Made by a program: the position numbers and the translations under genes. From an uncultured Microcaldota archaeon (lineage in GTDB: Archaea; Micrarchaeota; Micrarchaeia; Burarchaeales; Fermentimicrarchaeaceae): DNA of 58,921 nt. Shown here piece after piece: positions 1-58,921 of the stretch. The DNA lies in NCBI GenBank assembly GCA_903884505.1, contig CAISET010000025.1:1-58921 (forward strand), written 5' to 3'. Every line of letters begins with the position of its first letter. Positions within the stretch are counted from its first letter, which is position 1. Below the pieces are notes generated by a model. That model made no database searches, was not told where the DNA came from, and saw only the letters and a list, made by a program, of their open reading frames with translations.

Positions 1-1811
1 TCCTTATCTCCCAGCGCCGCAATCAGCGGCTCCACTGCGGGTTCCCCCATCCCCACCAACACTCCCGCAGCGCCATCACGCACACCCGCATCCGTATATC
101 CAAGCGCTACAATCAGCGGCCTCACTACTGGTTTCCCCATCCCCGTCACTATCTCTGCCGCCATCGTGCGTATGCCTGCCTCCTTATCTCCCAGCGCCGC
201 AATCAGCGGCTCCACTGCGGGTTCCCCCATCCCCACCAACACTCCCGCAGCGCCATCACGCACACCCGCATCCGTATATCCAAGCGCTACAATCAGCGGT
301 CTAACTGCGGGTTCCCCCATCTTCGCCAGCACCCTTGCAGCAGCCTCATGAGCACTTGCATCAGTATCTCCCAGTTCCTTAATCAGCGGCTCCACGGCCG
401 GTTTCCCTATCCTCACCAGCGCTTCAACTGCACTTTTCAGCACCCTCGACTCCTCATACCCAAGCGCCTTAATTAACGGCGCTATCGCTCTGTCATCCCC
501 TATTTTCCCAAGCGCCTCTACCGCCTCTTGTCGCACAGTTACGTCCTTATCCCGAATCGCCGCAATCAGCGGTTCTACTACCCTTTCATCCCTAATCCCA
601 CTCAGCGCAAATACCGCCAAAAAGCGTACGTTAGTATTCTTATCTCCAAGCGCCATGACCAGTGGCCCCACGGCCGGTTTCCCGATCTGCATCAATGCAA
701 TCGCTGCGCCTAGATGTACGCCGGTGTCCTTACTTCGCAGTTCCCTGACCAGCGGCCCCACTGCCGTCTCATCCTTAATTTTTCCAAGTGCTAAGGCTGC
801 ATGTCTATGTACGCTCGCATCAGTGTCCTCAAGTGCCTTAATCAACGGGTCTAATGCCCGCTTTGTCCCTATTCCCCCAAGCGCCTTTGCTGCCCCTTCG
901 CGTACATTCGCATCTTTATCTCCCAGCGCAGCAATCAGCGGCTCCACTGCCGGCTCCCCCATCTTCGCCAGCACTCCCGCAGCACCGTCACGCACACTTA
1001 CCTTCGTATTTCCCAGCGCCACAATCAGCGGCTCAACTGCCCCCGCACCTATGCTTCCGAGTGCAGATGCCGCACAGGAACGAACGTTCGAATCCTTGTC
1101 TCCAAGGGCCTTCACCAGCGGCTCCACGGCCGGTTTCCCTATCCTCACCAGCGCTTCAACTGCACTTTTCCGCACACCGGACTCATCATCCCGAAGCACC
1201 TTAATCAGCGGCGCTACTGCTATCTCATCCCCTATTTTCCCAAGCGCCCAAGCCGCACCAACACGCCCATTCGCATCTTTGTCTCCCAGTGCCGCAATAA
1301 GCGATTCCACTGCGGGCTCCCCCATCTTCGCCAGCACCCCAGCAGCCCCGTCACGCAAACCTGTATCCGTATCTCCCAGTGCCGCAATAAGCGGCTTTAT
1401 TGCGGGCTCACCCATCCTCACCAGCACCCCCGCAGCGCCATCACGCACATTCGCATCTTTGTCTCTCAGCGCCGCAATCAGCGGCTCAACTGTCCCCGTG
1501 CGTATCTTTCCGAGCGCACGTGCCGCATCGTAACGAACGTTCGAATCCTCGTCTCCAAGTGCCTTGATAAGCGGCTCAACTGCCTGCGCGTAGCCCATAC
1601 TTCCGAGTGCAGATGCCGCGCATGAACGAACGTTCGAATCCTTATTTCCAAGGGCCTTGATCAGAGGATCGACTATCTCGTTTACCGCGCGCAGCCCCCC
1701 TCCGACCCTCCATGCTGCCTCCATCAGTGCCCGTATTGCCTCTTCCTTTTCCTCATTACTGCCGTTCTCCAGTTTCTTTATGTTCCTTCGGATGCGGGCT
1801 GAGTCTAACAT
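1..1811 (-). CDS. HEAT/PBS-lyase-type repeat protein, 3' end outside window
   Basis: The minus strand is open from an ATG at 1811 to the window edge (over 600 codons). It translates as roughly 20 consecutive units of about 30 residues of the form VRDGAAGVLxxMGEPAVEPLIAALGDKDA, the signature of HEAT/PBS-lyase scaffold repeats. The first about 40 residues are a non-repeat cap. The ATG has a GAGGT Shine-Dalgarno 7 nt upstream. It is the last visible gene of a unit with the MoxR ATPase and VWA protein upstream, so it may be a scaffold or substrate adaptor for that chaperone pair; this is inference from context. Some repeat units are nearly identical at DNA level (1-119 equals 181-299), so the array is still recombining. 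The C-terminus is unseen. Confidence 0.85.
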   Translation of the reverse strand, partial: MLDSARIRRNIKKLENGSNEEKEEAIRALMEAAWRVGGGLRAVNEIVDPLIKALGNKDSNVRSCAASALGSMGYAQAVEPLIKALGDEDSNVRYDAARALGKIRTGTVEPLIAALRDKDANVRDGAAGVLVRMGEPAIKPLIAALGDTDTGLRDGAAGVLAKMGEPAVESLIAALGDKDANGRVGAAWALGKIGDEIAVAPLIKVLRDDESGVRKSAVEALVRIGKPAVEPLVKALGDKDSNVRSCAASALGSIGAGAVEPLIVALGNTKVSVRDGAAGVLAKMGEPAVEPLIAALGDKDANVREGAAKALGGIGTKRALDPLIKALEDTDASVHRHAALALGKIKDETAVGPLVRELRSKDTGVHLGAAIALMQIGKPAVGPLVMALGDKNTNVRFLAVFALSGIRDERVVEPLIAAIRDKDVTVRQEAVEALGKIGDDRAIAPLIKALGYEESRVLKSAVEALVRIGKPAVEPLIKELGDTDASAHEAAARVLAKMGEPAVRPLIVALGYTDAGVRDGAAGVLVGMGEPAVEPLIAALGDKEAGIRTMAAEIVTGMGKPVVRPLIVALGYTDAGVRDGAAGVLVGMGEPAVEPLIAALGDK

Positions 1812-1963
1812 AACCACGACCTCGTGATACTCACCTGTCTCAAAGCCCGCGCCGCAATTACCAGCCACAGCGCCGGGTTTCCAATTCCCGCCAACGGTTT
1901 AGCAAATCGGTAACCAAGCTCCATCAATCGCGCCAACACGGATTCATCAGGCACATCAAACAC
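1805..1963 (-). CDS. possible 52-aa protein between VWA and HEAT genes
   Basis: A short frame begins at a GTG (1963) inside the last codons of the VWA gene and ends with a TAG (1805-1807) that overlaps the ATG of the HEAT gene. It would be read by translational coupling on both sides. The predicted peptide is amphipathic (MFDVPDESVLARLMELG, then a hydrophobic stretch and RALRQ). No family is recognised. Support is only the tight double overlap and the absence of any other use of the 140-base gap; it could simply be spacer. Confidence 0.35.
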   Translation of the reverse strand: MFDVPDESVLARLMELGYRFAKPLAGIGNPALWLVIAARALRQVSITRSWLC

Positions 1964-4832
1964 CCAATCTAGTCACCTGCTTGTAAAACAGGGGGAACAT
2001 CAAGGGCAGCTGGCCGACATCCGATATCAAGAGGACCCGCCCCTCGCCGAAGACTTTACCCAACAAATAAATCTCATTTGGTTCCATGCGGACCGCGATG
2101 CAGAAGGCGACAACCCCTCTGGCAACCGCCTCGTCAACCGCCTTGCGCGTATCCTCCATCGCGTATTTGCCTTGGTAGTTGTCTCCGTCATCCGGGAAAC
2201 CATCGGATAGGACAAATAACAGCTTCGTCCGCTCTTCACGTTTCAATAGCAGTTCGGTGGCATGTCTTATCGCAGTGCCCATCCGTGTGCAGTTTCCCCC
2301 GCACTTGGTCTTGTTGCCAATCTGCTCGTTCCAGCCCTTTATTTTGTACATGTTCACCATGTCTTTTCCGATGCTATCAAACGCCCAGACTGCGAAAATA
2401 TCCCCAATCTCGCCGAGGGCAGCACCTAACGTGTGCATCGCCTGCAGCTCGATTTCAAAGACGCTAAGGTCTGCGGGTTTCGTGCAAATCGTGCTGCCGG
2501 ATGCGTCCACCAGCATAAGTGCTGCGACGGAACGCTTTATGCGCAAATTCTCGCTCCAAAATTTCGGCTGGGGATTCAGGCCGGCCCTCCGTTTCACCAG
2601 ATAATCCACGTAGAGCATCGGATCTACGTCCCGGCCGTCCTCCAGCCCGCGCTTCTTCCTTCTTTTCTTCGGAACAAGGCGCCTGAAAATCTCAACCACC
2701 TGGCTCGTGACCGGATGCGGGGGCAGGATTTCACCTTCCTCCGCCTCGACTTCCATCACGGTGGCCCAATCTTTCCTGTAAGTCCCTTTTCCGCCGTCCG
2801 CGTTCTGGTCCCACTCGCGGTACTTATGCTGCATCTTGCTCCCCCCGCTCAGATGCCCCCCGGTCTCGTCTGCGTCGTCTTTGGGCTGCGCGCCACTCCC
2901 TCCACCCCCTTGGCCGCCTTTGCTGCTCTTCTTCCCCCCATTTCCCCCACCGTCGCCTCCTTCCTTTTCCTTCTTTTTAGGCCGCACCTTGAGTTTGCTA
3001 TTTCCGAGCCCATCGAGATTCTCCTTGAACAGGTGGTTGTCAAATTGCTGCACGTCTTTGCTGTAATCCTGGTCTTTGAACATTTCTTTGAACCGCAATG
3101 CCACATCCACCGTGGCGTTGAATGAATTCGTTCCGTCCCCGCCTACCATCCCGCGTTTCGCGAGCTCCGCGAGTTCCAAGGCCTTATGCATCTTTCTGAC
3201 CGCTATCTGGCGCTCTATCAGCTTGCCCATCTCAAGAATCTCACGCTCGAGGCCGGCAATCCTCGCATTCGCATTTGAGAATGCAGTCCTCTCCTTCAAA
3301 GGCCGTCTTTTGTAGAGTTCGTTGCGCCTCTTCGTCAGCTCCCTTGCCCTCCCAATATCCCTCTCGCTATTCGCCTTTTTTATCTCTTCATCTATGGGTT
3401 TCAGGGGGGCGAGTAGCCCGTCCCTCTCCGGTATGAGCCTTTTAAGTTCCGCCCTCGCGTTTTCCCTCCGCCCGTCCACTTCGCCAAGGTCTATCGGGAC
3501 TATGACGAGCTGCAGGAATGCCTCGAGAACATGCGATGGATTGTTATCATCCGTGGGGACTGGTCTCGTTATGAGATGGCGCTGGTTGTTCGTTGTATAC
3601 TTCTCTTTGAACCCCACGTATTCGGCTTTCTGCAGGTCGTCAATGCGGCGGTCGTCAATCATATTGTTGATTTTGAATGCAAGCTCCGGCTCCTTAAAGA
3701 GTTCCCATAGGTCCTTCGCAGTTTTAAACTTCCTGGGGACGTCCTTCCCTCCCTTCACGAGTTTGAGCCTTCTCTCCTCCCCACCGGTATCGAGGACGGG
3801 TTTCCCATCAAGCGTCTCCACTTCCACATATTCGCTTTTCTCGTTGAGAAGATGCGGATTCCGTATCCTGTAGCCTAGCTTGTGCAACTCCGCTTCAAAT
3901 ACGCTTATCTCGAAACTTTTGCGCGCTACATGGCCGCACTCGTGGATTATGGTAAGCTTGTAGTCCTCTGCGTTCTCTTCTTTGGTCGGCCACTTTTTGA
4001 CTAGACTCGGCACAGTTATGCTCTCGTTGTCCGTGCAGAATGTGTCTCCATCTATCTTCAATCCGAGGTCCGTTCTCCCGGTCAAGCCCGCTACCCACGT
4101 CCGCATGTACGTCTCTATCTCGGAGGCGGCTTGGACCAGCACGTCGCATTCCCGCGCCCTCGTATACCAGTCCATGGATTCCGGCGTCTGGAACTCGAAA
4201 ATGAAAAGCACCTGCCCGAGGTCGTCCTTTACCTTCGCTGCGAGGTCGATAAGCTCCATGAAATCCACTGCCTGGTTTCCCATCTTCAGGTAGATTCTGG
4301 ACATGAAAGCGATGAAAAGCCTGTCTCCTTCCTCACCACCCTTCATAGCGCACCGCTTCGCATAATCGGCGAGCTTTGCGAGGTTGTACTCGCTTATCGC
4401 CAATAGCCCGGTCTCGTCATTTTCGTTTGAGAATTTCGAATAAAGCAAATCCCGGATGCGCGGGTCCCCACCTATCTTTTCCGTCTCATAGATGGCATAA
4501 TTCACCCACCTTGCAGCCATGATAAATTTCTCGCGCAAATAGTGTGAGGATTTCATCCAGCCCCTCGCATTCTGTATAGCCTCGTTGCGCAACCCCCAGT
4601 TGAATCGGTCTATGTCCAAGGCATCTTTGAGGAAGGAAACCGTCTTCTCGAGCCCGAATTCCGCGACGAGTGCCGGCGCATGTTTCTCAATTAGCGGTAC
4701 GCAGGGCCGGTATTGTGCACCCCATCTGCTGTTGTTCCATCTGTCTATTTCATGCGCTCCTTGGATGATTTGCTCAAGCTGCGGGGCATACGCTTGTCTT
4801 ACGGGCTTGTTTCGGTTAGCGAATAGTCCCAA
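1956..4832 (-). CDS. large NorD/CbbO-type VWA-domain protein with HExxH motif
   Basis: 958 residues. The C-terminal about 190 residues form a von Willebrand factor A domain with MIDAS motif DASGS (about 776-780) and a later SDGFPDDGD loop, as in NorD, CbbO and CobT-type partners of MoxR ATPases. The N-terminal part has HECGH at about 297-301 and an acidic IDDRRIDDL segment near 392-400. This resembles a zinc-binding arrangement but catalysis is unproven. A low-complexity Gly/Lys/Ser linker (about 620-690) separates the halves. The start is a TTG at 4832 preceded by GGGTGA; the MoxR gene ends 24 bases upstream. Such pairs remodel or insert metals into target enzymes. The target here is unknown; the HEAT protein downstream is a candidate. 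Confidence 0.85.
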   Translation of the reverse strand: MGLFANRNKPVRQAYAPQLEQIIQGAHEIDRWNNSRWGAQYRPCVPLIEKHAPALVAEFGLEKTVSFLKDALDIDRFNWGLRNEAIQNARGWMKSSHYLREKFIMAARWVNYAIYETEKIGGDPRIRDLLYSKFSNENDETGLLAISEYNLAKLADYAKRCAMKGGEEGDRLFIAFMSRIYLKMGNQAVDFMELIDLAAKVKDDLGQVLFIFEFQTPESMDWYTRARECDVLVQAASEIETYMRTWVAGLTGRTDLGLKIDGDTFCTDNESITVPSLVKKWPTKEENAEDYKLTIIHECGHVARKSFEISVFEAELHKLGYRIRNPHLLNEKSEYVEVETLDGKPVLDTGGEERRLKLVKGGKDVPRKFKTAKDLWELFKEPELAFKINNMIDDRRIDDLQKAEYVGFKEKYTTNNQRHLITRPVPTDDNNPSHVLEAFLQLVIVPIDLGEVDGRRENARAELKRLIPERDGLLAPLKPIDEEIKKANSERDIGRARELTKRRNELYKRRPLKERTAFSNANARIAGLEREILEMGKLIERQIAVRKMHKALELAELAKRGMVGGDGTNSFNATVDVALRFKEMFKDQDYSKDVQQFDNHLFKENLDGLGNSKLKVRPKKKEKEGGDGGGNGGKKSSKGGQGGGGSGAQPKDDADETGGHLSGGSKMQHKYREWDQNADGGKGTYRKDWATVMEVEAEEGEILPPHPVTSQVVEIFRRLVPKKRRKKRGLEDGRDVDPMLYVDYLVKRRAGLNPQPKFWSENLRIKRSVAALMLVDASGSTICTKPADLSVFEIELQAMHTLGAALGEIGDIFAVWAFDSIGKDMVNMYKIKGWNEQIGNKTKCGGNCTRMGTAIRHATELLLKREERTKLLFVLSDGFPDDGDNYQGKYAMEDTRKAVDEAVARGVVAFCIAVRMEPNEIYLLGKVFGEGRVLLISDVGQLPLMFPLFYKQVTRLGV

Positions 4833-4856
4833 GGAGTCACCCGTCCGCGGAAGAGC

Positions 4857-5828
4857 CTATGGGCTCTTCTTCTGCAATTGATTCGGCACGCGGCTTTTCA
4901 CGATGTCTACGATGGCCATTATCCGTTGTTCGGCATCCGTTGCAGTGTCCGATATTATGCGCTCAGCAATCGCGACCTTCGCCGCGACCTCTATGCTAAA
5001 CCCACTGCACCACATCTTCAGCGCGTCGATGATGGTTCCGTCCCCAGGCTTTTCCACCATGGGGATGGCTCCTGTTCCATCGGGTGTCATGTTGTTATTC
5101 GCGTGGACCTTTCGGAGATCATAAACCCCATCCCATATCCCATCGGCGACCCTCCTGACTGTGCTATCCTTCGCATATGCCGACTCCAGCTTGGATAGTG
5201 CCATCTCTATTGCAGTCTCCTTTGGGAGGTAGTCGAACCTGATGGCCAGTGGCCTGCGTTTCAGGGCAGGCGAGCTCTCAAGCGCGTACATCCCGCCCGG
5301 ATTCATCGCGAACATTATTATGACGCTCGGGGAAAGGTCATAATTCTCGAACGTGAGCGGGTTCGTGAACTGGCGGGAGTCGAGCACGGGATGGAGGGCC
5401 GCCACTATATTCTTGTCAGCGAGGTTAAAGTCGTCGATAAGTATGACTGCCTGTCCATCCATTATCCCCTTAAGCACGGGGCCTGGGCTTACTATGAACT
5501 CTCCGGTTGAATCCGGAGCCAGTGAGCCGAAGAAATCCCTGGTAGTCGTGTCTTCATTGCACGGTACGCGGTAGAAACCAAGGCCTTTCTCCTTTGCGAA
5601 CCACATCGCAAAAGCCGTCTTCCCGCATCCCGGCGGGCCCTTCATAAGGAGCGCCTTCCCGTCCTTTAGGCAATATTCCGCGATGCTCTTCTCGTTCTCG
5701 CCGCTTATGTTGCGGAAGAAGTAGTCCTCCTTCGAGGGCTTCTGGCGATTTTTTCTTATAAGGTCCTGAGTGGGCTCAAGATAGCCCGTTTCCGTTCGGC
5801 GGTAGCCGTCTTTAGTAGTAGTTGACAT
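4857..5828 (-). CDS. MoxR-family AAA+ ATPase (NorQ/CbbQ-like)
   Basis: 323 residues with Walker A GPPGCGKT (64-71), Walker B VILIDDFN (about 128-135), sensor-1-like FAMNPGGMYALESS and an arginine-rich ALKRRPLAIRFDYL segment, the order expected for NorQ/CbbQ proteins. It is the first gene of the unit and is followed at 24 bases by its VWA partner, which is the usual gene pair of this chaperone class. A TATA element at 5851-5858 lies 27 bases before the ATG, so the mRNA should be leaderless. The N-terminal about 35 residues are an extension with no recognised domain. Confidence 0.9.
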   Translation of the reverse strand: MSTTTKDGYRRTETGYLEPTQDLIRKNRQKPSKEDYFFRNISGENEKSIAEYCLKDGKALLMKGPPGCGKTAFAMWFAKEKGLGFYRVPCNEDTTTRDFFGSLAPDSTGEFIVSPGPVLKGIMDGQAVILIDDFNLADKNIVAALHPVLDSRQFTNPLTFENYDLSPSVIIMFAMNPGGMYALESSPALKRRPLAIRFDYLPKETAIEMALSKLESAYAKDSTVRRVADGIWDGVYDLRKVHANNNMTPDGTGAIPMVEKPGDGTIIDALKMWCSGFSIEVAAKVAIAERIISDTATDAEQRIMAIVDIVKSRVPNQLQKKSP

Positions 5829-5850
5829 AGGCTATTTCGCCCAATTGCAG

Positions 5851-5858
5851 TATATATA
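5851..5858 (-). promoter_or_regulatory. TATA box of the MoxR operon
   Basis: The minus strand carries CGAAATCTATATATAC, a BRE-like A-run plus TATA box. Its centre is about 27 bases upstream of the ATG at 5828, the normal TATA-to-TSS distance, so transcription should begin at or beside the start codon. Confidence 0.65.
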
Positions 5859-5967
5859 GATTTCGCATTCCGTATGGACTGCGAAATTCGAATGAATCGA
5901 AGACGGAGCCGGGCCCGAAGATTGCGCCCCGGGCTTTCTTTTTTAATTTTCCGTTTTTCTCTTTTCG

Positions 5968-6192
5968 CTACTTTTTGCTCTGCAGCGCCAGGAATGCCAG
6001 CACGCCGATAATCACGTACATGAGGAACCCATAGACGCAGGTCGGCAGCCCGAGAATTTTCGCGCTGGCAACCGCGCACGCCGCTCCTGAGGAAGCCCCG
6101 GGAAAAAGTTCGCCGAAGCTCAGGTAGCCCGAGAAGAGCATCCCGAACACCGAGAACAGCACTATCACTTTCAGGTATCCGTTCTTGTCCAT
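5968..6192 (-). CDS. 74-aa two-TM membrane protein, VKOR-like
   Basis: A small membrane protein with two hydrophobic segments (about 8-28 and 52-70). Between them is a loop with Cys in GAACAVASAKILGLPTCVYG. The C...GLPTCVYGF pattern recalls the core of vitamin K epoxide reductase-like proteins, but the four-helix bundle is only half present, so an oxidoreductase role is speculative. A TATA-like TTTTTTATAC lies about 33 bases upstream of the ATG, leaving a short leader. The 140 bases downstream to the MoxR promoter hold a GC-rich stretch and a T-run but no gene I can support. Confidence 0.6.
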   Translation of the reverse strand: MDKNGYLKVIVLFSVFGMLFSGYLSFGELFPGASSGAACAVASAKILGLPTCVYGFLMYVIIGVLAFLALQSKK

Positions 6193-6257
6193 GGCACCAC
6201 CGGCTTAGGCTGGTTTCTATGTGTATAAAAAACTGCCGCCTGATGGAGAAATAGACC

Positions 6258-7124
6258 TTATCCTTTCCTCTCCTCGTAGGGGACGTTGGTGTCCCACTTC
6301 GCCGCAGCAGCATCGGCCTTCGCCACCACTTCCTTTGCCTTCTCCCCGCCGAGGGCCTTTTCGAGCCTGGAATTGTTCCTGTCGAGCATCTTCTTCCCCT
6401 TCTCGACCCTCTTCCTGAGGAGCCTGCCGAAGACCTTGTGCTCATACGCCCTCTGCACGACAGCGCCCTTCCACCAGATGAAGCCATCAATCACATAGCG
6501 CACCGAGCTGTTGACGATGTTGCCGAGCGAATAAACTATCTGCTGCGGCGTCCCAATCATGTCAAGGTTCATCACCGCGTCAATAAGCTTCTGGGTCGCC
6601 TCAAGGGACGACCAGAGCGGCTGCCCGTACCTCATGCCAATAAGGGTTGGCACCCCGTCCGCAACATAGCCCGCCTTCCTAAGAATCTTCATCTCGAAAT
6701 ATGCCCTTGAGCCGTCAAGGCCAATCTCAATAGCTTTAAGCGCCGCGCCCACGCCCCTCGAATTGGGGATGGCATCAGCCATGGATTGCGCCGCATTCCA
6801 GCCACTCCCTGTCCTCCAGTAGTTTTTCATCCCTGTCCCGAGCTGGTCCCCGCCAATCTGCAGGCCGTAGGCAAGCCCCTGCCCCATGGTGAAGCCCGCA
6901 AAGACGCGGCCGGCGTAGTTGGCGCTTTCGGCCTTCTTCCTTGCCTTAATTCGCTCGACCGCAAGCCCGTGGAACTCCGCCTTCCTCCCGGCTGGCGCAG
7001 CCCCCATAACTGCCTTGTACTCATCCTTGTACGGGGAAATCCTTGAATACCAGCCGCTTCTCACATCGAGAGCAAACTCTGAGAATCCGCTGCGCTTCTC
7101 GACGCTGCCGGCCGCCTTCGACAT
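6258..7124 (-). CDS. unknown 288-aa protein with Lys-rich coiled C-terminus
   Basis: No family recognised. The middle (about 65-215) is rich in Gly and aromatic residues with moderately hydrophobic helices (YAGRVFAGFTMGQGLAYGL; SSVRYVIDGFIWWKGAVV), suggesting membrane association. The last about 65 residues are highly charged (RLLRKRVEKGKKMLDRNN) and probably helical. Its own TATA box CTTAAATAC (7146-7154) lies 26 bases upstream of the ATG and overlaps the stop codon of the preceding gene, so it is probably transcribed as a leaderless mRNA rather than only in an operon. Confidence 0.7.
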   Translation of the reverse strand: MSKAAGSVEKRSGFSEFALDVRSGWYSRISPYKDEYKAVMGAAPAGRKAEFHGLAVERIKARKKAESANYAGRVFAGFTMGQGLAYGLQIGGDQLGTGMKNYWRTGSGWNAAQSMADAIPNSRGVGAALKAIEIGLDGSRAYFEMKILRKAGYVADGVPTLIGMRYGQPLWSSLEATQKLIDAVMNLDMIGTPQQIVYSLGNIVNSSVRYVIDGFIWWKGAVVQRAYEHKVFGRLLRKRVEKGKKMLDRNNSRLEKALGGEKAKEVVAKADAAAAKWDTNVPYEERKG

Positions 7125-7145
7125 GCGCTATTTTATCCAGTTCCG

Positions 7146-7154
7146 GTATTTAAG
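7146..7154 (-). promoter_or_regulatory. TATA box overlapping the stop of the upstream gene
   Basis: Minus-strand CTTAAATAC is centred 26 bases upstream of the ATG at 7124 and includes the TAA stop (7150-7152) of the 87-aa gene, so promoter and stop codon share bases. Confidence 0.5.
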
Positions 7155-7413
7155 CCTGTTTTCTCCTCGTTCCGAAGAGCTTCCCGAGCCAGCCCCTGAT
7201 TCTCGCGAGCAGCCCGCCTTCGCCCGGCGCCTTGACTCCCCGCACCCGAATCAGCATCACATTGTGCGCAGCCTGGCTGTTCTTCGCCTTCTCGAGTGCA
7301 ATACGCCGCTCGCGGCTTCCCTTCTCCTTCACAATGACTTTGTGCCTTACCTTAACCCTCCAGCCATGCCGGAGCTCCTTCTCCTTCGGCTTCTGGACTA
7401 CAACGGTGGACAT
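7150..7413 (-). CDS. small basic protein, 87 aa, unknown
   Basis: A highly basic polypeptide (KEKELRHGWRVKVRHKVIVKEK, ending FGTRRKQA) with many Lys/Arg residues. It may bind nucleic acid, but no domain is recognised. The ATG at 7413 is 27.5 bases from the centre of the palindromic TATA at 7437-7444, which also serves nadM on the other strand. It is expected to be leaderless. Confidence 0.6.
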   Translation of the reverse strand: MSTVVVQKPKEKELRHGWRVKVRHKVIVKEKGSRERRIALEKAKNSQAAHNVMLIRVRGVKAPGEGGLLARIRGWLGKLFGTRRKQA

Positions 7414-7436
7414 GAAGGCATTTTCGCGCCCTCCTT

Positions 7437-7444
7437 TTTATAAA
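7437..7444. promoter_or_regulatory. palindromic bidirectional TATA box
   Basis: TTTATAAA, a perfect palindrome centred at 7440.5. The two divergent start codons (ATG at 7413 on minus, ATG at 7468 on plus) are each exactly 27.5 bases from the centre. One TBP site could therefore direct two leaderless transcripts. Confidence 0.7.
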
Positions 7445-7467
7445 CCCTTGAGCAAAACTCTCCCGAT

Positions 7468-7989
7468 ATGGCGAGAGGGCTTTTCGTAGGCAGGTTCCAG
7501 CCTTTCCATAATGGGCATCTTGAGGCAGTGAAAAGCATTCTCAGGGAATGCGATGAGGCCGTGATAGCGGTCGGAAGCTCGCAGAAGAGCCACGAGCCGG
7601 ACAACCTATTCACCGTGGGCGAAAGGATTGAGATGATTTACGAATCCCTCAAAGAAGCGGGGCTGGCCGGGAAGTGCCTCGTGGTCGGGATTCCGGACAT
7701 TAATTACAACGCGCTCTGGGCCAAGCACCTGAAAATCCTCTCCCCGGGCTTCGATTTCGTCTATTCCAACAGCCCGCTCGTGAAGAGGCTTTTCGAGGAG
7801 GAAAGGGTAAAGGTGAAGCCCCTAAAGATGGTGCAGAGAAACGAGTACGACGGGAGCCACATAAGGAAGCTGATGCTGGAGGGCAAAGGCGCCTGGAAAA
7901 GGCTGCTTCCTCCGGCTGCCGCGCGGATTGCCGCTGCCGTGAAGGCGGAAAAGCGGTTGAAGGAGATAATGGGGAGCGATAAACTATGA
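7468..7989 (+). CDS. nadM: nicotinamide-nucleotide adenylyltransferase
   Basis: 173 residues, the usual length of archaeal NadM. The N-terminal GRFQPFHNGHLEAV contains the HxGH nucleotidyltransferase motif (HNGH about 14-17), and GSHIRKLM near residue 130 replaces the ISxTxxR loop. It joins ATP to NMN (or nicotinate mononucleotide) to make NAD in the cytoplasm. It is first in a plus-strand operon: its stop overlaps the next start as ATGA. The promoter is the palindromic TATA at 7437-7444, giving a leaderless message. Confidence 0.93.
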   Translation: MARGLFVGRFQPFHNGHLEAVKSILRECDEAVIAVGSSQKSHEPDNLFTVGERIEMIYESLKEAGLAGKCLVVGIPDINYNALWAKHLKILSPGFDFVYSNSPLVKRLFEEERVKVKPLKMVQRNEYDGSHIRKLMLEGKGAWKRLLPPAAARIAAAVKAEKRLKEIMGSDKL

Positions 7990-9206
7990 AACTGGCATAT
8001 TTCGTCTGGGAATACCCGCCGAGGCTCGTTGGCGGGCTCGGGACCTACGGCGCGGAAATCACGAAGAAGTTCGATGAGATGGGCCACGATGTCCACGTCT
8101 TCACGATGAATGACGACCACGGCCTGCCTACGAACGAGCTGATGGGCAGGAGCATCGAGGTCCACCGCCCCATAGTCGCGGACGCGAGCAACGTGTTCCC
8201 GGTCTTCGTGGACGAGGAGCTGAGGCGGTGGGGGCAGGGGTTCAAGTTCTTCGCAGACATACTGAGCTACAACGTGCTCGCGGCGAACAAGTACGTGAAC
8301 GACGTCGCGAGGAAGTGGAAGGGCGATGTCATAGTCTCGCACGACTGGCTTGGCGCCATGGCGGGGATGATTTCCAAGCAGAACATGAAGGCGCCCTTCA
8401 TCCAGCACTTCCACTCAACCGAGTACGGGCGGAGCGGGGGAGGCGGCTCCTCAACCGTAAGAAATCTCGAATATGCCGCTGCGCAGCAGGCGGACATGAT
8501 TATCACCGTGAGCTACGCGATGAGGGAGGAGCTGAACACCCTCAAGTTCCCGCCGGAGAAGACAAGGGTGGCGTGGAACGGGGTGGATGAGAAGAAATGC
8601 AACATGAAGAACTTCAAGCCCCAGCGCGTGCAGGAGGAGAAGGAGAAGCTCGGGCTGAAGCCCGATGACAAGATAATGCTTTTCACCGGAAGGCTCACGT
8701 GGGTGAAGGGGATAGATTCGCTAGTACGCGCGATGCCTGCAATCATCGCGAAGGAGCCTAAGGCCAAGCTCGTGGTCCTCGGAAGAGGGGAGATGTATGA
8801 GGAGATGAAGGCGCTCACCGGAACCCTCAACATCACGAAGAATGTAATCTTCATCAACAAGTGGGTGAGCGAAGAGGAGAGGCTCGGCCTCTATGCCGCG
8901 GCCGACCTCATCTGCGCGCCCTCAAGGTATGAGCCGTTCGGAATCGTTTCGCTTGAAGGCATGGCCATGGAGAAGCCGGTCCTCGTCGGATACGGGGGGC
9001 TTAGGGAGGCGGTGATAGAAGGCCAGCACGGGCTCTACTGCGACCCGAACAGCCCGCAGAACATCGCGGAGCAGGCGCTGAAAATCCTCACGAACCCGGA
9101 TTTGGCTAAGAAGTACGGGAAGAACGGGAGGAAGCGCGTCGAGGAATATTTCACCTGGGACAAGGTTGCGGCGGACACAATCGCCCTGTACGAGACTCTG
9201 CTGTAA
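7986..9206 (+). CDS. GT4/GT5-type glycosyltransferase, glycogen synthase-like
   Basis: 406 residues with the GT-B fold signatures: N-terminal WEYPPRLVGGLGTYGAEI (sugar-nucleotide Gly-loop), a middle FTGRLTWVKGIDSLVRAMP segment and the C-terminal APSRYEPFGIVSLEGMAMEKP with the E-x7-E motif. This pattern fits archaeal glycogen synthases and related retaining glycosyltransferases. It overlaps nadM by four bases and is followed after 14 bases by glmS, so the operon mixes NAD synthesis with hexose/amino-sugar metabolism. The acceptor cannot be told from sequence. Confidence 0.85.
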   Translation: MKLAYFVWEYPPRLVGGLGTYGAEITKKFDEMGHDVHVFTMNDDHGLPTNELMGRSIEVHRPIVADASNVFPVFVDEELRRWGQGFKFFADILSYNVLAANKYVNDVARKWKGDVIVSHDWLGAMAGMISKQNMKAPFIQHFHSTEYGRSGGGGSSTVRNLEYAAAQQADMIITVSYAMREELNTLKFPPEKTRVAWNGVDEKKCNMKNFKPQRVQEEKEKLGLKPDDKIMLFTGRLTWVKGIDSLVRAMPAIIAKEPKAKLVVLGRGEMYEEMKALTGTLNITKNVIFINKWVSEEERLGLYAAADLICAPSRYEPFGIVSLEGMAMEKPVLVGYGGLREAVIEGQHGLYCDPNSPQNIAEQALKILTNPDLAKKYGKNGRKRVEEYFTWDKVAADTIALYETLL

Positions 9207-9220
9207 GTAGTGATTGCCAT

Positions 9221-10951
9221 ATGTGCGGAATTGTTGGAATCGCGTCTTCTAAGGAATTCCCCATAAAAGGGGAGCTGCTCGCGAGGCTGAAGAAGCTGGA
9301 ATACAGGGGATATGATTCCGTAGGCTACGCAACCAGCGACGGGATATGCGAGAAGGGAGTTGGCGAGCTCGTGAAGTTCATCGAGCGCGTGAAGGACGGG
9401 AAGGCAAGGACGGCAATCGCGCACACAAGATGGGCGACTCACGGCGGGGTGACTGAGGCGAACGCGCACCCGCATTCGGACTGCAAAGGAAATCTCTTCA
9501 TCGTGCATAACGGCATCATCGAGAATTACGAGGAGATGAAGAAGGACTTGGAGAGGAAGGGCCACAAATTCAGGACGCAGACCGATTCGGAGGCCATCGC
9601 CCATTTCCTCGAGGAGAAGATGGGGAAGGGGATGGAGAAGGCGATGCAGGAATTCATGAAGGATGCGAAAGGGACCTTCGCAGTCCTTGCAATCAGGAAG
9701 GGCGATGAAAAAATCTATGCGATGAAGAGGGACTCGCCGCTCGCACTGGGCCTGGCTAACGGCGAGATGATTCTCGGCTCCGACATCTACGCATTCAGCG
9801 ACAAAACCAACAAGGCGATTTTCTTCGATGATGAGGAGTATGCGATAATTGATGCGAAGGGCTACGAATTCTTCGACTCGAAGGGAAAGAAAGTGAAGAA
9901 AGAAATCAAGGAATTCACATGGGCGCGGCAGGAGGAGTCGAAGCACGAGCACCCGCATTACATGATAAAGGAGATTCACGAGCAGCCGGTTGCTGCCGAG
10001 AGGCTCATCCGCTCCCTGGAGGCGGACCAGGCGCAGAAGGTGGAGAAGTTAGTGAATATGATGAAAGAAGCCGACCGCGTGCTCTTCGTCGCCGCTGGCA
10101 CGAGCTATTTCGCAAGCCTTCTCGGCGTCTACTTCCTGAACAAGGCGGGTCTGAAGGCGCAGACCCTGATTGCGAGCGAGTTCGAGAACTTCATGTACGC
10201 CGACAAGACAACCTTGGTGATTGCAGTCTCCCAGAGCGGGGAGACTATGGATGCCGTGACAGCGCTCAAGTTCGCGAAGGGGAAGGGCGCGAGAATCGCC
10301 TCGCTCGTTAACGTCCCCCACTCCACGATTCAGAGGATGAGCGAGGTCTCGCTGGAAATCTGCGCGGGCCAGGAGGTCTGCGTTGCAGCGACGAAGACAT
10401 TCACGAACCAGGTCGTCGCACTGCTGTTCCTCGCCTCGAAATTCGGATTCCACGCGGACTTCGAGGGGCTTCCTCTCCAGATCGAGAAGACCATCGCGAG
10501 CAATGAGGGAAAGGTGAAGGAGCTGGCGAAGAAGCTGAAGGACAGGAATGACATCTACATCCTCGGGAGGGGGCTCTCCTACCCGAGCGCAAGGGAGTTC
10601 GCGCACAAGCTGAAGGAGATAGCCTATGTCCATGCGGAGGGGATGATGGCGGGCGAGCTTAAGCACGGGACCCTCGCATTGATTGAGGACGGGACGCCGG
10701 TCTTCTCATTGATTCCGAACGGAGACGCGGACATGGCCTCGAACACGAAGGAGGTGGAGGCGAGGGGAGCCGATGTCATACTCGTTTCCTCGATGCCCGG
10801 CTCGCAGTTCCAGATTCCCACGACCAACAGGGGAATATTCGCAATCCTCTCAGTGATAATCGGGCAGCTGCTCGCATATTACATCGCGAGGGAGAGGGGC
10901 CTGCCAATAGACAAGCCCAGGAATCTCGCGAAGTCCGTGACCGTGAAGTAA
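9221..10951 (+). CDS. glmS: glutamine-fructose-6-phosphate aminotransferase (isomerizing)
   Basis: 576 residues. It begins MCGIVGIASS with the catalytic Cys2 of class II amidotransferases, and has HTRWATHG and NGIIENY motifs in the glutaminase half. Two SIS domains follow (AAGTSYFASLLG, VSQSGETMDAV; ILGRGLSYPSAREFAHKLKE). The C-terminus PRNLAKSVTVK is the conserved family tail. It makes glucosamine-6-phosphate from fructose-6-phosphate and glutamine in the cytoplasm, at the entry to UDP-GlcNAc synthesis. Operon position after the glycosyltransferase fits a role in surface glycan or protein glycosylation. Confidence 0.96.
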   Translation: MCGIVGIASSKEFPIKGELLARLKKLEYRGYDSVGYATSDGICEKGVGELVKFIERVKDGKARTAIAHTRWATHGGVTEANAHPHSDCKGNLFIVHNGIIENYEEMKKDLERKGHKFRTQTDSEAIAHFLEEKMGKGMEKAMQEFMKDAKGTFAVLAIRKGDEKIYAMKRDSPLALGLANGEMILGSDIYAFSDKTNKAIFFDDEEYAIIDAKGYEFFDSKGKKVKKEIKEFTWARQEESKHEHPHYMIKEIHEQPVAAERLIRSLEADQAQKVEKLVNMMKEADRVLFVAAGTSYFASLLGVYFLNKAGLKAQTLIASEFENFMYADKTTLVIAVSQSGETMDAVTALKFAKGKGARIASLVNVPHSTIQRMSEVSLEICAGQEVCVAATKTFTNQVVALLFLASKFGFHADFEGLPLQIEKTIASNEGKVKELAKKLKDRNDIYILGRGLSYPSAREFAHKLKEIAYVHAEGMMAGELKHGTLALIEDGTPVFSLIPNGDADMASNTKEVEARGADVILVSSMPGSQFQIPTTNRGIFAILSVIIGQLLAYYIARERGLPIDKPRNLAKSVTVK

Positions 10952-10961
10952 GGTGGGTACG

Positions 10962-13400
10962 ATGAAAAAAACGCTCGCAATCGCCGCGCTCCTGCTTTTC
11001 GCGCTGCAGGCCCACGCGCTCTCCTTCATCCACATCGCCACGCTGCTCGGGAACGAGTCGGGGGTGGCGCAGGACCGCTTCTCCGACCCCAAGGGCCTGT
11101 TCGTCGATTCGGGCGGAAGGCTCTACGTGGCCGATGCGGGCAGCAGCCGGATAGTTGTATACGACGCAAACTTCTCCTACCTGACGTTCAAGGGCGGGAC
11201 GCACGGCACGGGCAACGAAGAATTCGACTCGCCCGAGGGCATGTGCGTGGATTCGGAGGGCAAGCTCTACATCGCGGACACCTTCAACCACCGCATACAG
11301 ATTTGGACGGGCTACTCCGGCGCCTACCTGAAGACCATCCCGACCGGAACCGGCGACAGCTACACCCTGCACAGGCCCTCCTCGCTGGCCGTGGACAGCA
11401 ACGGCACAATGCACGTCGCCGACACCTACAACAACCGCATAATGCTCTATGCCAAGACGGGGCTGTTCATCCGCACGATATACAGCACGGACCCGTTCGG
11501 CGACTACGTGTTCAGGAAGCCGACGGGCATCTTCCTGGACGAGGCGCAAAGGCGCATACTCGTGGCCGACTCGGAGAACGACAGGGTGCAGATTTTCGAC
11601 CTGAACTACACGTTCGTGGGCAGGATTGGCTGGGGGCAGGGGAACGAGCAGCTCTCCCTTCCGAGGGCGGCCGTCACGGACGCGGCCGGGAAGATTTACA
11701 TCGCGGACACGGGAAACGACCGCGTGCAGGTGTTCTCAAGCAATCTCACTTTCGCCGCGAGCCTGCCGGGGAATGCAACCGACAGCAATGCTAGCTTCGG
11801 CAGCCCGCAGGGTATCGCGGTCGATTCAAGGGGCAGGCTGTTCGTCAGTGACGGGCTGAACAAGAGGGTGCTCGTCTTCCTTGTTGTCGATACGGAGCTG
11901 GAGGCGCAGTACGCGCGCAACAAGGTCGAGGCGGCGAGGGCGGCAGTCAACGACGCAGCGCTCCAGGTCTCGGCAGCGCAGTCCAAGGTCGATGCCATAG
12001 TCGCCAGCGGCTGCACGGACGGCGGGAACGCGCGCGCCTACCTGCACGTCGCAAGCGACAGGCTCGCGATAGCCAACAACTCGCTCGCAAGCGCGGACTT
12101 CATGCTCGCTCGCTCCAATTACTCCGAAGCGCAGGCGCACGCGGATTCCGCGGTCTCTTTCGCAAACGAGTCGGCGCAGTCCGCGAACGACTCCGCAAGG
12201 TACGCGGACGAATTCAATGCCGCAGCGGGAAGCGCGGTAACAGGGATGAACGCGGCGCTCGGGCTATTCTCGGAGGCCGACGGCCTGAACGCCACGGCAG
12301 CGAGGCTGAACATAACCCTGAGGAACCTGAGCGCGCTAGACACCGCGCATTTCAGCTACAACATCGCGGAGGCCAGGTGCGGCGAGGCCAACTATGCTTC
12401 CGCGGAGAAGGACGCGGAGGATGCGCAGGGCAATGCGACCGCCGCAATCGGCAACATGAGGCAGCAGATAAACCTCGCGATAATACCCGCCTACGCGCAG
12501 CTGAGGGACGAGTTCGCGCTCGTGAAGGGGAACGTGACGCTCTACGACCTGCCCATAGACACGACACCGGTGGAGATAGACCTCTCGCTCGCGAACACCT
12601 TGATACTCGACTCGAAATACGAGGACGCGCTGTCGAGGATGGCCTCGGTGCGGGCCAACCTCACGATAATCCAGGAGCGCGTAGACTCATACACTTCCGA
12701 AGTGGAGGCCCGCAGGCTTTACCTCGGCGCCGCGCTCAATTCCACCAGGGGGCGGCTGTCCGGCCTGGCTGCTCTCGCGCAGAACTACTCGCAGCATCCT
12801 GACTTCGCACGCGCGAACGGGCTTGTCAGGTCCGCGGAGGCCAACCTCTCGCTCGGCGACCTCTCCGCAACGAATGCCTCGCTCGGGCAGGCGAACCTCG
12901 AGCTGGATGGGCTCAACGAATCGCTGCAGGGGCGCATAGCGCTCATAGGCAACGCGGCCGCAGCAATCGGGCAGGCGAAGGCGGATGTCGCAAGGGCTGA
13001 GGCCGCGGGCATCCCCTTCTTCGGCGCGAACACCGCATCCGCGCACAGCGACATCTCAGCGGCAGAAGCGGTGCTCTACTCCGACCCAGAATCCGCCTCA
13101 AGGCTCGCGCTGAACGCAAGCTCGACCGCGAGGGCCGAGGAGGCAAGGCTGAACTCCCAGAGGCCCATGGTTCTCGGTGTGGCAGTTGGCGTGCTGCTCC
13201 TGCTTGTCGCCGCGTTCCTGGTATTCACCGGTGCAATGGCAGGCGTTTATACGCTAATCAGGCATCTGCGGAAGAAGGCAAGGGAGGAGGAGGCGAAGCT
13301 GGAGGCCGCCCTGCTTGGCAGGAGCGGAAAAGCCGGCGAGAAACAGGAAGCTGCGCCGAGGAAGGGGCGTAAGCGAAGGCCTGAGATGGAGGCGTCTTGA
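10962..13400 (+). CDS. secreted NHL-repeat protein with coiled-coil stalk and C-terminal TM
   Basis: 812 residues from the ATG at 10962, which has AGGTGGG (10951-10957) just upstream, overlapping the glmS stop; an in-frame GTG at 10953 is less likely. Signal peptide MKKTLAIAALLLFALQAHA. Residues about 20-300 hold NHL propeller units of the type GLFVDSGGRLYVADAGSSRIVVYD. About 310-730 is Ala/Asn/Ser-rich helical repeat, likely coiled coil. A TM helix (VLGVAVGVLLLLVAAFLVF) and a charged tail ending RKGRKRRPEMEAS follow. It is probably an exported, membrane-anchored protein with an external propeller. Ligand unknown. Confidence 0.8.
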   Translation: MKKTLAIAALLLFALQAHALSFIHIATLLGNESGVAQDRFSDPKGLFVDSGGRLYVADAGSSRIVVYDANFSYLTFKGGTHGTGNEEFDSPEGMCVDSEGKLYIADTFNHRIQIWTGYSGAYLKTIPTGTGDSYTLHRPSSLAVDSNGTMHVADTYNNRIMLYAKTGLFIRTIYSTDPFGDYVFRKPTGIFLDEAQRRILVADSENDRVQIFDLNYTFVGRIGWGQGNEQLSLPRAAVTDAAGKIYIADTGNDRVQVFSSNLTFAASLPGNATDSNASFGSPQGIAVDSRGRLFVSDGLNKRVLVFLVVDTELEAQYARNKVEAARAAVNDAALQVSAAQSKVDAIVASGCTDGGNARAYLHVASDRLAIANNSLASADFMLARSNYSEAQAHADSAVSFANESAQSANDSARYADEFNAAAGSAVTGMNAALGLFSEADGLNATAARLNITLRNLSALDTAHFSYNIAEARCGEANYASAEKDAEDAQGNATAAIGNMRQQINLAIIPAYAQLRDEFALVKGNVTLYDLPIDTTPVEIDLSLANTLILDSKYEDALSRMASVRANLTIIQERVDSYTSEVEARRLYLGAALNSTRGRLSGLAALAQNYSQHPDFARANGLVRSAEANLSLGDLSATNASLGQANLELDGLNESLQGRIALIGNAAAAIGQAKADVARAEAAGIPFFGANTASAHSDISAAEAVLYSDPESASRLALNASSTARAEEARLNSQRPMVLGVAVGVLLLLVAAFLVFTGAMAGVYTLIRHLRKKAREEEAKLEAALLGRSGKAGEKQEAAPRKGRKRRPEMEAS

Positions 13401-14096
13401 TTGGCAAAAAAACCGGCAGGCGAGAATGAGGCGCAGCTCGAGAGCGCAGCTCCTGAGGGTGACGTGCAGGGGCAGCAGCTAAGGCGCATGCTCAAGGTGC
13501 TTTTCGCATTCATCGGCATCGCAATCGGAGTCTTGGGGATGGTCGCGTCCATCTTCTTCTATTTCACCGTCGCCTCGGCGGTCGGCAGCATGCAGGAAGC
13601 GGTCAACACGCAGCTTTCGGCAGTCAACCAGGCCATCGGAAACGCGGACGACATGGTTGCCGGCGTCGAGACCAGCATGTCCGAAGTCCCGCCGCTCACG
13701 GAGAACCTGAGCACAGCACTTAACTCTACCGCCGCAGCGACCGGGAGCATTTCGGTTTCGCTGAGTGCGCTCGCGGATACGCTTGGCGGCAACCCCCTCC
13801 TTCCCGTGGACACGGCATCAATCCGCAGCAGCGCGAGCGAGATGGCAAACGCATCCGCATCATTCCGCGCATCGGCCGAATCAATGGGCCGGCTCTCTTC
13901 GGACGTGCGCGGTGTGCAGTCGGACCTGGCGGGCGTGAGGGCGAACATCGCGAACTCCAGGGCCGCGCTCCTCTCTGCAAGGGAAAAAATAGACAGCGCT
14001 TTCAACTCGCTGCGCTTCTCAGCGCTGCTCATCGCGCTTATGTTCTTCTTCGCCTTCGCTCTGCTAATCACTTATGCGGTTACCACTCTGCTGTAG
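13401..14096 (+). CDS. two-TM protein with external coiled coil
   Basis: 231 residues. It starts at a TTG that directly follows the TGA of the NHL gene, with GGAGG about 10 bases before. Acidic N-terminal tail, TM1 near 32-58 (LFAFIGIAIGVLGMVASIFF), about 150 residues of Ser/Ala-rich heptad-like helix, and TM2 at the extreme C-terminus (LLIALMFFFAFALLITYAV). Topology resembles a sensor or assembly factor without cytoplasmic domains. Context suggests partnership with the preceding NHL coiled-coil protein. Family not recognised. Confidence 0.65.
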   Translation: MAKKPAGENEAQLESAAPEGDVQGQQLRRMLKVLFAFIGIAIGVLGMVASIFFYFTVASAVGSMQEAVNTQLSAVNQAIGNADDMVAGVETSMSEVPPLTENLSTALNSTAAATGSISVSLSALADTLGGNPLLPVDTASIRSSASEMANASASFRASAESMGRLSSDVRGVQSDLAGVRANIANSRAALLSAREKIDSAFNSLRFSALLIALMFFFAFALLITYAVTTLL

Positions 14097-14098
14097 GC

Positions 14099-14296
14099 CT
14101 AAACTTTTTCTCCAATCGCGAACCTGCTTTTCAGGGCGGTTATCCTTACCTTCACGGTTTCCCCGGTCTTCGCGCCGGCAACGAAGACCACGAAGCCGTC
14201 TATGTGCGCAATCCCGTCGCCCTTAGCGCCCTGGGCGTCTATGGTAACGTCGTATTCCTTCCCTTCCTCAACAGGCTTGCCCTCGTACTCCGCCAT
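14099..14296 (-). CDS. TRAM-domain RNA-binding protein
   Basis: 65 residues from the ATG at 14296, which is preceded by GGTGGGTGA; an upstream in-frame ATG at 14368 would precede the expected TSS and is rejected. The sequence KEYDVTIDAQGAKGDGIAHIDGFVVFVAGAKTG... is the classic single-domain TRAM beta-barrel, known in archaea as a small RNA-binding protein or RNA chaperone. The TATA at 14353-14360 predicts a leader of about 30 nt, in contrast to the leaderless ATPase gene on the other side. Confidence 0.85.
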   Translation of the reverse strand: MAEYEGKPVEEGKEYDVTIDAQGAKGDGIAHIDGFVVFVAGAKTGETVKVRITALKSRFAIGEKV

Positions 14297-14352
14297 TTCA
14301 CCCACCTTCCTCTTCCTGAAAGAAGACTCCCATCCGATATCCCTTCGCGCAT

Positions 14353-14360
14353 ATTTAAAT
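14353..14360. promoter_or_regulatory. palindromic TATA box shared by TRAM gene and cation ATPase
   Basis: ATTTAAAT, centre 14356.5. To the right the ATG at 14386 is 29.5 bases away (leaderless or nearly so). To the left the predicted TSS is near 14329, giving a leader with a Shine-Dalgarno site for the TRAM gene. Confidence 0.6.
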
Positions 14361-14385
14361 GTTTTCACGCATATCTAGCGATAAG

Positions 14386-17067
14386 ATGAAAGCCGAGTGG
14401 TGGGCGTTGTCAATTGAGGAGGCGCTGCGCAAGCTGGGAAGCTCGCAAAAGGGGCTCTCGGCCAGCGAGGCGGAGAAGAGGCTCGCGGAGTACGGGCCCA
14501 ACGAGCTGAAGGAGAAGCCCGGCAAGTCCCCAATAGCAATGTTCTTGGGCCAGTTCAAGCAATTCCTCATCCTCATCCTCATTGCCGCAGTCATCGTTTC
14601 AGCCGCATTGGGCGAATGGCTTGACGCGAGCGCAATCGCAATAATCGTAATCCTGAACGCGGCCTTCGGGTTCGTGCAGGAATTCAAGGCCGAGAAGGCG
14701 ATGCAGGCGCTGAAGAAGCTCGCGGCCCCGAAGGCAAGGGTGCGGCGCGATGGAGGCGAGAAATTAATCGAGGCGAGCCTTCTCGTTCCCGGCGACATCA
14801 TCCTGCTCGAGGCAGGCGACCGCATCCCGGCGGACTGCCGCGTCCTTGAGGCGATAAACCTCAGCCTGGATGAGAGCATGCTCACCGGCGAATCGACCCC
14901 GGTTGAGAAAAGCCACGATAAGCTGAAGCCCGGGCTGCACCTGGCCGACCGGAGGAACATGCTCCACATGGGCACGGTCATCACCTATGGCAGGGGCAGC
15001 GCGCTCGTCTGCGAAACGGGCATGGGCACGGAAATCGGAAGGATTGCTGAGCTGCTCCAGGAAACGCCCGAGGAAGAGACGCCGCTGCAGAAGAGGCTCG
15101 ACCAGCTCGGGAAGCAGCTCGGAATCGCATTCCTCCTGATAACACTCATAGTCTTCATTGCCGGGATAATGCGCGCAATCCCCGTAATGCTCATGTTCCT
15201 CACGGCAGTGAGCCTTGCGGTCGCGGCAATCCCCGAAGGCCTGCCCGCAATAGTCACAATCACGCTCGCGCTCGGGCTCGAGAGGATGGCGAAGAAGAAT
15301 GCGGTCGTCAGGAAGCTTCCCGCGGTTGAGACGCTCGGCTCGACCGCAATCATCTGCTCGGACAAGACAGGGACGCTCACGAAGAACGAGATGACGGTCC
15401 GGCGCATCTGGTGCGACAGTAGAACATATGAAGTGGGCGGCGAGGGCTACGCCCCGGCCGGCGATTTCAAGCTTGAGGGAAAGCCCGTTGATTTGAGGCG
15501 CGAGCCTGTCCTCTCGCTTGCCTTGAGGTGCGGCGCCCTCTGCAACAACGCGAAGCTCGAGAACGGGCGGGGCTGGCACATCCTCGGCGACCCGACAGAG
15601 GGCGCACTAATTGTCGCTGCGGCGAAGGCGGGAATGACCGAGGAAGCGCTCGCGAAGGAATACCACCGGGTTGAGGAGCTGCCTTTCGATTCGGAAAGGA
15701 AGATGATGACGACCCTGGACCGCTCGAAGTCGGGAGCTGAGGCCTATTCAAAGGGCGCGACAGAGTCAATCCTTGCAAAGTGCACCCACCTCCTGAAGGA
15801 CGGGCGGGAGCAGAAGCTCACTGAGGACGACCGCAAGCGCATCCACGCGGAGACGAAGCGGATGGCCACGGATGCGCTGCGCGTTCTCGCCCTCGCCTAC
15901 AAGCGCCTGCCACCCGGGAAGTCGCACAAGGAGGAGACGCTCGAGTCCAACCTCGTTTTCATCGGCCTCATGGGCATGATAGACCCGCCGCGCGAGGAGG
16001 CCAAGGCCGCGGTCAAGGTCTGCGCGCGTGCCGGCATCCGCGTAGTGATGATAACCGGTGACCACAGGGACACCGCAGTCGCGGTTGCAAAGGAGCTTGG
16101 CCTGCTGGGGAAAGGCGCGCTCGTAGTCACGGGCGAGGAGCTCGACAGGATGAGCGACGCGCACCTCGCGAAGGCCGCGGAGAACATCGCGGTCTATGCG
16201 CGCGTTTCCCCGGAGCACAAGCAGCGCATCGTGAAGGCGCTGCGCGCCGAGAAGCTCGTCATCGCGATGACCGGCGATGGCGTGAATGACGCTCCTGCGC
16301 TCAAGATGGCGGATATAGGGGTCGCGATGGGAATCACGGGCACGGATGTGGCGAAGGGCGCGAGCGACATGGTGCTCCTGGATGACAACTTCGCCAGCAT
16401 CGTCGCAGCCGTTGAGGAGGGGCGCGTCATCTACGACAACATAAAGAAGGCGGTGCTCTACCTGCTCTCCTGCAACATAGGCGAGCTGATGGTGATGCTC
16501 GGCGCGACCGTCGCCAACCTGCCGCTTCCGCTCCTTCCGCTCCAGATACTATGGATGAACCTCGTTACGGACGGCCTTCCAGCCCTGTCGCTCGCCGTGG
16601 AGCCCGCCTCTCCGGACATAATGTCCAGGCAGCCGAGGGACCCGAAGGAGGGCGTCATCACCAGGCGCAACGTCTCATCCATCACGAGCATCTCGCTCAT
16701 AATCGCGCTCGGCACCCTTGCGCTTTTCGTGCTCGAGCTGGCAACCGGCGACCTGGACTACGCACGGACCATGGCATTCACAACAATCGTGATGTTCCAG
16801 CACTGGTTCGTGCTCAGCTGCCGCTCTGAAAACCTCACCCTGAGCAAGATAGGCTTCCTCTCAAACAGGTGGATGGCCTTCAGCTTCATCTTCAGCCTCC
16901 TGCTGCAGCTTGCAATAACCTACCTGCCGCCCCTGCAGCCCATCTTCCACACAGTGCCTCTCTCCCTCAATGACTGGATAATTGTAATGGCCGTTTCCCT
17001 GACGGCTTTCGGCGTCAGCGAGTTCGCGAAGACCGTCCGGAACAGGTTCTTTTCAAGAGCCAGATAG
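14386..17067 (+). CDS. P2-type cation-transporting ATPase (Ca2+-type)
   Basis: 893 residues from the ATG at 14386. Cation-ATPase N domain at the start (LSIEEALRKLGSSQKGLSA), PEGLP in TM4 (about 282), phosphorylation site SDKTGTLT with Asp326, LPFDSERKMM nucleotide-binding region, TGDGVNDAPALK hinge (about 630), and C-terminal LWMNLVTDGLPALSLAVEP in TM6. PEGLP and the NxxxD of TM6 fit Ca2+/Mn2+ pumps of the P2A group rather than Na/K pumps. Located in the cell membrane; single gene with its own leaderless promoter. Confidence 0.9.
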   Translation: MKAEWWALSIEEALRKLGSSQKGLSASEAEKRLAEYGPNELKEKPGKSPIAMFLGQFKQFLILILIAAVIVSAALGEWLDASAIAIIVILNAAFGFVQEFKAEKAMQALKKLAAPKARVRRDGGEKLIEASLLVPGDIILLEAGDRIPADCRVLEAINLSLDESMLTGESTPVEKSHDKLKPGLHLADRRNMLHMGTVITYGRGSALVCETGMGTEIGRIAELLQETPEEETPLQKRLDQLGKQLGIAFLLITLIVFIAGIMRAIPVMLMFLTAVSLAVAAIPEGLPAIVTITLALGLERMAKKNAVVRKLPAVETLGSTAIICSDKTGTLTKNEMTVRRIWCDSRTYEVGGEGYAPAGDFKLEGKPVDLRREPVLSLALRCGALCNNAKLENGRGWHILGDPTEGALIVAAAKAGMTEEALAKEYHRVEELPFDSERKMMTTLDRSKSGAEAYSKGATESILAKCTHLLKDGREQKLTEDDRKRIHAETKRMATDALRVLALAYKRLPPGKSHKEETLESNLVFIGLMGMIDPPREEAKAAVKVCARAGIRVVMITGDHRDTAVAVAKELGLLGKGALVVTGEELDRMSDAHLAKAAENIAVYARVSPEHKQRIVKALRAEKLVIAMTGDGVNDAPALKMADIGVAMGITGTDVAKGASDMVLLDDNFASIVAAVEEGRVIYDNIKKAVLYLLSCNIGELMVMLGATVANLPLPLLPLQILWMNLVTDGLPALSLAVEPASPDIMSRQPRDPKEGVITRRNVSSITSISLIIALGTLALFVLELATGDLDYARTMAFTTIVMFQHWFVLSCRSENLTLSKIGFLSNRWMAFSFIFSLLLQLAITYLPPLQPIFHTVPLSLNDWIIVMAVSLTAFGVSEFAKTVRNRFFSRAR

Positions 17068-17078
17068 CTATATATATT
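17068..17078 (+). promoter_or_regulatory. TATA box for the 282-aa gene
   Basis: CTATATATATT, centred 28 bases before the GTG at 17101 and starting right after the ATPase stop (17065-17067). It supports the GTG as the true start of a leaderless mRNA. Confidence 0.6.
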
Positions 17079-17100
17079 CGGAAAGCGCGGAATTAAGTCG

Positions 17101-17949
17101 GTGATATGTCTGGCAGCCGTCAAGCTCGCGGATAAGCAGCGCGAAATTGATGATAAATTCCTTAAAAGGGCACTCAGGGAGGATAGGTTCCCCTGGATTG
17201 GGAGGCAGAAGGAGGTAAAGGGGCGGCTGCGCGCCATCTCCGCGAAGATTGACTGGCTTGAGCCGCACATCGAGAAGGCGAAGAACGAACTGGAAGTGAG
17301 CGCGGGGAAGACGGATGCCCTTTCAGATGTCGTAACCAGGCGCCTCCGCTCGGACATCATCGAGAGCGAGAAGGAGCTGCTCGAGCTCCACACGCTGATT
17401 GAGGACTATGCTGAAACCGAGAAGGGAATCTACAAGCCGGTCCTGAAGGAGACCGCAATAGGCATCATGAAGGCGATGGGCATCGAGAAGCCGGGCTACT
17501 GGCAGACGGGAAAGATGATATTTGCGCTCAAGAACGGCATCCCGATGAAAAAGGAAAGGCTTTCATGGAGCAAGAGAAGGCTGAAGAAGTTCGGTATCGA
17601 GCGGGCCCGGAGCAAGGAGTATGAGCTCGACACTGCCAAGGACGTGCTCACCGGAGAGGAGCGCATCATTTCGCTATGGCATCCGAATATGGAAGCGATA
17701 TACCTGGATGCAAAGGGCAAGAGCGTGCTCTGCGTGGCGAATGGGTTCGGCATCCTGCATTACCACGGCCCCGAGGCCGGCAAGGCCTGGACCGATTTCA
17801 CCACATTCAAGCCGAAGGTGAAGCGGGCGCGCGGGCAGTTCGAGAAGCGCCTTTTGGAGACCGAGACGAAGCTGCGCGCAGATATAAATGAGCTATACGA
17901 CCAGATCGAGCGCCAGCTGCCCAGAAAAATAGAAGCAAGGGCCACCTAG
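17101..17949 (+). CDS. unknown 282-aa mostly helical protein
   Basis: Starts at GTG 17101, fixed by the TATA 28 bases upstream. The first about 110 residues are long charged helices (IGRQKEVKGRLRAISAKIDW; VVTRRLRSDIIESEKELLEL), likely coiled coil. The middle contains KNGIPMKKERLSWSKRRLKKFGI and a beta-rich patch (ISLWHPNMEAIYLDAKGKSV, HYHGPEAGKAW). The C-terminus is again helical and charged. No family recognised. Its last four bases overlap the end of the convergent PGI gene. Confidence 0.7.
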   Translation: MICLAAVKLADKQREIDDKFLKRALREDRFPWIGRQKEVKGRLRAISAKIDWLEPHIEKAKNELEVSAGKTDALSDVVTRRLRSDIIESEKELLELHTLIEDYAETEKGIYKPVLKETAIGIMKAMGIEKPGYWQTGKMIFALKNGIPMKKERLSWSKRRLKKFGIERARSKEYELDTAKDVLTGEERIISLWHPNMEAIYLDAKGKSVLCVANGFGILHYHGPEAGKAWTDFTTFKPKVKRARGQFEKRLLETETKLRADINELYDQIERQLPRKIEARAT

Positions 17950-18713
17950 GCTTCCTTCTCCAGCATTCTTTTCAGTTCCAGCGGCTCAGTGAAAAACTTT
18001 TTCACCGCTCCCAGCGAGCCCTCCGCATCCACGGTCTCGAGCGAGGCGTTCTCAAACCTCGGGTTCCTCTTGTAGCTGACCTTTCCGCCCTTCTCGTCAT
18101 AGAAAACGTGGTACGGGAACCCCAGCGCCCTGACCGCCTCATAATCATGCCCCGCAGCATGTGGCACGAACCCCGCGAGCACTACTCCCTCATCCCCGCA
18201 GCAGGTCCTGTGCACCCAATCCGGCGGAATGTAGCATTCGTCGCCCTTCCCCATCCTCACGACCCTAGTGAGGTTGCTTCCAGGGAGATACATAATGAGC
18301 GACGCCTTACCGGCGAGCACCGAGTAAATCTCCCCGAGCCTCTTCTCATGGCCATGCCCATAAGTGCAAAACAGCTCCCCATTTCCGGAAGTGGAAATAA
18401 CGCCGTAGTTGATTATCGTGAGGTCGCACGCAATCCCCGACTTCCTCCCAAGCTCCGCAATCTTCGGGGCGAACTTCCAGAGGTTTATCACCTCATAAAC
18501 AATCGGGTCGCCCTTTTTCTCGATAAGCTCCTTTCCTGCCGCCTGGTCGAAAATAACGCGGTCCTGCGCCATCTTCGCGAGCGTCCTCTTCCAGGTCGCC
18601 GAAGCCACTGCATCCGCGCCAAACCCGCGCGGTTTCACGAGGTAACTCTTCCCCTGCTTCCAGATGCTTACCTCGAGCAAGTCCGTATCTTCCATCTTCC
18701 GCACCAACGCCAT
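17946..18713 (-). CDS. cupin-type glucose-6-phosphate isomerase
   Basis: 255 residues from the ATG at 18713. The cupin core reads CTYGHGHEKRLGEIYSVLAG (metal-binding HxH...E) followed by MGKGDECYIPPDWVHRTCC (second His), the pattern of archaeal cPGI. It interconverts glucose-6-phosphate and fructose-6-phosphate in the cytoplasm, linking gluconeogenesis to the glycosyltransferase and GlmS. Remarkably, the ATG begins only two bases after the discriminator base of tRNA-Gln upstream, so the message should be released by tRNA 3' processing. An alternative internal ATG at 18695 exists. Confidence 0.88.
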   Translation of the reverse strand: MALVRKMEDTDLLEVSIWKQGKSYLVKPRGFGADAVASATWKRTLAKMAQDRVIFDQAAGKELIEKKGDPIVYEVINLWKFAPKIAELGRKSGIACDLTIINYGVISTSGNGELFCTYGHGHEKRLGEIYSVLAGKASLIMYLPGSNLTRVVRMGKGDECYIPPDWVHRTCCGDEGVVLAGFVPHAAGHDYEAVRALGFPYHVFYDEKGGKVSYKRNPRFENASLETVDAEGSLGAVKKFFTEPLELKRMLEKEA

Positions 18714-18715
18714 GA

Positions 18716-18788
18716 TAGCCCCGACCGGATTCGAACCGATGTGTGCAGGTTCAGAGCCTGCCATCCTTGGCCACTAGATGACGGGGCT
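18716..18788 (-). tRNA. tRNA-Gln (CUG)
   Basis: 73-nt cloverleaf. Acceptor AGCCCCG pairs with CGGGGCT, discriminator A; D stem ATCT/GGAT; anticodon stem GCAGG/CCTGC with loop CTCTGAA (anticodon CTG); T stem ATCGG/CCGGT with loop TTCGAAT. CCA is not encoded. The shared TATA at 18817-18822 lies about 31 bases upstream. The PGI start codon follows after two bases. Confidence 0.93.
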
Positions 18789-18816
18789 AGTGAGGCTATA
18801 GTTTCGAGGATTGCCA

Positions 18817-18822
18817 TTTAAA
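18817..18822. promoter_or_regulatory. palindromic TATA shared by tRNA-Gln and MFS gene
   Basis: TTTAAA within CCATTTAAAACA, centre 18819.5. The tRNA 5' end is 31.5 bases to the left and the GTG start of the transporter 25.5 bases to the right. One element appears to serve a tRNA and a leaderless mRNA in opposite directions. Confidence 0.55.
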
Positions 18823-18844
18823 ACAATTCCTCCAAACCTATAGC

Positions 18845-20023
18845 GTGGAGCGAAAAAAGGCCGGCGTCCCGCGCACAGTCTATCTTCTCGGTATCGTAAG
18901 CTTCCTCACAGATGTCTCCAGCGAGATGATATTCCCCCTTCTCCCTCTTTTCATCACAACAATACTGGGCGCAGGGGCGGAGGTCCTCGGCCTCATCGAG
19001 GGGGTCGCGGACAGCGCCGCAAGCATCATAGACATCTTCGTCGGCTACTTCTCGGACAAGGCGGGCGAGCGGAAGAAGTTCGTAATCCTGGGCTACGGCC
19101 TCTCGGCCGTCACAAAAGTGGGCATAGCGCTCTCCACTTCCTGGTGGCACATACTGATAATGAGGGGAACCGAGCGCATAGGGAAAAGCATCCGGACCTC
19201 TCCGCGCGACGCCCTGATAGCCGATGCGACCCCGCAGGAGCTGCGCGGGAAGTCATTCGGGCTCCACCGCGCGATGGACACGCTGGGCGCGATACTGGGC
19301 CCGCTCATCGCCCTCGCCATCCTTTCCATCCTCGGCTCTACCGAGCCCGGCTACCGGGCCGTCTTTTACGCGGCGCTCATCCCGGCGTTCCTCGCAGTCC
19401 TCGCGATACTCCTCCTCATCCGCGAGCCGAAGAAGGCAGCAGCAAAAGCCGCCAAGCGCCCGTCCTTCTGGGAATCCCTGCGCCAGACAACGCGCGACTA
19501 CAGGGCATTCCTCTCCGTTTCCGCGCTTTTCTCGCTCTCCTACTTCTCATTCGCGTTCCTCATCGTCAGGGCGGCCGACCTCGGCGTTTCCGCCCAGGAC
19601 GTCCTGCTCATGTACATCCTTTACAACGTGGTCTACGCGCTCTCGTCAGTCCCGGGCGGAATGCTTTCGGACAAGATTGGGAGGAAGCCGGTGATAGCGG
19701 GCGCATTCCTCATCTACGCCTGCGTCTGCCTCGGATTCGCGTTCGCCTCCTCCTGGTGGCACGCCGCGCTCCTCTTCGCCCTCTACGGGATTTTCGTCGC
19801 CCTTGATGAGTCCGTGAACAAGGCCTACATCGCTGACCTCGTCCCGCCCGAGAAGCGGGGAATCTCGCTCGGCGCCTACAATTCGCTCGTGGGCGCGGTC
19901 TATCTCCCCGCAAGCATAGTCGCTGGCGCGCTCTGGGCCGCGCTCGGCCCCGCAGCCACCTTCGAGTTCGCCGCGGCAGTCGCGTTCATCTCAGCGATAG
20001 GCATAATAGCAGCATGCAAATAG
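18845..20023 (+). CDS. MFS transporter
   Basis: 392 residues with about 12 hydrophobic helices. Starts with GTG at 18845, consistent with the TATA 25 bases upstream. Contains FVGYFSDKAGERKKFVILGYG (the MFS loop 2-3 motif) and a second copy MLSDKIGRKPVIAGAFL in the C-terminal half. It resembles the drug/sugar-phosphate branch of MFS permeases. A substrate cannot be assigned. The lipoprotein gene follows after 21 bases. Confidence 0.85.
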   Translation: MERKKAGVPRTVYLLGIVSFLTDVSSEMIFPLLPLFITTILGAGAEVLGLIEGVADSAASIIDIFVGYFSDKAGERKKFVILGYGLSAVTKVGIALSTSWWHILIMRGTERIGKSIRTSPRDALIADATPQELRGKSFGLHRAMDTLGAILGPLIALAILSILGSTEPGYRAVFYAALIPAFLAVLAILLLIREPKKAAAKAAKRPSFWESLRQTTRDYRAFLSVSALFSLSYFSFAFLIVRAADLGVSAQDVLLMYILYNVVYALSSVPGGMLSDKIGRKPVIAGAFLIYACVCLGFAFASSWWHAALLFALYGIFVALDESVNKAYIADLVPPEKRGISLGAYNSLVGAVYLPASIVAGALWAALGPAATFEFAAAVAFISAIGIIAACK

Positions 20024-20044
20024 AATAAGGGCAGGAGATTTGGA

Positions 20045-20971
20045 ATGAAGAAACTCACACCTCTCGCATTCGCAGCAATCTTCCTCTTCGGCTGCTGCAT
20101 GCCCGGGGGTTCAGCCGGCCCGTTCGACCTCGTTCCCGCATCAGCCACGTCAGTCGCAACCCTTTCCCCCTCCTCGGTCCTCAACGACCCCGATTTCGCA
20201 TACTTCTACGCAAAGGCGAATTCCAACAGAAGCATCAACGATGAGTTCGCCGCAATCACGGCGGCAACCGGCGTGCAGATGCGCAACGTAACCCTCGCAG
20301 TCCTCTTCAGCACCGGCACGGGTGCAGACCGCAAGAGCGCCGCATTCCTGCAGGGCGGATTCGACGCATCCGCCACCGAGCAGAGGCTCAGGTCCGACCC
20401 CTCCTGGAGCGCAACCGATTACGCTGGCTATTCCGTCTTCCGCAAATCAGGTGAAAACAATGCAATCGCATTCATCGATGGCAGCCTGCTGGTAGGCGCG
20501 CCATCCGCCGTGCAGTCCGCAATTGACGTGAAGAAAGGCACCGCGCAGAACATACGCAGCAACGCGGAGCTGATGGGCATCCTCAACAAGCTGAACACAA
20601 GCGCAGAACTCGTCTATGCCTCCGAATCCACTGGCGCCCTTCCCTCGGAGCTGACCTCCTCGCCCCTGAACGCATCCTTCTTCAGCGGGGTGCGCGCATC
20701 CGGCCTGGACATAAGCAAGAGGCTGGAAACGATTGATGTGAACGCAGTGCTTCTCACGGACAACTCAGTTGAGGCAGGAAAGCTGCAGGGCTCGCTCACC
20801 ACATTCGCCACGCTCGCAACCACCGTATTCGCGCAGCCTGTCGGCAGCCTTGCGGGCCTAATCGCAAAAATCCACATCTCTTCGGAAGGCGAATACGTGC
20901 TCATCTCGCTGCAGACATCCGTTGACGAATTGAAGGCAGCAGAAACAGAACTGAACACTCCTCCCGCCTAA
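20045..20971 (+). CDS. predicted lipoprotein, 308 aa
   Basis: Starts MKKLTPLAFAAIFLFGCC: a signal peptide with lipobox-like LFGC, so probably lipid-anchored outside the membrane. GGAG lies 8 bases upstream of the ATG. The mature part has alternating strands and helices (SATSVATLSPSSVLNDPDFA; AGYSVFRKSGENNAIAFIDGS; KIHISSEGEYVLISLQTSV), like the DUF3352-type periplasmic fold, though this is a weak resemblance. Its stop overlaps a decayed copy of the archease 3' end on the other strand. Confidence 0.7.
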   Translation: MKKLTPLAFAAIFLFGCCMPGGSAGPFDLVPASATSVATLSPSSVLNDPDFAYFYAKANSNRSINDEFAAITAATGVQMRNVTLAVLFSTGTGADRKSAAFLQGGFDASATEQRLRSDPSWSATDYAGYSVFRKSGENNAIAFIDGSLLVGAPSAVQSAIDVKKGTAQNIRSNAELMGILNKLNTSAELVYASESTGALPSELTSSPLNASFFSGVRASGLDISKRLETIDVNAVLLTDNSVEAGKLQGSLTTFATLATTVFAQPVGSLAGLIAKIHISSEGEYVLISLQTSVDELKAAETELNTPPA

Positions 20972-21055
20972 ATGTCAAGAAGCACCTGATTTTTCCAGAT
21001 CCTTCCTTCGCGCATGCTAAACGTCCAGCACCCAATTCCTCCAGAGCTTTCCTTC
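20968..21055 (-). repeat. two displaced, decayed copies of the archease 3' end
   Basis: Downstream of the archease stop the minus strand carries EGKLWRNWVLDV-stop (21017-21055), then a 7-base spacer CATGCGC, then EGRIWKNQVLLDI-stop (20968-21009). Both match the real C-terminus KGKWKIRVLLDI-stop with largely changed codons. CATGCGC equals part of the core of the hairpin elements found elsewhere in the window, so it may be an excision scar. Confidence 0.7.
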
Positions 21056-21068
21056 ACACCTGCCGCCT

Positions 21069-21494
21069 TCAGATATCCAGCAGCACCCTAATCTTCCACT
21101 TCCCCTTCTTCTCCTCAACTTTCAGCATTCCGTGGGTTACCCCCTTGACGACCGTCCTTCCAATTGCCGGGTTCATCTCAGAGCCGTGAGCCTTCCCTTC
21201 AATGAAAAACCCGCCTTCCCTCTTCCCGAAATTATCCACCTTGAACCTCTTCAAAAACAGCTCCTCCGCGTCCATCTCGCTCAGCAAATCGGAGAGCGTG
21301 AATGCGACCAGGTCCTCCAGATTATCCGCCTTATCGCTCACCTCAACCACTTTCCTTTCCCCGACCTTGCCTGCATCGCAAATCGTGCCGAACAAGGCGT
21401 CAGCCGCCGCTTCCAGCGCCTCCTCGAACGAGTCCCCGCTGGCCTCGAACAGCACATCCGCAGTATGCTCCAGGAATTTGTAGCTACCCGCCAT
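21069..21494 (-). CDS. archease (RtcB activator)
   Basis: 141 residues from the ATG at 21494, preceded by GGGAGGGGAG at a good distance; the upstream ATGs at 21500 and 21524 are less well placed. Contains YKFLEHTADVLFEASG, the archease N-terminal signature with the metal-binding Asp, and the conserved AIGRTVVKGVTHGMLKV. Archease accelerates the RtcB RNA ligase, which joins tRNA exons, and the window has interrupted tRNAs. It follows apgM by 47 bases in the same direction. Its 3' end has been duplicated twice downstream. Confidence 0.9.
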   Translation of the reverse strand: MAGSYKFLEHTADVLFEASGDSFEEALEAAADALFGTICDAGKVGERKVVEVSDKADNLEDLVAFTLSDLLSEMDAEELFLKRFKVDNFGKREGGFFIEGKAHGSEMNPAIGRTVVKGVTHGMLKVEEKKGKWKIRVLLDI

Positions 21495-21541
21495 AAACAT
21501 CTCCCCTCCCATCAAGTCTCGCATGCATGAAAAACCCGCAC

Positions 21542-22774
21542 CTACGCACCATAGACGTGCTCCTTGTTCATCAAATCGAGCAGCATGGGCATCACATCAA
21601 GCCCGATGAATTGCCCGAGCCCCCCTTTCTCACAGGAGAGCTCGTCAAACTTCCTCACCTCATCCCTGCGGATTCCGGGCCCCCAGAGGGCAAATGGCGT
21701 AGGCTCGCTTGAATGCCTCTTCTTCATGCAGCTTGTGGTGTGGTCCGCGGTTATTGCGATGCACACGTCCTTCCCGCAGCCTTTCACAAGCAGCCCCACC
21801 ATCGCATCTATCCTCTCAATCATCTTTTTCTTCCCATCAAAATCGCCGTCATGCCCGCAGTTGTCCGTGCCCTTCACATGCACGAAGACGAGATCATACC
21901 CCTTCCTCAGGAGCGCGAGCGCAGCCTTCCCCTTTGCCATCACATCCGTATCCAGCGCGCCAGTCGCTCCCTTCACATCAACAACATCCATTCCCACAAA
22001 CTTTGCAACACCCTTGTAGAGCGCCCCGCCTGCAACGCATCCCGCCTTAACTCCGAACCTCTCCTTCAGCAGCGGCGGCTTCTCATAGATTCCCGCTCCC
22101 CTCGGCAGCGCAATGTTCGCAGTCAGCAGGCCCGCCTTCTTCCTCTTCAGATTCAGCGGATGCCTCTCCAGAATCTCATAAGACCTCTTCACAAACTCAT
22201 TCAAGACCTTCGCCGTCCTCGCAGCCTCCTTGCTCTTGTCGAGCGGCTTCACGGCCAAGACCTTCACTTTCTCCCCCTCATGCGGGTCCGCATCAGTTAT
22301 CCTGCATGAGAGGCCCTTTCCCCTGAGCACGAGCGCTGCCCTGTGCTCAACAGTCGGCTTGAATACGACTTTCACCCCGTCAATCTTCATCCCATCCAGC
22401 GCCTTTCCCAGCACCTTCGCCTCAGCGCTGTCTATCCTCCCTGCCCTCCTGTCAATTATTCCCATGCCCTTTCCCACAGTCGCGAAATTGCACCTGAAAG
22501 CCACATCCCCATGCTCCAGCTTGAGGTTCGCGCCCAATGCCTCGAAGACCCCCCTTCCCGAATAATAGCACCTCGGGTCATACCCGAAGAGCGCAAGGTG
22601 CGCAGTGTCGCTTCCCGGTATTATTCCCCTGCCAATCGTGTGCATCAGCCCGGAAATTCCCTCAGCCGCCAATCTGTCCATGTTCGGCTTCTTCGCAGCG
22701 CTGAGCGGCGTCCTTCCCTTCGCATCCGGCAAATCGCCCATTCCATCGCAAACAATCAGAACCGTTTTCACCAT
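21542..22774 (-). CDS. apgM: 2,3-bisphosphoglycerate-independent phosphoglycerate mutase (archaeal)
   Basis: 410 residues, usual ApgM length. Starts MVKTVLIVCDGMGDLP (metal-binding Asp) with TPLSAAKKPNMDRLAAEG, then GRGIIPGSDTAHLALFGYDP carrying the catalytic Ser, and HVKGTDNCGHDGDF and ITADHTTSC supplying C-terminal metal ligands. It interconverts 3- and 2-phosphoglycerate. It lies between ribK and archease on the minus strand. The start codon is only about 4 bases beyond degenerate repeats of the ribK 3' end. Confidence 0.93.
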   Translation of the reverse strand: MVKTVLIVCDGMGDLPDAKGRTPLSAAKKPNMDRLAAEGISGLMHTIGRGIIPGSDTAHLALFGYDPRCYYSGRGVFEALGANLKLEHGDVAFRCNFATVGKGMGIIDRRAGRIDSAEAKVLGKALDGMKIDGVKVVFKPTVEHRAALVLRGKGLSCRITDADPHEGEKVKVLAVKPLDKSKEAARTAKVLNEFVKRSYEILERHPLNLKRKKAGLLTANIALPRGAGIYEKPPLLKERFGVKAGCVAGGALYKGVAKFVGMDVVDVKGATGALDTDVMAKGKAALALLRKGYDLVFVHVKGTDNCGHDGDFDGKKKMIERIDAMVGLLVKGCGKDVCIAITADHTTSCMKKRHSSEPTPFALWGPGIRRDEVRKFDELSCEKGGLGQFIGLDVMPMLLDLMNKEHVYGA

Positions 22775-22873
22775 CGAATCACCCTTGCAGGAAAGCTCAC
22801 CCTTCCTCCCGCAATCATCCTTGCAGGAAGCCCGCCGTGCCTTCCATCCTCAACCCCGTCTCTCGCCATGCAT
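22775..22873 (-). repeat. tandem decayed copies of the ribK 3' end
   Basis: After the ribK stop (TCGCAGGGGTGA) the minus strand has two about 37-base units, each with TTCCTGCAAGGRTGATT, readable as FLQG-stop against the real VSQG-stop. The two units are clearly related to each other. Relation to ribK rests on QG-stop plus flanking GGGAG...GTGAGC and is moderate. Confidence 0.45.
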
Positions 22874-23527
22874 TCACCCCTGCGAAACCTCGATGCTCAC
22901 GTGGCTCCCGTCCTTCAGCCCCAGCTCCTTCCTCAGGTTCTTCGCAGAAACAATCTCAAGCACCTCAGGCCCATAATGCGAGCGCATGGGCAATATCACC
23001 GCCCCCTTTGCCCTCCCGTTCACCACGCACGGGAGGCATTTCGCCGCCCCGAGCATCCTCCCCTGCTTGAAGAACCCCTTGAGCTCAATCCCCTTCGAAT
23101 TAAGGAGCGCCGCCTTCTTCGACCTGTCACTGAGCGCGATATTCAGCGTTCCCGGGAATGGCATGAACCCCAATCGCTCCCTCACCTGGCTCCTGTATCC
23201 CGGCATGGAGATGTAATACCTGCCATCCCCTGTCCCGCTCATCACCTTTCCCGAAAGCGCGAGCCTCTCCTTCGCCTCGAACACGTTCTGCAATATGCCA
23301 TACAGCGTCCCGCACCTTGCCATGAAATTGGGCGTGAGCCTGATTCCGGAGCGCGTCCTCTCAAGGTAGTTGTCCTTCTCGAGCTCGATGAGCCACCTAG
23401 ACGCGCTCTGCTGCGAGATGCCCAGCTCGTTCGCGAGCTCGGTCGTAGAGATTATGAAGTTCTCCTTATGTGCCCCATTCCTCATCAGGAAGAAAAGCAG
23501 GTCCAGCTTCGATGCCTTCTTGAACAT
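22874..23527 (-). CDS. ribK: CTP-dependent riboflavin kinase with N-terminal HTH
   Basis: 217 residues. Residues 1-about 85 form a winged HTH (LANELGISQQSASRWLIELE), as in archaeal RibK fused to a regulator. The kinase barrel follows with SGKVMSGTGDGRYYISM, LGFMPFPGTLNI and a C-terminal SHYGPEVLEIVSAKNLR. It makes FMN from riboflavin using CTP. The HTH suggests autoregulation. A TATA (TTTTAAGTATT) 24-26 bases upstream of the ATG implies a leaderless mRNA. Confidence 0.92.
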   Translation of the reverse strand: MFKKASKLDLLFFLMRNGAHKENFIISTTELANELGISQQSASRWLIELEKDNYLERTRSGIRLTPNFMARCGTLYGILQNVFEAKERLALSGKVMSGTGDGRYYISMPGYRSQVRERLGFMPFPGTLNIALSDRSKKAALLNSKGIELKGFFKQGRMLGAAKCLPCVVNGRAKGAVILPMRSHYGPEVLEIVSAKNLRKELGLKDGSHVSIEVSQG

Positions 23528-23546
23528 GAACCAGGTTTGGGGGTGA

Positions 23547-23556
23547 ATACTTAAAA
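23547..23556 (-). promoter_or_regulatory. TATA box of ribK
   Basis: Minus-strand TTTTAAGTATT centred about 24 bases upstream of the ATG at 23527, in the 39-base gap after the beta-helix gene. Confidence 0.5.
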
Positions 23557-23566
23557 ACGGGTAGGG

Positions 23567-25903
23567 CTACGGTGTCGGGCAGGTCGTGAGCCACCAGCAG
23601 TTCTTGGAATTGCAGGTGTTCCCAAGGTCATTGTTCGAGCTTCCGGACTCGCACCGGAAGTCTGTCGGGTTGCCCGTTGCCGTGTTGTCCGTGAAGTTGT
23701 TCCCTGCGCTGCCGGGGCCTATTTGGATGCCGTACCACCTGTTCGAGGTGACGTTATTGCCTGTGAATGCATTGCTGCTGCCGCCAACAATAAAGCCCTG
23801 GCCAAACGCGTTCACATTGCAATTCTCCACTGTGATTCCGCTCGCGTCTATCAGCCAAATGCCGATGCCATTCATATGGCCCGTGATGTTGTGGTGGTTG
23901 CAGTCGAGCGTGGAGCCGCTGGCTTCTGAATAGAATCTTATGCCCCCATCAGAATAGTTGTTAAGATCATTGTTGAGGGTGTACTCGCCCTCAACGCCTA
24001 TGCAGCACGGGATGGAGCTCACCACCCAGCCCGGCGCACACGCGGGAGGCGTTGGGGGCGGGCAGCCGTCGTTGCAGGCGATGCTCCCGCTGCATTGCGT
24101 CCCAGGGTACGGCACGCAGACGTTCCCGCTGTCATCCGTCTGCCCGGAACTGCACTGGATGTTATAACGCGCATTCCAGCAGGCGATGTTGTTGGAGAGG
24201 TTGTTGCCGCTCCCAGCTATGACCAATCCCGAGTCTTGGTTGGAGCTGGCGTTGTTTCCGCTTATAATCTCGTTATTGCCGTTTACAACTATCCCATAAT
24301 AGGCATCGGTGACGTCGTTATTAGTGACGTTGCATCCATTCGATTGGGAGACTGCCAGGCCGCCGCCGGTGCCACTGCCGGTCAGGGTGTTGCCATCGAC
24401 GTTGCTGTTGTCCGAATTGTCAACATATATTCCTCCGCCAGACAAGACGTGGTTGCCCGTGACCTGGCTGTTCGGGTCCCAGGTGAGGTAGATGCCGTCA
24501 TTGGATGCGCCGCTCATCGTGTTCCCGCTGACTGTTATGCCGGGCGAATTCATGAAATAGATGGCGAAGTTGAAATTGACAGTGTTGCAGTTCTCAACCG
24601 TGATGTCGCTCACCCCGTTCCCATAGACCGCCGAGCTTGCAAAAGTGTGGCCCGTGATGTTGTGGTGGTTGCAGTTGAGCGTCGAGCCGTTCGCACTTGG
24701 GGAAAAGGATATGCACGCGCCCGGCGGGCTTATGTCGTGCCCGAGCGTATACGCGCCCGGCGTGGTTATTTCACAACAGGAGTTTATCGTGGTCCCCGAG
24801 CATTGCGCGGGGCAGCTTGTGAGCCAGGGGCAGGAGTACTTGCTGGCGCAGCTGTTGCCTCCGCCGTCGGTGTTGTCGTCTGATGTATCGCAGTAAAAGT
24901 CATTATCGAACGAGCCCTGTGCGGTGTTGCGGGTGAATGTGTTGCCGGTTGAGGAGATAAGCTGGAAACCCTCACCCACCGGATCGTTTGCGGTGTTGCC
25001 CGTGAAGATGCTGCCGGTCGAGGATATCAGCAGAAGGCCGATAAAGTTCGAGTCGAAATGATTGTCCGTTATGTTGTTGCTGTTGGAGGACTCAACGAAA
25101 ATTCCCTGCCCAAAGTTGGCCACATCGCAATGCCTCACGGTTACGTTTGTGACGCTCTGCAGATAGATGCCATTGCCGTTCCATTGGCCGGTGGTGTTGA
25201 TTGTGTGGCCGTAGCAGTCGAGCGTCACGTTGTTTGAAGTTATGTCTATGCAGTCATTGCCGCTGGCGTTTAGGTCGCTGTTCAGGTAGTAATAGCCCGG
25301 AGAGCTGATTGTATAAGGAGCTGAGGAGCAATCGATGATAGGGGTTGCGTCCGGCGGCGGGGTCGGGAATGGCGTTGTTGTCGGGCTTCCGGTTGGCTGA
25401 AGGGTGGACGCTGGTTCAAGCCTTGCGTTTATGTCTCCGCAGACCAGCCTTTGGGTGTTGGTGCCGGATTCCGTATAAGTGACGCAGGCTGTTCCTTTGT
25501 ATCTCGTGCCTGCTTCGCCCGTTGCGCCTTCGCATGCGATTCCAGTATTGGGGGAGGTTCCTCCCGTTATCCACCTGTGCTCACCGCTTGGGACGGTGAT
25601 GTCTTCCGTAAGGGGAGCCGTGTGGAGTGCAGCAGTTGAGTTCTGGGAGCAGGAGATTCCTATAATTTGAATAGACCTGCCGGTTGCCTGGCCGAAGTCC
25701 AATTCTAATGAGCCGGTGCCGTTCCCCACTTTGAATGTGTAGCAGGAGAAGCCGGGTTGGAAGAGGCAGGTGTTCGGGGTGGTGTTCTGGGGGCTGAGGA
25801 CGCCGATGTAGAAAAGGACTGCAAGAAGAATGACGACTACGAGGATTGCCCAGCCGTTGGTGATGAGGAATTCGATGGCTGCCTGTGCGCGGGAAGATTT
25901 CAC
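23567..25903 (-). CDS. class III-signal surface protein with right-handed beta-helix
   Basis: 778 residues from a GTG nine bases after the trxB stop. N-terminal MKSSRAQAAIEFLITNGWA then ILVVVILLAVLFYIGVL is a class III (prepilin-type) signal with hydrophobic helix. A conserved about 150-residue domain with paired Cys (CLFQPGFSC) follows, then a Pro/Thr linker and long NosD/CASH-type beta-helix repeats (SGNNLSNN, GNTFTRNTA, NVTLDCYGHTI). Cys-rich turns suggest disulfides. Probably assembled at the cell surface after prepilin-peptidase cleavage. Two relatives occur at 48108 and 58349. Co-direction with thioredoxin reductase may reflect disulfide management. Confidence 0.88.
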   Translation of the reverse strand: MKSSRAQAAIEFLITNGWAILVVVILLAVLFYIGVLSPQNTTPNTCLFQPGFSCYTFKVGNGTGSLELDFGQATGRSIQIIGISCSQNSTAALHTAPLTEDITVPSGEHRWITGGTSPNTGIACEGATGEAGTRYKGTACVTYTESGTNTQRLVCGDINARLEPASTLQPTGSPTTTPFPTPPPDATPIIDCSSAPYTISSPGYYYLNSDLNASGNDCIDITSNNVTLDCYGHTINTTGQWNGNGIYLQSVTNVTVRHCDVANFGQGIFVESSNSNNITDNHFDSNFIGLLLISSTGSIFTGNTANDPVGEGFQLISSTGNTFTRNTAQGSFDNDFYCDTSDDNTDGGGNSCASKYSCPWLTSCPAQCSGTTINSCCEITTPGAYTLGHDISPPGACISFSPSANGSTLNCNHHNITGHTFASSAVYGNGVSDITVENCNTVNFNFAIYFMNSPGITVSGNTMSGASNDGIYLTWDPNSQVTGNHVLSGGGIYVDNSDNSNVDGNTLTGSGTGGGLAVSQSNGCNVTNNDVTDAYYGIVVNGNNEIISGNNASSNQDSGLVIAGSGNNLSNNIACWNARYNIQCSSGQTDDSGNVCVPYPGTQCSGSIACNDGCPPPTPPACAPGWVVSSIPCCIGVEGEYTLNNDLNNYSDGGIRFYSEASGSTLDCNHHNITGHMNGIGIWLIDASGITVENCNVNAFGQGFIVGGSSNAFTGNNVTSNRWYGIQIGPGSAGNNFTDNTATGNPTDFRCESGSSNNDLGNTCNSKNCWWLTTCPTP

Positions 25904-25912
25904 GGCATTCCC

Positions 25913-26860
25913 TCAGCGGTTCACGACCGCAATCCCTTCCTTGAAGCCCTTTATGAAGCGGTAGGCCTCCATCGCCGCCATGGCCCCCTGCCCGGCGGCA
26001 ACGATTGCCTGCGGCGCGGAGCCGGTAATATCCCCGCATGCGAAGACTCCAGGAATATTGGTGCGCATCACACCATCGACTTTGATGTAGGTCCTCTCAT
26101 CCGTCGCAACGCCGACCATCTTCCCGAGCGCGGACGCAGGGACGTTGCCGACATAGACGAATAGGCCGTCAATTGCCAGCTCATTCTTCTCATGCGTATT
26201 CACGTCCTCGACTACCATCGCTTTGACGAACCTGTCGCCCTTCACTTCGGCAACCGTGGAATTCATGAGGAACTTAATCTTCGGGTTCGCCTTCGCTTTC
26301 TCCACATTCGCCGCTTCTGCCTTGAACTCGTCGCGCCTCTGGATTATCGTGACTTCGGAGGCGATATCCGCAAGATAGACCGCTTCCGTGAGCGCGGAGT
26401 TCCCTCCGCCGATAACCGCGACCTTCTTCCCCCTGAAGAACGGCCCGTCGCATGTAGCGCAGTAGGAGACGCCCCTGCCGAGAAACTGCTCCTCGCCGGC
26501 CATTCCCAGTTTCCTGTGCATCGCGCCCGTCGCAAGGATGAGCGCCTTCGCATAGAAGTATTCGCCATCCGTCGCCAGGCAGAAGCAGCCTTTCGCCCCA
26601 TCCTTCTTAATCTCAGTCACGGTCTTCTGGACCATCTGCATTCCAAGGCTCTTTGCGTGCTCGGCCATCCGGTTCGCGAGCTCCATGCCGCGGACCGCCT
26701 TGTCTCCTGGCCAGTTCTCCACACTGGTCGCCAGCGCTATCTGCCCGCCTATGACCCCTCCCTCAAAGACCAGGTGTTTCAGCTTGTGCCTGCTCGCGTA
26801 GATTGACGCGGTGAGGCCCGCGGGCCCTCCGCCGACTATTATCAAATCGTAAATCTCCAT
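25913..26860 (-). CDS. trxB: thioredoxin reductase
   Basis: 315 residues with FAD-binding GGGPAGLTASIYASR at 10-24, redox-active CATC at 134-137, NADPH-binding VIGGGNSALTEA, and C-terminal GVFACGDITGSAPQAIVAAGQGA. Typical length. It transfers electrons from NAD(P)H to thioredoxin-like proteins in the cytoplasm. Promoter: a TTTAAA at 26883-26888, 25.5 bases upstream. A beta-helix surface-protein gene begins 9 bases after its stop. Confidence 0.94.
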   Translation of the reverse strand: MEIYDLIIVGGGPAGLTASIYASRHKLKHLVFEGGVIGGQIALATSVENWPGDKAVRGMELANRMAEHAKSLGMQMVQKTVTEIKKDGAKGCFCLATDGEYFYAKALILATGAMHRKLGMAGEEQFLGRGVSYCATCDGPFFRGKKVAVIGGGNSALTEAVYLADIASEVTIIQRRDEFKAEAANVEKAKANPKIKFLMNSTVAEVKGDRFVKAMVVEDVNTHEKNELAIDGLFVYVGNVPASALGKMVGVATDERTYIKVDGVMRTNIPGVFACGDITGSAPQAIVAAGQGAMAAMEAYRFIKGFKEGIAVVNR

Positions 26861-26869
26861 GAAAAGGGA

Positions 26870-26888
26870 TTTAAACTGCGGATTTAAA
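26870..26888. promoter_or_regulatory. interleaved divergent TATA boxes
   Basis: Two TTTAAA elements, 26870-26875 and 26883-26888. The right one fits trxB on minus (25.5 bases to ATG 26860); the left one fits the MBL gene on plus (30.5 bases to ATG 26903). The two transcription units therefore cross over within 43 bases, unlike the single shared TATA seen elsewhere. Confidence 0.5.
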
Positions 26889-26902
26889 ATTGGTTAGGTT
26901 TG

Positions 26903-27877
26903 ATGAGAATCGACGGCCAGCTGAACCTCGAAGTGAGCGGGCACAGGATAGCTCTTGACACGAGCGGAAGCCCGGGGCAGGCCTGCTTCGTAAGCCACGC
27001 TCATTCCGACCACATCGCAGCGCTCAAGAACCCGCACGCGACGATAATCGCAAGCGATGAGACGCTCGCGCTCGCAGGCGCGGAGAACAAACGCGCCCAG
27101 CCGCTGGAAGGAATCCGCACCTCACTGCTTCCCTCCGGCCACATGCTCGGCTCCTCCCAGCTCCGCGTGGAATGGGATTCGCAGTCCTTCACCTACACTG
27201 GAGACTTCAAGCTGGGGGAATCGCTCACGGCGAAAACAGCGGAAGTAAAGGAAACGGAAAAGCTCCTCATTGAAGGCACTTTCGGCAACCCGAACACAAA
27301 ATTCCCGGAAAGGAGCGAGGTCTACGATTCAATCTCAAAGTTCGTCTCGAAGAACTACAACGCCGGCCACATCGTCCTGCTCGGAGGCTATTCGCTCGGG
27401 AAGGCGGAGGAGCTCGTCGCAATCGTGAACAAATTCTGCGGCCTGAAGCCAATCGTGAACGATTCGATTGAAAGGGCTTGCAAGGTCTATGAGAAGTTCG
27501 GCGTCCGCCTCGACCGCGCAGCCATCGGAAGCCCCGAAGCCGACGGGCTCATGCATTCCAACTTCGTCGCAATTATGCCATTCCACCAGGTGAATTTCGA
27601 GCTTGCGACAAAGCTCAGCCGCGCGCACAGGAGGAGCGTCTTCTCCGCGGTCGCGACGGGCTGGGCGGGCACGATGAGGTTCCCGGTCGACAAGGCCTTC
27701 CCGCTCTCGGACCACGCGGATTTCCCGCAGCTTCTCGGATACATCGAGACGGCAAAGCCCAAGGAAATCTTCTGCTGCCACGGGAACGAGGAGCGGCTTT
27801 CCCGCGAGTTGCGCTCAAGGGGCTGGAACGCTCGCCCTATCGCGGACGCTTTGCAGCTGAGGATTCCGGGGTGGTAA
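26903..27877 (+). CDS. metallo-beta-lactamase-fold nuclease-like protein
   Basis: 324 residues from the ATG at 26903. Metal ligands visible: SHAHSDHIAAL (HxHxDH), LPSGHMLGSSQL, YTGDFKLGE (Asp), and C-terminal PLSDHADFPQLLGYIE plus CCHGNEERLSRELRSRGW. This layout matches the mRNA 3'-end processing factor/DNA-ligase-associated exonuclease branch of MBL proteins. Likely a nuclease, substrate unknown. Next features downstream are tRNA-Ile and hairpin repeats. Confidence 0.85.
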   Translation: MRIDGQLNLEVSGHRIALDTSGSPGQACFVSHAHSDHIAALKNPHATIIASDETLALAGAENKRAQPLEGIRTSLLPSGHMLGSSQLRVEWDSQSFTYTGDFKLGESLTAKTAEVKETEKLLIEGTFGNPNTKFPERSEVYDSISKFVSKNYNAGHIVLLGGYSLGKAEELVAIVNKFCGLKPIVNDSIERACKVYEKFGVRLDRAAIGSPEADGLMHSNFVAIMPFHQVNFELATKLSRAHRRSVFSAVATGWAGTMRFPVDKAFPLSDHADFPQLLGYIETAKPKEIFCCHGNEERLSRELRSRGWNARPIADALQLRIPGW

Positions 27878-27897
27878 GATGCCCCCAAGGCAGCAAC

Positions 27898-27907
27898 CCT
27901 TTTAATT
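27898..27907 (+). promoter_or_regulatory. TATA box of tRNA-Ile
   Basis: CCTTTTAATT centred about 30 bases before the tRNA 5' end at 27933, just after the MBL stop. Confidence 0.45.
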
Positions 27908-27932
27908 GCTGATTCCTAAAATCCAAGCCTGC

Positions 27933-28007
27933 GGGCCCCTAGCTTAGTCTGGTTGGAGCACCCGACTGATAATCGGGAGGTCCGGAGTTCAAATCTCCGG
28001 GGGCCCA
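27933..28007 (+). tRNA. tRNA-Ile (GAU)
   Basis: 75-nt cloverleaf: acceptor GGGCCCC/GGGGCCC plus A; D arm GCTT...AGC; anticodon stem CCCGA/TCGGG with loop CTGATAA (anticodon GAT); T arm CGGAG TTCAAAT CTCCG. No intron and no encoded CCA. The 3' trailer TTGACTTTTTT is at the same time the left arm of the first hairpin element. Confidence 0.95.
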
Positions 28008-28099
28008 TTGACTTTTTTCCCATGCGCCGTCGCTCATCAGCAGGGCGATTCGCTCTCGCTCTGCTCGCCGGCGCATATGGTAAAAACCTCAACTAAAAA
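28008..28099 (+). repeat. hairpin element E1 after tRNA-Ile
   Basis: Left arm TTGACTTTTTTCCC, core CATGCGCCGTCGCTC ... CTCGCCGGCGCATATGG with an extra AT bulge on the right side, right arm GGTAAAAACCTCAA, tail CTAAAAA. The arms pair 11 of 14 positions. Followed in tandem by E2. Confidence 0.8.
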
Positions 28100-28193
28100 T
28101 GACTTTTTTCCCATGCGCCGTCGCTCGCCAGCTTCAGCGGCTCGCTCTTCGCTGCGGCTCGCCGGCGCATATGGTAAAAACCTCAACTAAAAA
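28100..28193 (+). repeat. hairpin element E2, tandem copy
   Basis: Same ends as E1 (TGACTTTTTTCCC ... GGTAAAAACCTCAACTAAAAA in two parts) but a different loop. After it, GCTAGCGGAAAATGG looks like the tail of a further, lost element. Confidence 0.8.
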
Positions 28194-28215
28194 GTGCTAG
28201 CGGAAAATGGCATCT

Positions 28216-28225
28216 CATTTTTATA
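28216..28225 (+). promoter_or_regulatory. TATA box for the 135-aa membrane protein
   Basis: CATTTTTATAC, centred about 26 bases before ATG 28248; it fixes the start there and excludes the longer reading frame into the repeat. Confidence 0.55.
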
Positions 28226-28247
28226 CCTGAACCGAGCAATAGCGCTG

Positions 28248-28655
28248 ATGGCGGAGATAAAGACTGCTAATTCAGGCGCGCCCAGAACCACTTTGCAGGA
28301 GCAGAAGCCAGAGGTGCAGAAGCCTACGCCGCAAGCCACGGAAAAGCCTGCGCGCGATTCGTTCAAGGAGCTGAGAATCGAGGATGAAAAGAGCGAGGAG
28401 AAGCTCGGCCTGTGGGCCCGCTTCAAAGGCGCATTCGCCCATGGCGCTGCCGGGGCCGAGAACCAGGTGGCAGCAACAGGCGGCGTAATTGTCCTCGCCG
28501 GAATGGGCATGATGATCTACGAGGCAATAACCATCCCGGGCGCAGCAATCACTGCCTTGGATCCGCTCAACATAGTAATGCTGGGGCTGCTGTTTGCCGG
28601 TTCAGCGCTCATGCTTCTTGCGGACAACATCGGAAGGGCTGTCGCGAAGTATTAG
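28248..28655 (+). CDS. small membrane protein, 135 aa, unknown
   Basis: Start fixed at ATG 28248 by the TATA 26 bases upstream. The first about 60 residues are charged and Pro/Gln-rich (LQEQKPEVQKPTPQATEKPA). Two TM helices follow (AATGGVIVLAGMGMMIYEAI and LNIVMLGLLFAGSALMLLA). No family recognised. It stands alone between the tRNA-Ile repeats and the FBPase promoter. Confidence 0.65.
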   Translation: MAEIKTANSGAPRTTLQEQKPEVQKPTPQATEKPARDSFKELRIEDEKSEEKLGLWARFKGAFAHGAAGAENQVAATGGVIVLAGMGMMIYEAITIPGAAITALDPLNIVMLGLLFAGSALMLLADNIGRAVAKY

Positions 28656-28703
28656 GCGAAACGCGCCCAGCCGCTGCGCAATTCCCCCTCCGAACGCCGC
28701 GCA

Positions 28704-28716
28704 TCTTATAAATATT
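28704..28716 (+). promoter_or_regulatory. TATA box of the FBPase-aldolase unit
   Basis: CTTATAAATATTC; predicted TSS near 28737, giving a leader of about 24 nt with a GGAGG site before the TTG at 28760. Confidence 0.55.
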
Positions 28717-28759
28717 CGGACTAAATCCTATTGGCAGTGGTCGCGAGGAGGGGATCTAC

Positions 28760-29653
28760 TTGAACCTGGCGCAGAAGCTTGCAGCGGACAAGGTTGAGAA
28801 AGGCGTCGCGGACATCATCACATTTTTTGCGGACATGGCACCGACCCTTAGGGGCGGGTTCCTCACGCAAATACCCGAAATCGCGGGCACATCCAACGTC
28901 TACGGCGAGGAGCAGATGAAGCTCGACGTGTGGGCGGACAAGACCATTCTTGAGAAGCTGGTGGCGTCCAAGCGCGTCTGTGCGATATTCACCGAAGAGC
29001 AGCCGGAAATCGTCAAGGTTGCGGGCGGGGCGAACTACGCGGTGTGCATAGATCCGATGGACGGCTCATCCAACATCAAGACGAACCTAGCGATGGGGAC
29101 CATCGTCGCAATTTTCGGCGGAAGCGATGCGCTTGCCCAGGGAAAAACGCAGAAGGCGGCGCTCTACCTGCTCTTCGGGCCCGTGACCACCATGGTGGTG
29201 ACCTGGGGAAAGGGGGTCAACGAATTCATTTTCGACGGCAAGCAGTTCCTGGTGCGCGCGGAGGGAATCAAGCTTCCCGAGAAGCCGGGGGTCTACATTC
29301 CGGGCGGCCGCAAGGACAAATGGCTTCCCGGCTTCGCGAAATTCATCGCGGAAATCGAGAAGACGGACATGAAGTCGCGCAACAACGGCTGCATGGTTAG
29401 CGACGTGAACACGCTGCTCAAGTACGGCGGCATCTTCACGTATCCTGCGCAGGCGGACAAGCCGGACGGGAAGCTGCGCGTGCTCTGCGAGGCGAACCCG
29501 ATGGCATTCATCATCTCGCAGGCCGGGGGTTACGGCAGCGACGGCAAGAAGAGCCTGCTCGAAATCAAGCCGACCCACTCGGACCAGCGGACGCCGATTT
29601 ACCTCGGAAACACGGAGCTCGTGAAGAAAGTGGAATCGTATTTGAAAGCATGA
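28760..29653 (+). CDS. fructose-1,6-bisphosphatase, class I
   Basis: 297 residues. Start is TTG at 28760 with GAGGAGGGG at 8 bases. Metal and phosphate motifs: IFTEEQPE, CIDPMDGSSNIKTNLAMGTI (class I signature) and the C-terminal LCEANPMAFIISQAGG. It hydrolyses FBP to fructose-6-phosphate, the committed step of gluconeogenesis. Class I enzymes are unusual in archaea, which mostly use the bifunctional FBPA/P, so transfer is likely. FBP aldolase follows at 12 bases. Confidence 0.9.
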   Translation: MNLAQKLAADKVEKGVADIITFFADMAPTLRGGFLTQIPEIAGTSNVYGEEQMKLDVWADKTILEKLVASKRVCAIFTEEQPEIVKVAGGANYAVCIDPMDGSSNIKTNLAMGTIVAIFGGSDALAQGKTQKAALYLLFGPVTTMVVTWGKGVNEFIFDGKQFLVRAEGIKLPEKPGVYIPGGRKDKWLPGFAKFIAEIEKTDMKSRNNGCMVSDVNTLLKYGGIFTYPAQADKPDGKLRVLCEANPMAFIISQAGGYGSDGKKSLLEIKPTHSDQRTPIYLGNTELVKKVESYLKA

Positions 29654-29665
29654 GGGGTGTGTTGC

Positions 29666-30589
29666 ATGGAAATGAAAGATGTGAAAGTGCCGCTTGACGT
29701 CCCGCCGAACATGAGGGCGGAGTACGCGAAAAACTTCATTGCCGCGACCCGCGGCACGGGAAGGCTCATGCTGTTCGCCGGGGACCAGAAGGTGGAGCAC
29801 CTCAACGACGATTTCAGCGGCGCGGGAATAGCAGCCGACGACAACGACCCGGAACACATGTTCCGCATCGCGAGCAAGGGCACCATCGGAGTATTCGCAG
29901 TGCAGCTCGGTCTCGTCTCGCGTTACGGGGCGGACTACCCGAACATCCAATACCTGGTCAAGCTCAACTCCAAGACGCACCTCGTGAAGACCGAGCAGCA
30001 GGACCCGTACAGCTCGCAGATGACAAGCGTGGCTCAGGTCGTGGAATTCAAGAAGAACTCGGGGCTAAAAGTTTTAGTTGTGGGATACACCATCTATCTG
30101 GGAAGCGAATATGAGCACAAGATGCTCAGGCAGGCGATGGACATAATCCGCGACGCCCACGCGAACGGCCTGCTCGTTGTCCTCTGGATTTACCCGCGCG
30201 GCAAGGCGGTCAAGGACGAGAAGGACCCCCACCTGATTGCTGGCGCGACCGGAGTCGCGGCGACGCTGGGCTCGGATTTCGTGAAAGTCAACTACCCGAA
30301 GAAAGAGGGAGCGGACTCAGCGCAGATATTCAAGGAAGCGGTCGTTGCCGCGGGCAGGGTGCGCGTAGTGTGCGCCGGCGGCTCCTCGACCGATTCGGCG
30401 AAATTCCTAAAGCAGCTGCACGAGCAGATTCACATCAGCGGCGCTTCTGGGAACGCGACCGGGCGGAACATCCACCAAAAGCCCCTCGAGGAAGCCGTGG
30501 GGATGTGCAACGCCATATCCGCAATAACGCTCGGCAACAAGTCGGTCGAAGAGGCGCTCAAGGAGCTCAGGCCCTCCAAGATAGAGTGA
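29666..30589 (+). CDS. fructose-bisphosphate aldolase, archaeal class I (DhnA type)
   Basis: 307 residues from ATG 29666, preceded by GAGGGGTG. Contains LMLFAGDQKVEHLNDDF (N-terminal catalytic Asp region), LLVVLWIYPRGKAVKD, the Schiff-base Lys region GSDFVKVNYP, and the phosphate-binding VVCAGGSSTDSAKFL and ISGASGNATGRNIHQK. It forms FBP from DHAP and glyceraldehyde-3-phosphate. The tight link with FBPase gives a gluconeogenic pair. Confidence 0.92.
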   Translation: MEMKDVKVPLDVPPNMRAEYAKNFIAATRGTGRLMLFAGDQKVEHLNDDFSGAGIAADDNDPEHMFRIASKGTIGVFAVQLGLVSRYGADYPNIQYLVKLNSKTHLVKTEQQDPYSSQMTSVAQVVEFKKNSGLKVLVVGYTIYLGSEYEHKMLRQAMDIIRDAHANGLLVVLWIYPRGKAVKDEKDPHLIAGATGVAATLGSDFVKVNYPKKEGADSAQIFKEAVVAAGRVRVVCAGGSSTDSAKFLKQLHEQIHISGASGNATGRNIHQKPLEEAVGMCNAISAITLGNKSVEEALKELRPSKIE

Positions 30590-30641
30590 TTGCATCGTAA
30601 GCCTGCACAGACTTGTAGAGGATTCTTTCCAGGGCGTAGCC

Positions 30642-31169
30642 ATGGGCATGATGGACGGGCTCATCACGCTCCTAGGAATACTGATGGGCGTGGGCGCCGC
30701 AACCGGAGACGCGCAGCTCGTCATCATCTCGGGGCTCGTTGGCGGAATTGCGAACAGCTTCGGCACTTCCGTCGGCTTCTACACATCGGAGCAGGCGGAG
30801 CGCGGGCAGCAGATTGAGTTTTACAAGAAGAAGCGCAACGTGAAAATAAAGGAGACAAGCCGTTACATCCACTCGAAAACGGAAATTTACCTGGAAACCG
30901 GATTCAGTTTCCTTGCCGGCGCGGCTGCGCTCGTATTCCCCATCATCCCGTTTTTCTTCACCATTCCCATCTTCGAGTCAATGGCAATGAGCTTCGTCAT
31001 CTCAATCGCGATGCTCTACATGCTCGGCTACAAGATCGGCCAGCTGAACAACGAAAACGCCCTCAGGAGCGGCTTCAAATACATGCTGATCGGCATCCTC
31101 AGTTCGCTCGTCGCGCTAGTCATCGGCGAGTTCCTGAAAGGCGTGCTTCTTGGGAGCAGGGTAGTCTAG
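30642..31169 (+). CDS. VIT/CCC1-like membrane protein
   Basis: 175 residues from the first possible start. MGMMDGLITLLGILMGVGAA matches TM1 of the vacuolar iron transporter family; a cytoplasmic helix with EQAERGQQIEFYKKKR and three more TM segments follow. Probably transports Fe2+ or Mn2+. Upstream in the same frame SLHRLVEDSFQGVA looks coding and like the family N-terminus, but has no ATG, GTG or TTG before an in-frame TAG. The annotated start may therefore be too short. A possible decayed copy of its 3' end (TTGGGAGC repeated at 31150 and 31176) follows the stop. Confidence 0.75.
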   Translation: MGMMDGLITLLGILMGVGAATGDAQLVIISGLVGGIANSFGTSVGFYTSEQAERGQQIEFYKKKRNVKIKETSRYIHSKTEIYLETGFSFLAGAAALVFPIIPFFFTIPIFESMAMSFVISIAMLYMLGYKIGQLNNENALRSGFKYMLIGILSSLVALVIGEFLKGVLLGSRVV

Positions 31170-31216
31170 TTTTTGTTGGGAGCGGGCGTGCCTGAAACCC
31201 ACACGGCTCCCGAAAT

Positions 31217-31226
31217 CTTTTAAAGC
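31217..31226 (+). promoter_or_regulatory. TATA box of the MgtA-type ATPase
   Basis: CTTTTAAAGC; predicted TSS near 31248, about 107 bases before the ATG, which is an unusually long leader for this genome. Confidence 0.5.
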
Positions 31227-31249
31227 ATGTTTGTGCCAATCTGAACTGT

Positions 31250-31355
31250 AGGAAGGCAGAACCTTTTTTTCGCGGTTCGGGCGGCACCGGGCGCGGTGCT
31301 TCAAAGCATTCCGGCCCAGCGATGCTGGCAGCCAAGGGATGTGGAGAGGACGCGC
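31250..31355 (+). promoter_or_regulatory. structured 5' leader of the MgtA-type ATPase
   Basis: The leader holds hairpins GCACCG-GGCG-CGGTGC (31284-31299) and CCAGC-GAT-GCTGG (31316-31328), with a T7 run at 31264-31270. GAGAGGA precedes the ATG. Almost all other genes here are leaderless or have leaders under 35 nt, so a regulatory role (for example metal sensing) is possible but unproven. Confidence 0.4.
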
Positions 31356-33941
31356 ATGCCTGACCGCAGTGTTTCAGGATTTGATGCCTGGTGCAAGCCG
31401 GCTGACAAGCTTCTGGCTGAGATGGGGAGCAGGCGCACTGGCCTTGGCAGGGCTGAGGTGGAAAAGCGGCTCCTGGAGTACGGCCCGAACGAGCTTGCAA
31501 AAAGGAAGAAGCGCAACGTAGTCCTTCAGTTCTTCTCCTACTTCTTCAACCCACTCATCATCTTCCTGATAATAATCGGCGTCCTTTCCTATTTCCTCAG
31601 CAGTGTCATAAGCGGGCTGCTGATTTTTGCAATGGTCATCGTCAGCGTCAGCCTCACATTTTACCAGGAGTACAACGCCCAGGATGCCGCCGAGAAGCTC
31701 CGCAGGATGATTCGCAGCACCGCGAGGGTCGTGCGGGGCGGGAGCGTGGAAGAGGTGCCCTTGAAGGTGCTCGTTCCCGGCGACATACTCCGGCTTGCGG
31801 CCGGAGACCTTGTGCCCGCTGACTGCGTGCTCCTTTCCTGCAAGGACTTCTTCGTGAACCAGGCCTCGCTCACCGGCGAGTCGCTGCCCACAGAGAAAAG
31901 CTCCGCACCTTCGAAGCCCGGGAGCGGCATAACCCAGCTGGGCAATGCCGTCTTCTTCGGCAGCAGTGTCGTGAGCGGCTCGGCCGAGGCGCTTGTAATC
32001 CGCACCGGCCTGCGCACCGAGTTCGGCGAGCTCTCCCGGCGCCTGTCATCCGCGGGGACCGAAACTGCGTTCGACCGGGGCATCCGTGACTACAGCATGC
32101 TGATGCTGAAGTTCATTTTCGTCCTCGTCGTTGTCCTGCTCGCGATAAACATGCTCTTCAAGACCGCGGACTCGATGCAGGCGCGGTTCATAAACGCCTT
32201 CCTTTTCTCCCTCGCGGTCGCAGTCGGCCTGACGCCGGAGATGCTGCCGGTCATAGTCACCGCGAACCTGTCCCAGGGCGCGCACATGATGGCGAAGAAG
32301 GAGGTCATAGTCAAGAAGCTCTCCTCCATACAGAACCTCGGGGCGATGGACGTGCTCTGCACGGACAAGACCGGGACGCTCACCGAGGACCGCATCGCCC
32401 TGGTTAGGCACATCAACGCGGACGGGGAGGAGGACGAGGGCACGCTCCAGCTCGCCTACCTGAACAGCCTGCACCAGACCGGCCTGCGCAACCCGCTGGA
32501 CCAAGCGATAATGGAGCACGACGCGAAGAAGGCGGTCATCAAGATAGACGATTACAGGAAATTGGACGAGGTGCCCTTCGACTTCGTCCGCAGGCGCATG
32601 AGCGTGGTCGTGCAGGAGAAGGGCGCAAAGGGCAAAAGCACTGCCCTGCTACTGACCAAGGGCGCACCCGAGGGGATACTGCCCCTATGCATAAGGCACA
32701 AGACGCACGGCATCGAGCACCCGTTCGACAAGAGGGACATCAAGGGGGCGCTTAAGCTCTACGAGGACCTGAGCTCCGAGGGCTACCGCGTGCTCGCGCT
32801 TGCTTCAAGGAAGATGCCCGACCACAGGAAGGATTACTCCGCTGGCGATGAAAAGGAGCTGATTTTCGAGGGCTTCCTCGCGTTCCTGGACCCGCCCAAG
32901 CCCGACGCGCGCGAAGCGCTTGCCGAGCTGATTGAGCGCGGTGTTGACGTAAAAATCCTGTCCGGTGACAACGAGCGCGTGAACGTGAAGATTGCGAAAG
33001 ACGTCGGCCTGAAAATCAAGGGCGTGTTCAGCGGTGATAATCTGGATGAAGTCTCGGACGAGGCGCTCGGCGTACTTGTGGAAAAGAACAACGTGTTCGT
33101 CCGCGTGCTCCCGGCGCAGAAGGAGCGCATCATCGCCGCGCTCCAGCGCAATGGGCATGTCGTCGGCTATCTGGGCGACGGCATAAACGACTCGCTCGCA
33201 CTCAAGAAGAGCGACGTTGGGGTGTCCGTGGACTCGGGTGTCGACGTGGCGAAGGAGTCGGCAGACATCATCCTGCTGCGCAAGAGCCTGCATGTGCTAT
33301 ACCTTGGCGTGGATGAAGGCAGGCGCACGTTCGCGAACACGATGAAATACCTGCGCATGGGCTCCAGCTCCAACTTCGGCAACATGTTCTCCGTGCTCGG
33401 TGCCAGCCTGTTCCTCCCGTTCCTGCCCATGAAGCCCATCCAGATAATCTTCAACAACTTCCTCTATGACATGTCCCAGACCGGCATCCCCTCGGACTCC
33501 GTGGACGAGGAGGCGCTGCACGGGCCGGCGCAATGGAACATGGACAACATAAAGAACTTCATGATATACATCGGGCCCATAAGCAGCCTCTACGACTACC
33601 TGACCTTCTTCACCCTGTACTTCGTCCTGGCACTGCCGGAGGCGTCCTTCCAGGCGGGCTGGTTCATAGAGTCCATAATGACGCAGACGCTCGTCATCTA
33701 CGTGATAAGGACGAACAAGATACCGTTCATCCAGAGCTGGCCTTCCCGGAAGCTGATGGCACTTTCCGCCGCAATCCTGCTCGTTGCGCTTCTCGTGGTG
33801 CTCACGCCCCTGCGCGACTACTTCGGCTTTGCGCCGCTGCCGCTGGTCTTCTTCCCGATACTCGCGGTGTTCATAGTGACCTATCTGTTCCTCACCCAGT
33901 TCATCAAGACACGGCTGCTCGCGAGGAAAATCATCACGTGA
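31356..33941 (+). CDS. mgtA: P3B-type magnesium-transporting ATPase
   Basis: 861 residues from ATG 31356. Features of MgtA/MgtB: N-terminal LLEYGPNELAKRKKR, TM4 GLTPEMLPVIVTANLSQGA, phosphorylation site CTDKTGTLTEDRI (Asp337), VPFDFVRRRMSVVV, SGDNERVNVKIAKDVGL, YLGDGINDSLALKKSDVG, and FNNFLYDMSQTGIPSD in TM6. It imports Mg2+ (or Ni2+). It has its own promoter and a long leader. Context: follows a VIT-like metal transporter. Confidence 0.9.
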   Translation: MPDRSVSGFDAWCKPADKLLAEMGSRRTGLGRAEVEKRLLEYGPNELAKRKKRNVVLQFFSYFFNPLIIFLIIIGVLSYFLSSVISGLLIFAMVIVSVSLTFYQEYNAQDAAEKLRRMIRSTARVVRGGSVEEVPLKVLVPGDILRLAAGDLVPADCVLLSCKDFFVNQASLTGESLPTEKSSAPSKPGSGITQLGNAVFFGSSVVSGSAEALVIRTGLRTEFGELSRRLSSAGTETAFDRGIRDYSMLMLKFIFVLVVVLLAINMLFKTADSMQARFINAFLFSLAVAVGLTPEMLPVIVTANLSQGAHMMAKKEVIVKKLSSIQNLGAMDVLCTDKTGTLTEDRIALVRHINADGEEDEGTLQLAYLNSLHQTGLRNPLDQAIMEHDAKKAVIKIDDYRKLDEVPFDFVRRRMSVVVQEKGAKGKSTALLLTKGAPEGILPLCIRHKTHGIEHPFDKRDIKGALKLYEDLSSEGYRVLALASRKMPDHRKDYSAGDEKELIFEGFLAFLDPPKPDAREALAELIERGVDVKILSGDNERVNVKIAKDVGLKIKGVFSGDNLDEVSDEALGVLVEKNNVFVRVLPAQKERIIAALQRNGHVVGYLGDGINDSLALKKSDVGVSVDSGVDVAKESADIILLRKSLHVLYLGVDEGRRTFANTMKYLRMGSSSNFGNMFSVLGASLFLPFLPMKPIQIIFNNFLYDMSQTGIPSDSVDEEALHGPAQWNMDNIKNFMIYIGPISSLYDYLTFFTLYFVLALPEASFQAGWFIESIMTQTLVIYVIRTNKIPFIQSWPSRKLMALSAAILLVALLVVLTPLRDYFGFAPLPLVFFPILAVFIVTYLFLTQFIKTRLLARKIIT

Positions 33942-34091
33942 AGAAGTAGTATGATGCGCCTCCGACGTTGTCAACGTCATCATCGCCCTTGCGGGCTAAG
34001 CGGTTGTTCATGTCTTCACAGGCGCAGTGAAATATGAATTTCTGGCTTAAAATAGGCACGGTTAAAAACCCTGCAACGCAATAGCCCGAAC

Positions 34092-34586
34092 ATGAACAAA
34101 CTCCTCGTATTCGCCGTTGCGCTGGCGGCGCTCGCACCGTTCGCATTTGCAGACATCGGGCCCGGCCCGACGGACATACCGTCTATAACTATCCACGCAA
34201 CGATTGACGGGGCGCCGGTCCCTGACGCTACATACGCGAAGCTGCACTGCTTCTTCGCGAACGGCACGGAGTTCCTAGGACCAACCGGAACGTGGGAATG
34301 CGAGAGCGGTGACTGCACCGGGGGCATGTACAAGCTCGCACTGTGCGCTGACCAAGCAAACGCAACTTTCGAGTTCACCAACGAAATGTGGAATAGAAAC
34401 TACACGACTAGCCCGCCTGTCGAGATAATACACGGCAATAACTATCTCTTCAACGTGAGCATCTCCACGGCGAGCGGGACTGCGGACATAGCCGGCCATG
34501 GGAGCCCGCAGCAAAATATTTGCGGAATTTCCTTCATCCTGCTTGGTCTCGCGGCCGTTCCGCTGCTGCTTGCAGTGAAACGATGA
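34092..34586 (+). CDS. secreted protein with C-terminal TM anchor
   Basis: 164 residues. Signal peptide MNKLLVFAVALAALAPFAFA, an external Cys-containing beta-rich domain (KLHCFFANG, WECESGDCTGG, LALCADQ) and a C-terminal TM (ISFILLGLAAVPLLLAVKR). TATA-like GGTTAAAAACC lies about 29 bases upstream. Its stop overlaps the start of the next membrane gene (ATGA), so the two probably act together. Family unknown. Confidence 0.7.
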   Translation: MNKLLVFAVALAALAPFAFADIGPGPTDIPSITIHATIDGAPVPDATYAKLHCFFANGTEFLGPTGTWECESGDCTGGMYKLALCADQANATFEFTNEMWNRNYTTSPPVEIIHGNNYLFNVSISTASGTADIAGHGSPQQNICGISFILLGLAAVPLLLAVKR

Positions 34587-34921
34587 TTTTCACATTTCCG
34601 CTCGCATTTGCAGTTACGGTCCTATTAGAGACGCCCGTCTACTGGTTCTTCCTACTAGGATACACAAAGACGGAGAAGGCAATCGCCTTCTCCCTGTTAA
34701 TAAACGCCCTGACCCTTCCGGTCGTCTGGTTCGTGCTGCCGCCGCTGCTCTTCTCCAATTACCTGCTCTACTTCGCCGTGGCTGAGCTTTTCGCCTGGCT
34801 TGCAGAAGCAGCGATGGTGAAGCTCGCCTTCAGAAAAATGCCGTGGGAACGGGCAATCCTTGCGGCACTGGCGGCCAACGCCGTCTCCGCAGGGATGGGC
34901 CTGCTCATCGCCTTCCTCTAA
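34583..34921 (+). CDS. four-TM membrane protein, 112 aa
   Basis: Start ATG 34583 overlaps the previous stop as ATGA. About four hydrophobic helices (FAVTVLLETPVYWFFLLGY; AFSLLINALTLPVVWFVLPP; YLLYFAVAELFAWLAEAAMV; AILAALAANAVSAGMGLLIA) and a short basic loop. No family recognised. It is coupled with the secreted Cys-containing protein upstream. Confidence 0.7.
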   Translation: MIFTFPLAFAVTVLLETPVYWFFLLGYTKTEKAIAFSLLINALTLPVVWFVLPPLLFSNYLLYFAVAELFAWLAEAAMVKLAFRKMPWERAILAALAANAVSAGMGLLIAFL

Positions 34922-34940
34922 TCCGTCGTGCGATAAGGTT

Positions 34941-34951
34941 TATATATTCGG
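34941..34951 (+). promoter_or_regulatory. TATA box of the Cys-rich lipoprotein
   Basis: TTTATATATT; predicted TSS near 34973 with GGTTGGTGTGA before ATG 35000, so this transcript has a leader of about 27 nt. Confidence 0.5.
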
Positions 34952-34999
34952 AGCGAGGAAACCTTCCACAACTGTACTAATAATGCGAGGTTGGTGTGA

Positions 35000-36028
35000 A
35001 TGAATAGGAACCTTATGCTTCTGTCGCTCAGCATCGTGTTCGGAATAATGCTTTTCGGCTGCCTGCAGGTCGGCGCAAAGGCATGCAAGTTGGATGCCGA
35101 CTGCCAGGGCTGGCAGTCCTGCAACCTGCAGAACGGGCAGTGCGTCGCAAAGGAGGGCTTCTGCAGCGCCGACAGGGAATGCAACGGCACGAACCAGATA
35201 TGCAGCCCGCAGACGCATGCCTGCGCTTTCAAGGCGGGCTTCTGCTCAACCGACTACGAATGCGCGGGCTGGCAGAAATGCGATGTTCCGACGGGCCGCT
35301 GCATAACGGGAAGCGGCTACTGCGGCGACGACTCCGGCTGCGAGGCATGGAAGGCGTGCAGCCCGGTCACGCACACCTGCATCGCAAGGGCAGGGCTTTG
35401 CGTTGACGAATATGACTGCGCGGCTTGGCAGAACTGCAACACAACCACCCATCGCTGCGTCCCGTCATCCGGCTTCTGCGACTCTGACCTGGCCTGCCAG
35501 CGGTGGGAGACCTGCAACGTCCAGAGCCACCTTTGCGTGGTGAAGGAAGGGTTCTGCAACAACGACCTCCACTGCGACACGTTCCACAAGTGCAACTACG
35601 TAACCCACGAGTGCGACCCAAAGAGCGAGTACTGCTTCGATGACACCCAGTGCGCAGGATACCAGTTCTGCGAGACCGGCTCGCACATGTGCAGGGCGAA
35701 GAGCAGCTACTGCAACGACGCCCGCGACTGCACGAACTGGCAGGACTGCTACGATGTCACGCACACGTGCATAACAAAGCAGGGCTACTGCAGGGACGGC
35801 AGCGAATGCAGCGGCTACCAGTCCTGCGACCTCGAGACGCACCAGTGCAGGCAGATGGTCGGCTACTGCGGCAGGAACGAGGACTGCAACGAGCCCGCTG
35901 AGATATGCGACCTGTCGCCGGGAAGCCCGACGCTCTACAGGTGCATACCGCGCGGAATCCCGTGCAGCTCGAACACGGACTGCCCTGGAAGCGAGTGCGA
36001 CCTGATAAACCACCGGTGCAGGGGCTAA
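35000..36028 (+). CDS. Cys-rich tandem-repeat lipoprotein
   Basis: 342 residues. Signal MNRNLMLLSLSIVFGIMLFGC is a lipobox-type sequence. The rest is about 11 repeats of roughly 27 residues following C-x3-dC-x2-w-x2-C-x4-tH-x-C-x4-gyC, for example CAGWQKCDVPTGRC or CTNWQDCYDVTHTC. About 55 cysteines make it almost certainly an exported, disulfide-bonded rod. Two nearby conditions fit this: thioredoxin reductase and a VKOR-like gene in the window. It may be an adhesin or host-interaction protein; function unknown. Confidence 0.82.
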   Translation: MNRNLMLLSLSIVFGIMLFGCLQVGAKACKLDADCQGWQSCNLQNGQCVAKEGFCSADRECNGTNQICSPQTHACAFKAGFCSTDYECAGWQKCDVPTGRCITGSGYCGDDSGCEAWKACSPVTHTCIARAGLCVDEYDCAAWQNCNTTTHRCVPSSGFCDSDLACQRWETCNVQSHLCVVKEGFCNNDLHCDTFHKCNYVTHECDPKSEYCFDDTQCAGYQFCETGSHMCRAKSSYCNDARDCTNWQDCYDVTHTCITKQGYCRDGSECSGYQSCDLETHQCRQMVGYCGRNEDCNEPAEICDLSPGSPTLYRCIPRGIPCSSNTDCPGSECDLINHRCRG

Positions 36029-36052
36029 GCCAAGCCCCATTTTCTTTAATTT

Positions 36053-36634
36053 TCAATCCGCCCTAGCCTTCTTCTCGCAGATTTCCGCCAGCTTTTCGAA
36101 GAATTCGTCGCGTTTCTTCCCGTACTGTTCGAGCTCCCTGTCATGCCTCGCCATTTCCTCCCTTGTAGGCGCATAATAGTATGCTATCGGGTCCTCACTA
36201 CTGTACATTCCACGAGACAGCGCTGGCAGCCTGGACGGGCTGTGCGGCGCCCTCGGCATTCCAGGCACCTTCCCATAGACCTTCTCGCGAACCCTGAAAA
36301 CATCCCAGCCGCCGGCATACTTCTCGCGCTCGCCTTCGCCCATCCCGCGCAGCGCCTTGGCCAGCTCCAGATAGGCCTCGGACCTCAATATCCTAGCCTC
36401 CTGCAGGATGAGGGCGGCGCCAGGCTGCGAATCCCGCAGCAGCCTCTCCCCAGCGCTCGCGACGGCGTAATCCAGCTTCACGATTATCTTCTCATAAGTC
36501 TCCACGCGCCCAAGGCTCCCCGTCGCGCAGCTGTCGGCCTTCCCGATAAGCTTTCTCGCATCGTATGCGGCAACTATGTCCCTGCGGTGTAAATAGTCGC
36601 CGAAACACGGCTTCTCCCCCTTTTCCGACAGCAT
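36053..36634 (-). CDS. unknown helical protein, paralogue of the gene at 39607
   Basis: 193 residues, charged and helical. Shares with the 39607 gene the blocks EARILRSEAYLELAKALRGM (there KNSAYLEKQAYSELAEVFRGM) and the C-terminal FFEKLAEICEKKARAD (there FVDRLAEICERRARTE). A private family of small cytoplasmic proteins, each beside an interrupted tRNA gene. TATA-like TTATTAAC about 34 bases upstream. Function not inferable. Confidence 0.7.
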   Translation of the reverse strand: MLSEKGEKPCFGDYLHRRDIVAAYDARKLIGKADSCATGSLGRVETYEKIIVKLDYAVASAGERLLRDSQPGAALILQEARILRSEAYLELAKALRGMGEGEREKYAGGWDVFRVREKVYGKVPGMPRAPHSPSRLPALSRGMYSSEDPIAYYYAPTREEMARHDRELEQYGKKRDEFFEKLAEICEKKARAD

Positions 36635-36694
36635 GGCAATACCGCCTATCCCGCTCCCTTGAAGTTAATAATGGTGATGCGAAACGGGGAAAGC

Positions 36695-36705
36695 CATTAA
36701 TAAAT
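36695..36705 (+). promoter_or_regulatory. TATA box of tRNA-Glu, before the insertion
   Basis: CATTAATAAAT centred near 36701. It is about 37 bases from the displaced tRNA 5' fragment (36738), close to the usual distance, but 89 bases from the functional 5' end at 36790. This indicates that the intervening 52 bp were inserted. Confidence 0.5.
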
Positions 36706-36737
36706 TAGGTGGAGAAAAGTAAGCCTGCGTTATAGAC

Positions 36738-36789
36738 GCTCCGATCAGTTTCGCCCTCCGGGGCGAAATCTCGGAGCTCGCATCGGCTC
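36738..36789 (+). repeat. hairpin insertion E3 at the 5' end of tRNA-Glu
   Basis: The first ten bases of the tRNA (GCTCCGATCA) occur at 36738-36747, followed by hairpin TTTCGCCC-TCCG-GGGCGAAA, then TCGGAG (complement of the target CTCCGA), a spacer, and the intact tRNA start at 36790. The displaced 10 bases are an exact duplicate. Confidence 0.75.
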
Positions 36790-36893
36790 GCTCCGATCAT
36801 CTAGCTCGGTCAAGGATGCGGCCCTCTCAAGGCCGAAACCCGGGTTCAAATGGGAAATTCTCCGGAATTTTCCTGAATATCCCGGTCGGAGCA
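36790..36893 (+). tRNA. tRNA-Glu (CUC) with 29-nt intervening sequence in the T loop
   Basis: Acceptor GCTCCGA/TCGGAGC plus A; D stem ATCT/GGAT; anticodon stem CGGCC/GGCCG, loop CTCTCAA (anticodon CTC); T stem CCGGG/CCCGG. The T loop TTCAAAT is interrupted by 29 bases (about 36852-36880; ends ambiguous by 2) that form GGAAATTC-TCCG-GAATTTTCC. Splicing would restore a normal T arm. Could be an archaeal noncanonical intron or a small palindromic insertion. Confidence 0.85.
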
Positions 36894-36960
36894 CTTTTTT
36901 CGGTTGGCTACGCTCCTCGCTGCGCTCGTCGCTGCCATATCCGAAAAACCTGCACTAAAA
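36891..36960 (+). repeat. hairpin element E4 at the tRNA-Glu 3' end
   Basis: GCACTTTTTTCGG (whose GCA is the tRNA 3' end) ... core TTGGCTACGC/GCTGCCATATCCG ... right arm CCGAAAAACCTGCA, tail CTAAAA. The right arm's TGC complements the tRNA-derived GCA. Confidence 0.75.
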
Positions 36961-37035
36961 GCACTTTTTTCCGATGCTCCTCGCTCCGCTCGTCGCATAT
37001 CGTAAAAACCTGCACTAAAAAGCGGAGCACTTTTT
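36961..37035 (+). repeat. hairpin element E5 plus displaced tRNA-Glu 3' end
   Basis: Tandem second element GCACTTTTTTCCGATGC ... GCATATCGTAAAAACCTGCA, tail CTAAAA, followed by GCGGAGCACTTTTT (37022-37035). That last stretch repeats the tRNA 3' end and T-run, so it is the original terminator pushed about 135 bases away. Confidence 0.75.
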
Positions 37036-37038
37036 CTC

Positions 37039-37830
37039 TTATTCCATTTTTGTTATCTCGAAAGGCGGCCACCAGTTCGTCTGCTGGATGAACCGCTTGT
37101 ACGCGGCAAAGTCAACGTCACCCCAGTCCGCGCACGTGAAGAGCTTGATATAGTCGGCGCCGACCGCGTAGCCTCCGCGCACATTCACGGGGTCGAACGG
37201 CACCCACCTCCCGCCGAAATCCACCTCGACCCAGGCGTGCGAGTCCCAGCCTTCCATCCTCCTTGTCCCGCCGTACGCGAGGCGGGCGGGTATGCGCAGC
37301 GAGCGCAGCAGGGAGACGCAGAGGTTCGACCAGGACGCGCACGAATTGCTTCTCCGGGCGAGCACGGACTTCGTGGTAGAAAACATGTCCTTGCCCCACG
37401 TCCTCGCGGGGCGGCAGCCTCTCAGCAAGTCGAAAACGAGGTGCAGCACGTGATAAGCCATCTTCAGCTCGCTGTCCTCATTCAGCGCCTCATACAGGCC
37501 AGGCACCTCAACTTTGGCGACGTATTTCCCGAACGAGGTGTATCTCGAATTGGAGGTCGCATGCGGCACCGGCATCTCTTCAAGCCCGCGGTAATCCGCA
37601 GGTTTCACCTGAACCAGCGCGCAGAGGAGCGGCGCATCCGCAAAAACCTTCAAAACTCGCTGCCTGTCGTCGTTCATCGCCTCAACGGAATAGGGGGGAA
37701 GCGCCTTCACGGCGAACGCATGGGCGCCCGGCGCCAGTAGGCGGCGCGCCTCCTTTTCCCCGAACTGGACCGTGTTGAAGTAGAGGCGCTTGGCACGCTC
37801 GTGGCTCGCAATCCTTCCCCTTGCCAGCAT
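37039..37830 (-). CDS. transglutaminase-like protein
   Basis: 263 residues. Catalytic triad pattern of the transglutaminase-like superfamily: Cys in NSCASWSNLCVSLLRSLRIPAR, His in WDSHAWVEVDF, Asp in WVPFDPVN. The N-terminal about 120 residues are a separate alpha/beta region. No signal peptide, so cytoplasmic; could be a protease or amidase. A TATA (GTTATAAC, about 37858) 28 bases upstream of ATG 37830 gives a leaderless mRNA. Its 3' end stops a few bases from the displaced tRNA-Glu terminator. Confidence 0.8.
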   Translation of the reverse strand: MLARGRIASHERAKRLYFNTVQFGEKEARRLLAPGAHAFAVKALPPYSVEAMNDDRQRVLKVFADAPLLCALVQVKPADYRGLEEMPVPHATSNSRYTSFGKYVAKVEVPGLYEALNEDSELKMAYHVLHLVFDLLRGCRPARTWGKDMFSTTKSVLARRSNSCASWSNLCVSLLRSLRIPARLAYGGTRRMEGWDSHAWVEVDFGGRWVPFDPVNVRGGYAVGADYIKLFTCADWGDVDFAAYKRFIQQTNWWPPFEITKME

Positions 37831-37890
37831 GAGTTCTTCTTGCCGGTGGGGGTAGTTATAACAGCCGCCTTTCCCCCAAGAGGTTTTCGT

Positions 37891-39183
37891 TTACTTTTTC
37901 TTCTTCGCTTTCGGCTTGGCCGCAGCTGTCGCCGCAGGCTCCTCTTTCATCCCCGGGCATTTCGTGAAGAGCGAAATCACCGCGGCTATGCCCACGAGCC
38001 CGCCGACCAGCAGGAACGGCAGCGTGTAGCTGCCAACCGCCAGCGTGCCAGTCGCAGCCTTCGCCGCGTCCAGCATGTAAGCCATCACCATCGGCCCGAC
38101 TATGCCTCCGAAGCCGTAGGAGGTGAAGATGAACCCGTAGTTCACGCCCACGCTCTTCGTCCCGAAGTAGTCCGCAGTCGAGGACGGGAACAGCGAGAAG
38201 TTCGAGCCGAAGCACAGGCCGATGAGCGCCATCACCCCGATGAGTGCCCAGGGCGAGAATCCGCTAACGAACACCACGCTCGCCACGAGCAGCGCCTGCG
38301 CGCCGAACATCACGAACATCGTCTTCTCCCTTCCAATCCTATCGGACACCCAGCCCGCCAAAATCCTGCCGCCTCCGTTGAACACCGCGAGCACGCCCAC
38401 CGCGAGCGTCGCAAGGCCTTTCGCCGCATCTGCGCTCATTCCACCTGCAGTGAACGAGAGCTTTGCGAAGCTTGCCAGGTTGCCGATGACCATCAGGCCC
38501 GCGGCAGCAGAGAATGCGAACATCACCCAGAGCATCCAGCACTGCGGTGTCTTGAGCATCCCAATCGGCCCGTATTCCGAAGCCACAGCTGCTTTTTTTG
38601 CCGCCGGATGCGATTCAGGCGGGTTCTTGAGCAGCAGCGCGCCAAGGACTATAATCGCGCCCAGCCCAACCCCGAGGTACATAAAGGACTGCATTATCCC
38701 GTACCGCGAGATGAGCCACTGGGCAACCGGCGCTATGATGAGTGAGCCGAACCCGAATCCGAACGCGACTATTCCCGTCACGAGCCCGCGCCTCTGCGGG
38801 AACCATTTCACGCTGCACGCGATGGGCGTGTTGTATGCGAGCCCGACGCCCGCACCGACAAGCACGCCGTAGGTGATGTAAAGCATGAGCGGCGAGTTCG
38901 CGAAGAGCGAGGTAGCCACCATGCCCAGGCAGAGAAGCAGTCCGCCTGCGAGCGCGACAATCTTCGGGCCCCGTTTGTCCTGCAGCATCCCCGCGGGTAT
39001 CATCGTGAGGGCGAAGACCGCGAGCATTATGGAGAATGCGAGCTGCACCTCGGTCTGCGACCAATTGAACATCTCAACGAGCGGGTCCTTGAATATGCTC
39101 CAGGTATACGTAAGCCCGAGCATCAGGAATATCAGCACGCCGCCTGCGACAACCGTCCAGCCCTGCCTCTCGTGTTCATCCAT
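37891..39183 (-). CDS. MFS transporter of the OFA (oxalate/formate antiporter) type
   Basis: 430 residues from ATG 39183 (GGTGGT upstream); an in-frame GTG at 39198 is the alternative. Twelve TM segments. LGLTYTWSIFKDPLVEMF and GVGLAYNTPIACSVKWFPQRRGLVTGIVAFGFGFGSL are hallmarks of the OFA family, as is AGWVSDRIGREKTMF. Probably a carboxylate transporter in the cell membrane. The short Lys-rich tail (KPKAKKKK) is cytoplasmic. TATA-like CTTAAAACC near 39230. Confidence 0.87.
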   Translation of the reverse strand: MDEHERQGWTVVAGGVLIFLMLGLTYTWSIFKDPLVEMFNWSQTEVQLAFSIMLAVFALTMIPAGMLQDKRGPKIVALAGGLLLCLGMVATSLFANSPLMLYITYGVLVGAGVGLAYNTPIACSVKWFPQRRGLVTGIVAFGFGFGSLIIAPVAQWLISRYGIMQSFMYLGVGLGAIIVLGALLLKNPPESHPAAKKAAVASEYGPIGMLKTPQCWMLWVMFAFSAAAGLMVIGNLASFAKLSFTAGGMSADAAKGLATLAVGVLAVFNGGGRILAGWVSDRIGREKTMFVMFGAQALLVASVVFVSGFSPWALIGVMALIGLCFGSNFSLFPSSTADYFGTKSVGVNYGFIFTSYGFGGIVGPMVMAYMLDAAKAATGTLAVGSYTLPFLLVGGLVGIAAVISLFTKCPGMKEEPAATAAAKPKAKKKK

Positions 39184-39252
39184 AGTCTCGACCACCACTT
39201 ATTTTCTCCTTCTTTTGTGGCGCAAAGGTTTTAAGCCGCGGCCCCCGGCTAA

Positions 39253-39262
39253 TCTATAATAA
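39253..39262 (+). promoter_or_regulatory. TATA box of tRNA-Val
   Basis: TCTATAATAA centred near 39257, about 31 bases upstream of the tRNA 5' end at 39288. Confidence 0.5.
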
Positions 39263-39287
39263 GCTTGTTTTGTAAAGAATAGCCCAC

Positions 39288-39433
39288 GGGCCCGTAGTCG
39301 AATGGCCCTTTTCCGAGCTCGCCGATGTTCCACGTCGGCTCGCGCGTAAAAGCGCCAGCGGAAAAGTGCTCGACAATGGTAAGACGTCAGTCTCACACAC
39401 TGAAGAGCGCCGGTTCGATCCCGGCCGGGCCCA
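39288..39433 (+). tRNA. tRNA-Val (CAC) interrupted in the D loop
   Basis: Acceptor GGGCCCG/CGGGCCC plus A; anticodon stem TCAGT/ACTGA with loop CTCACAC (anticodon CAC); T arm GCCGG TTCGATC CCGGC. The D arm GTC...GAC is split: after GTCGAATGG come about 74 extra bases ending CTCGACAATGG, then TAAGAC. Removal of 39306-39379 (or an equivalent shift) restores GTC-GAATGGTAA-GAC. Maturation needs splicing, unless the gene is dead. Confidence 0.85.
39306..39370 (+). repeat. hairpin element E6 inside tRNA-Val
   Basis: Left arm TGGCCCTTTTCCG (TGG from the tRNA), inner hairpin GAGCTCGCCGATG/CGTCGGCTCGC, right arm CGTAAAAGCGCCA, tail GCGGAAAAG. The right arm GCCA complements the tRNA-derived TGGC; the tail is the exact complement of CTTTTCCG. 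Confidence 0.75.
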
Positions 39434-39552
39434 TTTTCCGTTAACGCTTTTACGATATGGCAGCGAGTGAGCCCAGGTGCAGCTGCGCAACACCCGCAGG
39501 TGTTGCGGGAGACGCGCATTGGGTGCGAACGAGCGTTGCCATCGGAAAAGGG
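39434..39552 (-). repeat. hairpin element E7 after tRNA-Val (reverse orientation)
   Basis: Read on minus: TAACCCTTTTCCGATGGCAACGCTC (given in two parts: TAACCCTTTTCCG, ATGGCAACGCTC) ... CGCTGCCATATCG, right arm CGTAAAAGCGTTA, tail ACGGAAAAT. Contains an internal palindrome CAACACC...GGTGTTG. Fills the space between the tRNA and the promoter of the 39607 gene. Confidence 0.75.
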
Positions 39553-39575
39553 TTAGCCCACTCTCTTTCTTTAAC

Positions 39576-39585
39576 GTTTATTAAC
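39576..39585 (+). promoter_or_regulatory. TATA box of the 39607 gene
   Basis: GTTTATTAAC centred 27 bases before ATG 39607; supports a leaderless start and excludes longer frames through the repeat. Confidence 0.55.
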
Positions 39586-39606
39586 TTCAGGCTCGAAATC
39601 TTCAGC

Positions 39607-40167
39607 ATGGCACCAACCGCCGTGAGAAAGCAGAAAGATGACCTCCTGAAGATGAAGGTGGAAACAAAGTTCTGGGACATCTCCAACGGGGGGAAGGAGC
39701 TTAACGAAGGAATAGACCTAATGCTGAAAGCGCGGAAGGCGTCATCCTGGTTCGATAAGATACTGAACTATTACGAGAGGGCGATTGAGAAGTTCGGAGT
39801 GGCCTGGAAGAAATCGTCAGCCAAGTTTGAGGCGCACGGGGAAGGCGAGGCGGTCCTGAAAAACTCCGCGTACCTGGAGAAGCAGGCGTATTCCGAGCTT
39901 GCGGAAGTCTTCAGGGGCATGAGCAAGGAAGAGAAGGTAGATTTCCTCAACGAGATTGACAACGGGAACAGCCTAAGCAGCATATATGGGAGAAACGCCC
40001 CTGAACCTCTGAAATCTCCCAGCCACAGCACGGAAAAGAACGTGCAAAAATTCAACGACGACTGCGTGAAGTTCGTGGACAGGCTGGCAGAGATATGCGA
40101 GCGGCGCGCGAGAACGGAAGCGCAGCCCAAGGAAGAGAAACCTAAGCCTGCTCAAGCACTGCCTTAA
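39607..40167 (+). CDS. unknown helical protein, paralogue of the gene at 36053
   Basis: 186 residues starting MAPTAVRKQKDDLLKMK. Charged and helical, with SAYLEKQAYSELAEVFRGMS and DRLAEICERRAR blocks shared with the 36053 gene. The last residues (KPKPAQALP) are encoded by the strand opposite a displaced copy of the alaS 3' end (40142-40174), so this C-terminus was probably created or altered when the hairpin element entered alaS. Function unknown. Confidence 0.7.
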   Translation: MAPTAVRKQKDDLLKMKVETKFWDISNGGKELNEGIDLMLKARKASSWFDKILNYYERAIEKFGVAWKKSSAKFEAHGEGEAVLKNSAYLEKQAYSELAEVFRGMSKEEKVDFLNEIDNGNSLSSIYGRNAPEPLKSPSHSTEKNVQKFNDDCVKFVDRLAEICERRARTEAQPKEEKPKPAQALP

Positions 40168-40174
40168 TCCTTCG
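40142..40174 (-). repeat. displaced 3' end of alaS
   Basis: Minus-strand reading RRIKAVLEQA-stop, against RRIKAVLTEVA-stop at the true alaS end 113 bases away. Most shared codons are changed synonymously (CGA AGG versus AGG AGA; GCA GTG CTT versus GCG GTC CTG). Confidence 0.7.
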
Positions 40175-40286
40175 AGAAACCCCCGATGCGCAGGCTTGAG
40201 TCGCCTTCGGCGACAGCTGCGCAACTTCTGTTGCGCATCGCTCTTCGTTGCCAAACGAACTCGCTCGCCGCGCATATCGTCGGTTT
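40175..40286 (+). repeat. hairpin element E8 at the alaS 3' end
   Basis: Ends GAGAAACCCCCGATGCGC and GCGCATATCGTCGGTTTC pair with the family's AT bulge. The loop contains GTCGCCTTCGGCGAC and GCGCAAC...GTTGCGC sub-hairpins. It abuts the alaS stop codon. Confidence 0.75.
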
Positions 40287-42062
40287 CTACGCTACTTCCG
40301 TCAGGACCGCCTTAATTCTCCTGACTCCTGCGCTCACCGCTTCCTCCTTCAAAATGCGGAACTTCCCGAGCTTGCCCGTATTGTCCACATGCGGGCCTGC
40401 GCAGACCTCCTTGCTGAAGTCGCCGGCTGAATAGACAGAAACCTTTCCCTTCTCGTATTTCTCCGAGAAGAATGCGAGCGCACCTGACTTCTGCGCCTGC
40501 TCAAGCGTCATCTCCTCCCTCTTCACCGGGAGGAACCTGCCAATCTGCATGTTCACCAGGTCTTCCACCTTCTTCACCTGCTCTGGCGTCATCTTCTCCG
40601 GGTGCGTGAAGTCGAAGCGCAATCTTTCGGGCGTTATGTTGCTTCCCTTCTGCATAACATGCGGCCCGAGCACCATCCGAAGAGCCGCGTGGAGCAGGTG
40701 CGTGGCAGTGTGCAATTTCACAGTCGTCTCCGACTGGTCCGCAAGCCCGGACTTGAACTTCTTCTCAGCGCCCACGCGGGAGGTTTCCTGGTGCTTCTGG
40801 AATTCGGAGTTGAAGGCAGCGGCATCCACCTTTCCGCCCTTTTCCTTCGCAAGCTCCTGCGTCATCTCGAGCGGGAAGCCGTAGGACTGGAAGAGCAGGA
40901 ACGCATCCTTCCCAGAGACCGAGGGGCTGAGGGAGAAGATTTTGCCGAATTCATGCAGCCCTCTTTCCAGCGTCCTCCCGAACCTCTCCTCTTCCGCCTC
41001 CATCTGCGAATAGATGAATTTGGAGTTGCGCGAGAGCTCGGGCCATTGCCCGGAATTTATCGAGACGACTTGCTTCGCAATTTCCCCGCAGAAATTCCCC
41101 TCAATGCCCATCATTCTTCCATGCCTTATCGCACGCCTAATTAGCCTGCGCAAAATGTAGCCCTGCTCCACATTGCTCGGCGCAACCGCCTTGTCGTCGC
41201 CCAAAACGAAGGTTGCCGCCCTCAGGTGGTCCGCGATTATCCTGGCAGAACGGGCGTCGTAATTATTCGCCAATTCCTGCAGCTTCTCCATTATTGGCGA
41301 GAACAATTCAGTTTCGAAAACCGTTGATTTCCCCTGCAGAATCGCGGCGGTCCTCTCAAGCCCCATCCCCGTATCCACGTTCTGCTGCGCGAGCTTCGGG
41401 AATTTCCCGTCAACAGTTTTCTCATACTCCATGAACACGTCATTCCAAATCTCGAAATATTTTCCGCAGGGGCAGCCAGGGCGGCAGTTTGCAGAGCATT
41501 TCTCCTTCCCCGTATCAACGAACATCTCCGTATCCGGGCCGCACGGGCCGGTGAGGCCAGCAGGCCCCCACCAGTTGTCCTTCTTCGGGTTGAAGTAGAT
41601 GCGCTCTTTCGGAATCCCCAATTTCTCCCACGCCTTCGCGGACTCGTTGTCGCGCGGCGCGTCCGAATCGCCCGCGAAGCAGGTGACGGAGATTTTCTCA
41701 AGCGGTATTGCAAGATATTTTGAGCCGGTCAGGAACTCGAAGCTCATCGAAATTGCCTCTTCCTTGAAATAGTCTCCGAGCGACCAGTTCCCGAGCATCT
41801 CGAAGAAGGTCAGGTGGCTCGGGTCCCCGACCTCTTCTATGTCATCCGTGCGCAGGCATTTCTGCGTGTCCGCCAACTTCTTCCCAAGCGGGTGCGGCTG
41901 CCCCAAAAGATAGGGAACGAGGGGATGCATCCCCGCTGCCGTGAAGAGGACGGTGGGGTCGTTCTCGGGTATGAGCGAAGCGGATGGAATCACCGCATGG
42001 CCCCTGGACCTGAAGAAATCAAGGTAAAGCTTGCGCAACTCTGCAGCCTTCATCGCCCTCAT
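40287..42062 (-). CDS. alaS: alanyl-tRNA synthetase, short bacterial-type form
   Basis: 591 residues from ATG 42062 (GGTGG five bases upstream; ATG 42053 is an alternative). Class II catalytic core (KLYLDFFRSRGHAVIPSASL; TFFEMLGNWSLGDYFKEEAI), Cys-rich insert (CSANCRPGCPCGKYFEIWND) and editing domain HTATHLLHAAL plus CAGPHV. It ends right after the editing domain: the C-Ala domain normally present (to about 870-900 residues) is absent, as in reduced genomes. The last 11 codons are recoded relative to the displaced copy beyond element E8. Confidence 0.92.
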   Translation of the reverse strand: MRAMKAAELRKLYLDFFRSRGHAVIPSASLIPENDPTVLFTAAGMHPLVPYLLGQPHPLGKKLADTQKCLRTDDIEEVGDPSHLTFFEMLGNWSLGDYFKEEAISMSFEFLTGSKYLAIPLEKISVTCFAGDSDAPRDNESAKAWEKLGIPKERIYFNPKKDNWWGPAGLTGPCGPDTEMFVDTGKEKCSANCRPGCPCGKYFEIWNDVFMEYEKTVDGKFPKLAQQNVDTGMGLERTAAILQGKSTVFETELFSPIMEKLQELANNYDARSARIIADHLRAATFVLGDDKAVAPSNVEQGYILRRLIRRAIRHGRMMGIEGNFCGEIAKQVVSINSGQWPELSRNSKFIYSQMEAEEERFGRTLERGLHEFGKIFSLSPSVSGKDAFLLFQSYGFPLEMTQELAKEKGGKVDAAAFNSEFQKHQETSRVGAEKKFKSGLADQSETTVKLHTATHLLHAALRMVLGPHVMQKGSNITPERLRFDFTHPEKMTPEQVKKVEDLVNMQIGRFLPVKREEMTLEQAQKSGALAFFSEKYEKGKVSVYSAGDFSKEVCAGPHVDNTGKLGKFRILKEEAVSAGVRRIKAVLTEVA

Positions 42063-42158
42063 CAATCCACCATTCAGCTTCTGATTCTTTGCGCCGCAAC
42101 CCCTTTAAATAATGGCGGTCAATCGTTTGGCATGGCTTTGAAGCCGAAAAAGAAGGAA

Positions 42159-42168
42159 CATATAAATA
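42159..42168 (+). promoter_or_regulatory. TATA box of the AbrB-ABC operon
   Basis: CATATAAATA centred 28 bases upstream of ATG 42192. A separate TATTTAAA on minus near 42108 serves alaS. Confidence 0.6.
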
Positions 42169-42191
42169 TGAATAGTATGAAAAGTATGATT

Positions 42192-42416
42192 ATGGCAAAA
42201 AGGAATATGCCTTCTGCGGCTGAACCCAAGGTTTGCGGCACGGTCACGGTTGGCGATCGCGGCCAGGTCGTAATCCCCAAGGACGCCAGGGACAGCATGG
42301 GGGTTGTCGCCGGAGACAAGCTAATCGTAATAAGGATGCACGGGGACGGAATTGCCCTGATAAAGACCGCTGCGTTAAAGGAACTGGCGAAGAAGCTTTT
42401 GAGCCAGGTAGGATAG
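42192..42416 (+). CDS. AbrB/SpoVT-type transcription regulator
   Basis: 74 residues; start set by TATA spacing. VCGTVTVGDRGQVVIPKDARDSMGVVAGDKLIVIRMHGDGIALIKTA (whole domain 16-60) is a swapped-hairpin AbrB DNA-binding fold. It is the first gene of the unit and lies 9 bases before the ABC ATPase gene, so it likely controls the exporter by autorepression. Operator not identified. Confidence 0.82.
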   Translation: MAKRNMPSAAEPKVCGTVTVGDRGQVVIPKDARDSMGVVAGDKLIVIRMHGDGIALIKTAALKELAKKLLSQVG

Positions 42417-42425
42417 GGTGTCCAA

Positions 42426-43322
42426 ATGGTGGCAAAGGAGAAAAAGGAAGAGGCCCACGGGCACAAGCACCCCACCGCCCAGGTGGACTACGTGATAGAC
42501 TTCCGGGACGTCACCAAGACCTACAAGCTCGGCGTCACCACCGTGGAGGCGCTGCGCGGGATTAACCTTTCGGTTGAGCGCGGGGACTCCATCTCAATAA
42601 TGGGGCCCTCGGGCAGCGGCAAGTCCACGCTTCTCCACATAATGGGCTGCCTTGACGTGCCGACCAGCGGCAAGTACTACCTTGACGGCCTTGACGTCGC
42701 AACGCTCGGCAGCGACGACCTTGCGAGGACGAGGGGGAAGAAGATAGGCTTCGTGTTCCAGTTCTTCCACCTCATCCCCAGCCTGAACGCGATTGAGAAC
42801 GTGATACTGCCAATGATGTTCGACAGCATCGGGGAGGAGGAGAGATGGAAGAAGGCCGAGGCCCTGCTCGACAAGGTAGGCCTGAAAAGCAGGATGTACC
42901 ACAAGCCCAACGAGCTCTCCGGGGGCGAGAGGCAGCGCGTCGCAATAGCGAGGGCGCTCTCCCAAAACCCCACGGTCCTGCTCGCGGACGAGCCTACGGG
43001 CAACCTGGACTCGGCGGTTGGGGCGGAGATAATCAAGCTGTTCCACAAGCTGCACCACGAAGAGGGAATCACGCTCGTGACAGTCACCCACGACCCGCAG
43101 ATAGCCCATTATGCGGACCGCGTCATCTTCATAAAGGACGGGCTGATAGAAAAGATAACCAAGGGAACCGAGCACGAGCGGATGGTCGAGATGCTGAAGA
43201 AGGAGATAAGCTTCGAACAGGCAACCGGCCTGGGGGCAGGCGAAGAGGAAAAGCTGCTCAAAGTGCTGGAGAAAGATGGGAAGAATGGGAAGAAGCCCGA
43301 GGGGGCGAAAAAGAAGAGGTGA
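42426..43322 (+). CDS. ABC transporter ATPase, MacB/LolD type
   Basis: 298 residues. Walker A GPSGSGKST, Q-loop FVFQFFHLIPSLNA, signature LSGGERQRVAIARAL, Walker B VLLADEPTGNLDS and switch His in TVTHDPQ. The VFQxFxLxPxLxAxENV pattern is typical of MacB/LolD exporters. The N-terminal His/Lys-rich extension and C-terminal Lys-rich tail are extra. It works with the two FtsX-like permeases and the exported protein encoded just downstream. Confidence 0.93.
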   Translation: MVAKEKKEEAHGHKHPTAQVDYVIDFRDVTKTYKLGVTTVEALRGINLSVERGDSISIMGPSGSGKSTLLHIMGCLDVPTSGKYYLDGLDVATLGSDDLARTRGKKIGFVFQFFHLIPSLNAIENVILPMMFDSIGEEERWKKAEALLDKVGLKSRMYHKPNELSGGERQRVAIARALSQNPTVLLADEPTGNLDSAVGAEIIKLFHKLHHEEGITLVTVTHDPQIAHYADRVIFIKDGLIEKITKGTEHERMVEMLKKEISFEQATGLGAGEEEKLLKVLEKDGKNGKKPEGAKKKR

Positions 43323-43326
43323 GACG

Positions 43327-44856
43327 ATGAGAAATCTTGCAGTAGTTTTTGCGTTCCTGCTTGTTGCGGGAATCGCCTTTGCGGACATGGTGCCGTCACA
43401 ATTCACGGTTTCGCCTAGTACGCTGAAGCCAGGGGTTTCGGGCTCGCTGTCCTTCACGCTCACGAACACGGGCACCTACTCCGTGAGCGGCGTAAACCTA
43501 TACCCGAGCGGCTATAGGATGCAGTTCGTCTCGGACACGATTAATGTGGGCTCGATAGGCCCTGGCGCCTCAACGGTCGTGACGGTCCCATTCAAGGTCG
43601 ACAGCGCCGCGGCAGCGGGCGTCTACAACGTGCAGCTGAGCGCCTACTGGGTCGACCCGGTTAGCGGGAGCGCATACAAGACCTTCTCGGTCCCGGTGAC
43701 CGTCGCGAGCGCGATCACGTTTCAGATATCTTCCGTCAGCTACAACACCACGCAGATACACCCGGGCGACTCATTCACGGCCGACATTGAGATAACGAAC
43801 GGAGGCGGCGCGGCAAGGAACGCAAGGCTTTCGAGCGCATCCACGAGCTTCACGCTCGCGGGCTCCTCCCAGATAACCATGGGCGACCTCCCGACGAATA
43901 TGAGCACGCGGATTAGCATACCCCTGTCCGCGGACAGCAACCTTGAGCCAGGGCTCTACCCCATCCCGCTCACCGTCACCTACGAGGACAGCCTCGGCGC
44001 GACGCAGACGGCCTCGCTCTCGATAGGCCCGGTGGCGATATACAAGTCCACGGTCTTCTTCAACGTGGTGGCCAAGGCGGCTGTTGCGCAGGTGCTTCCG
44101 GGGCAGAGGGTGACGGTCAATGTGAACCTCACCAATGTCGGCACCGAGCAGGCGAAATCGGTGAGGGTCAGCATCACTTCCAACTCGACCTACTTCGTAC
44201 CGCTCGACTCGAGCGACAAGTTCATCGATGGAATCGGCACGGGCGAGAGCGAAGGCGTTAGCTTCGAGATGGGCGTCAACACCGCAGCCGCGCCAGGGTT
44301 CTACCCGCTGCTGGTGACAATAACCTATTCGGACCCGAGGGGCGAGGAGCAGCCGCAGGTCAGGCAGGTCACGGGCATAGAAGTCGCGGGCGTGTCGGAC
44401 CTCACGGCATACGCGACAGCGAGCCCGGCGCCTGTGACAGCGGGGAAGAAATACACGCTCTCCGTGCAGGTCTCGAACATCGGAACCACGCAGCTGAAGT
44501 CGGTTAGGGCAACCACATCCGGAGACTTCTTCGACATGCTGACATCGCCAGACTCCTACGTAGGAACGCTGAACGTCGACGACTACAGCACGATAACCTA
44601 TCCCGTCTACGTAAGGGACGGTGTCGCGCCGGGCAGGCACGTCTTCACTGTTGATGTGACCTTCAGGGACCAGAACAATGTGGAGCGCTCGGTTTCGAAG
44701 ACGGCCTACATAGATGTGGTCTCGGCCGACACCGCGGCGAAGGCGCAGGGCGCCGTTGGCGGAACGGATGGCTGGTTCCTAGTTGTCGTCGGAATCGTCG
44801 TGCTCGCCGCCCTATACCTGATTTACACGCGCTTCATACGGAAGAGGCGTCCGTGA
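43327..44856 (+). CDS. secreted Ig-like/CARDB-type protein with C-terminal TM
   Basis: 509 residues from ATG 43327 (GAGGTGAGACG upstream, overlapping the previous gene's end). Signal MRNLAVVFAFLLVAGIAFA. About four beta-sandwich repeats of NEW3/CARDB type (LKPGVSGSLSFTLTNTGTYS; VLPGQRVTVNVNLTNVGTEQ; VTAGKKYTLSVQVSNIGTTQ). C-terminal TM (GWFLVVVGIVVLAALYLIYT) and basic tail. Lying inside the ABC operon, it may be the external subunit or substrate-delivery part of the exporter. Confidence 0.82.
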   Translation: MRNLAVVFAFLLVAGIAFADMVPSQFTVSPSTLKPGVSGSLSFTLTNTGTYSVSGVNLYPSGYRMQFVSDTINVGSIGPGASTVVTVPFKVDSAAAAGVYNVQLSAYWVDPVSGSAYKTFSVPVTVASAITFQISSVSYNTTQIHPGDSFTADIEITNGGGAARNARLSSASTSFTLAGSSQITMGDLPTNMSTRISIPLSADSNLEPGLYPIPLTVTYEDSLGATQTASLSIGPVAIYKSTVFFNVVAKAAVAQVLPGQRVTVNVNLTNVGTEQAKSVRVSITSNSTYFVPLDSSDKFIDGIGTGESEGVSFEMGVNTAAAPGFYPLLVTITYSDPRGEEQPQVRQVTGIEVAGVSDLTAYATASPAPVTAGKKYTLSVQVSNIGTTQLKSVRATTSGDFFDMLTSPDSYVGTLNVDDYSTITYPVYVRDGVAPGRHVFTVDVTFRDQNNVERSVSKTAYIDVVSADTAAKAQGAVGGTDGWFLVVVGIVVLAALYLIYTRFIRKRRP

Positions 44857-44857
44857 G

Positions 44858-46075
44858 ATGTCACACCTGGATCTCGCGCATTATGCGCTCAGCGCGATGA
44901 GGCACAGGGAGCTGCGCAGCTGGCTTACTGTCCTGGGCATAGTGGTGGGCATAGCCGCAATTGTGGCGCTCATCTCCGTGGGTCAGGGCGTCCAGAGCTA
45001 CATAAACGGCCAGCTTTCGAGCTTAGGCTCGGACTTTATAACTATCTCGGCCGGAAGCCCGAAGAGCGCTGGCGGCATGGGTATGGGCTCCTTCATGGCC
45101 GCAACCTCCACCGCGCTGACCACCAATGACGCAGACGCGATACGGGGGGTGGGTGGGGTCAAGGCAGTGCACACGGTCGTCGCCCTACGGGGGGATCTCA
45201 GCTACCGGGGTGATAACATCACCACTTCGGTGGTTGGCGCGGATCCGGGAATTTTCGACGACTTCGGCGCGATGTTCAAGGTGCGCGAAGGCAGGGTCCT
45301 ATCGACATCTGATTCGCACACAGTGGTCATAGGGAACCAGATTGCGGACGATTCCTTCAAGACCAAGATAACGGTCGGCAGGCCCATCGAGCTCGGGAAC
45401 ACGACCTACCGCGTTGTCGGCATATTCGACACGTCCTCCGGCTCGGTCTTCAGCACGGGTTCGATGGTGGTTATGACCGCGGCCGATGCCCGGGCCTTCA
45501 TGGGCAATTCCAGGCCTCCGAACGCGGTGGACATGATACTCGTCAAAACGCAGCCGGGCGCGAATCCGGACGACGTCGCGAACGAACTGACATTGAGGCT
45601 GAGGAACGTCAGGCATGTTAACGAGGACAACCAGGATTTCCGCGTCTCCACCGCCTCCTCCTTCATGAGCAGGATAAACACCATAACTGCGGTCGTGAGC
45701 CTCTTCCTGGGCGGCATCGCGGCGATTGCAATCATAGTGGGCGGCATCGGAATCGCGAACACGATGTTCATGTCCGTGACTGAGCGCACGCGCGAGATAG
45801 GCGTGATGAAGGCAGTCGGCGCCAAGGAGCGCGACATCATGGAAGTCTTCCTCATCGAGTCCGGCCTGCTCGGGCTCATAGGTGGCGTCGTAGGCATAAT
45901 CATCGGGAGCGGCCTTTCAATCGCGCTCAACAGCCTGGGTGTGCCTGCACTCCTGACGCCCCAGCTGCTCCTGTTCGCGCTCGTCTTCTCCATAGTTTCC
46001 GGCATGCTGTCCGGGCTTTTCCCTGCGCAGCTCGCGGCAAGGCTCGAGCCCGTCACGGCCCTGAGCGCGGAGTGA
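44858..46075 (+). CDS. ABC transporter permease (MacB/FtsX type), first copy
   Basis: 405 residues. N-terminal cytoplasmic segment HYALSAMRHRELRSWLTVLG then TM1 (IVVGIAAIVALISVGQGV), a large MacB-like external domain, and three C-terminal TMs with GGIGIANTMFMSVTERTREIGVMKAVGA, the FtsX coupling region. It starts one base after the TGA of the exported-protein gene and is followed by a homologous permease, giving a heterodimeric channel. Confidence 0.92.
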   Translation: MSHLDLAHYALSAMRHRELRSWLTVLGIVVGIAAIVALISVGQGVQSYINGQLSSLGSDFITISAGSPKSAGGMGMGSFMAATSTALTTNDADAIRGVGGVKAVHTVVALRGDLSYRGDNITTSVVGADPGIFDDFGAMFKVREGRVLSTSDSHTVVIGNQIADDSFKTKITVGRPIELGNTTYRVVGIFDTSSGSVFSTGSMVVMTAADARAFMGNSRPPNAVDMILVKTQPGANPDDVANELTLRLRNVRHVNEDNQDFRVSTASSFMSRINTITAVVSLFLGGIAAIAIIVGGIGIANTMFMSVTERTREIGVMKAVGAKERDIMEVFLIESGLLGLIGGVVGIIIGSGLSIALNSLGVPALLTPQLLLFALVFSIVSGMLSGLFPAQLAARLEPVTALSAE

Positions 46076-46079
46076 TGCA

Positions 46080-47282
46080 ATGGGCCACCTCGACCTCGTG
46101 AATCTGGCGTTTTCAAGCATGCGCAGGAAGCAGCTGCGCACCTGGCTCACCGTGCTGGGCATAGTCATAGGCATAGGTGCCATAGTCTCGCTGGTCTCCA
46201 TAGGCCAGGGCCTCCAGGAATACCTGAACCAGCAGATGAACGCATTAGGCACGGACTACCTGATCGTGCAGCCGGGCAGCCTGCAGTCCCTGACCAGTTC
46301 CAGCTCCGTCATGGGCGCAGTAAAGCCGCTGAGCGAGAACGAGCGGAAGGCGATAGAATCAATCGGCGGCGTGGCGAAGGTCTACGGCGAAATAGACGAC
46401 ACCATGTCCATAGAGTTCTCCGGGCAGCAGGGGAGGGTGCTTGCGGTCGGCGACACTCCCGGCATCTTTGAGGCATTCCCGTTCTACACGCTTGCCAGCG
46501 GCAGGTTTTACACTGCGGGAAGCAACGAAGTGGTTCTCGGCTCCGACCTCGCAAACAACGTCTTCAAGAAGAAGGTACGCACGGGCGACGCAATCAAGCT
46601 GAACAACGTGACATTCCGAGTTGTCGGCATCCTGGAGGAGCAGAGCGGCCTTTACGCCTCCGCGAACAGCGTTGCGCTGCTGGACGTGGGGGACATGTCG
46701 CGCGCGCTGGGCACGTCGCGCGTGGCGCTTGAATACGACCAGATAAGTGCGAAGCTGCAGCCCGGCTCGGACGCGGATGCCGTGGGCACGGCGATTGAGG
46801 AGAGGCTGCGCAACATGCGCCACGAGACCAACGACACGCAGGACTTCACGGTCATCACGCCCGCCTTCATAACGAACACCGCGAACTCCATCCTCGGCAC
46901 GCTGAACCTGGTGCTGGGCGGGCTTGCCGCAATCTCGCTCGTGGTGGGCGGCATCGGCATCGCGAACACGATGTTCATGTCCGTGATGGAGCGCACGCGG
47001 GAAATAGGCACGCTCAAGGCGATTGGCGCGACGGACCGCGCGATAATGGAACTCTTCATCATCGAGTCCGGCCTTCTCGGCATCGTTGGCGGGCTGTTGG
47101 GCTGCCTCATCGGGCTCGGCGTTTCCTTCGTGATGAACCAGTTTGGAGTCCCGAGCAAGGTAGACCTGTCGCTCGTATCATACGCCATGCTCTTCTCCTT
47201 TGCAGTTGGCATGGTCTCCGGCCTCTTCCCCGCACGGAGGGCTTCCCAGCTTGAGCCTGTCGAGGCGCTGCGGTACGAATAG
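46080..47282 (+). CDS. ABC transporter permease (MacB/FtsX type), second copy
   Basis: 400 residues, homologous to the preceding gene along its length (NLAFSSMRRKQLRTWLTVLG; GGIGIANTMFMSVMERTREIG TLKAIGA). Same topology: one N-terminal TM, external domain, three C-terminal TMs. Probably partners with the first copy in one complex. Last gene of the operon; stop TAG 47280-47282. Confidence 0.92.
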   Translation: MGHLDLVNLAFSSMRRKQLRTWLTVLGIVIGIGAIVSLVSIGQGLQEYLNQQMNALGTDYLIVQPGSLQSLTSSSSVMGAVKPLSENERKAIESIGGVAKVYGEIDDTMSIEFSGQQGRVLAVGDTPGIFEAFPFYTLASGRFYTAGSNEVVLGSDLANNVFKKKVRTGDAIKLNNVTFRVVGILEEQSGLYASANSVALLDVGDMSRALGTSRVALEYDQISAKLQPGSDADAVGTAIEERLRNMRHETNDTQDFTVITPAFITNTANSILGTLNLVLGGLAAISLVVGGIGIANTMFMSVMERTREIGTLKAIGATDRAIMELFIIESGLLGIVGGLLGCLIGLGVSFVMNQFGVPSKVDLSLVSYAMLFSFAVGMVSGLFPARRASQLEPVEALRYE

Positions 47283-47290
47283 CCGGAAAA

Positions 47291-47372
47291 TCAGGCATAC
47301 CTCGTCTTGTATCTCCCCATCCTCGCCAGCGCCTTCTCAGTAAGCAGTTCGCTTTATCCTCGCCAGCGCCTT
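47291..47372 (-). repeat. two displaced copies of the small basic gene's 3' end
   Basis: After the stop of the 33-aa gene, the minus strand reads KALARIKRTAY-stop (47337-47372) and then KALARMGRYKTRYA-stop (47291-47335), against the gene's KTLARMKRYKKRYAH-stop. CTGGCGAGG is kept in all three. No hairpin core is left between copies. Confidence 0.75.
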
Positions 47373-47373
47373 C

Positions 47374-47475
47374 CTAATGAGCATATCTCTTCTTGTACCT
47401 CTTCATCCTCGCCAGCGTCTTCCTTCTCTGGTGCTTGCCTATCCTTCTCTTCGAATTCGTCTTGTGTATCGCCAT
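47374..47475 (-). CDS. 33-aa very basic protein
   Basis: ATG 47475 to TAG 47374. MAIHKTNSKRRIGKHQRRK... is over half basic residues with no acidic one, as in very small ribosomal or RNA-binding proteins; no exact family recognised. GGTGAT precedes the ATG and TATA ATATTTAAGG near 47520 gives a leader of about 19 nt. The plus-strand frame covering this region is only its shadow. The 3' end occurs in three tandem versions. Confidence 0.7.
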   Translation of the reverse strand: MAIHKTNSKRRIGKHQRRKTLARMKRYKKRYAH

Positions 47476-47515
47476 TAAAATCACCGCTTGCCTTGCGTAG
47501 TTTCACAGCCCGCAC

Positions 47516-47525
47516 CTTAAATATC
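47516..47525. promoter_or_regulatory. TATA box shared by the small basic gene and carS
   Basis: CCTTAAATAT on plus, ATATTTAAGG on minus, centre about 47520. carS GTG is 26 bases to the right (leaderless). The minus TSS would be near 47494, giving a short leader. Confidence 0.55.
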
Positions 47526-47545
47526 TTCTCCTGCAAAAAAATCCC

Positions 47546-48040
47546 GTGGAAGACATCATCCTGCTCCTGCTCTTCATCCTTCCGGCCTACTTCGCCAACT
47601 CCTCACCCGTGATTTTCGGGGGCGGGACTCCGGTTGATTTCGGAAGGAATGCATGGGACAGGAGGCGCATCTTCGGAGACGGCAAGACCTGGCGCGGCCT
47701 TCTCGCAGGCCTGGCCTGCGGGAGCCTCGTCGGAATAATCGAGTCCTTCTCCCTTCCCCCCACCTTCAATTACCTCCTCCTCGGCTTCCTGCTCTCGCTC
47801 GGGACAATGCTCGGAGACCTTTTCGGCTCATTCCTCAAGAGAAGGCTTGGGCTCGGCCGCGGCCATCCCGGCTTCGCAATAGACCAGCTCCCCTTCCTCT
47901 TCTTCGCGCTCGCCTTCGCCTCCCCGCTTTATCTCCCCTCCTGGGAAGGAATCCTTCTCCTGATTGTTCTCACCTACATCCTCCACGTGTCCACTAATTT
48001 CATAGCGAATAGGCTGGGGCTGAAGAAAGTGCCCTGGTAA
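47546..48040 (+). CDS. carS: CDP-archaeol synthase
   Basis: 164 residues from GTG 47546. Hydrophobic throughout, with the DUF46/CarS signatures NSSPVIFGGGTPVDFGR and RRIFGDGKTWRGLLAG and the acidic LGTMLGDLFGSFLKRRLGL loop. It transfers CMP from CTP to digeranylgeranylglyceryl phosphate in the membrane, making the precursor of archaeal polar lipids. Strong evidence that the host is an archaeon. Confidence 0.94.
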   Translation: MEDIILLLLFILPAYFANSSPVIFGGGTPVDFGRNAWDRRRIFGDGKTWRGLLAGLACGSLVGIIESFSLPPTFNYLLLGFLLSLGTMLGDLFGSFLKRRLGLGRGHPGFAIDQLPFLFFALAFASPLYLPSWEGILLLIVLTYILHVSTNFIANRLGLKKVPW

Positions 48041-48073
48041 CCCTTTCATTGCTTCTCCGCACTCATCGCAGAT

Positions 48074-48083
48074 ATTTTAATAA
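48074..48083 (+). promoter_or_regulatory. TATA box of the 1537-aa surface protein
   Basis: TATTTTAATA centred about 30 bases before GTG 48108. It shows that transcription starts upstream of the inserted element E9. Confidence 0.5.
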
Positions 48084-48107
48084 GCAGCCGCTGCAAATCC
48101 ATCTCCC

Positions 48108-51100
48108 GTGGGCATCAGAAGCAGTAATAATCGCGCTCAAGCCGCAATAGAATTCCTCATCACCAACGGTTGGGCTTCAGAACCCCCGATGCGCTGGCTC
48201 GCTCTTCGTTCCAAACGAACTCGCTCGCCGCGCATATCGTCGGTTCCTGAACCTCCGCACGGCAAAGGCCAGGCTGCCATAGAGTTTCTTATTACAAATG
48301 GCTGGGCCATCCTCGTAGTCGTCATTCTTCTTGCTGTCCTCTTCTACATCGGAGTCCTCAGCCCACAAAACACCACTCCGAACACATGCATGTTCCAACC
48401 GGGCTTCTCCTGCTACACTTTCAAAGTCGGGAATGTAACCGGTTCCCTGGAGCTGGACTTCGGCCAGGCAACGGGCAGGTCTATTCAAATCACAGGAATC
48501 TCCTGCTCCCAGAACTCGACTGCCGCACTCCATACGTCTCCCCTTACGGAAGACATCACAGTCCCAAGCGGTGAGCATAGGTGGATAGTCGGGGGAACTT
48601 CCCCCAACAACGCAACCTGCGAAGGTGCGACAGCCGAAGCAGGTGCGAGATACAAAGGAACGGCCTGCGTCAGCTACATCGAATCCGGCACCAACACCCA
48701 AAGGCTGGTCTGCGGAGACATAAACGCAAGGCTGGAGCCAGCAAGCGCAGTCCAGCCAGGCGGAAGCCCAACAGCAACGCCATATCCTACTCCGCCGCCG
48801 GGAGCGATAAGCCTTACGGAATGCGGTCAGGTTTACGACCAGCCAGGCTACTACTATACTGACACCGACATGAATGACACCGACGGCGGCACCTGCATAA
48901 CCCTGACCACGGGCGCCAGCAATTCAATCCTCGACTGCTACGGCCACACCATCGACAGCACCAACCGGTGGAGCGGCATGGGTATCCATCTGCAAAGCGC
49001 CACAAACGTAACCGTACGGCACTGCACAGTAACCAATTTCGGGTACGGTATCCTCCTGGAGTCCTCCAATGGCAATAACTTAATGGACAACACTGCCAAT
49101 TCGAATCAGTATGGCATATTCCTAAGCTCTTCAAGCGACAACACCATCTCTGGCAACACTGCTAACTCGAGCGGCAACGAGGGTATCACCCTAGGCTCTT
49201 CAAACAACAACATCCTCATTAGCAACACCGCCAACCTAAACAGCAACGGCATCTTCCTAGCCTATTCAACTGACAACAACCTCACGGGCAACATCGTCCT
49301 TGCGAACGGCAACTTCGGTATCTATGCGGACACCAGCAGCAATCTCCTCACGGGCAACACCGCATGCCAGAACAGTGTGTCTGACGTCCAATGCGGCGCG
49401 CCCCAGAGCGAGGGCAACGGCAACATATGCAAGCCATACGGGGACACCGTCTGTTCCGGCAGCATCACCTGTAACTCCGGCTGCCCGCCGCTTCCTCCGC
49501 CGACATGTGCACCCGGCTTTGTGGTAAGCTCCTGCGAATGCGTGCTGAATGCTGCCGGCAACTACACGATACAAAGCGACCTGAACTATTCGGGCTCCAA
49601 CGACTGCATAGACATTACGGCAGATGATGTGAAGCTCGACTGCCAGCACCACAGCATCACTGCGACGAGCGGCGGATCCACCGGCATCATGGTAGCCAAT
49701 TGGAATACCGGCAGCATAAGCGGGGTGGCTGTCAAAAACTGCAACGTGAACAGCTTCGGCACGGGTATCTACGTGTATGGCTTGAGCGGCGGCAGCATAA
49801 CCCGCAACACCGCAGAGTCAAATACTGGCGGCGGGCTCATTGTGCAGTCCTCTTCTGGCAACAATCTAACCGGCAATTCCGCAAACTCGAACGGCGACTA
49901 CGGCATCTACCTGGACTCAAGCTCCAGCAACACTCTCCTCACGGGCAACGAGTTCAATTCCAACGCCGGCCAGGGGATGTACATCCAGTATGGCGCAACT
50001 GGAATCACCCTCACTGGCAACATCGCCTGCTACAATATATACGGCAATATCATCTGCGACCAGCCCCAGAGTGACGGCAGCGGCAATATCTGCCTGCCAG
50101 AAGGCCCTGATGCAGCATGCTCCTCCAGCGTCGACTGCGGCTCCGGCTGCACGCCAAGCCCACCAGCATGCGCATCAGGCGGGGTGATAACCTCCTGCAA
50201 CTGCATAATCAATTCGCCGGGTGACTACACCCTTGGCGGCGACCTGGTTTACAACAGCTATTACAGTTGCGTAACCTTCGGCTCCGCTGCGAGCGGTTCA
50301 ACCCTTGACTGCCATGGCCACACCATCAGCGGCATTTCGCAGAGCGGCTACGGCGTCCACCTTATGGGCGCGACCGGAATTACGGTGGAAAACTGCAATT
50401 TCACCAACCTCGGGGGCGGCATTGAGCTGGAGAACGCATATGGAAACACAATAATGCACAACAACGCCACCTTGAACAGCTATGGCATCGGGTTCAACAA
50501 TGCAAGCGGCAATACTATAACAGACAATTATGCGGGCTCGAACTCCTATGCAGGCTTTGACGTGGAGATATCGTCAGGCAACACCTTCACCGGCAACACG
50601 GCCACGGCGAGCGGCCATAACGACTTCAGCTGCGGGTATGGCGGTGCGAACATCGACGGGGGCAACACCTGCAACAGCCAGACCGGCTGCGGCTGGCTCA
50701 CGAGCTGTCCATCCCAAACGAGCTGCAGCGGCACGACGCTCACCGACTGCTGCGCAATCACATCCCCCGGCAGCTATTCCCTGGGCAATGACCTGACTAC
50801 TTCTGGGACGTGCATAACACTAGCAGGTACAGCAGGCGGCTCAACGCTCGACTGTGGCGGCTACAGCATAACTAGGTCGGGCAACTACGATGGCGTCGGA
50901 GTCCTCGTGCAGGGCGCGGGAGGCGTCACAGTGCAGGGCTGCAGCATAAGCGGGTTCATGGAAGGCATCCACCTATATGCAAGCAACGGCAGCATGGTCG
51001 AAGGCAACACACTCACTTCGAACTGGGATGGCATAGTCCTTGACACTTTGAGCGGCACCACTATAACCGGCAACAGCGCCGGCGTCTTCCAGTCCGGCGG

Positions 51101-52721
51101 CAACGGAATCCTCCTATCCGGCTCGACTGGCAACACGGTAACGGGCAACAACGCCAGCTCGGTACAATACGGCCGCGGGATATACCTGCTGTCCTCGAGC
51201 AACAACAACGCCATCTCGGGCAACACCGTAAATTCAGACACCTATGGCATCTACACTGAACGTTCGGACGGCAACACCATCTCGGGCAACAACGCCAGCT
51301 CAAACCAGGTGGGCATCTACCTGGACCGGAACTCGGATGGCAACACCATCACTGGGAATACTGCAGAATCGAACAGTGGCGGCGGCATGCTCCTTGGCAG
51401 CTCGACGGGCAACACTGTCTCGGGCAACAACTTCGGCTCGAACCAATACGGCATCGAGCTGTACTCCGCTGCCGGCAACACCATAACCGGCAACACTGCC
51501 AACTCGAACCTGGAAAACGGCATCTATTCGCAGTCATTAAGCAGCAATACTTTCTCCGGCAACACCATCTGCAACAACCTGGATGGCGACATGAGCTGCG
51601 ATTCAACGCAGACCGACGGCACCGGCAACGCCTGCCAGACGCCCGACGCATGCGGGATCTCCTGCGACTCCAGCTGCCCGGCGCCTGAGCCGCCAGCCTG
51701 CGCTTCCGGCTGGGTCGTTCACTCCTGTCCATGCACCCTGTTCGTCCCAGGCGACTACACGATGGACAGCGACATTACCTATTCAGGCGGCAATTACCCC
51801 TACACCTGCATAACAATACCTACAGCCGGCAGCAACTCCACGCTCGACTGCCACGGGTACAGTATCAGCCGCTCGGATGGCAACGGCATCGGCATCAACC
51901 TCAATGGCGCAAGCAACGTCACGATTACGGACTGCGCGGTGCATGGCTTCGGGTATGGCATCTACCTGCAGGACTCGAACGGAAACACTTTCGCAGGCGA
52001 CTCTCCGACCGGCAACAACAACGACTTCTTCTGCAGCAGCTCCTCCTCGAACACCGATAGCAGCAACACCTGCTACACACAGAACGGCTGCAGCGACTGG
52101 CTCTCAAGCTGCCCACAGGCATACCCGACCTGCGGCAGCTCAATAACCGACTGCTGCAGGATAACCTCAACCGGCACCTACACGGTGCAGAACGACATAA
52201 CGACTTTCCGCTCCACATGCATAGAAATCAGTGGCAGCGGAGGCGGCCCCACTATCGACTGCCATGGCCACAGCATAACCGGGCCGGGCAAGCAGCGCAG
52301 CGGCACGATCGGCATCGCCTTCAGCGGCGGTGGGACGGTGCAGAACTGCAGCATCAGCAACTTCTGGACCGGCATCCTCGCAGCACACGAAGACGTGGTG
52401 TGGGACAACACGCTCAGCAACTGCGGCGGATACGGAATCCGTGCGTTCGGCGGAAACAATCTCATCACGCACAACACCGCCACCTCCAGCAACATAGGGA
52501 TAGAGCTGGAAAACTCCCTCAACACTGTCAGCAACAATAGCGTTAGCGGCAACAGGTATGGATTCGAGTTCTATTCTACGAGCGGCGGCAGTGTCGCCAA
52601 CAACTCGGCAACCGGCAATTCGGACAACGACTTCCGCTGCGAAAGCGGCGGCTCCAGCAACGACCTCGGGGGCAACATCTGCAGCAACAAGGATGACTGC
52701 GGCTGGCTCACCTGCCACTGA
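48108..52721 (+). CDS. giant class III-signal beta-helix surface protein with in-frame element
   Basis: 1537 residues from GTG 48108. It begins GIRSSNNRAQAAIEFLITNG, then a 31-residue foreign stretch (SEPPMRWLALRSKRTRSPRI ... SSVPEPP), then a second QAAIEFLITNGWA leading into the usual TM helix and the about 150-residue domain shared with the 23567 protein. Then come about six modules, each with a Cys-paired lead-in (TSCNCIINSPGDYTLGGDL type) and NosD/CASH beta-helix turns (SGNTITGNTANSN). Most likely exported and displayed on the cell surface. The mature signal is now about 44 residues from the N-terminus. Confidence 0.88.
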   Translation: MGIRSSNNRAQAAIEFLITNGWASEPPMRWLALRSKRTRSPRISSVPEPPHGKGQAAIEFLITNGWAILVVVILLAVLFYIGVLSPQNTTPNTCMFQPGFSCYTFKVGNVTGSLELDFGQATGRSIQITGISCSQNSTAALHTSPLTEDITVPSGEHRWIVGGTSPNNATCEGATAEAGARYKGTACVSYIESGTNTQRLVCGDINARLEPASAVQPGGSPTATPYPTPPPGAISLTECGQVYDQPGYYYTDTDMNDTDGGTCITLTTGASNSILDCYGHTIDSTNRWSGMGIHLQSATNVTVRHCTVTNFGYGILLESSNGNNLMDNTANSNQYGIFLSSSSDNTISGNTANSSGNEGITLGSSNNNILISNTANLNSNGIFLAYSTDNNLTGNIVLANGNFGIYADTSSNLLTGNTACQNSVSDVQCGAPQSEGNGNICKPYGDTVCSGSITCNSGCPPLPPPTCAPGFVVSSCECVLNAAGNYTIQSDLNYSGSNDCIDITADDVKLDCQHHSITATSGGSTGIMVANWNTGSISGVAVKNCNVNSFGTGIYVYGLSGGSITRNTAESNTGGGLIVQSSSGNNLTGNSANSNGDYGIYLDSSSSNTLLTGNEFNSNAGQGMYIQYGATGITLTGNIACYNIYGNIICDQPQSDGSGNICLPEGPDAACSSSVDCGSGCTPSPPACASGGVITSCNCIINSPGDYTLGGDLVYNSYYSCVTFGSAASGSTLDCHGHTISGISQSGYGVHLMGATGITVENCNFTNLGGGIELENAYGNTIMHNNATLNSYGIGFNNASGNTITDNYAGSNSYAGFDVEISSGNTFTGNTATASGHNDFSCGYGGANIDGGNTCNSQTGCGWLTSCPSQTSCSGTTLTDCCAITSPGSYSLGNDLTTSGTCITLAGTAGGSTLDCGGYSITRSGNYDGVGVLVQGAGGVTVQGCSISGFMEGIHLYASNGSMVEGNTLTSNWDGIVLDTLSGTTITGNSAGVFQSGGNGILLSGSTGNTVTGNNASSVQYGRGIYLLSSSNNNAISGNTVNSDTYGIYTERSDGNTISGNNASSNQVGIYLDRNSDGNTITGNTAESNSGGGMLLGSSTGNTVSGNNFGSNQYGIELYSAAGNTITGNTANSNLENGIYSQSLSSNTFSGNTICNNLDGDMSCDSTQTDGTGNACQTPDACGISCDSSCPAPEPPACASGWVVHSCPCTLFVPGDYTMDSDITYSGGNYPYTCITIPTAGSNSTLDCHGYSISRSDGNGIGINLNGASNVTITDCAVHGFGYGIYLQDSNGNTFAGDSPTGNNNDFFCSSSSSNTDSSNTCYTQNGCSDWLSSCPQAYPTCGSSITDCCRITSTGTYTVQNDITTFRSTCIEISGSGGGPTIDCHGHSITGPGKQRSGTIGIAFSGGGTVQNCSISNFWTGILAAHEDVVWDNTLSNCGGYGIRAFGGNNLITHNTATSSNIGIELENSLNTVSNNSVSGNRYGFEFYSTSGGSVANNSATGNSDNDFRCESGGSSNDLGGNICSNKDDCGWLTCH
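48138..48308 (+). repeat. element E9 with flanking 13-codon duplication
   Basis: Copy 1 (48138-48176) and copy 2 (48270-48308) both encode QAAIEFLITNGWA, but 11 of 13 codons differ, all synonymously. The element between runs from TCAGAACCCCCGATGCGC to GCGCATATCGTCGGTTCCTGA. Insert length 132 bases (44 codons), in frame with no stop. Confidence 0.85.
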
Positions 52722-52795
52722 CCCTTTTCCCAGGCGCAGCCAGCTCCGCGGGCGCCAGGTAAAAGCGTCAACGGAAAACGCCACTGACCCTTTTC
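52714..52795 (+). repeat. hairpin element E10 at the stop codon of the giant gene
   Basis: GCCACTGACCCTTTTC occurs at 52714-52729 (containing the TGA stop) and again exactly at 52780-52795. Between: core CCCAGGCGC...GCGCCAGG, right arm GGTAAAAGCGTCA, tail ACGGAAAAC. The right arm GTCA complements the stop-codon TGAC. The next 70 bases to the OB-fold gene show no gene. Confidence 0.75.
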
Positions 52796-52865
52796 GGTTA
52801 TGCCGCCGCCCATCGGCCTCGTGGACGTTTCACTAGGGCTGAAAAATAAACTAAAATGGGGCTAG

Positions 52866-53159
52866 CTACTTCACTACCGTCATTTTCCCGTATTTTCCGC
52901 ACGAGATCTGGACGTTGCCCTTGAATTCGGACACCCAGCCGTTCTCGATCTTCACCTTGTCCCCGATTGCGACCTTCTCAACGTCGTCGCCCCAGAGGGA
53001 AAGCGTGATCTCGCCGCTGTCGTCCTTCAAGGTTGCGTCCGCGACCCTCGTCCTCTTGCCGAACCTCGTGACGACTTCGCGCGGCTCGCTTACCGCAGTC
53101 ACTTCAGCTTCCACTGTCACGTTGCCTGTCCCGGCCTTCAATTCGTTTATCTTCGCCAT
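52866..53159 (-). CDS. OB-fold single-strand-binding (RPA-like) protein
   Basis: 97 residues from ATG 53159 (GAGGTG six bases before). KINELKAGTGNVTVEAEVTA ... VADATLKDDSGEITLSLWGDD ... VKIENGWVSEFKGNVQISCG is a single OB fold of the archaeal RPA/SSB group, with the LKDDSG-I-L-LWGDD signature. It binds nucleic acid; too short for a full replication protein, so an accessory role is likely. TATA CCATTATAATAC at about 53206-53216. Confidence 0.85.
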   Translation of the reverse strand: MAKINELKAGTGNVTVEAEVTAVSEPREVVTRFGKRTRVADATLKDDSGEITLSLWGDDVEKVAIGDKVKIENGWVSEFKGNVQISCGKYGKMTVVK

Positions 53160-53236
53160 CAGTAACACCTCAACCCTTGCGGGGCTATCTATGCCATGCT
53201 AGTATTATAATGGTATTTCTTCCCAGGTCGCGCGCG

Positions 53237-53316
53237 TGAGCCTTTTCGGATGGCCACGCTCGCTCGCACCAGCAGGGCTCGCGCGCTGCCATATCCTAAA
53301 AGCCTCAAGGGAAAAA
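53237..53316 (+). repeat. hairpin element E11
   Basis: Left arm TGAGCCTTTTCGG, core GGATGGCCACGCTCGC ... GCGCTGCCATATCC, right arm CCTAAAAGCCTCA, tail AGGGAAAAA. It ends exactly at the stop codon of the displaced deoxyhypusine synthase fragment. Confidence 0.75.
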
Positions 53317-53397
53317 TTAGCCGAGCGCGCCAGCCATCATCAGGGGCAGCAAGATAGTCGCATCCCCGTCAACCGTCACATACCTCGCCTTCTCCTT
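53317..53397 (-). repeat. displaced 3' end of deoxyhypusine synthase
   Basis: Reads KEKARYVTVDGDATILLPLM then MAGALG-stop on minus. The gene itself ends KEKARYVTVDGDATILLPLM then LAGALY-stop at 53526. 24 of 26 residues agree, but most codons that can differ do differ. Flanked on both sides by hairpin elements (E11, E12). Confidence 0.85.
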
Positions 53398-53513
53398 TGA
53401 CTTTTTTCCCAATCGCCCGGGTTCACAGCCCGGCGATACGCGATTTGCGCTGTGGCGCAAATGCGCCCCTTTGCCCTTCGGGCAAATCGGGTGGTAAAAA
53501 CCTCAACTAAAAA
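53398..53513 (+). repeat. hairpin element E12
   Basis: TGACTTTTTTCCC ... GGTAAAAACCTCAA, tail CTAAAAA: the same ends as E1/E2 at tRNA-Ile, 25 kb away. The interior is different: sub-hairpins CCCGGG...CCCGG, TTTGCGC-TGTG-GCGCAAA and TTTGCCC-TTC-GGGCAAA. Inserted between the functional and displaced 3' ends of the deoxyhypusine synthase gene. Confidence 0.8.
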
Positions 53514-53525
53514 TCTTCAGATGAC

Positions 53526-54446
53526 TCAGTATAAAGCTCCTGCAAGCATGAGCGGAAGCAAGATTGTCGCATCTCCATCGACTGTGACGTAACGGGCTTT
53601 TTCTTTTACCTTTCCCCAGGAGACGGCCTCGGTCATCCGCGCCCCGCTCAGGCTTCCGTCATATTGGGAGGCAGTCGTAATATACACCGCATAATCCAGC
53701 CCGCCCTTGTACTGGTTCCACCAGATTACATGGTGCTTGGAGATTCCGCCGCCAATCATTAGCGCGCCGGTTTTCTTCGCCTCGAATATGAGGTTGCTCA
53801 GTTCGGTTTCGTCCTGAAGAAGGTTGACGCGGTATTTCGTGCCGTTCGCGAACGTAAACACGTTCGCCCCGAACGCCCCATCGAAAAACCCGGGGGCATA
53901 AATCGGAATGTTGTGCTTCGCAGCCTGGTGGAGAATAGACCCCTCATCCTTCACCCTTTTCCCGAACTCGTGGATGAGCTCCCTTCCTCCCCACTCCGGC
54001 TTCTGGGAATAAAGCTCCTTGAGGGTGGGCTGCATTCCGTTCTCCAGTGTCTGGCCGTAGTTCTTGTCCGGAATCAGGACATTTCCCAGCCTGTAAATAT
54101 GCTCGTGGTGCAGCTTCGCATCGTCCATCTCGAACTGCCCGGCGTAGTATTTGCCGCCCCATGCCCTCGCCAAATCATGGTCCATGGTCCCGCAGGTTGT
54201 AATCACCGCATCGAATTTCGGGACCATTTCCGCCAAAATGCCGCGCAAGCCGGTTGAGACAAGGCACGCGGGAAAGGAGAGGAAATTGGTGCATTCCTTG
54301 TCCGCGAGCATGTCCTTCACAATCTCGGAGCCGGTCGCGAGATGCTTCGCCCCGAACCCGCCGGCCTCCTTCATCTGCGCAACTATCTCCGAGGCAGGAA
54401 TGCCCTTCCGCAATTTCATATCCTTTACTTCCTTTCCAAGCACCAT
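53526..54446 (-). CDS. deoxyhypusine synthase
   Basis: 306 residues. NAD-binding VITTCGTMDHDLARAWGG, catalytic loop ISKHHVIWWNQYKGGLDYAV with the active Lys, and ITTASQYDGSLSGA. It makes the deoxyhypusine residue on initiation factor aIF5A using spermidine, and is universal in archaea. The last about 26 codons (from SWGKVKEK on) have unusual codons (CGT, GGA, TTA, ACA) compared with the rest and with the displaced copy downstream. This suggests the 3' end was replaced when the element entered. Confidence 0.94.
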   Translation of the reverse strand: MVLGKEVKDMKLRKGIPASEIVAQMKEAGGFGAKHLATGSEIVKDMLADKECTNFLSFPACLVSTGLRGILAEMVPKFDAVITTCGTMDHDLARAWGGKYYAGQFEMDDAKLHHEHIYRLGNVLIPDKNYGQTLENGMQPTLKELYSQKPEWGGRELIHEFGKRVKDEGSILHQAAKHNIPIYAPGFFDGAFGANVFTFANGTKYRVNLLQDETELSNLIFEAKKTGALMIGGGISKHHVIWWNQYKGGLDYAVYITTASQYDGSLSGARMTEAVSWGKVKEKARYVTVDGDATILLPLMLAGALY

Positions 54447-54477
54447 TTTTGCACCGGATGGATTCTGCCTTCCGGCT

Positions 54478-54485
54478 TTTTATAA
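54478..54485. promoter_or_regulatory. shared TATA between deoxyhypusine synthase and M24 peptidase
   Basis: TTTTATAA, readable in both directions. ATG 54446 on minus and ATG 54515 on plus lie about 34 bases either side, leaving leaders of only about 7 nt. Confidence 0.55.
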
Positions 54486-54514
54486 CTGAACCTCGCGAAA
54501 TATGCAGTGAGAGA

Positions 54515-55804
54515 ATGGCTAGGACTATCCATGCTGACGGGAAGAATGACGTCCAGACTGCCGTAGGCGCCCTGCCGATAACGAAGCCTCCGCTCGTTTC
54601 CGAGCAAGTGACGAAATACATGAAGGCGGAAAAGATTGACGCCTGGATCTCCTTCCAGTATTCGGACAAGCTAAAGAACGACGCGATGAGCAAGACGTTC
54701 CACGTCCCGAAAGGCCTTACGAACGCCACCACCTCGGTCTTTTTTGCAGACGGGCGGGAGCCGCTCCTTTTCGTTGCGAGGATTGAGGCACCGAAGTTCG
54801 AGCACTTCAAGGAATACGGGACAGTCATCCCGTGCACCGATGCCGACGAGTTCATGAAGCTTTTCGCGGAGAAGGTGACGGGCTGCAAAAAGATTGCGAT
54901 GGAGTACGGCGAGAACATGCTCTCCGCGTCCGCGCTCGTCCCCGCAAGGGTGAAGGAGTCCGTGCAGAAGGCGACGAATGCAGAGATAGTGCCGTCAATG
55001 GGCGTCATCCAGCACGCCGTCGTGCCGCTGAGCCCGCCTGCATTCAGGGAACACGAGGATGCCGTAGCCAAGCTCGACAGGATAATGGAAGGCTGCATGA
55101 AACTGATTCGTGATGGCGTTGAAAACGGGAAGCCGGTGACGGAATACGGATTGCGGGAATTCATATCTAAGAAGTACAAGGAGTTTGGGATGGTCTCATC
55201 CCACATCCAGCACGTGGTCGCCGTGAACGAGCACATCGCCAACATCCACTACGAGGCGCCGGAGAAGGGAAGCGCGGAAATCCGGAAGGGCGATGTCGTG
55301 CTCATCGACATCTGGGCGAAGAACGACAAGGAGGATGCCGCGTATGCGGATATAACCTGGATGTGCTTCGTTGGCAAGGAGAAGGACATCCCCAAGAAAT
55401 ACGCGGATGCATTCAAGGTTCAGGTTGAGGCAAGCCATATGGCAATGGACCACATCAAGAAGGCGTTCAAAGAGGGGAAGCCCATCATCCCATGCGAGGT
55501 CGACGCCGTAGCGCGCAACCACATACTCAAGAACGGCTACCCCGACTACCCCCATTCGACTGGCCACAACCTCGGGACCGGGAGTGCCCAGGGCGAAGGC
55601 GTGATGATATCGAAGAAACTTACCTTCCCGCTCGTGCCATACTCGTGCTACACCATCGAGCCCGGAATTTACGTGACGGAGATTGAAAATGGAACGGAAA
55701 ACTTCCTCTACGGCGCTAGGACGGAGTTTAACTTTTACCTGCAGCCTATCGCGGGCCCCACCATAACGTCGCGTGTCCAGAAAGAGATGGTCTGCCTCTA
55801 CTGA
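54515..55804 (+). CDS. M24-family metallopeptidase (Xaa-Pro dipeptidase-like)
   Basis: 429 residues from ATG 54515, set by the promoter. Creatinase-type N-domain (KYMKAEKIDAWISFQYSDKL), then pita-bread domain with metal ligands Asp in VVLIDIWAKND, Asp in ADITWMCF, His in YPHSTGHNLGTG, Glu in TIEPGIYVTE and Glu in RTEFNFYL. All five ligands present, so it should be an active di-metal peptidase on proline-containing peptides. Unusual: about 35 extra N-terminal residues. Its stop abuts the convergent AMP phosphorylase gene. Confidence 0.88.
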   Translation: MARTIHADGKNDVQTAVGALPITKPPLVSEQVTKYMKAEKIDAWISFQYSDKLKNDAMSKTFHVPKGLTNATTSVFFADGREPLLFVARIEAPKFEHFKEYGTVIPCTDADEFMKLFAEKVTGCKKIAMEYGENMLSASALVPARVKESVQKATNAEIVPSMGVIQHAVVPLSPPAFREHEDAVAKLDRIMEGCMKLIRDGVENGKPVTEYGLREFISKKYKEFGMVSSHIQHVVAVNEHIANIHYEAPEKGSAEIRKGDVVLIDIWAKNDKEDAAYADITWMCFVGKEKDIPKKYADAFKVQVEASHMAMDHIKKAFKEGKPIIPCEVDAVARNHILKNGYPDYPHSTGHNLGTGSAQGEGVMISKKLTFPLVPYSCYTIEPGIYVTEIENGTENFLYGARTEFNFYLQPIAGPTITSRVQKEMVCLY

Positions 55805-57373
55805 TTATTTCTCAGCCTTCTCAGGCTTCCACTCGAAGACGCGGTTTTCGCCCATCCTTCCCAGGATGATTTCCTCAAGCTCAATCGCATTCACTTCCTC
55901 AACCATATCAATGGCCTCGCTGAGCTTCGTTTCGCTCTCGGAGACAATCTCGTAAAGCAGCTGCCCCTTCTTCACCTTGTCCCCGCTCTCCACATGCAGA
56001 ATCATGCCCGCGCCCTTCGACTTCGGCGCGCCCGCAGCCCGCGCAATCCTGTTTACCGCCTGGTTATCCACCAGGTGTATCCTGCCATCCGCCTCGGCGA
56101 AGATCTGGTGCCTGTACTGGCCTATTGGCAAATCATCGGGCTTCACCTTCGGGTTGCCCCCCTGCGCCTCGATAATCTCCTTCATCTTCTCATAGGCCTT
56201 CCCGCTCTGCAGCAAATCAAGCGAAACGGCATAGCCCCTTCCAGGCTCAACCTTGCCGCTCAGCTCGAGCACAGCGCCAGCGAGCTTGCAGGACTTCTGC
56301 GTCAAATCCGAAGGCCCGCTCCCCTGCAGGGCCTTCAGGACGTCACGGCATTCGAGCGCGGGCCCTATCCCCTCGCCCACCGGGTCCCTTCCGTAAGTGA
56401 TGAAGACCTCGCATTTCATCCCGAGTTTCGCGCCTATGACTATGAACTCGCGCGCCAAATCGTTCGCCATCTCCATGCTCTCTATCTTCGCGCCCCTGCC
56501 AACCGGTATGTCTATCACCACATAGTCCGCGCCCACGCTCTTCTTCTTCGCGAGCACCGAAGCGACCATCACCCCCTTCGGGTCCAGCCTGAGCGGGTGC
56601 CTTATCCGTATCAGCTTGTCATCCGCGGCCGCGAGGTTCATCTCCCCTCCCCATGCGATGCATCCGCGCGTCTTCAGCACTATCCTCTTCATCTCCTCAA
56701 GCGACAGCTCGACCTTGGCCAGCACTTCCATCGTGTCCGCTGTCCCCGCCGCACTCGTTATCGAGCGCGAGCTCGTCTTCGGCATGTAAAGGCCAGATGC
56801 CGCAACAATCGGCACGATGAGCATCGTGGTCCTGTTCCCCGCCACCCCGCCCGTGCAGTGCTTGTCCACAACCGGATGCACTCCCAGCTCCAGCGTCTTG
56901 CCCGAATTCACTATTGCCTTCGTAAGCGCTACCGTCTCGTCCGTTCCCAGCCCCCTGATATACAGGGAGGTTATGAAAGAAGCAAGCTCCACATCGCTCA
57001 GCTTGTTGTCCATCAGCTCCGTGATTACCGTCTCTATCTCCTTCGGTTCCAGCATCCTCCCGTCCATCTTCTTTTTTATTATCTCGATTGACGCCGGTTG
57101 CCCCGTCGGCGAGAGCGTTAGCTGGTCCCCCCTCTTCACCCCCAGCTTCTCCGCAATATCCGCAAAAAGCCCGACCTCACCCCTTTTCACCATCGTGCTG
57201 CTCACGTCAACAATCGCCACTGCCTGCTTTAAGTCCCTCTCGACAATCACGCGGTCCGCAGTATATATGCCATTCTCGTGCGCCTCATCCTCGTTCAGGA
57301 GGACGATGTTCGTTCCTGTCCTGACATCGAACACGCGCGCCTCAAATTTCGTTTTTAATTTGTGGACAGCCAT
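55805..57373 (-). CDS. deoA: AMP phosphorylase
   Basis: 522 residues, the length of archaeal AMP phosphorylase (bacterial thymidine phosphorylases are about 440). N-terminal about 85-residue archaeal domain, then GKTLELGVHPVVDKHCTGGVAGNRTT (in two parts: GKTLELGVHPVVDKH, CTGGVAGNRTT), SSRSITSAAGTADTME and GGEMNLAAADDKLI. It converts AMP plus phosphate to adenine and ribose-1,5-bisphosphate. The R15P isomerase gene lies four bases upstream in the same operon, giving the first two steps of the archaeal AMP pathway. Confidence 0.94.
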   Translation of the reverse strand: MAVHKLKTKFEARVFDVRTGTNIVLLNEDEAHENGIYTADRVIVERDLKQAVAIVDVSSTMVKRGEVGLFADIAEKLGVKRGDQLTLSPTGQPASIEIIKKKMDGRMLEPKEIETVITELMDNKLSDVELASFITSLYIRGLGTDETVALTKAIVNSGKTLELGVHPVVDKHCTGGVAGNRTTMLIVPIVAASGLYMPKTSSRSITSAAGTADTMEVLAKVELSLEEMKRIVLKTRGCIAWGGEMNLAAADDKLIRIRHPLRLDPKGVMVASVLAKKKSVGADYVVIDIPVGRGAKIESMEMANDLAREFIVIGAKLGMKCEVFITYGRDPVGEGIGPALECRDVLKALQGSGPSDLTQKSCKLAGAVLELSGKVEPGRGYAVSLDLLQSGKAYEKMKEIIEAQGGNPKVKPDDLPIGQYRHQIFAEADGRIHLVDNQAVNRIARAAGAPKSKGAGMILHVESGDKVKKGQLLYEIVSESETKLSEAIDMVEEVNAIELEEIILGRMGENRVFEWKPEKAEK

Positions 57374-57377
57374 CCTC

Positions 57378-58298
57378 TCACTCCAACCCGAATTCTTTCA
57401 TCGCCATTGCAACAAACCCCTGCGGGGTGACTACTCCCTTCTCGGTTATGTAGCCGGTAATATATTTCGCATCCGTCCTGTCGAAAGCGTAATTGAGGAT
57501 TTTCACGCCTTTCATCTCCTTAGGGTCCGCAATCTCTTGCGCATCCCTTTCCTCCATCTCCGTCATCCTTCCCCAAATCGTCAATGGGTCGAACTTGTAG
57601 AGCTCAGCGCAGGAGAAGAACCTCACGTCGCTCTCCTTCGCAATAGTCGCAATCCCCGCAGTGCCGATCTTGTTTACCAAATCCCCGGTGCTTGTAATTG
57701 AGTCCGCGCCCACGAGCACCAAATCCGTTTTCCCCATCATGCTCTTCGCAGCGGAATCCACGACAAGCGTGACATCCACGCCCGCACCAGCCAATTCCTT
57801 AGCCGAAATCCTCCCCTGATACAGGGGCCTCGTTTCCGTGCAGGTGACTTTCGGCGCCTTTCCCATCTCCTGCGCCCTCTTCAAAATTCCCATGAGCGTA
57901 TGTGAATGGCAATGAATCAGGATTCTGGCATCAATCGGAAGCTCCTTCGCCCCGAACTCCGCAATTTTCCCCGCATTCTCCTCAAACTTCTTCAGCAAAA
58001 TCTTCTCCTCGTCAGCAATCGCCTTCCTCGCCTCCCCGACCCCCTTCGGCTTCCTCTTCTGCATCTCGGCAAAAAGAAAGCGCAGGGAATTCTGCAGCAT
58101 GGGCTCGGTCGGCCTCGCGTTCGCGAGCGCATCGGCCGCAACCAGCAAATCGCTCCTGAAGGCCTCAAGGCTCTTCGCGTCGCTCTCCTTCGCCTGCAGC
58201 GCCATGGCCTCGACCGCTGCCTGCGCCACCTTCCGCGCCCCCTGGATTTTCAGGGATTTTATCTCTCCGCAGGTTTTCTCCACCTTCCTTGAAAGCAT
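57378..58298 (-). CDS. ribose-1,5-bisphosphate isomerase (eIF2B-related)
   Basis: 306 residues. eIF2B/MtnA-type fold with ILIHCHSHTLMGILKRAQEM (catalytic Cys-x-Ser pattern), CTETRPLYQGRISAKEL, and LVLVGADSITSTGDLVNKIGT (catalytic Asp). Makes ribulose-1,5-bisphosphate from R15P. First gene of the operon with AMP phosphorylase. RuBisCO, the next enzyme, is not in the window. The promoter is the shared TATA at 58318-58325, about 24 bases upstream: leaderless. Confidence 0.92.
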   Translation of the reverse strand: MLSRKVEKTCGEIKSLKIQGARKVAQAAVEAMALQAKESDAKSLEAFRSDLLVAADALANARPTEPMLQNSLRFLFAEMQKRKPKGVGEARKAIADEEKILLKKFEENAGKIAEFGAKELPIDARILIHCHSHTLMGILKRAQEMGKAPKVTCTETRPLYQGRISAKELAGAGVDVTLVVDSAAKSMMGKTDLVLVGADSITSTGDLVNKIGTAGIATIAKESDVRFFSCAELYKFDPLTIWGRMTEMEERDAQEIADPKEMKGVKILNYAFDRTDAKYITGYITEKGVVTPQGFVAMAMKEFGLE

Positions 58299-58317
58299 AA
58301 GTTGGGTAGGCGCACAG

Positions 58318-58325
58318 TTATTAAA
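58318..58325. promoter_or_regulatory. shared TATA between R15P isomerase and the third surface-protein gene
   Basis: TTATTAAA, centre 58321.5; the ATG at 58298 (minus) is 23.5 bases away and the GTG at 58349 (plus) 27.5 bases. Confidence 0.55.
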
Positions 58326-58348
58326 AAGCGTATGCGAAAGTGGAAGGC

Positions 58349-58921
58349 GTGCATCGCATTAATCGCAAGGCACAGTCAGAACCTTTGGATGCCATCGTCG
58401 CTCGCACCCAATGTGCGTCCCCCGCAACACCCTCGGGTGTTGCGCAGTTGCACCGGGGCTCGTTCCTTGGCACATCCAGTCGCCTCCGGCGACTGCCTGT
58501 TGCCTCGTTTTGCTCGGCAACATCCAAGGTTCCTGAACCTCCAAGCCGCAAGGCACAGGCAGCCATTGAATTCCTCATCACAAACGGCTGGGCAATCTTA
58601 GTCGTCCTCATCCTTCTTGCAGTCCTCTTCTACATCGGAGTCCTCAGCCCACAGAACACTACCCCGAACACCTGCCTCTTCCAACCCGGCTTCTCCTGCT
58701 ACACATTCAAAGTCGGGAATGAAACCGGCTCATTAGAATTGGATTTCGGCCAGGCAACCGGAAAATCAATCCAGGTCACAGGAATCTCCTGCTCCCAGAA
58801 CTCAACTGCCGCGCTTCACACGTCTCCACTTAATGAGCGCGTCACAGTTCCATCCGGGGAGCACAGATGGATAACCGGGGGGAACTCAATCAACACCGGC
58901 ATCACCTGCGAAGGCGCAACA
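58349..58921 (+). CDS. class III-signal surface protein with in-frame element, 3' end outside window
   Basis: GTG 58349 is set by the TATA. The frame reads HRINRKAQ, then 61 residues from a repeat (SEPLDAIVARTQC ... ATSKVPEPPS), then RKAQAAIEFLITNGWA and the TM helix and domain shared with the 23567 and 48108 proteins (SPQNTTPNTCLFQPGFSC). No stop occurs through the element. The usual beta-helix part would lie beyond the window. The N-terminus is thus about 60 residues longer than in its relatives. Confidence 0.8.
   Translation, partial: MHRINRKAQSEPLDAIVARTQCASPATPSGVAQLHRGSFLGTSSRLRRLPVASFCSATSKVPEPPSRKAQAAIEFLITNGWAILVVLILLAVLFYIGVLSPQNTTPNTCLFQPGFSCYTFKVGNETGSLELDFGQATGKSIQVTGISCSQNSTAALHTSPLNERVTVPSGEHRWITGGNSINTGITCEGAT
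58364..58558 (+). repeat. element E13 with exact 12-bp flanking duplication
   Basis: CGCAAGGCACAG at 58364-58375 and again at 58547-58558. Between them: TCAGAACCTTTGGATGCC ... GGCAACATCCAAGGTTCCTGA, with inner palindromes (CAACACCC TCGG GTGTTG; GTCGCCTCCGGCGAC). The start TCAGAACC and end GGTTCCTGAACCTCC are the same as in E9. Length multiple of three. Confidence 0.8.

What the first reader, a model, noticed from the sequence alone, without database searches (positions are those of the whole stretch)
20968..21110. Three successive 3' ends of archease
Two decayed but readable copies of the C-terminus with stop codons (…VLDV-stop, …VLLDI-stop) follow the real one. Only a 7-base spacer, CATGCGC, lies between two of them, and this is part of the hairpin core. 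It looks like repeated rounds of end replacement with loss of the element, leaving scars.
Basis: partly seen in the sequence, partly recalled or inferred. Interest (0 to 1): 0.7.

Follow-up and report, generated by a model that had tools for sequence, protein, structure and literature searches.

The report
Stacked displaced 3' ends after archease
In this small archaeon the archease gene is followed by two worn extra copies of its own last codons, one of at least fourteen such cases in the half of the genome sampled, and at several other genes a small DNA hairpin still sits between the working end and the old, pushed-out end.

Summary
Three stop-anchored archease 3' ends lie in a row (minus strand, 21110 to 20968); the third matches better than any of 700 other downstream regions. 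It is not a one-off. In 773 kb of this 1.5-Mb Micrarchaeota genome, 16 of 657 genes repeat their 3' end within 200 bp (0.33 expected; 1/360 and 1/296 in two relatives).

At several of these genes (deoxyhypusine synthase, TIM, an OMP-decarboxylase fusion, a DUF357 protein, alanyl-tRNA synthetase) a 75-140 bp hairpin without genes separates the working end from the distal end. Where tested, the distal end is the ancestral one, keeping the old overlap with the neighbouring gene. In two genes the nearest relative shares the codons of the distal end, and in one of them the working end has foreign codon usage. That is 3'-end replacement, as in fungal mitochondrial 'mobile ORF' gene hybrids, but with no ORF in the insert.

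For archease, copy 3 holds the ancestral stop/stop junction with the convergent gene; no element remains and the working end looks native. 'Repeated insertion, then loss' is therefore inferred, not shown; plain tandem duplication is the main rival. The enzyme is unknown: no Y1 transposase or RVT_1 reverse transcriptase was found.

The parts
21069..21524 (-). archease CDS; working 3' end (copy 1) at 21069-21110. The true start is probably the ATGGCGGGTAGC near 21494
   Evidence: PF01951 match begins at residue 15; the ORF listing; G003 archease starts at MKSHRFLEHTAD
21056..21068 (-). spacer AGGCGGCAGGTGT, similar to the sequence after copy 3's stop (GGCGGGAGGAGTGT)
21017..21055 (-). copy 2 of the archease 3' end, EGKLWRNWVLDV*, one codon shorter
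21010..21016 (-). 7-nt spacer CATGCGC between copies 2 and 3
20968..21009 (-). copy 3, EGRIWKNQVLLDI*, at the ancestral stop/stop overlap with the convergent gene
   Evidence: same junction in G003
20045..20971 (+). convergent lipoprotein-like gene, conserved neighbour of archease
   Evidence: tblastn 34% identity E=4e-39 in G003, found in five relatives
21484..21528 (-). possible displaced 3' end of the upstream phosphoglycerate mutase gene (MHARLDGRGDVYGG*) overlapping the archease start; borderline
   Evidence: DNA local score 14, 2.25 expected among 657 genes
53526..54446 (-). deoxyhypusine synthase with foreign working end (...LMLAGALY*)
   Evidence: PF01916; GC3 drop at 0.67th percentile of 601 genes
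53398..53515 (+). hairpin element between new and old deoxyhypusine synthase ends
   Evidence: fold z-score -4.6; family
53317..53403 (-). displaced native deoxyhypusine synthase end (...LMMAGALG*)
   Evidence: matches G003 end and its downstream neighbour
40175..40286 (+). second-type hairpin between new and old ends of the alanyl-tRNA synthetase gene
   Evidence: fold z-score -4.6
40142..40174 (-). displaced native end of the alanyl-tRNA synthetase gene (RRIKAVLEQA*)
   Evidence: G003 end RRIKAVLEPAK*, similar codons

Best explanation
The archease locus is a stack of displaced gene ends made by the process that produced at least a dozen other tandem 3' ends in this genome. DNA is inserted near a gene's 3' end together with a second copy of that end, so the gene keeps a working end while its original end is pushed downstream, where it keeps its old junction with the neighbour. 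Shown: the three archease ends; copy 3 at the ancestral junction; genes in the same genome where a hairpin still sits between new and old end; two genes whose working end differs from the nearest relative while the displaced end matches it. Inferred: that archease went through two such rounds at one point (copies 2 and 3 start at the same position), that the inserts were later lost leaving spacers such as CATGCGC, and that staggered cutting with fill-in (a long target duplication) makes the second end, with later exchange between lineages explaining the diverged ends. The enzyme is unknown.
For: Stop-anchored tandem ends: 11 genes score >=25 against 0.53 expected. DNA-level: 16/657 genes against 0.33 expected, few in G001 or G002. 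Elements at repeat boundaries. Deoxyhypusine synthase: displaced end and its neighbour match G003, new end differs by 20 synonymous and 3 non-synonymous codons, GC3 0.39 against 0.72 in the body. Alanyl-tRNA synthetase: displaced end shares codons with G003. Distal ends keep neighbour overlaps: Trm1 start (L124; same junction in G003), dihydroorotase start (L112), lipoprotein stop for archease. Triple stacks elsewhere (L124, L116). ATGCGC/GCGCAT excess in element-free spacers.
Against: No element remains at archease. Its working end looks native. Copies 2 and 3 differ in a neutral-like way (codon positions 3/3/2), as plain duplication and decay would give; copy 1 against copy 3 is only weakly biased to third positions (P=0.09). 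The spacer-motif test is post hoc. Neither Y1 transposase nor RVT_1 reverse transcriptase is encoded.
Confidence: 0.58

Rival explanations
1. Plain tandem duplication of the archease 3' end (slippage, or staggered-break repair with fill-in), twice, followed by neutral decay; no element was ever involved at this gene.
For: No element at the site; copies start at one point and the unit runs past the stop, as in a tandem duplication; copies 2-3 differences are spread over all codon positions; many element-free tandem ends exist, one of them almost a perfect tandem array (L116 12523); one such case in G003 (L200).
Against: Periods 55 and 46 are unequal; the spacer CATGCGC does not match the post-stop sequence; at sister loci the repeat ends lie at element boundaries; two loci have ends diverged at the codon level, which tandem duplication alone does not give.
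Confidence: 0.3
2. Assembly artefact: the metagenome assembly joined alleles of several strains at gene ends or repeats.
For: The named relatives are metagenome-assembled genomes, this genome is in 37 contigs, and the hairpins are repeats.
Against: Sixteen loci, several without any repeat; ends abut conserved neighbours; an independent assembly (G003) shows a case too.
Confidence: 0.06
3. The extra ends are kept for a function (terminator, mRNA 3' structure or regulation) rather than being relics.
For: The gap folds weakly better than shuffles (z = -1.7).
Against: Copy 2 has lost a codon and copies 2-3 diverge neutrally; relatives have no gap at all between the two genes.
Confidence: 0.04
4. 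Chance resemblance in compositionally biased DNA.
For: None found.
Against: 0 of 700 other downstream regions reach the copy 3 score; 0 of 2000 shuffles for copies 1-3 and 2-3.
Confidence: 0.01

Closest known systems
Fungal mitochondrial gene hybrids made by mobile ORFs (Allomyces atp6; Glomus atp6, atp9, cox2, nad3; PMC3630166)
   Same: Foreign C-terminus next to the gene body, mobile insert, native C-terminus pushed downstream; mostly synonymous differences; the native copy matches the close relative (read).
   Different: There the insert encodes a LAGLIDADG or GIY-YIG endonuclease and lies in mitochondria; here the inserts are 75-140 bp hairpins without an ORF in an archaeon, and archease has none left.
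Prophage e14 in the icd gene of E. coli (PMC6379469)
   Same: The integrating DNA supplies a new 3' end and leaves the old end (163 bp) as a displaced relic.
   Different: A full prophage with an integrase and true att sites; here tiny elements and no integrase identified.
Thaumarchaeal integrated elements and casposons in 3' ends of protein genes (PMC6563490)
   Same: Archaea; 3'-distal gene targets; one insertion replaces the target's stop codon; tandem insertion of casposons at one target.
   Different: Gene-bearing elements with integrase or casposase; generally short att/TSD sites; no stacks of relic ends described in the passages read.
Repetitive hairpin elements of mitochondrial genomes (double-hairpin elements, RHEs; PMC2800124, seen in a search only)
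   Same: Short hairpins with no coding capacity that appear mobile.
   Different: Gene-end duplication is not, to my knowledge, part of their description (paper not read here).

Membership tests
3'-end replacement by a mobile element (mORF or e14 type), archease locus | More than one stop-anchored copy of the gene's 3' end | tested here: met
3'-end replacement by a mobile element (mORF or e14 type), archease locus | The distal end keeps the ancestral junction with the neighbouring gene | tested here: met
   stop/stop overlap as in G003; conserved convergent gene
3'-end replacement by a mobile element (mORF or e14 type), archease locus | Mobile DNA present between new and old end | tested here: not met
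   spacers of 13 and 7 nt only; met at sister loci
3'-end replacement by a mobile element (mORF or e14 type), archease locus | The working end is foreign | tested here: inconclusive
   native-looking residues and codons; copy 1 against 3 third-position bias P=0.09
3'-end replacement, deoxyhypusine synthase and alanyl-tRNA synthetase loci | Working end differs from and displaced end matches the nearest relative; insert between them | tested here: met
IS200/IS605-type elements (Y1 transposase) | Y1 transposase in the genome | tested here: not met
   PF01797: no match in G000, control genomes positive
Retroelements | Reverse transcriptase in the genome | tested here: not met
   PF00078: no match in G000
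Simple tandem duplication | Fixed period and same unit | tested here: not met
   55 and 46 nt, different spacers
Homing endonuclease or casposon insertion | Endonuclease or Cas1-like integrase in the genome | not tested

The most novel reading that the evidence does not exclude
This lineage carries ORF-less hairpin elements, related to its tRNA introns, that insert with a three-letter guide complementary to the target flank and bring or create a second gene 3' end. Repeated insertion and loss leaves stacked relic ends at about 2% of genes, archease among them.
Probability: 0.3. Interest if true: 0.85.

Novelty: new variant of a known kind. Interest (0 to 1): 0.62.

Why it matters
Replacement of gene 3' ends by mobile DNA is known from fungal mitochondria and a few prophages. 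Here it appears chromosome-wide in an archaeon, through hairpins too small to encode anything. The relic ends are datable fossils of insertion, loss and gene exchange. They also explain misleading annotations, such as the probably spurious N-terminus predicted for archease, and they offer a natural assay for an unknown insertion machinery.

Tried and rejected
Chance resemblance: rejected by permutation. IS200/IS605 mobilisation and retro-insertion: no Y1 transposase or RVT_1 reverse transcriptase in the genome. A viral carrier: no exact match to two element patterns and no archease relative in IMG/VR. Rfam: only tRNAs in the window. Tandem ends in G002 and G003 stretches with element motifs: no stop-aligned case in the first scan; the DNA scan found one in G003. 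Donor of the deoxyhypusine synthase end: residues resemble G002, codons do not; donor not found. I first read the elements as bulge-helix-bulge introns or IS605-like single-strand transposons; neither fits cleanly.

Full report
Observation. The window is contig C25 of a 1.5-Mb genome whose named relatives include Fermentimicrarchaeum. The archease gene (21069-21524, minus strand; PF01951) ends in GKWKIRVLLDI*. Within the next 101 nt of the same strand lie EGKLWRNWVLDV* (21055-21017) and EGRIWKNQVLLDI* (21009-20968), separated by CATGCGC. The copies are real: no other downstream region among 700 genes scores as high against the archease C-terminus, and shuffles do not reach the DNA similarity of copies 1-3 or 2-3. 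The repeated unit includes about 14 nt beyond the stop. Copies 2 and 3 begin at the same point. Periods are 55 and 46 nt.

Which end is original. In G003 (archease 67% identical) the archease stop overlaps the stop of a convergent lipoprotein-like gene, with no gap; the neighbour order phosphoglycerate mutase, archease, convergent gene is kept in relatives. In the window it is copy 3 whose stop overlaps the convergent gene's stop (20971). By position copy 3 is the old end, and copies 1 and 2 lie in added DNA. By sequence the working end (copy 1) still looks native (VEEKKGKWKIRVLLDI; G003 VEEKNGKWKIRLLLDI) with normal codon usage. Copies 2 and 3 differ at all codon positions alike, as relics do; copy 1 against 3 shows a weak third-position bias.

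Not a single case. I read 773 kb of this genome as stretches. Scoring each gene's C-terminus against downstream frames, anchored at stops, gives 11 genes at score 25 or more where 0.53 are expected. At the DNA level 16 of 657 genes repeat their 3' end within 200 bp (0.33 expected), against 1/360 in G001, 1/296 in G002 and 2/178 in G003 (G000 against G001+G002, Fisher P=0.001). Two of the sixteen are repetitive proteins or weak. Triple ends recur at a DUF357 gene (L124 8714-10009) and at L116 12523-15402. Stretches were partly chosen around element hits, so the 2% rate may be somewhat high for the genome as a whole.

What lies between the ends. At several genes a hairpin separates new and old end: deoxyhypusine synthase, TIM (L123), the OMP-decarboxylase fusion (L112), the DUF357 gene (L124), and with a second hairpin type alanyl-tRNA synthetase (window 40175-40286), L102 and L108. 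Copies of the first type number about fifty in the genome. The duplicated end stops at the element's left boundary and usually resumes 0-2 nt after its right boundary. The distal end keeps the junction with the next gene: dihydroorotase (L112), pyruvate dehydrogenase E1-like (L102), Trm1 (L124; the same junction in G003), lipoprotein (archease); the names dihydroorotase, E1 and Trm1 are my reading of the translations, not tool annotations.

Replacement is shown at two genes. For deoxyhypusine synthase the distal end LMMAGALG* and its downstream neighbour match G003 (91% identical protein); the working end LMLAGALY* differs from the distal one by 20 synonymous and 3 non-synonymous codons. Its GC3 is 0.39 against 0.72 in the body, a drop matched by only 0.7% of 601 genes, and the shift begins about where the old end is cut by the element. 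One caution: the first eight codons of the new end are at least as close to G003 as the old ones are, so the exact breakpoint is soft. For alanyl-tRNA synthetase the distal end RRIKAVLEQA* shares codons with G003 (ATTAAGGCxGTGCTTGAG) while the working end does not. This is the logic used for fungal mitochondrial hybrids in PMC3630166.

Mechanism. Most likely each event inserted DNA near a gene's 3' end with a long duplication of the end, leaving the gene intact; only insertions whose duplication covers the stop codon would survive, which would explain the position. Diverged ends then need exchange between lineages, by homologous recombination across an existing insertion. For archease two such rounds at one point, with loss of the inserts, is the reading I favour (0.58). 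The short spacers of element-free cases contain ATGCGC/GCGCAT five times in thirteen, 0.23 expected, a motif found in several element arms; I chose the spacers after seeing the motif. Plain diverged tandem duplication (0.30) cannot be excluded here because no insert survives. The machinery is unknown: neither Y1 transposase nor RVT_1 reverse transcriptase occurs in the genome, and the elements were not found in IMG/VR.

Verdict. New variant of a known kind.

Noticed in passing
window 39304-39368, 39432-39551, 28009-28193, 36893-37021, 52720-52780, 53240-53316; L047-L077; L183-L200: Hairpin family with core N3-CCCTTTT..AAAAGCG-N3'-R-CGGAAAA: the three bases before the element are the reverse complement of an internal triplet in 28 of 28 copies (9 different triplets) in this genome and 22 of 24 in G002/G003, and R equals the last base of N3. 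Many copies sit in anticodon loops or other positions of tRNA genes, also in order-level relatives; no Rfam match. It looks like a mobile tRNA-intron core with a guide.
   Followed up: partly
window 39290-39438: A tRNA-Val(CAC)-like gene is interrupted in its D-loop by one of these elements, flanked by TCGAATGG / TCGACAATGG.
   Followed up: partly
window 21484-21528: The predicted archease N-terminus (MRDLMGGEMF) is probably the displaced 3' end of the upstream phosphoglycerate mutase gene; the Pfam domain starts at residue 15.
   Followed up: partly
window 48108-48330: A pilin-like gene repeats QAAIEFLITNGWA at its N-terminus around an inserted stretch, possibly the same process at a 5' end.
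   Followed up: no
L124 15120-15260: An unrelated structured insert of about 110 nt separates two nearly identical ends (MLEYGEK*), suggesting that more than one element type makes such duplications.
   Followed up: no
L200 2568-3266 and beyond: G003 has a 34-bp tandem gene end with a 20-nt spacer and no element, so the process is not confined to this genome.
   Followed up: no
window 1-1700: Array of about 90-bp repeats at the contig edge, probably coding HEAT/PBS-like units.
   Followed up: no

Follow-up and report, generated by a model that had tools for sequence, protein, structure and literature searches.

The hairpins repeated along the window, that is, the whole stretch of 58,921 nucleotides analysed here (contig C25 of G000, a Micrarchaeota genome of 1.51 Mb), are in our judgement likely to be copies of one "introner-like" family of archaeal bulge-helix-bulge (BHB) introns, which is spreading and shares a conserved module with two folds. 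Two points are new: that such a module occurs outside RNA genes too, and that its outer triplet is re-matched.

The initial annotation had described one family of hairpin elements in the window. We re-examined nine of them, E1, E2, E4, E5, E6, E7, E10, E11 and E12 (E3, E8 and E9 were left out), and all nine are present. The right end of type A, AAAGCG-YNN-R-CGGAAA (AAAGCGYNNRCGGAAA), has 37 exact matches genome-wide and none when the pattern is reversed as a control, while the whole-genome search for the right end of the T6 type gave 11 exact matches. The constant shell is formed by NNR-CCC-UUUU on the left and AAAA-GCG-YNN-R-CGGAAAA on the right, NNR pairing with YNN, and it encloses a variable GC-rich core, whose length is as little as a few bases in relatives and reaches more than 200 in the source genome. 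The whole element is about 35-260 bp long and has no gene inside. The elements tested match no known Rfam family and the element search gave no match in viral contigs; as the outer triplet varies freely, the integron attC boxes RYYYAAC / GTTRRRY are not found in the type-A rows. The copies in the window and the genes which they adjoin are the following.

27933-28007, + strand: tRNA-Ile(GAT); E1/E2 start directly past its 3' end
28009-28098, + strand: E1, T6 type, TGA-C-TTTTTT-core-AAAAACC-TCA-ACTAAAA
28100-28192, + strand: E2, T6 type, in tandem with E1; core 97-100% identical to the C28 and C19 copies
36790-36893, + strand: tRNA-Glu(CTC), whose final GCA is the outer triplet of E4
36891-36960, + strand: E4, T6 type, outer pair GCA/TGC
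36961-37020, + strand: E5, T6 type, GCA/TGC; direct repeat of the tRNA-Glu end, CGGAGCACTTTTT, at about 37023
39288-39433, + strand: tRNA-Val(CAC), D loop interrupted by E6; uninterrupted in G001
39303-39365, + strand: E6, type A, TGG/CCA, D-loop intron module of tRNA-Val
39434-39555, - strand: E7, type A, TAA/TTA, antisense, immediately past the 3' end of tRNA-Val
52719-52778, + strand: E10, type A, TGA/TCA; ORF 48108-52721 stops in frame at its TGA; then a repeat of GCCACTGACCCTTTTC
53237-53315, + strand: E11, variant shell TGAGCCTTTT / AAAAGCCTCAAGGGAAAA
53314-53397, - strand: diverged second copy of the C-terminal end of gene 53526-54446; over 25 codons, 18 synonymous and 2 non-synonymous differences
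53398-53512, + strand: E12, T6 type, TGA/TCA

The gene at 53526-54446 probably codes for a deoxyhypusine synthase. Other repeats were noticed in the window and elsewhere. The T loop of tRNA-Glu(CTC) contains a separate short AT-rich insertion (about 36850-36880), unrelated to the hairpin family, and the first 10 bases of the same tRNA (GCTCCGATCA) are doubled at 36738-36799 with a GC-rich hairpin between them; the 5' end of a tRNA-Ala (GGGCTTGTAGCGCAA) is likewise doubled around a hairpin on another contig (L225). Another nested hairpin, at 58375-58555, has a different outer shell, CAG-AACCTTTGGATG ... CATCCAAGGTTC-CTG, and its outer triplet is complementary too. At 28176-28207 a T6 tail is followed by AAAAAGTGCTAGCGGAAAA, and L018 (contig C8) has two tail units in succession, AAAAGCG-TTA-ACGG-AAAAGCG-TTC-ACGG, both suggestive of stacked elements. 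Tandem arrays of the element occur in L155 (G086, four 50-bp units) and L156 (G058, three right ends spaced 42 bp), and imperfect 90-bp repeats form an array at 1-1690 of the window. A sub-type with three T/A (CCCTTTC ... TAAAGCGTTC) is found in L228, L222 and L238, for example behind tRNA-Cys, and a second repeated hairpin, starting AGAACCCCCGATGC, lies near tRNA genes in both genera, G000 and G002 (L228, L166).

The arms of the element vary together. Among 69 distinct type-A rows, drawn from the source genome and its class, the left triplet before CCCTTTT complements YNN exactly in 59, the left arm being the nearest upstream CCCTTTT, chosen blind to matching. Shuffling 10,000 times gave a mean of 7.6 matches and a maximum of 18, so that the match withstood the comparison with shuffled flanks by which the initial annotation proposed to refute it. 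In the formal count 96% of the cells are paired and there are 122 two-sided changes, compared to 39 expected, and slid structures fail the same test; the proposal that structure is selected or copied is upheld. Four outer pairs had been said to co-vary: three do vary and match, but the fourth (C-G) is fixed. The base R following YNN had been overlooked. It covaries with Y, forming standard pairs in 69 rows out of 69, and three positions are therefore changing together. Two mismatches had been described as fixed: C.C is indeed invariant in all 69 rows, while C.T, typical of the source genome, is replaced by C-G, T-A or C.C in relatives. The right-end constants belonged to the search pattern, and hence their invariance partly reflects how the rows were selected. 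On the left the pattern constrained CCC less, accepting C or T at its first two positions.

The right arm matches its left neighbour beyond chance even where the left triplet surely belongs to the host, as in the GCA of tRNA-Glu (E4/E5) and in U36-A37 of tRNAs for Thr, Ser, Arg and Lys. The initial annotation had assigned the left bases to the host gene altogether. This is right for these tRNAs but does not hold in general: pyrB ends with TAA-CCCTTTT in the source genome and with TGA, without any element, in G002 and G003. Judging from this comparison, the pyrB stop triplet TAA, the usual left triplet of the element, is probably element-derived.

The copies inside RNA genes are the ones which can be related to splicing. 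According to a test for an acceptor stem and a T-arm around the element, which was positive at 7 of 753 control positions, 39 copies interrupt a tRNA gene; a few more lie 4-5 nt past a tRNA 3' end. (Automatic excision followed by ARAGORN recovered part of the tRNAs, often with a misplaced anticodon, and the acceptor/T-arm test was used instead.) With a stricter cut-off, 38 tRNA-embedded copies are in sense orientation and none is antisense, which points to a constraint at the level of RNA. Most of the tRNA copies are predicted BHB introns, located at the anticodon, D or T loop. The hosts recognized by inspection in the source genome include Thr(TGT), Thr(CGT), Arg(CCT), Ser(GCT), Leu(CAA), Leu(GAG), Gly(TCC), Gln(TTG), His(GTG), Lys(CTT) and Val(CAC), the last one in the window. 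For Thr(TGT), Val(CAC), Ser(GCT) and Lys(CTT), no second, intact gene came up in an Rfam tRNA search, although this search overlooks tRNAs whose insertions are long or several. Two further copies, both in relatives (L180, L207), are hosted by 23S rRNA genes; a group I intron, at L207:2368-2696, adjoins one of these genes. In tRNA and 23S rRNA genes alike, the copies sit 0-5 nt past the predicted 5' splice site.

The mean score of a BHB scan was 13.6 for tRNA-embedded copies (50 copies, partly picked by eye), 9.8 for random positions and 9.4 for the other copies. In several predicted BHBs the central helix contains one mismatch, and no good canonical BHB was obtained for some introns, such as that of Thr(CGT) in L025. 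By predicted structure, the tRNA copies are BHB introns; the copies at stop codons and at tRNA 3' ends are not. In a first predicted fold (for example L178), NNR lies exactly past the 3-nt 5' bulge and NNR:YNN supplies the BHB with its inner helix. In a second one (L172, L146, L151), the left arm is predicted to pair with the tail and the next bases (CCCUUUUC with GGAAAAGGG), abutting the central helix. As both need the same left arm, the module can adopt either fold but not the two at once. The splicing endonuclease EndA is represented in the source genome by a 396-aa frame matching PF01974 twice.

This leads to the following picture. EndA would excise the introns and RtcB would join the exons. 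The transcripts would need the stem, which would explain both the compensatory changes and the sense-only orientation. New introns would arise whenever a copy of the element is made behind an exon or a gene end. At least some of the cases at gene ends involve recombination with the DNA of a diverged relative.

Other copies lie at gene ends. Several of them (E10, L004, L016, L024) start exactly on an in-frame stop codon and one (L026) just past it; others lie 2-4 nt off the stop of an antisense gene. Beside some copies the 3' end of the gene is doubled, over 13-78 bp, and some of the second copies come from diverged DNA. In three doubled gene ends, 24 codons differ synonymously between the copies and 3 non-synonymously, while 19.5 non-synonymous differences would be expected under free drift, and none of 20,000 runs reached the observed value. 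This predominance of synonymous differences means that each of the two had been a functional gene end before they came together, and hence that diverged DNA was brought in by recombination. For these three cases a simple target-site duplication was rejected, as both copies had evolved as coding sequence.

Gene ends of this sort would also suit a mini-integrative element that a tyrosine recombinase moves. Its attachment sites would be the 3' ends of tRNA genes and of protein genes, with NNR/YNNR as the crossover region and the tRNA introns as a by-product. The copies do adjoin tRNA 3' ends and stop codons, the doubled ends look as if the element brought its own gene end, YNNR lies between two constant half-sites, and intron gain by integrating elements has already been proposed (Sugahara 2012, PMC3293823). 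The initial annotation had suggested looking for a HUH/Y1 or tyrosine recombinase gene; for the latter (PF00589) we found three matches in G000. However, there are eight in G001, which carries no element, and none in the carriers G003 and G014 (some carrier assemblies are incomplete), so that the recombinase does not track the element across the genomes compared. Integration alone moreover explains neither the sense-only orientation nor the BHB fit, and we regard this explanation as unlikely. In G001 (C1:341443-414983) three integrase pairs are spaced by exactly 25,989 bp, which suggests a tandem triplication of a 26-kb element.

The distribution of the family bears on whether it moves at all. 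The pattern AAAAGCGYNNRCGGAAAA is present in 19 of the 147 genomes searched, source included, with 5-31 copies in the richer ones and 0 or 1 with the reversed control, and the element occurs in several Micrarchaeota families. G001, from the same family and devoid of elements, has intronless genes for Thr(TGT), Gly(TCC), Val(CAC), Arg(CCT), His, Leu(CAA) and Leu(GAG), although gain and loss were not polarised by a tree. The relative L045, which shares genes and has no elements, yielded no empty sites. The cores are at least 85% identical in 23 pairs of copies, whose flanks are unrelated in nearly all cases; one cross-genus pair (G000-G002) has cores 97% identical, and one pair made of a T6 and a type-A copy has cores 86% similar. 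In 17 of the 23 pairs the triplet differs, and each time it still matches locally. This shows that the triplet and the shell change while the core is kept.

One may suppose, on the contrary, that these are purely old BHB introns, inherited vertically with a conserved RNA module such as a folding switch, that nothing is mobile, and that the copies outside tRNA genes are relics or fragments. The same tRNA carries introns, at the same position, in different genera for Thr(CGT), Gln(TTG), Arg(CCT) and Lys(CTT); these common introns could be old and vertically inherited, the core alone changing. The sense-only orientation and the two alternative folds would agree with this as well. As an account of the whole family we nevertheless give it little credence: it does not foresee that near-identical cores recur at unrelated loci and across genera, that seven orthologues in the same family lack the intron, that copies at stop codons are intact and have matched arms, or that the distribution is so patchy.

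The initial annotation had thought of hairpins handled as single strands. In that case the elements would be non-autonomous ssDNA transposons of IS200/IS605 or REP type, whose hairpin ends are handled by a Y1 HUH transposase and whose target is chosen by base-pairing. Imperfect hairpins with a fixed mismatch and a guide-like pairing with the left flank are what one would look for. Yet Y1_Tnp has no match in G000, G002 and G003, while five control genomes gave matches; the tRNA copies are never antisense; duplications, some of diverged origin, lie beside some copies, whereas IS200/IS605 insertion makes none; and an inherited guide should stay constant, while the triplet differs in 17 of the 23 near-identical pairs. 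This makes the idea very improbable, and it was abandoned. Still less credible are template-switching palindromes made by a polymerase at hairpins with no element behind them: the arms do match the flanks and duplications do adjoin the hairpins, but the same 21 constant bases (the right-end ones being part of the search pattern) and the C.C mismatch recur in 69 distinct rows from many genera, and this mismatch, inherited from the element, would not be carried by a fresh copy of the flank.

Group I and group II introns were rejected as candidates, as the elements tested have no Rfam match and no reverse transcriptase (RVT_1) was found in G000.

We thus come back to a spreading family of BHB introns. 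A bolder version of it, which we hold as possible though rather doubtful, is an archaeal introner which would rewrite YNN-R at each insertion to fit the 5' exon, so that each landing in an RNA gene would be spliceable at once by the host endonuclease; its route of mobility would not be of HUH, DDE, retro or homing-endonuclease type. In any case, the triple covariation of the exon-side base, the guide and the tail is a rule which any mechanism must explain. The family also gives access to a question still unsolved, the way in which archaeal tRNA genes acquire introns. A genome can hold dozens of copies, sister genes lack the introns, nearly identical copies stand at different sites and some copies lie outside RNA genes, which makes intron gain traceable and testable.

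Finally we compare the family with known systems. The hairpins of IS200/IS605 and REP elements are imperfect and make a short guide-like pairing with their flank; the present elements differ from them by the absence of any Y1 HUH match in the genome, their sense-only orientation in RNA genes, the re-matched triplet and, perhaps, the flanking duplications. Eukaryotic introners are mobile copies which turn into introns in many genes, but they are spliceosomal, while the hairpin introns are predicted to be of the BHB/EndA kind. The group I introns of Micrarchaeota (PMC6125680) were set aside, since they lie in rRNA and are far larger. In Caldiarchaeum, a tRNA gene is disrupted by a mobile element (PMC3293823); intron gain is there too tied to an integrating element and to duplicated tRNA fragments, but that element is 1.8 kb long and has a recombinase, while ours is short and gene-free. 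The splicing endonuclease of ARMAN, epsilon2, has relaxed BHB substrates, with introns at many tRNA positions (PMC12397907). The host group, the occurrence of introns at many tRNA positions and, here, one frame with two endonuclease domain matches are alike; the passages of that work which concern us describe the enzyme and not a conserved repeated intron module. BHB junctions are common to our family and to the known transposition of tRNA introns. Here, however, the lineage is another one, the Micrarchaeota, the module is defined by a covarying triplet, a fixed mismatch and a constant tail, and it is found not only in tRNA genes but also in 23S rRNA genes, behind stop codons and behind tRNA 3' ends.
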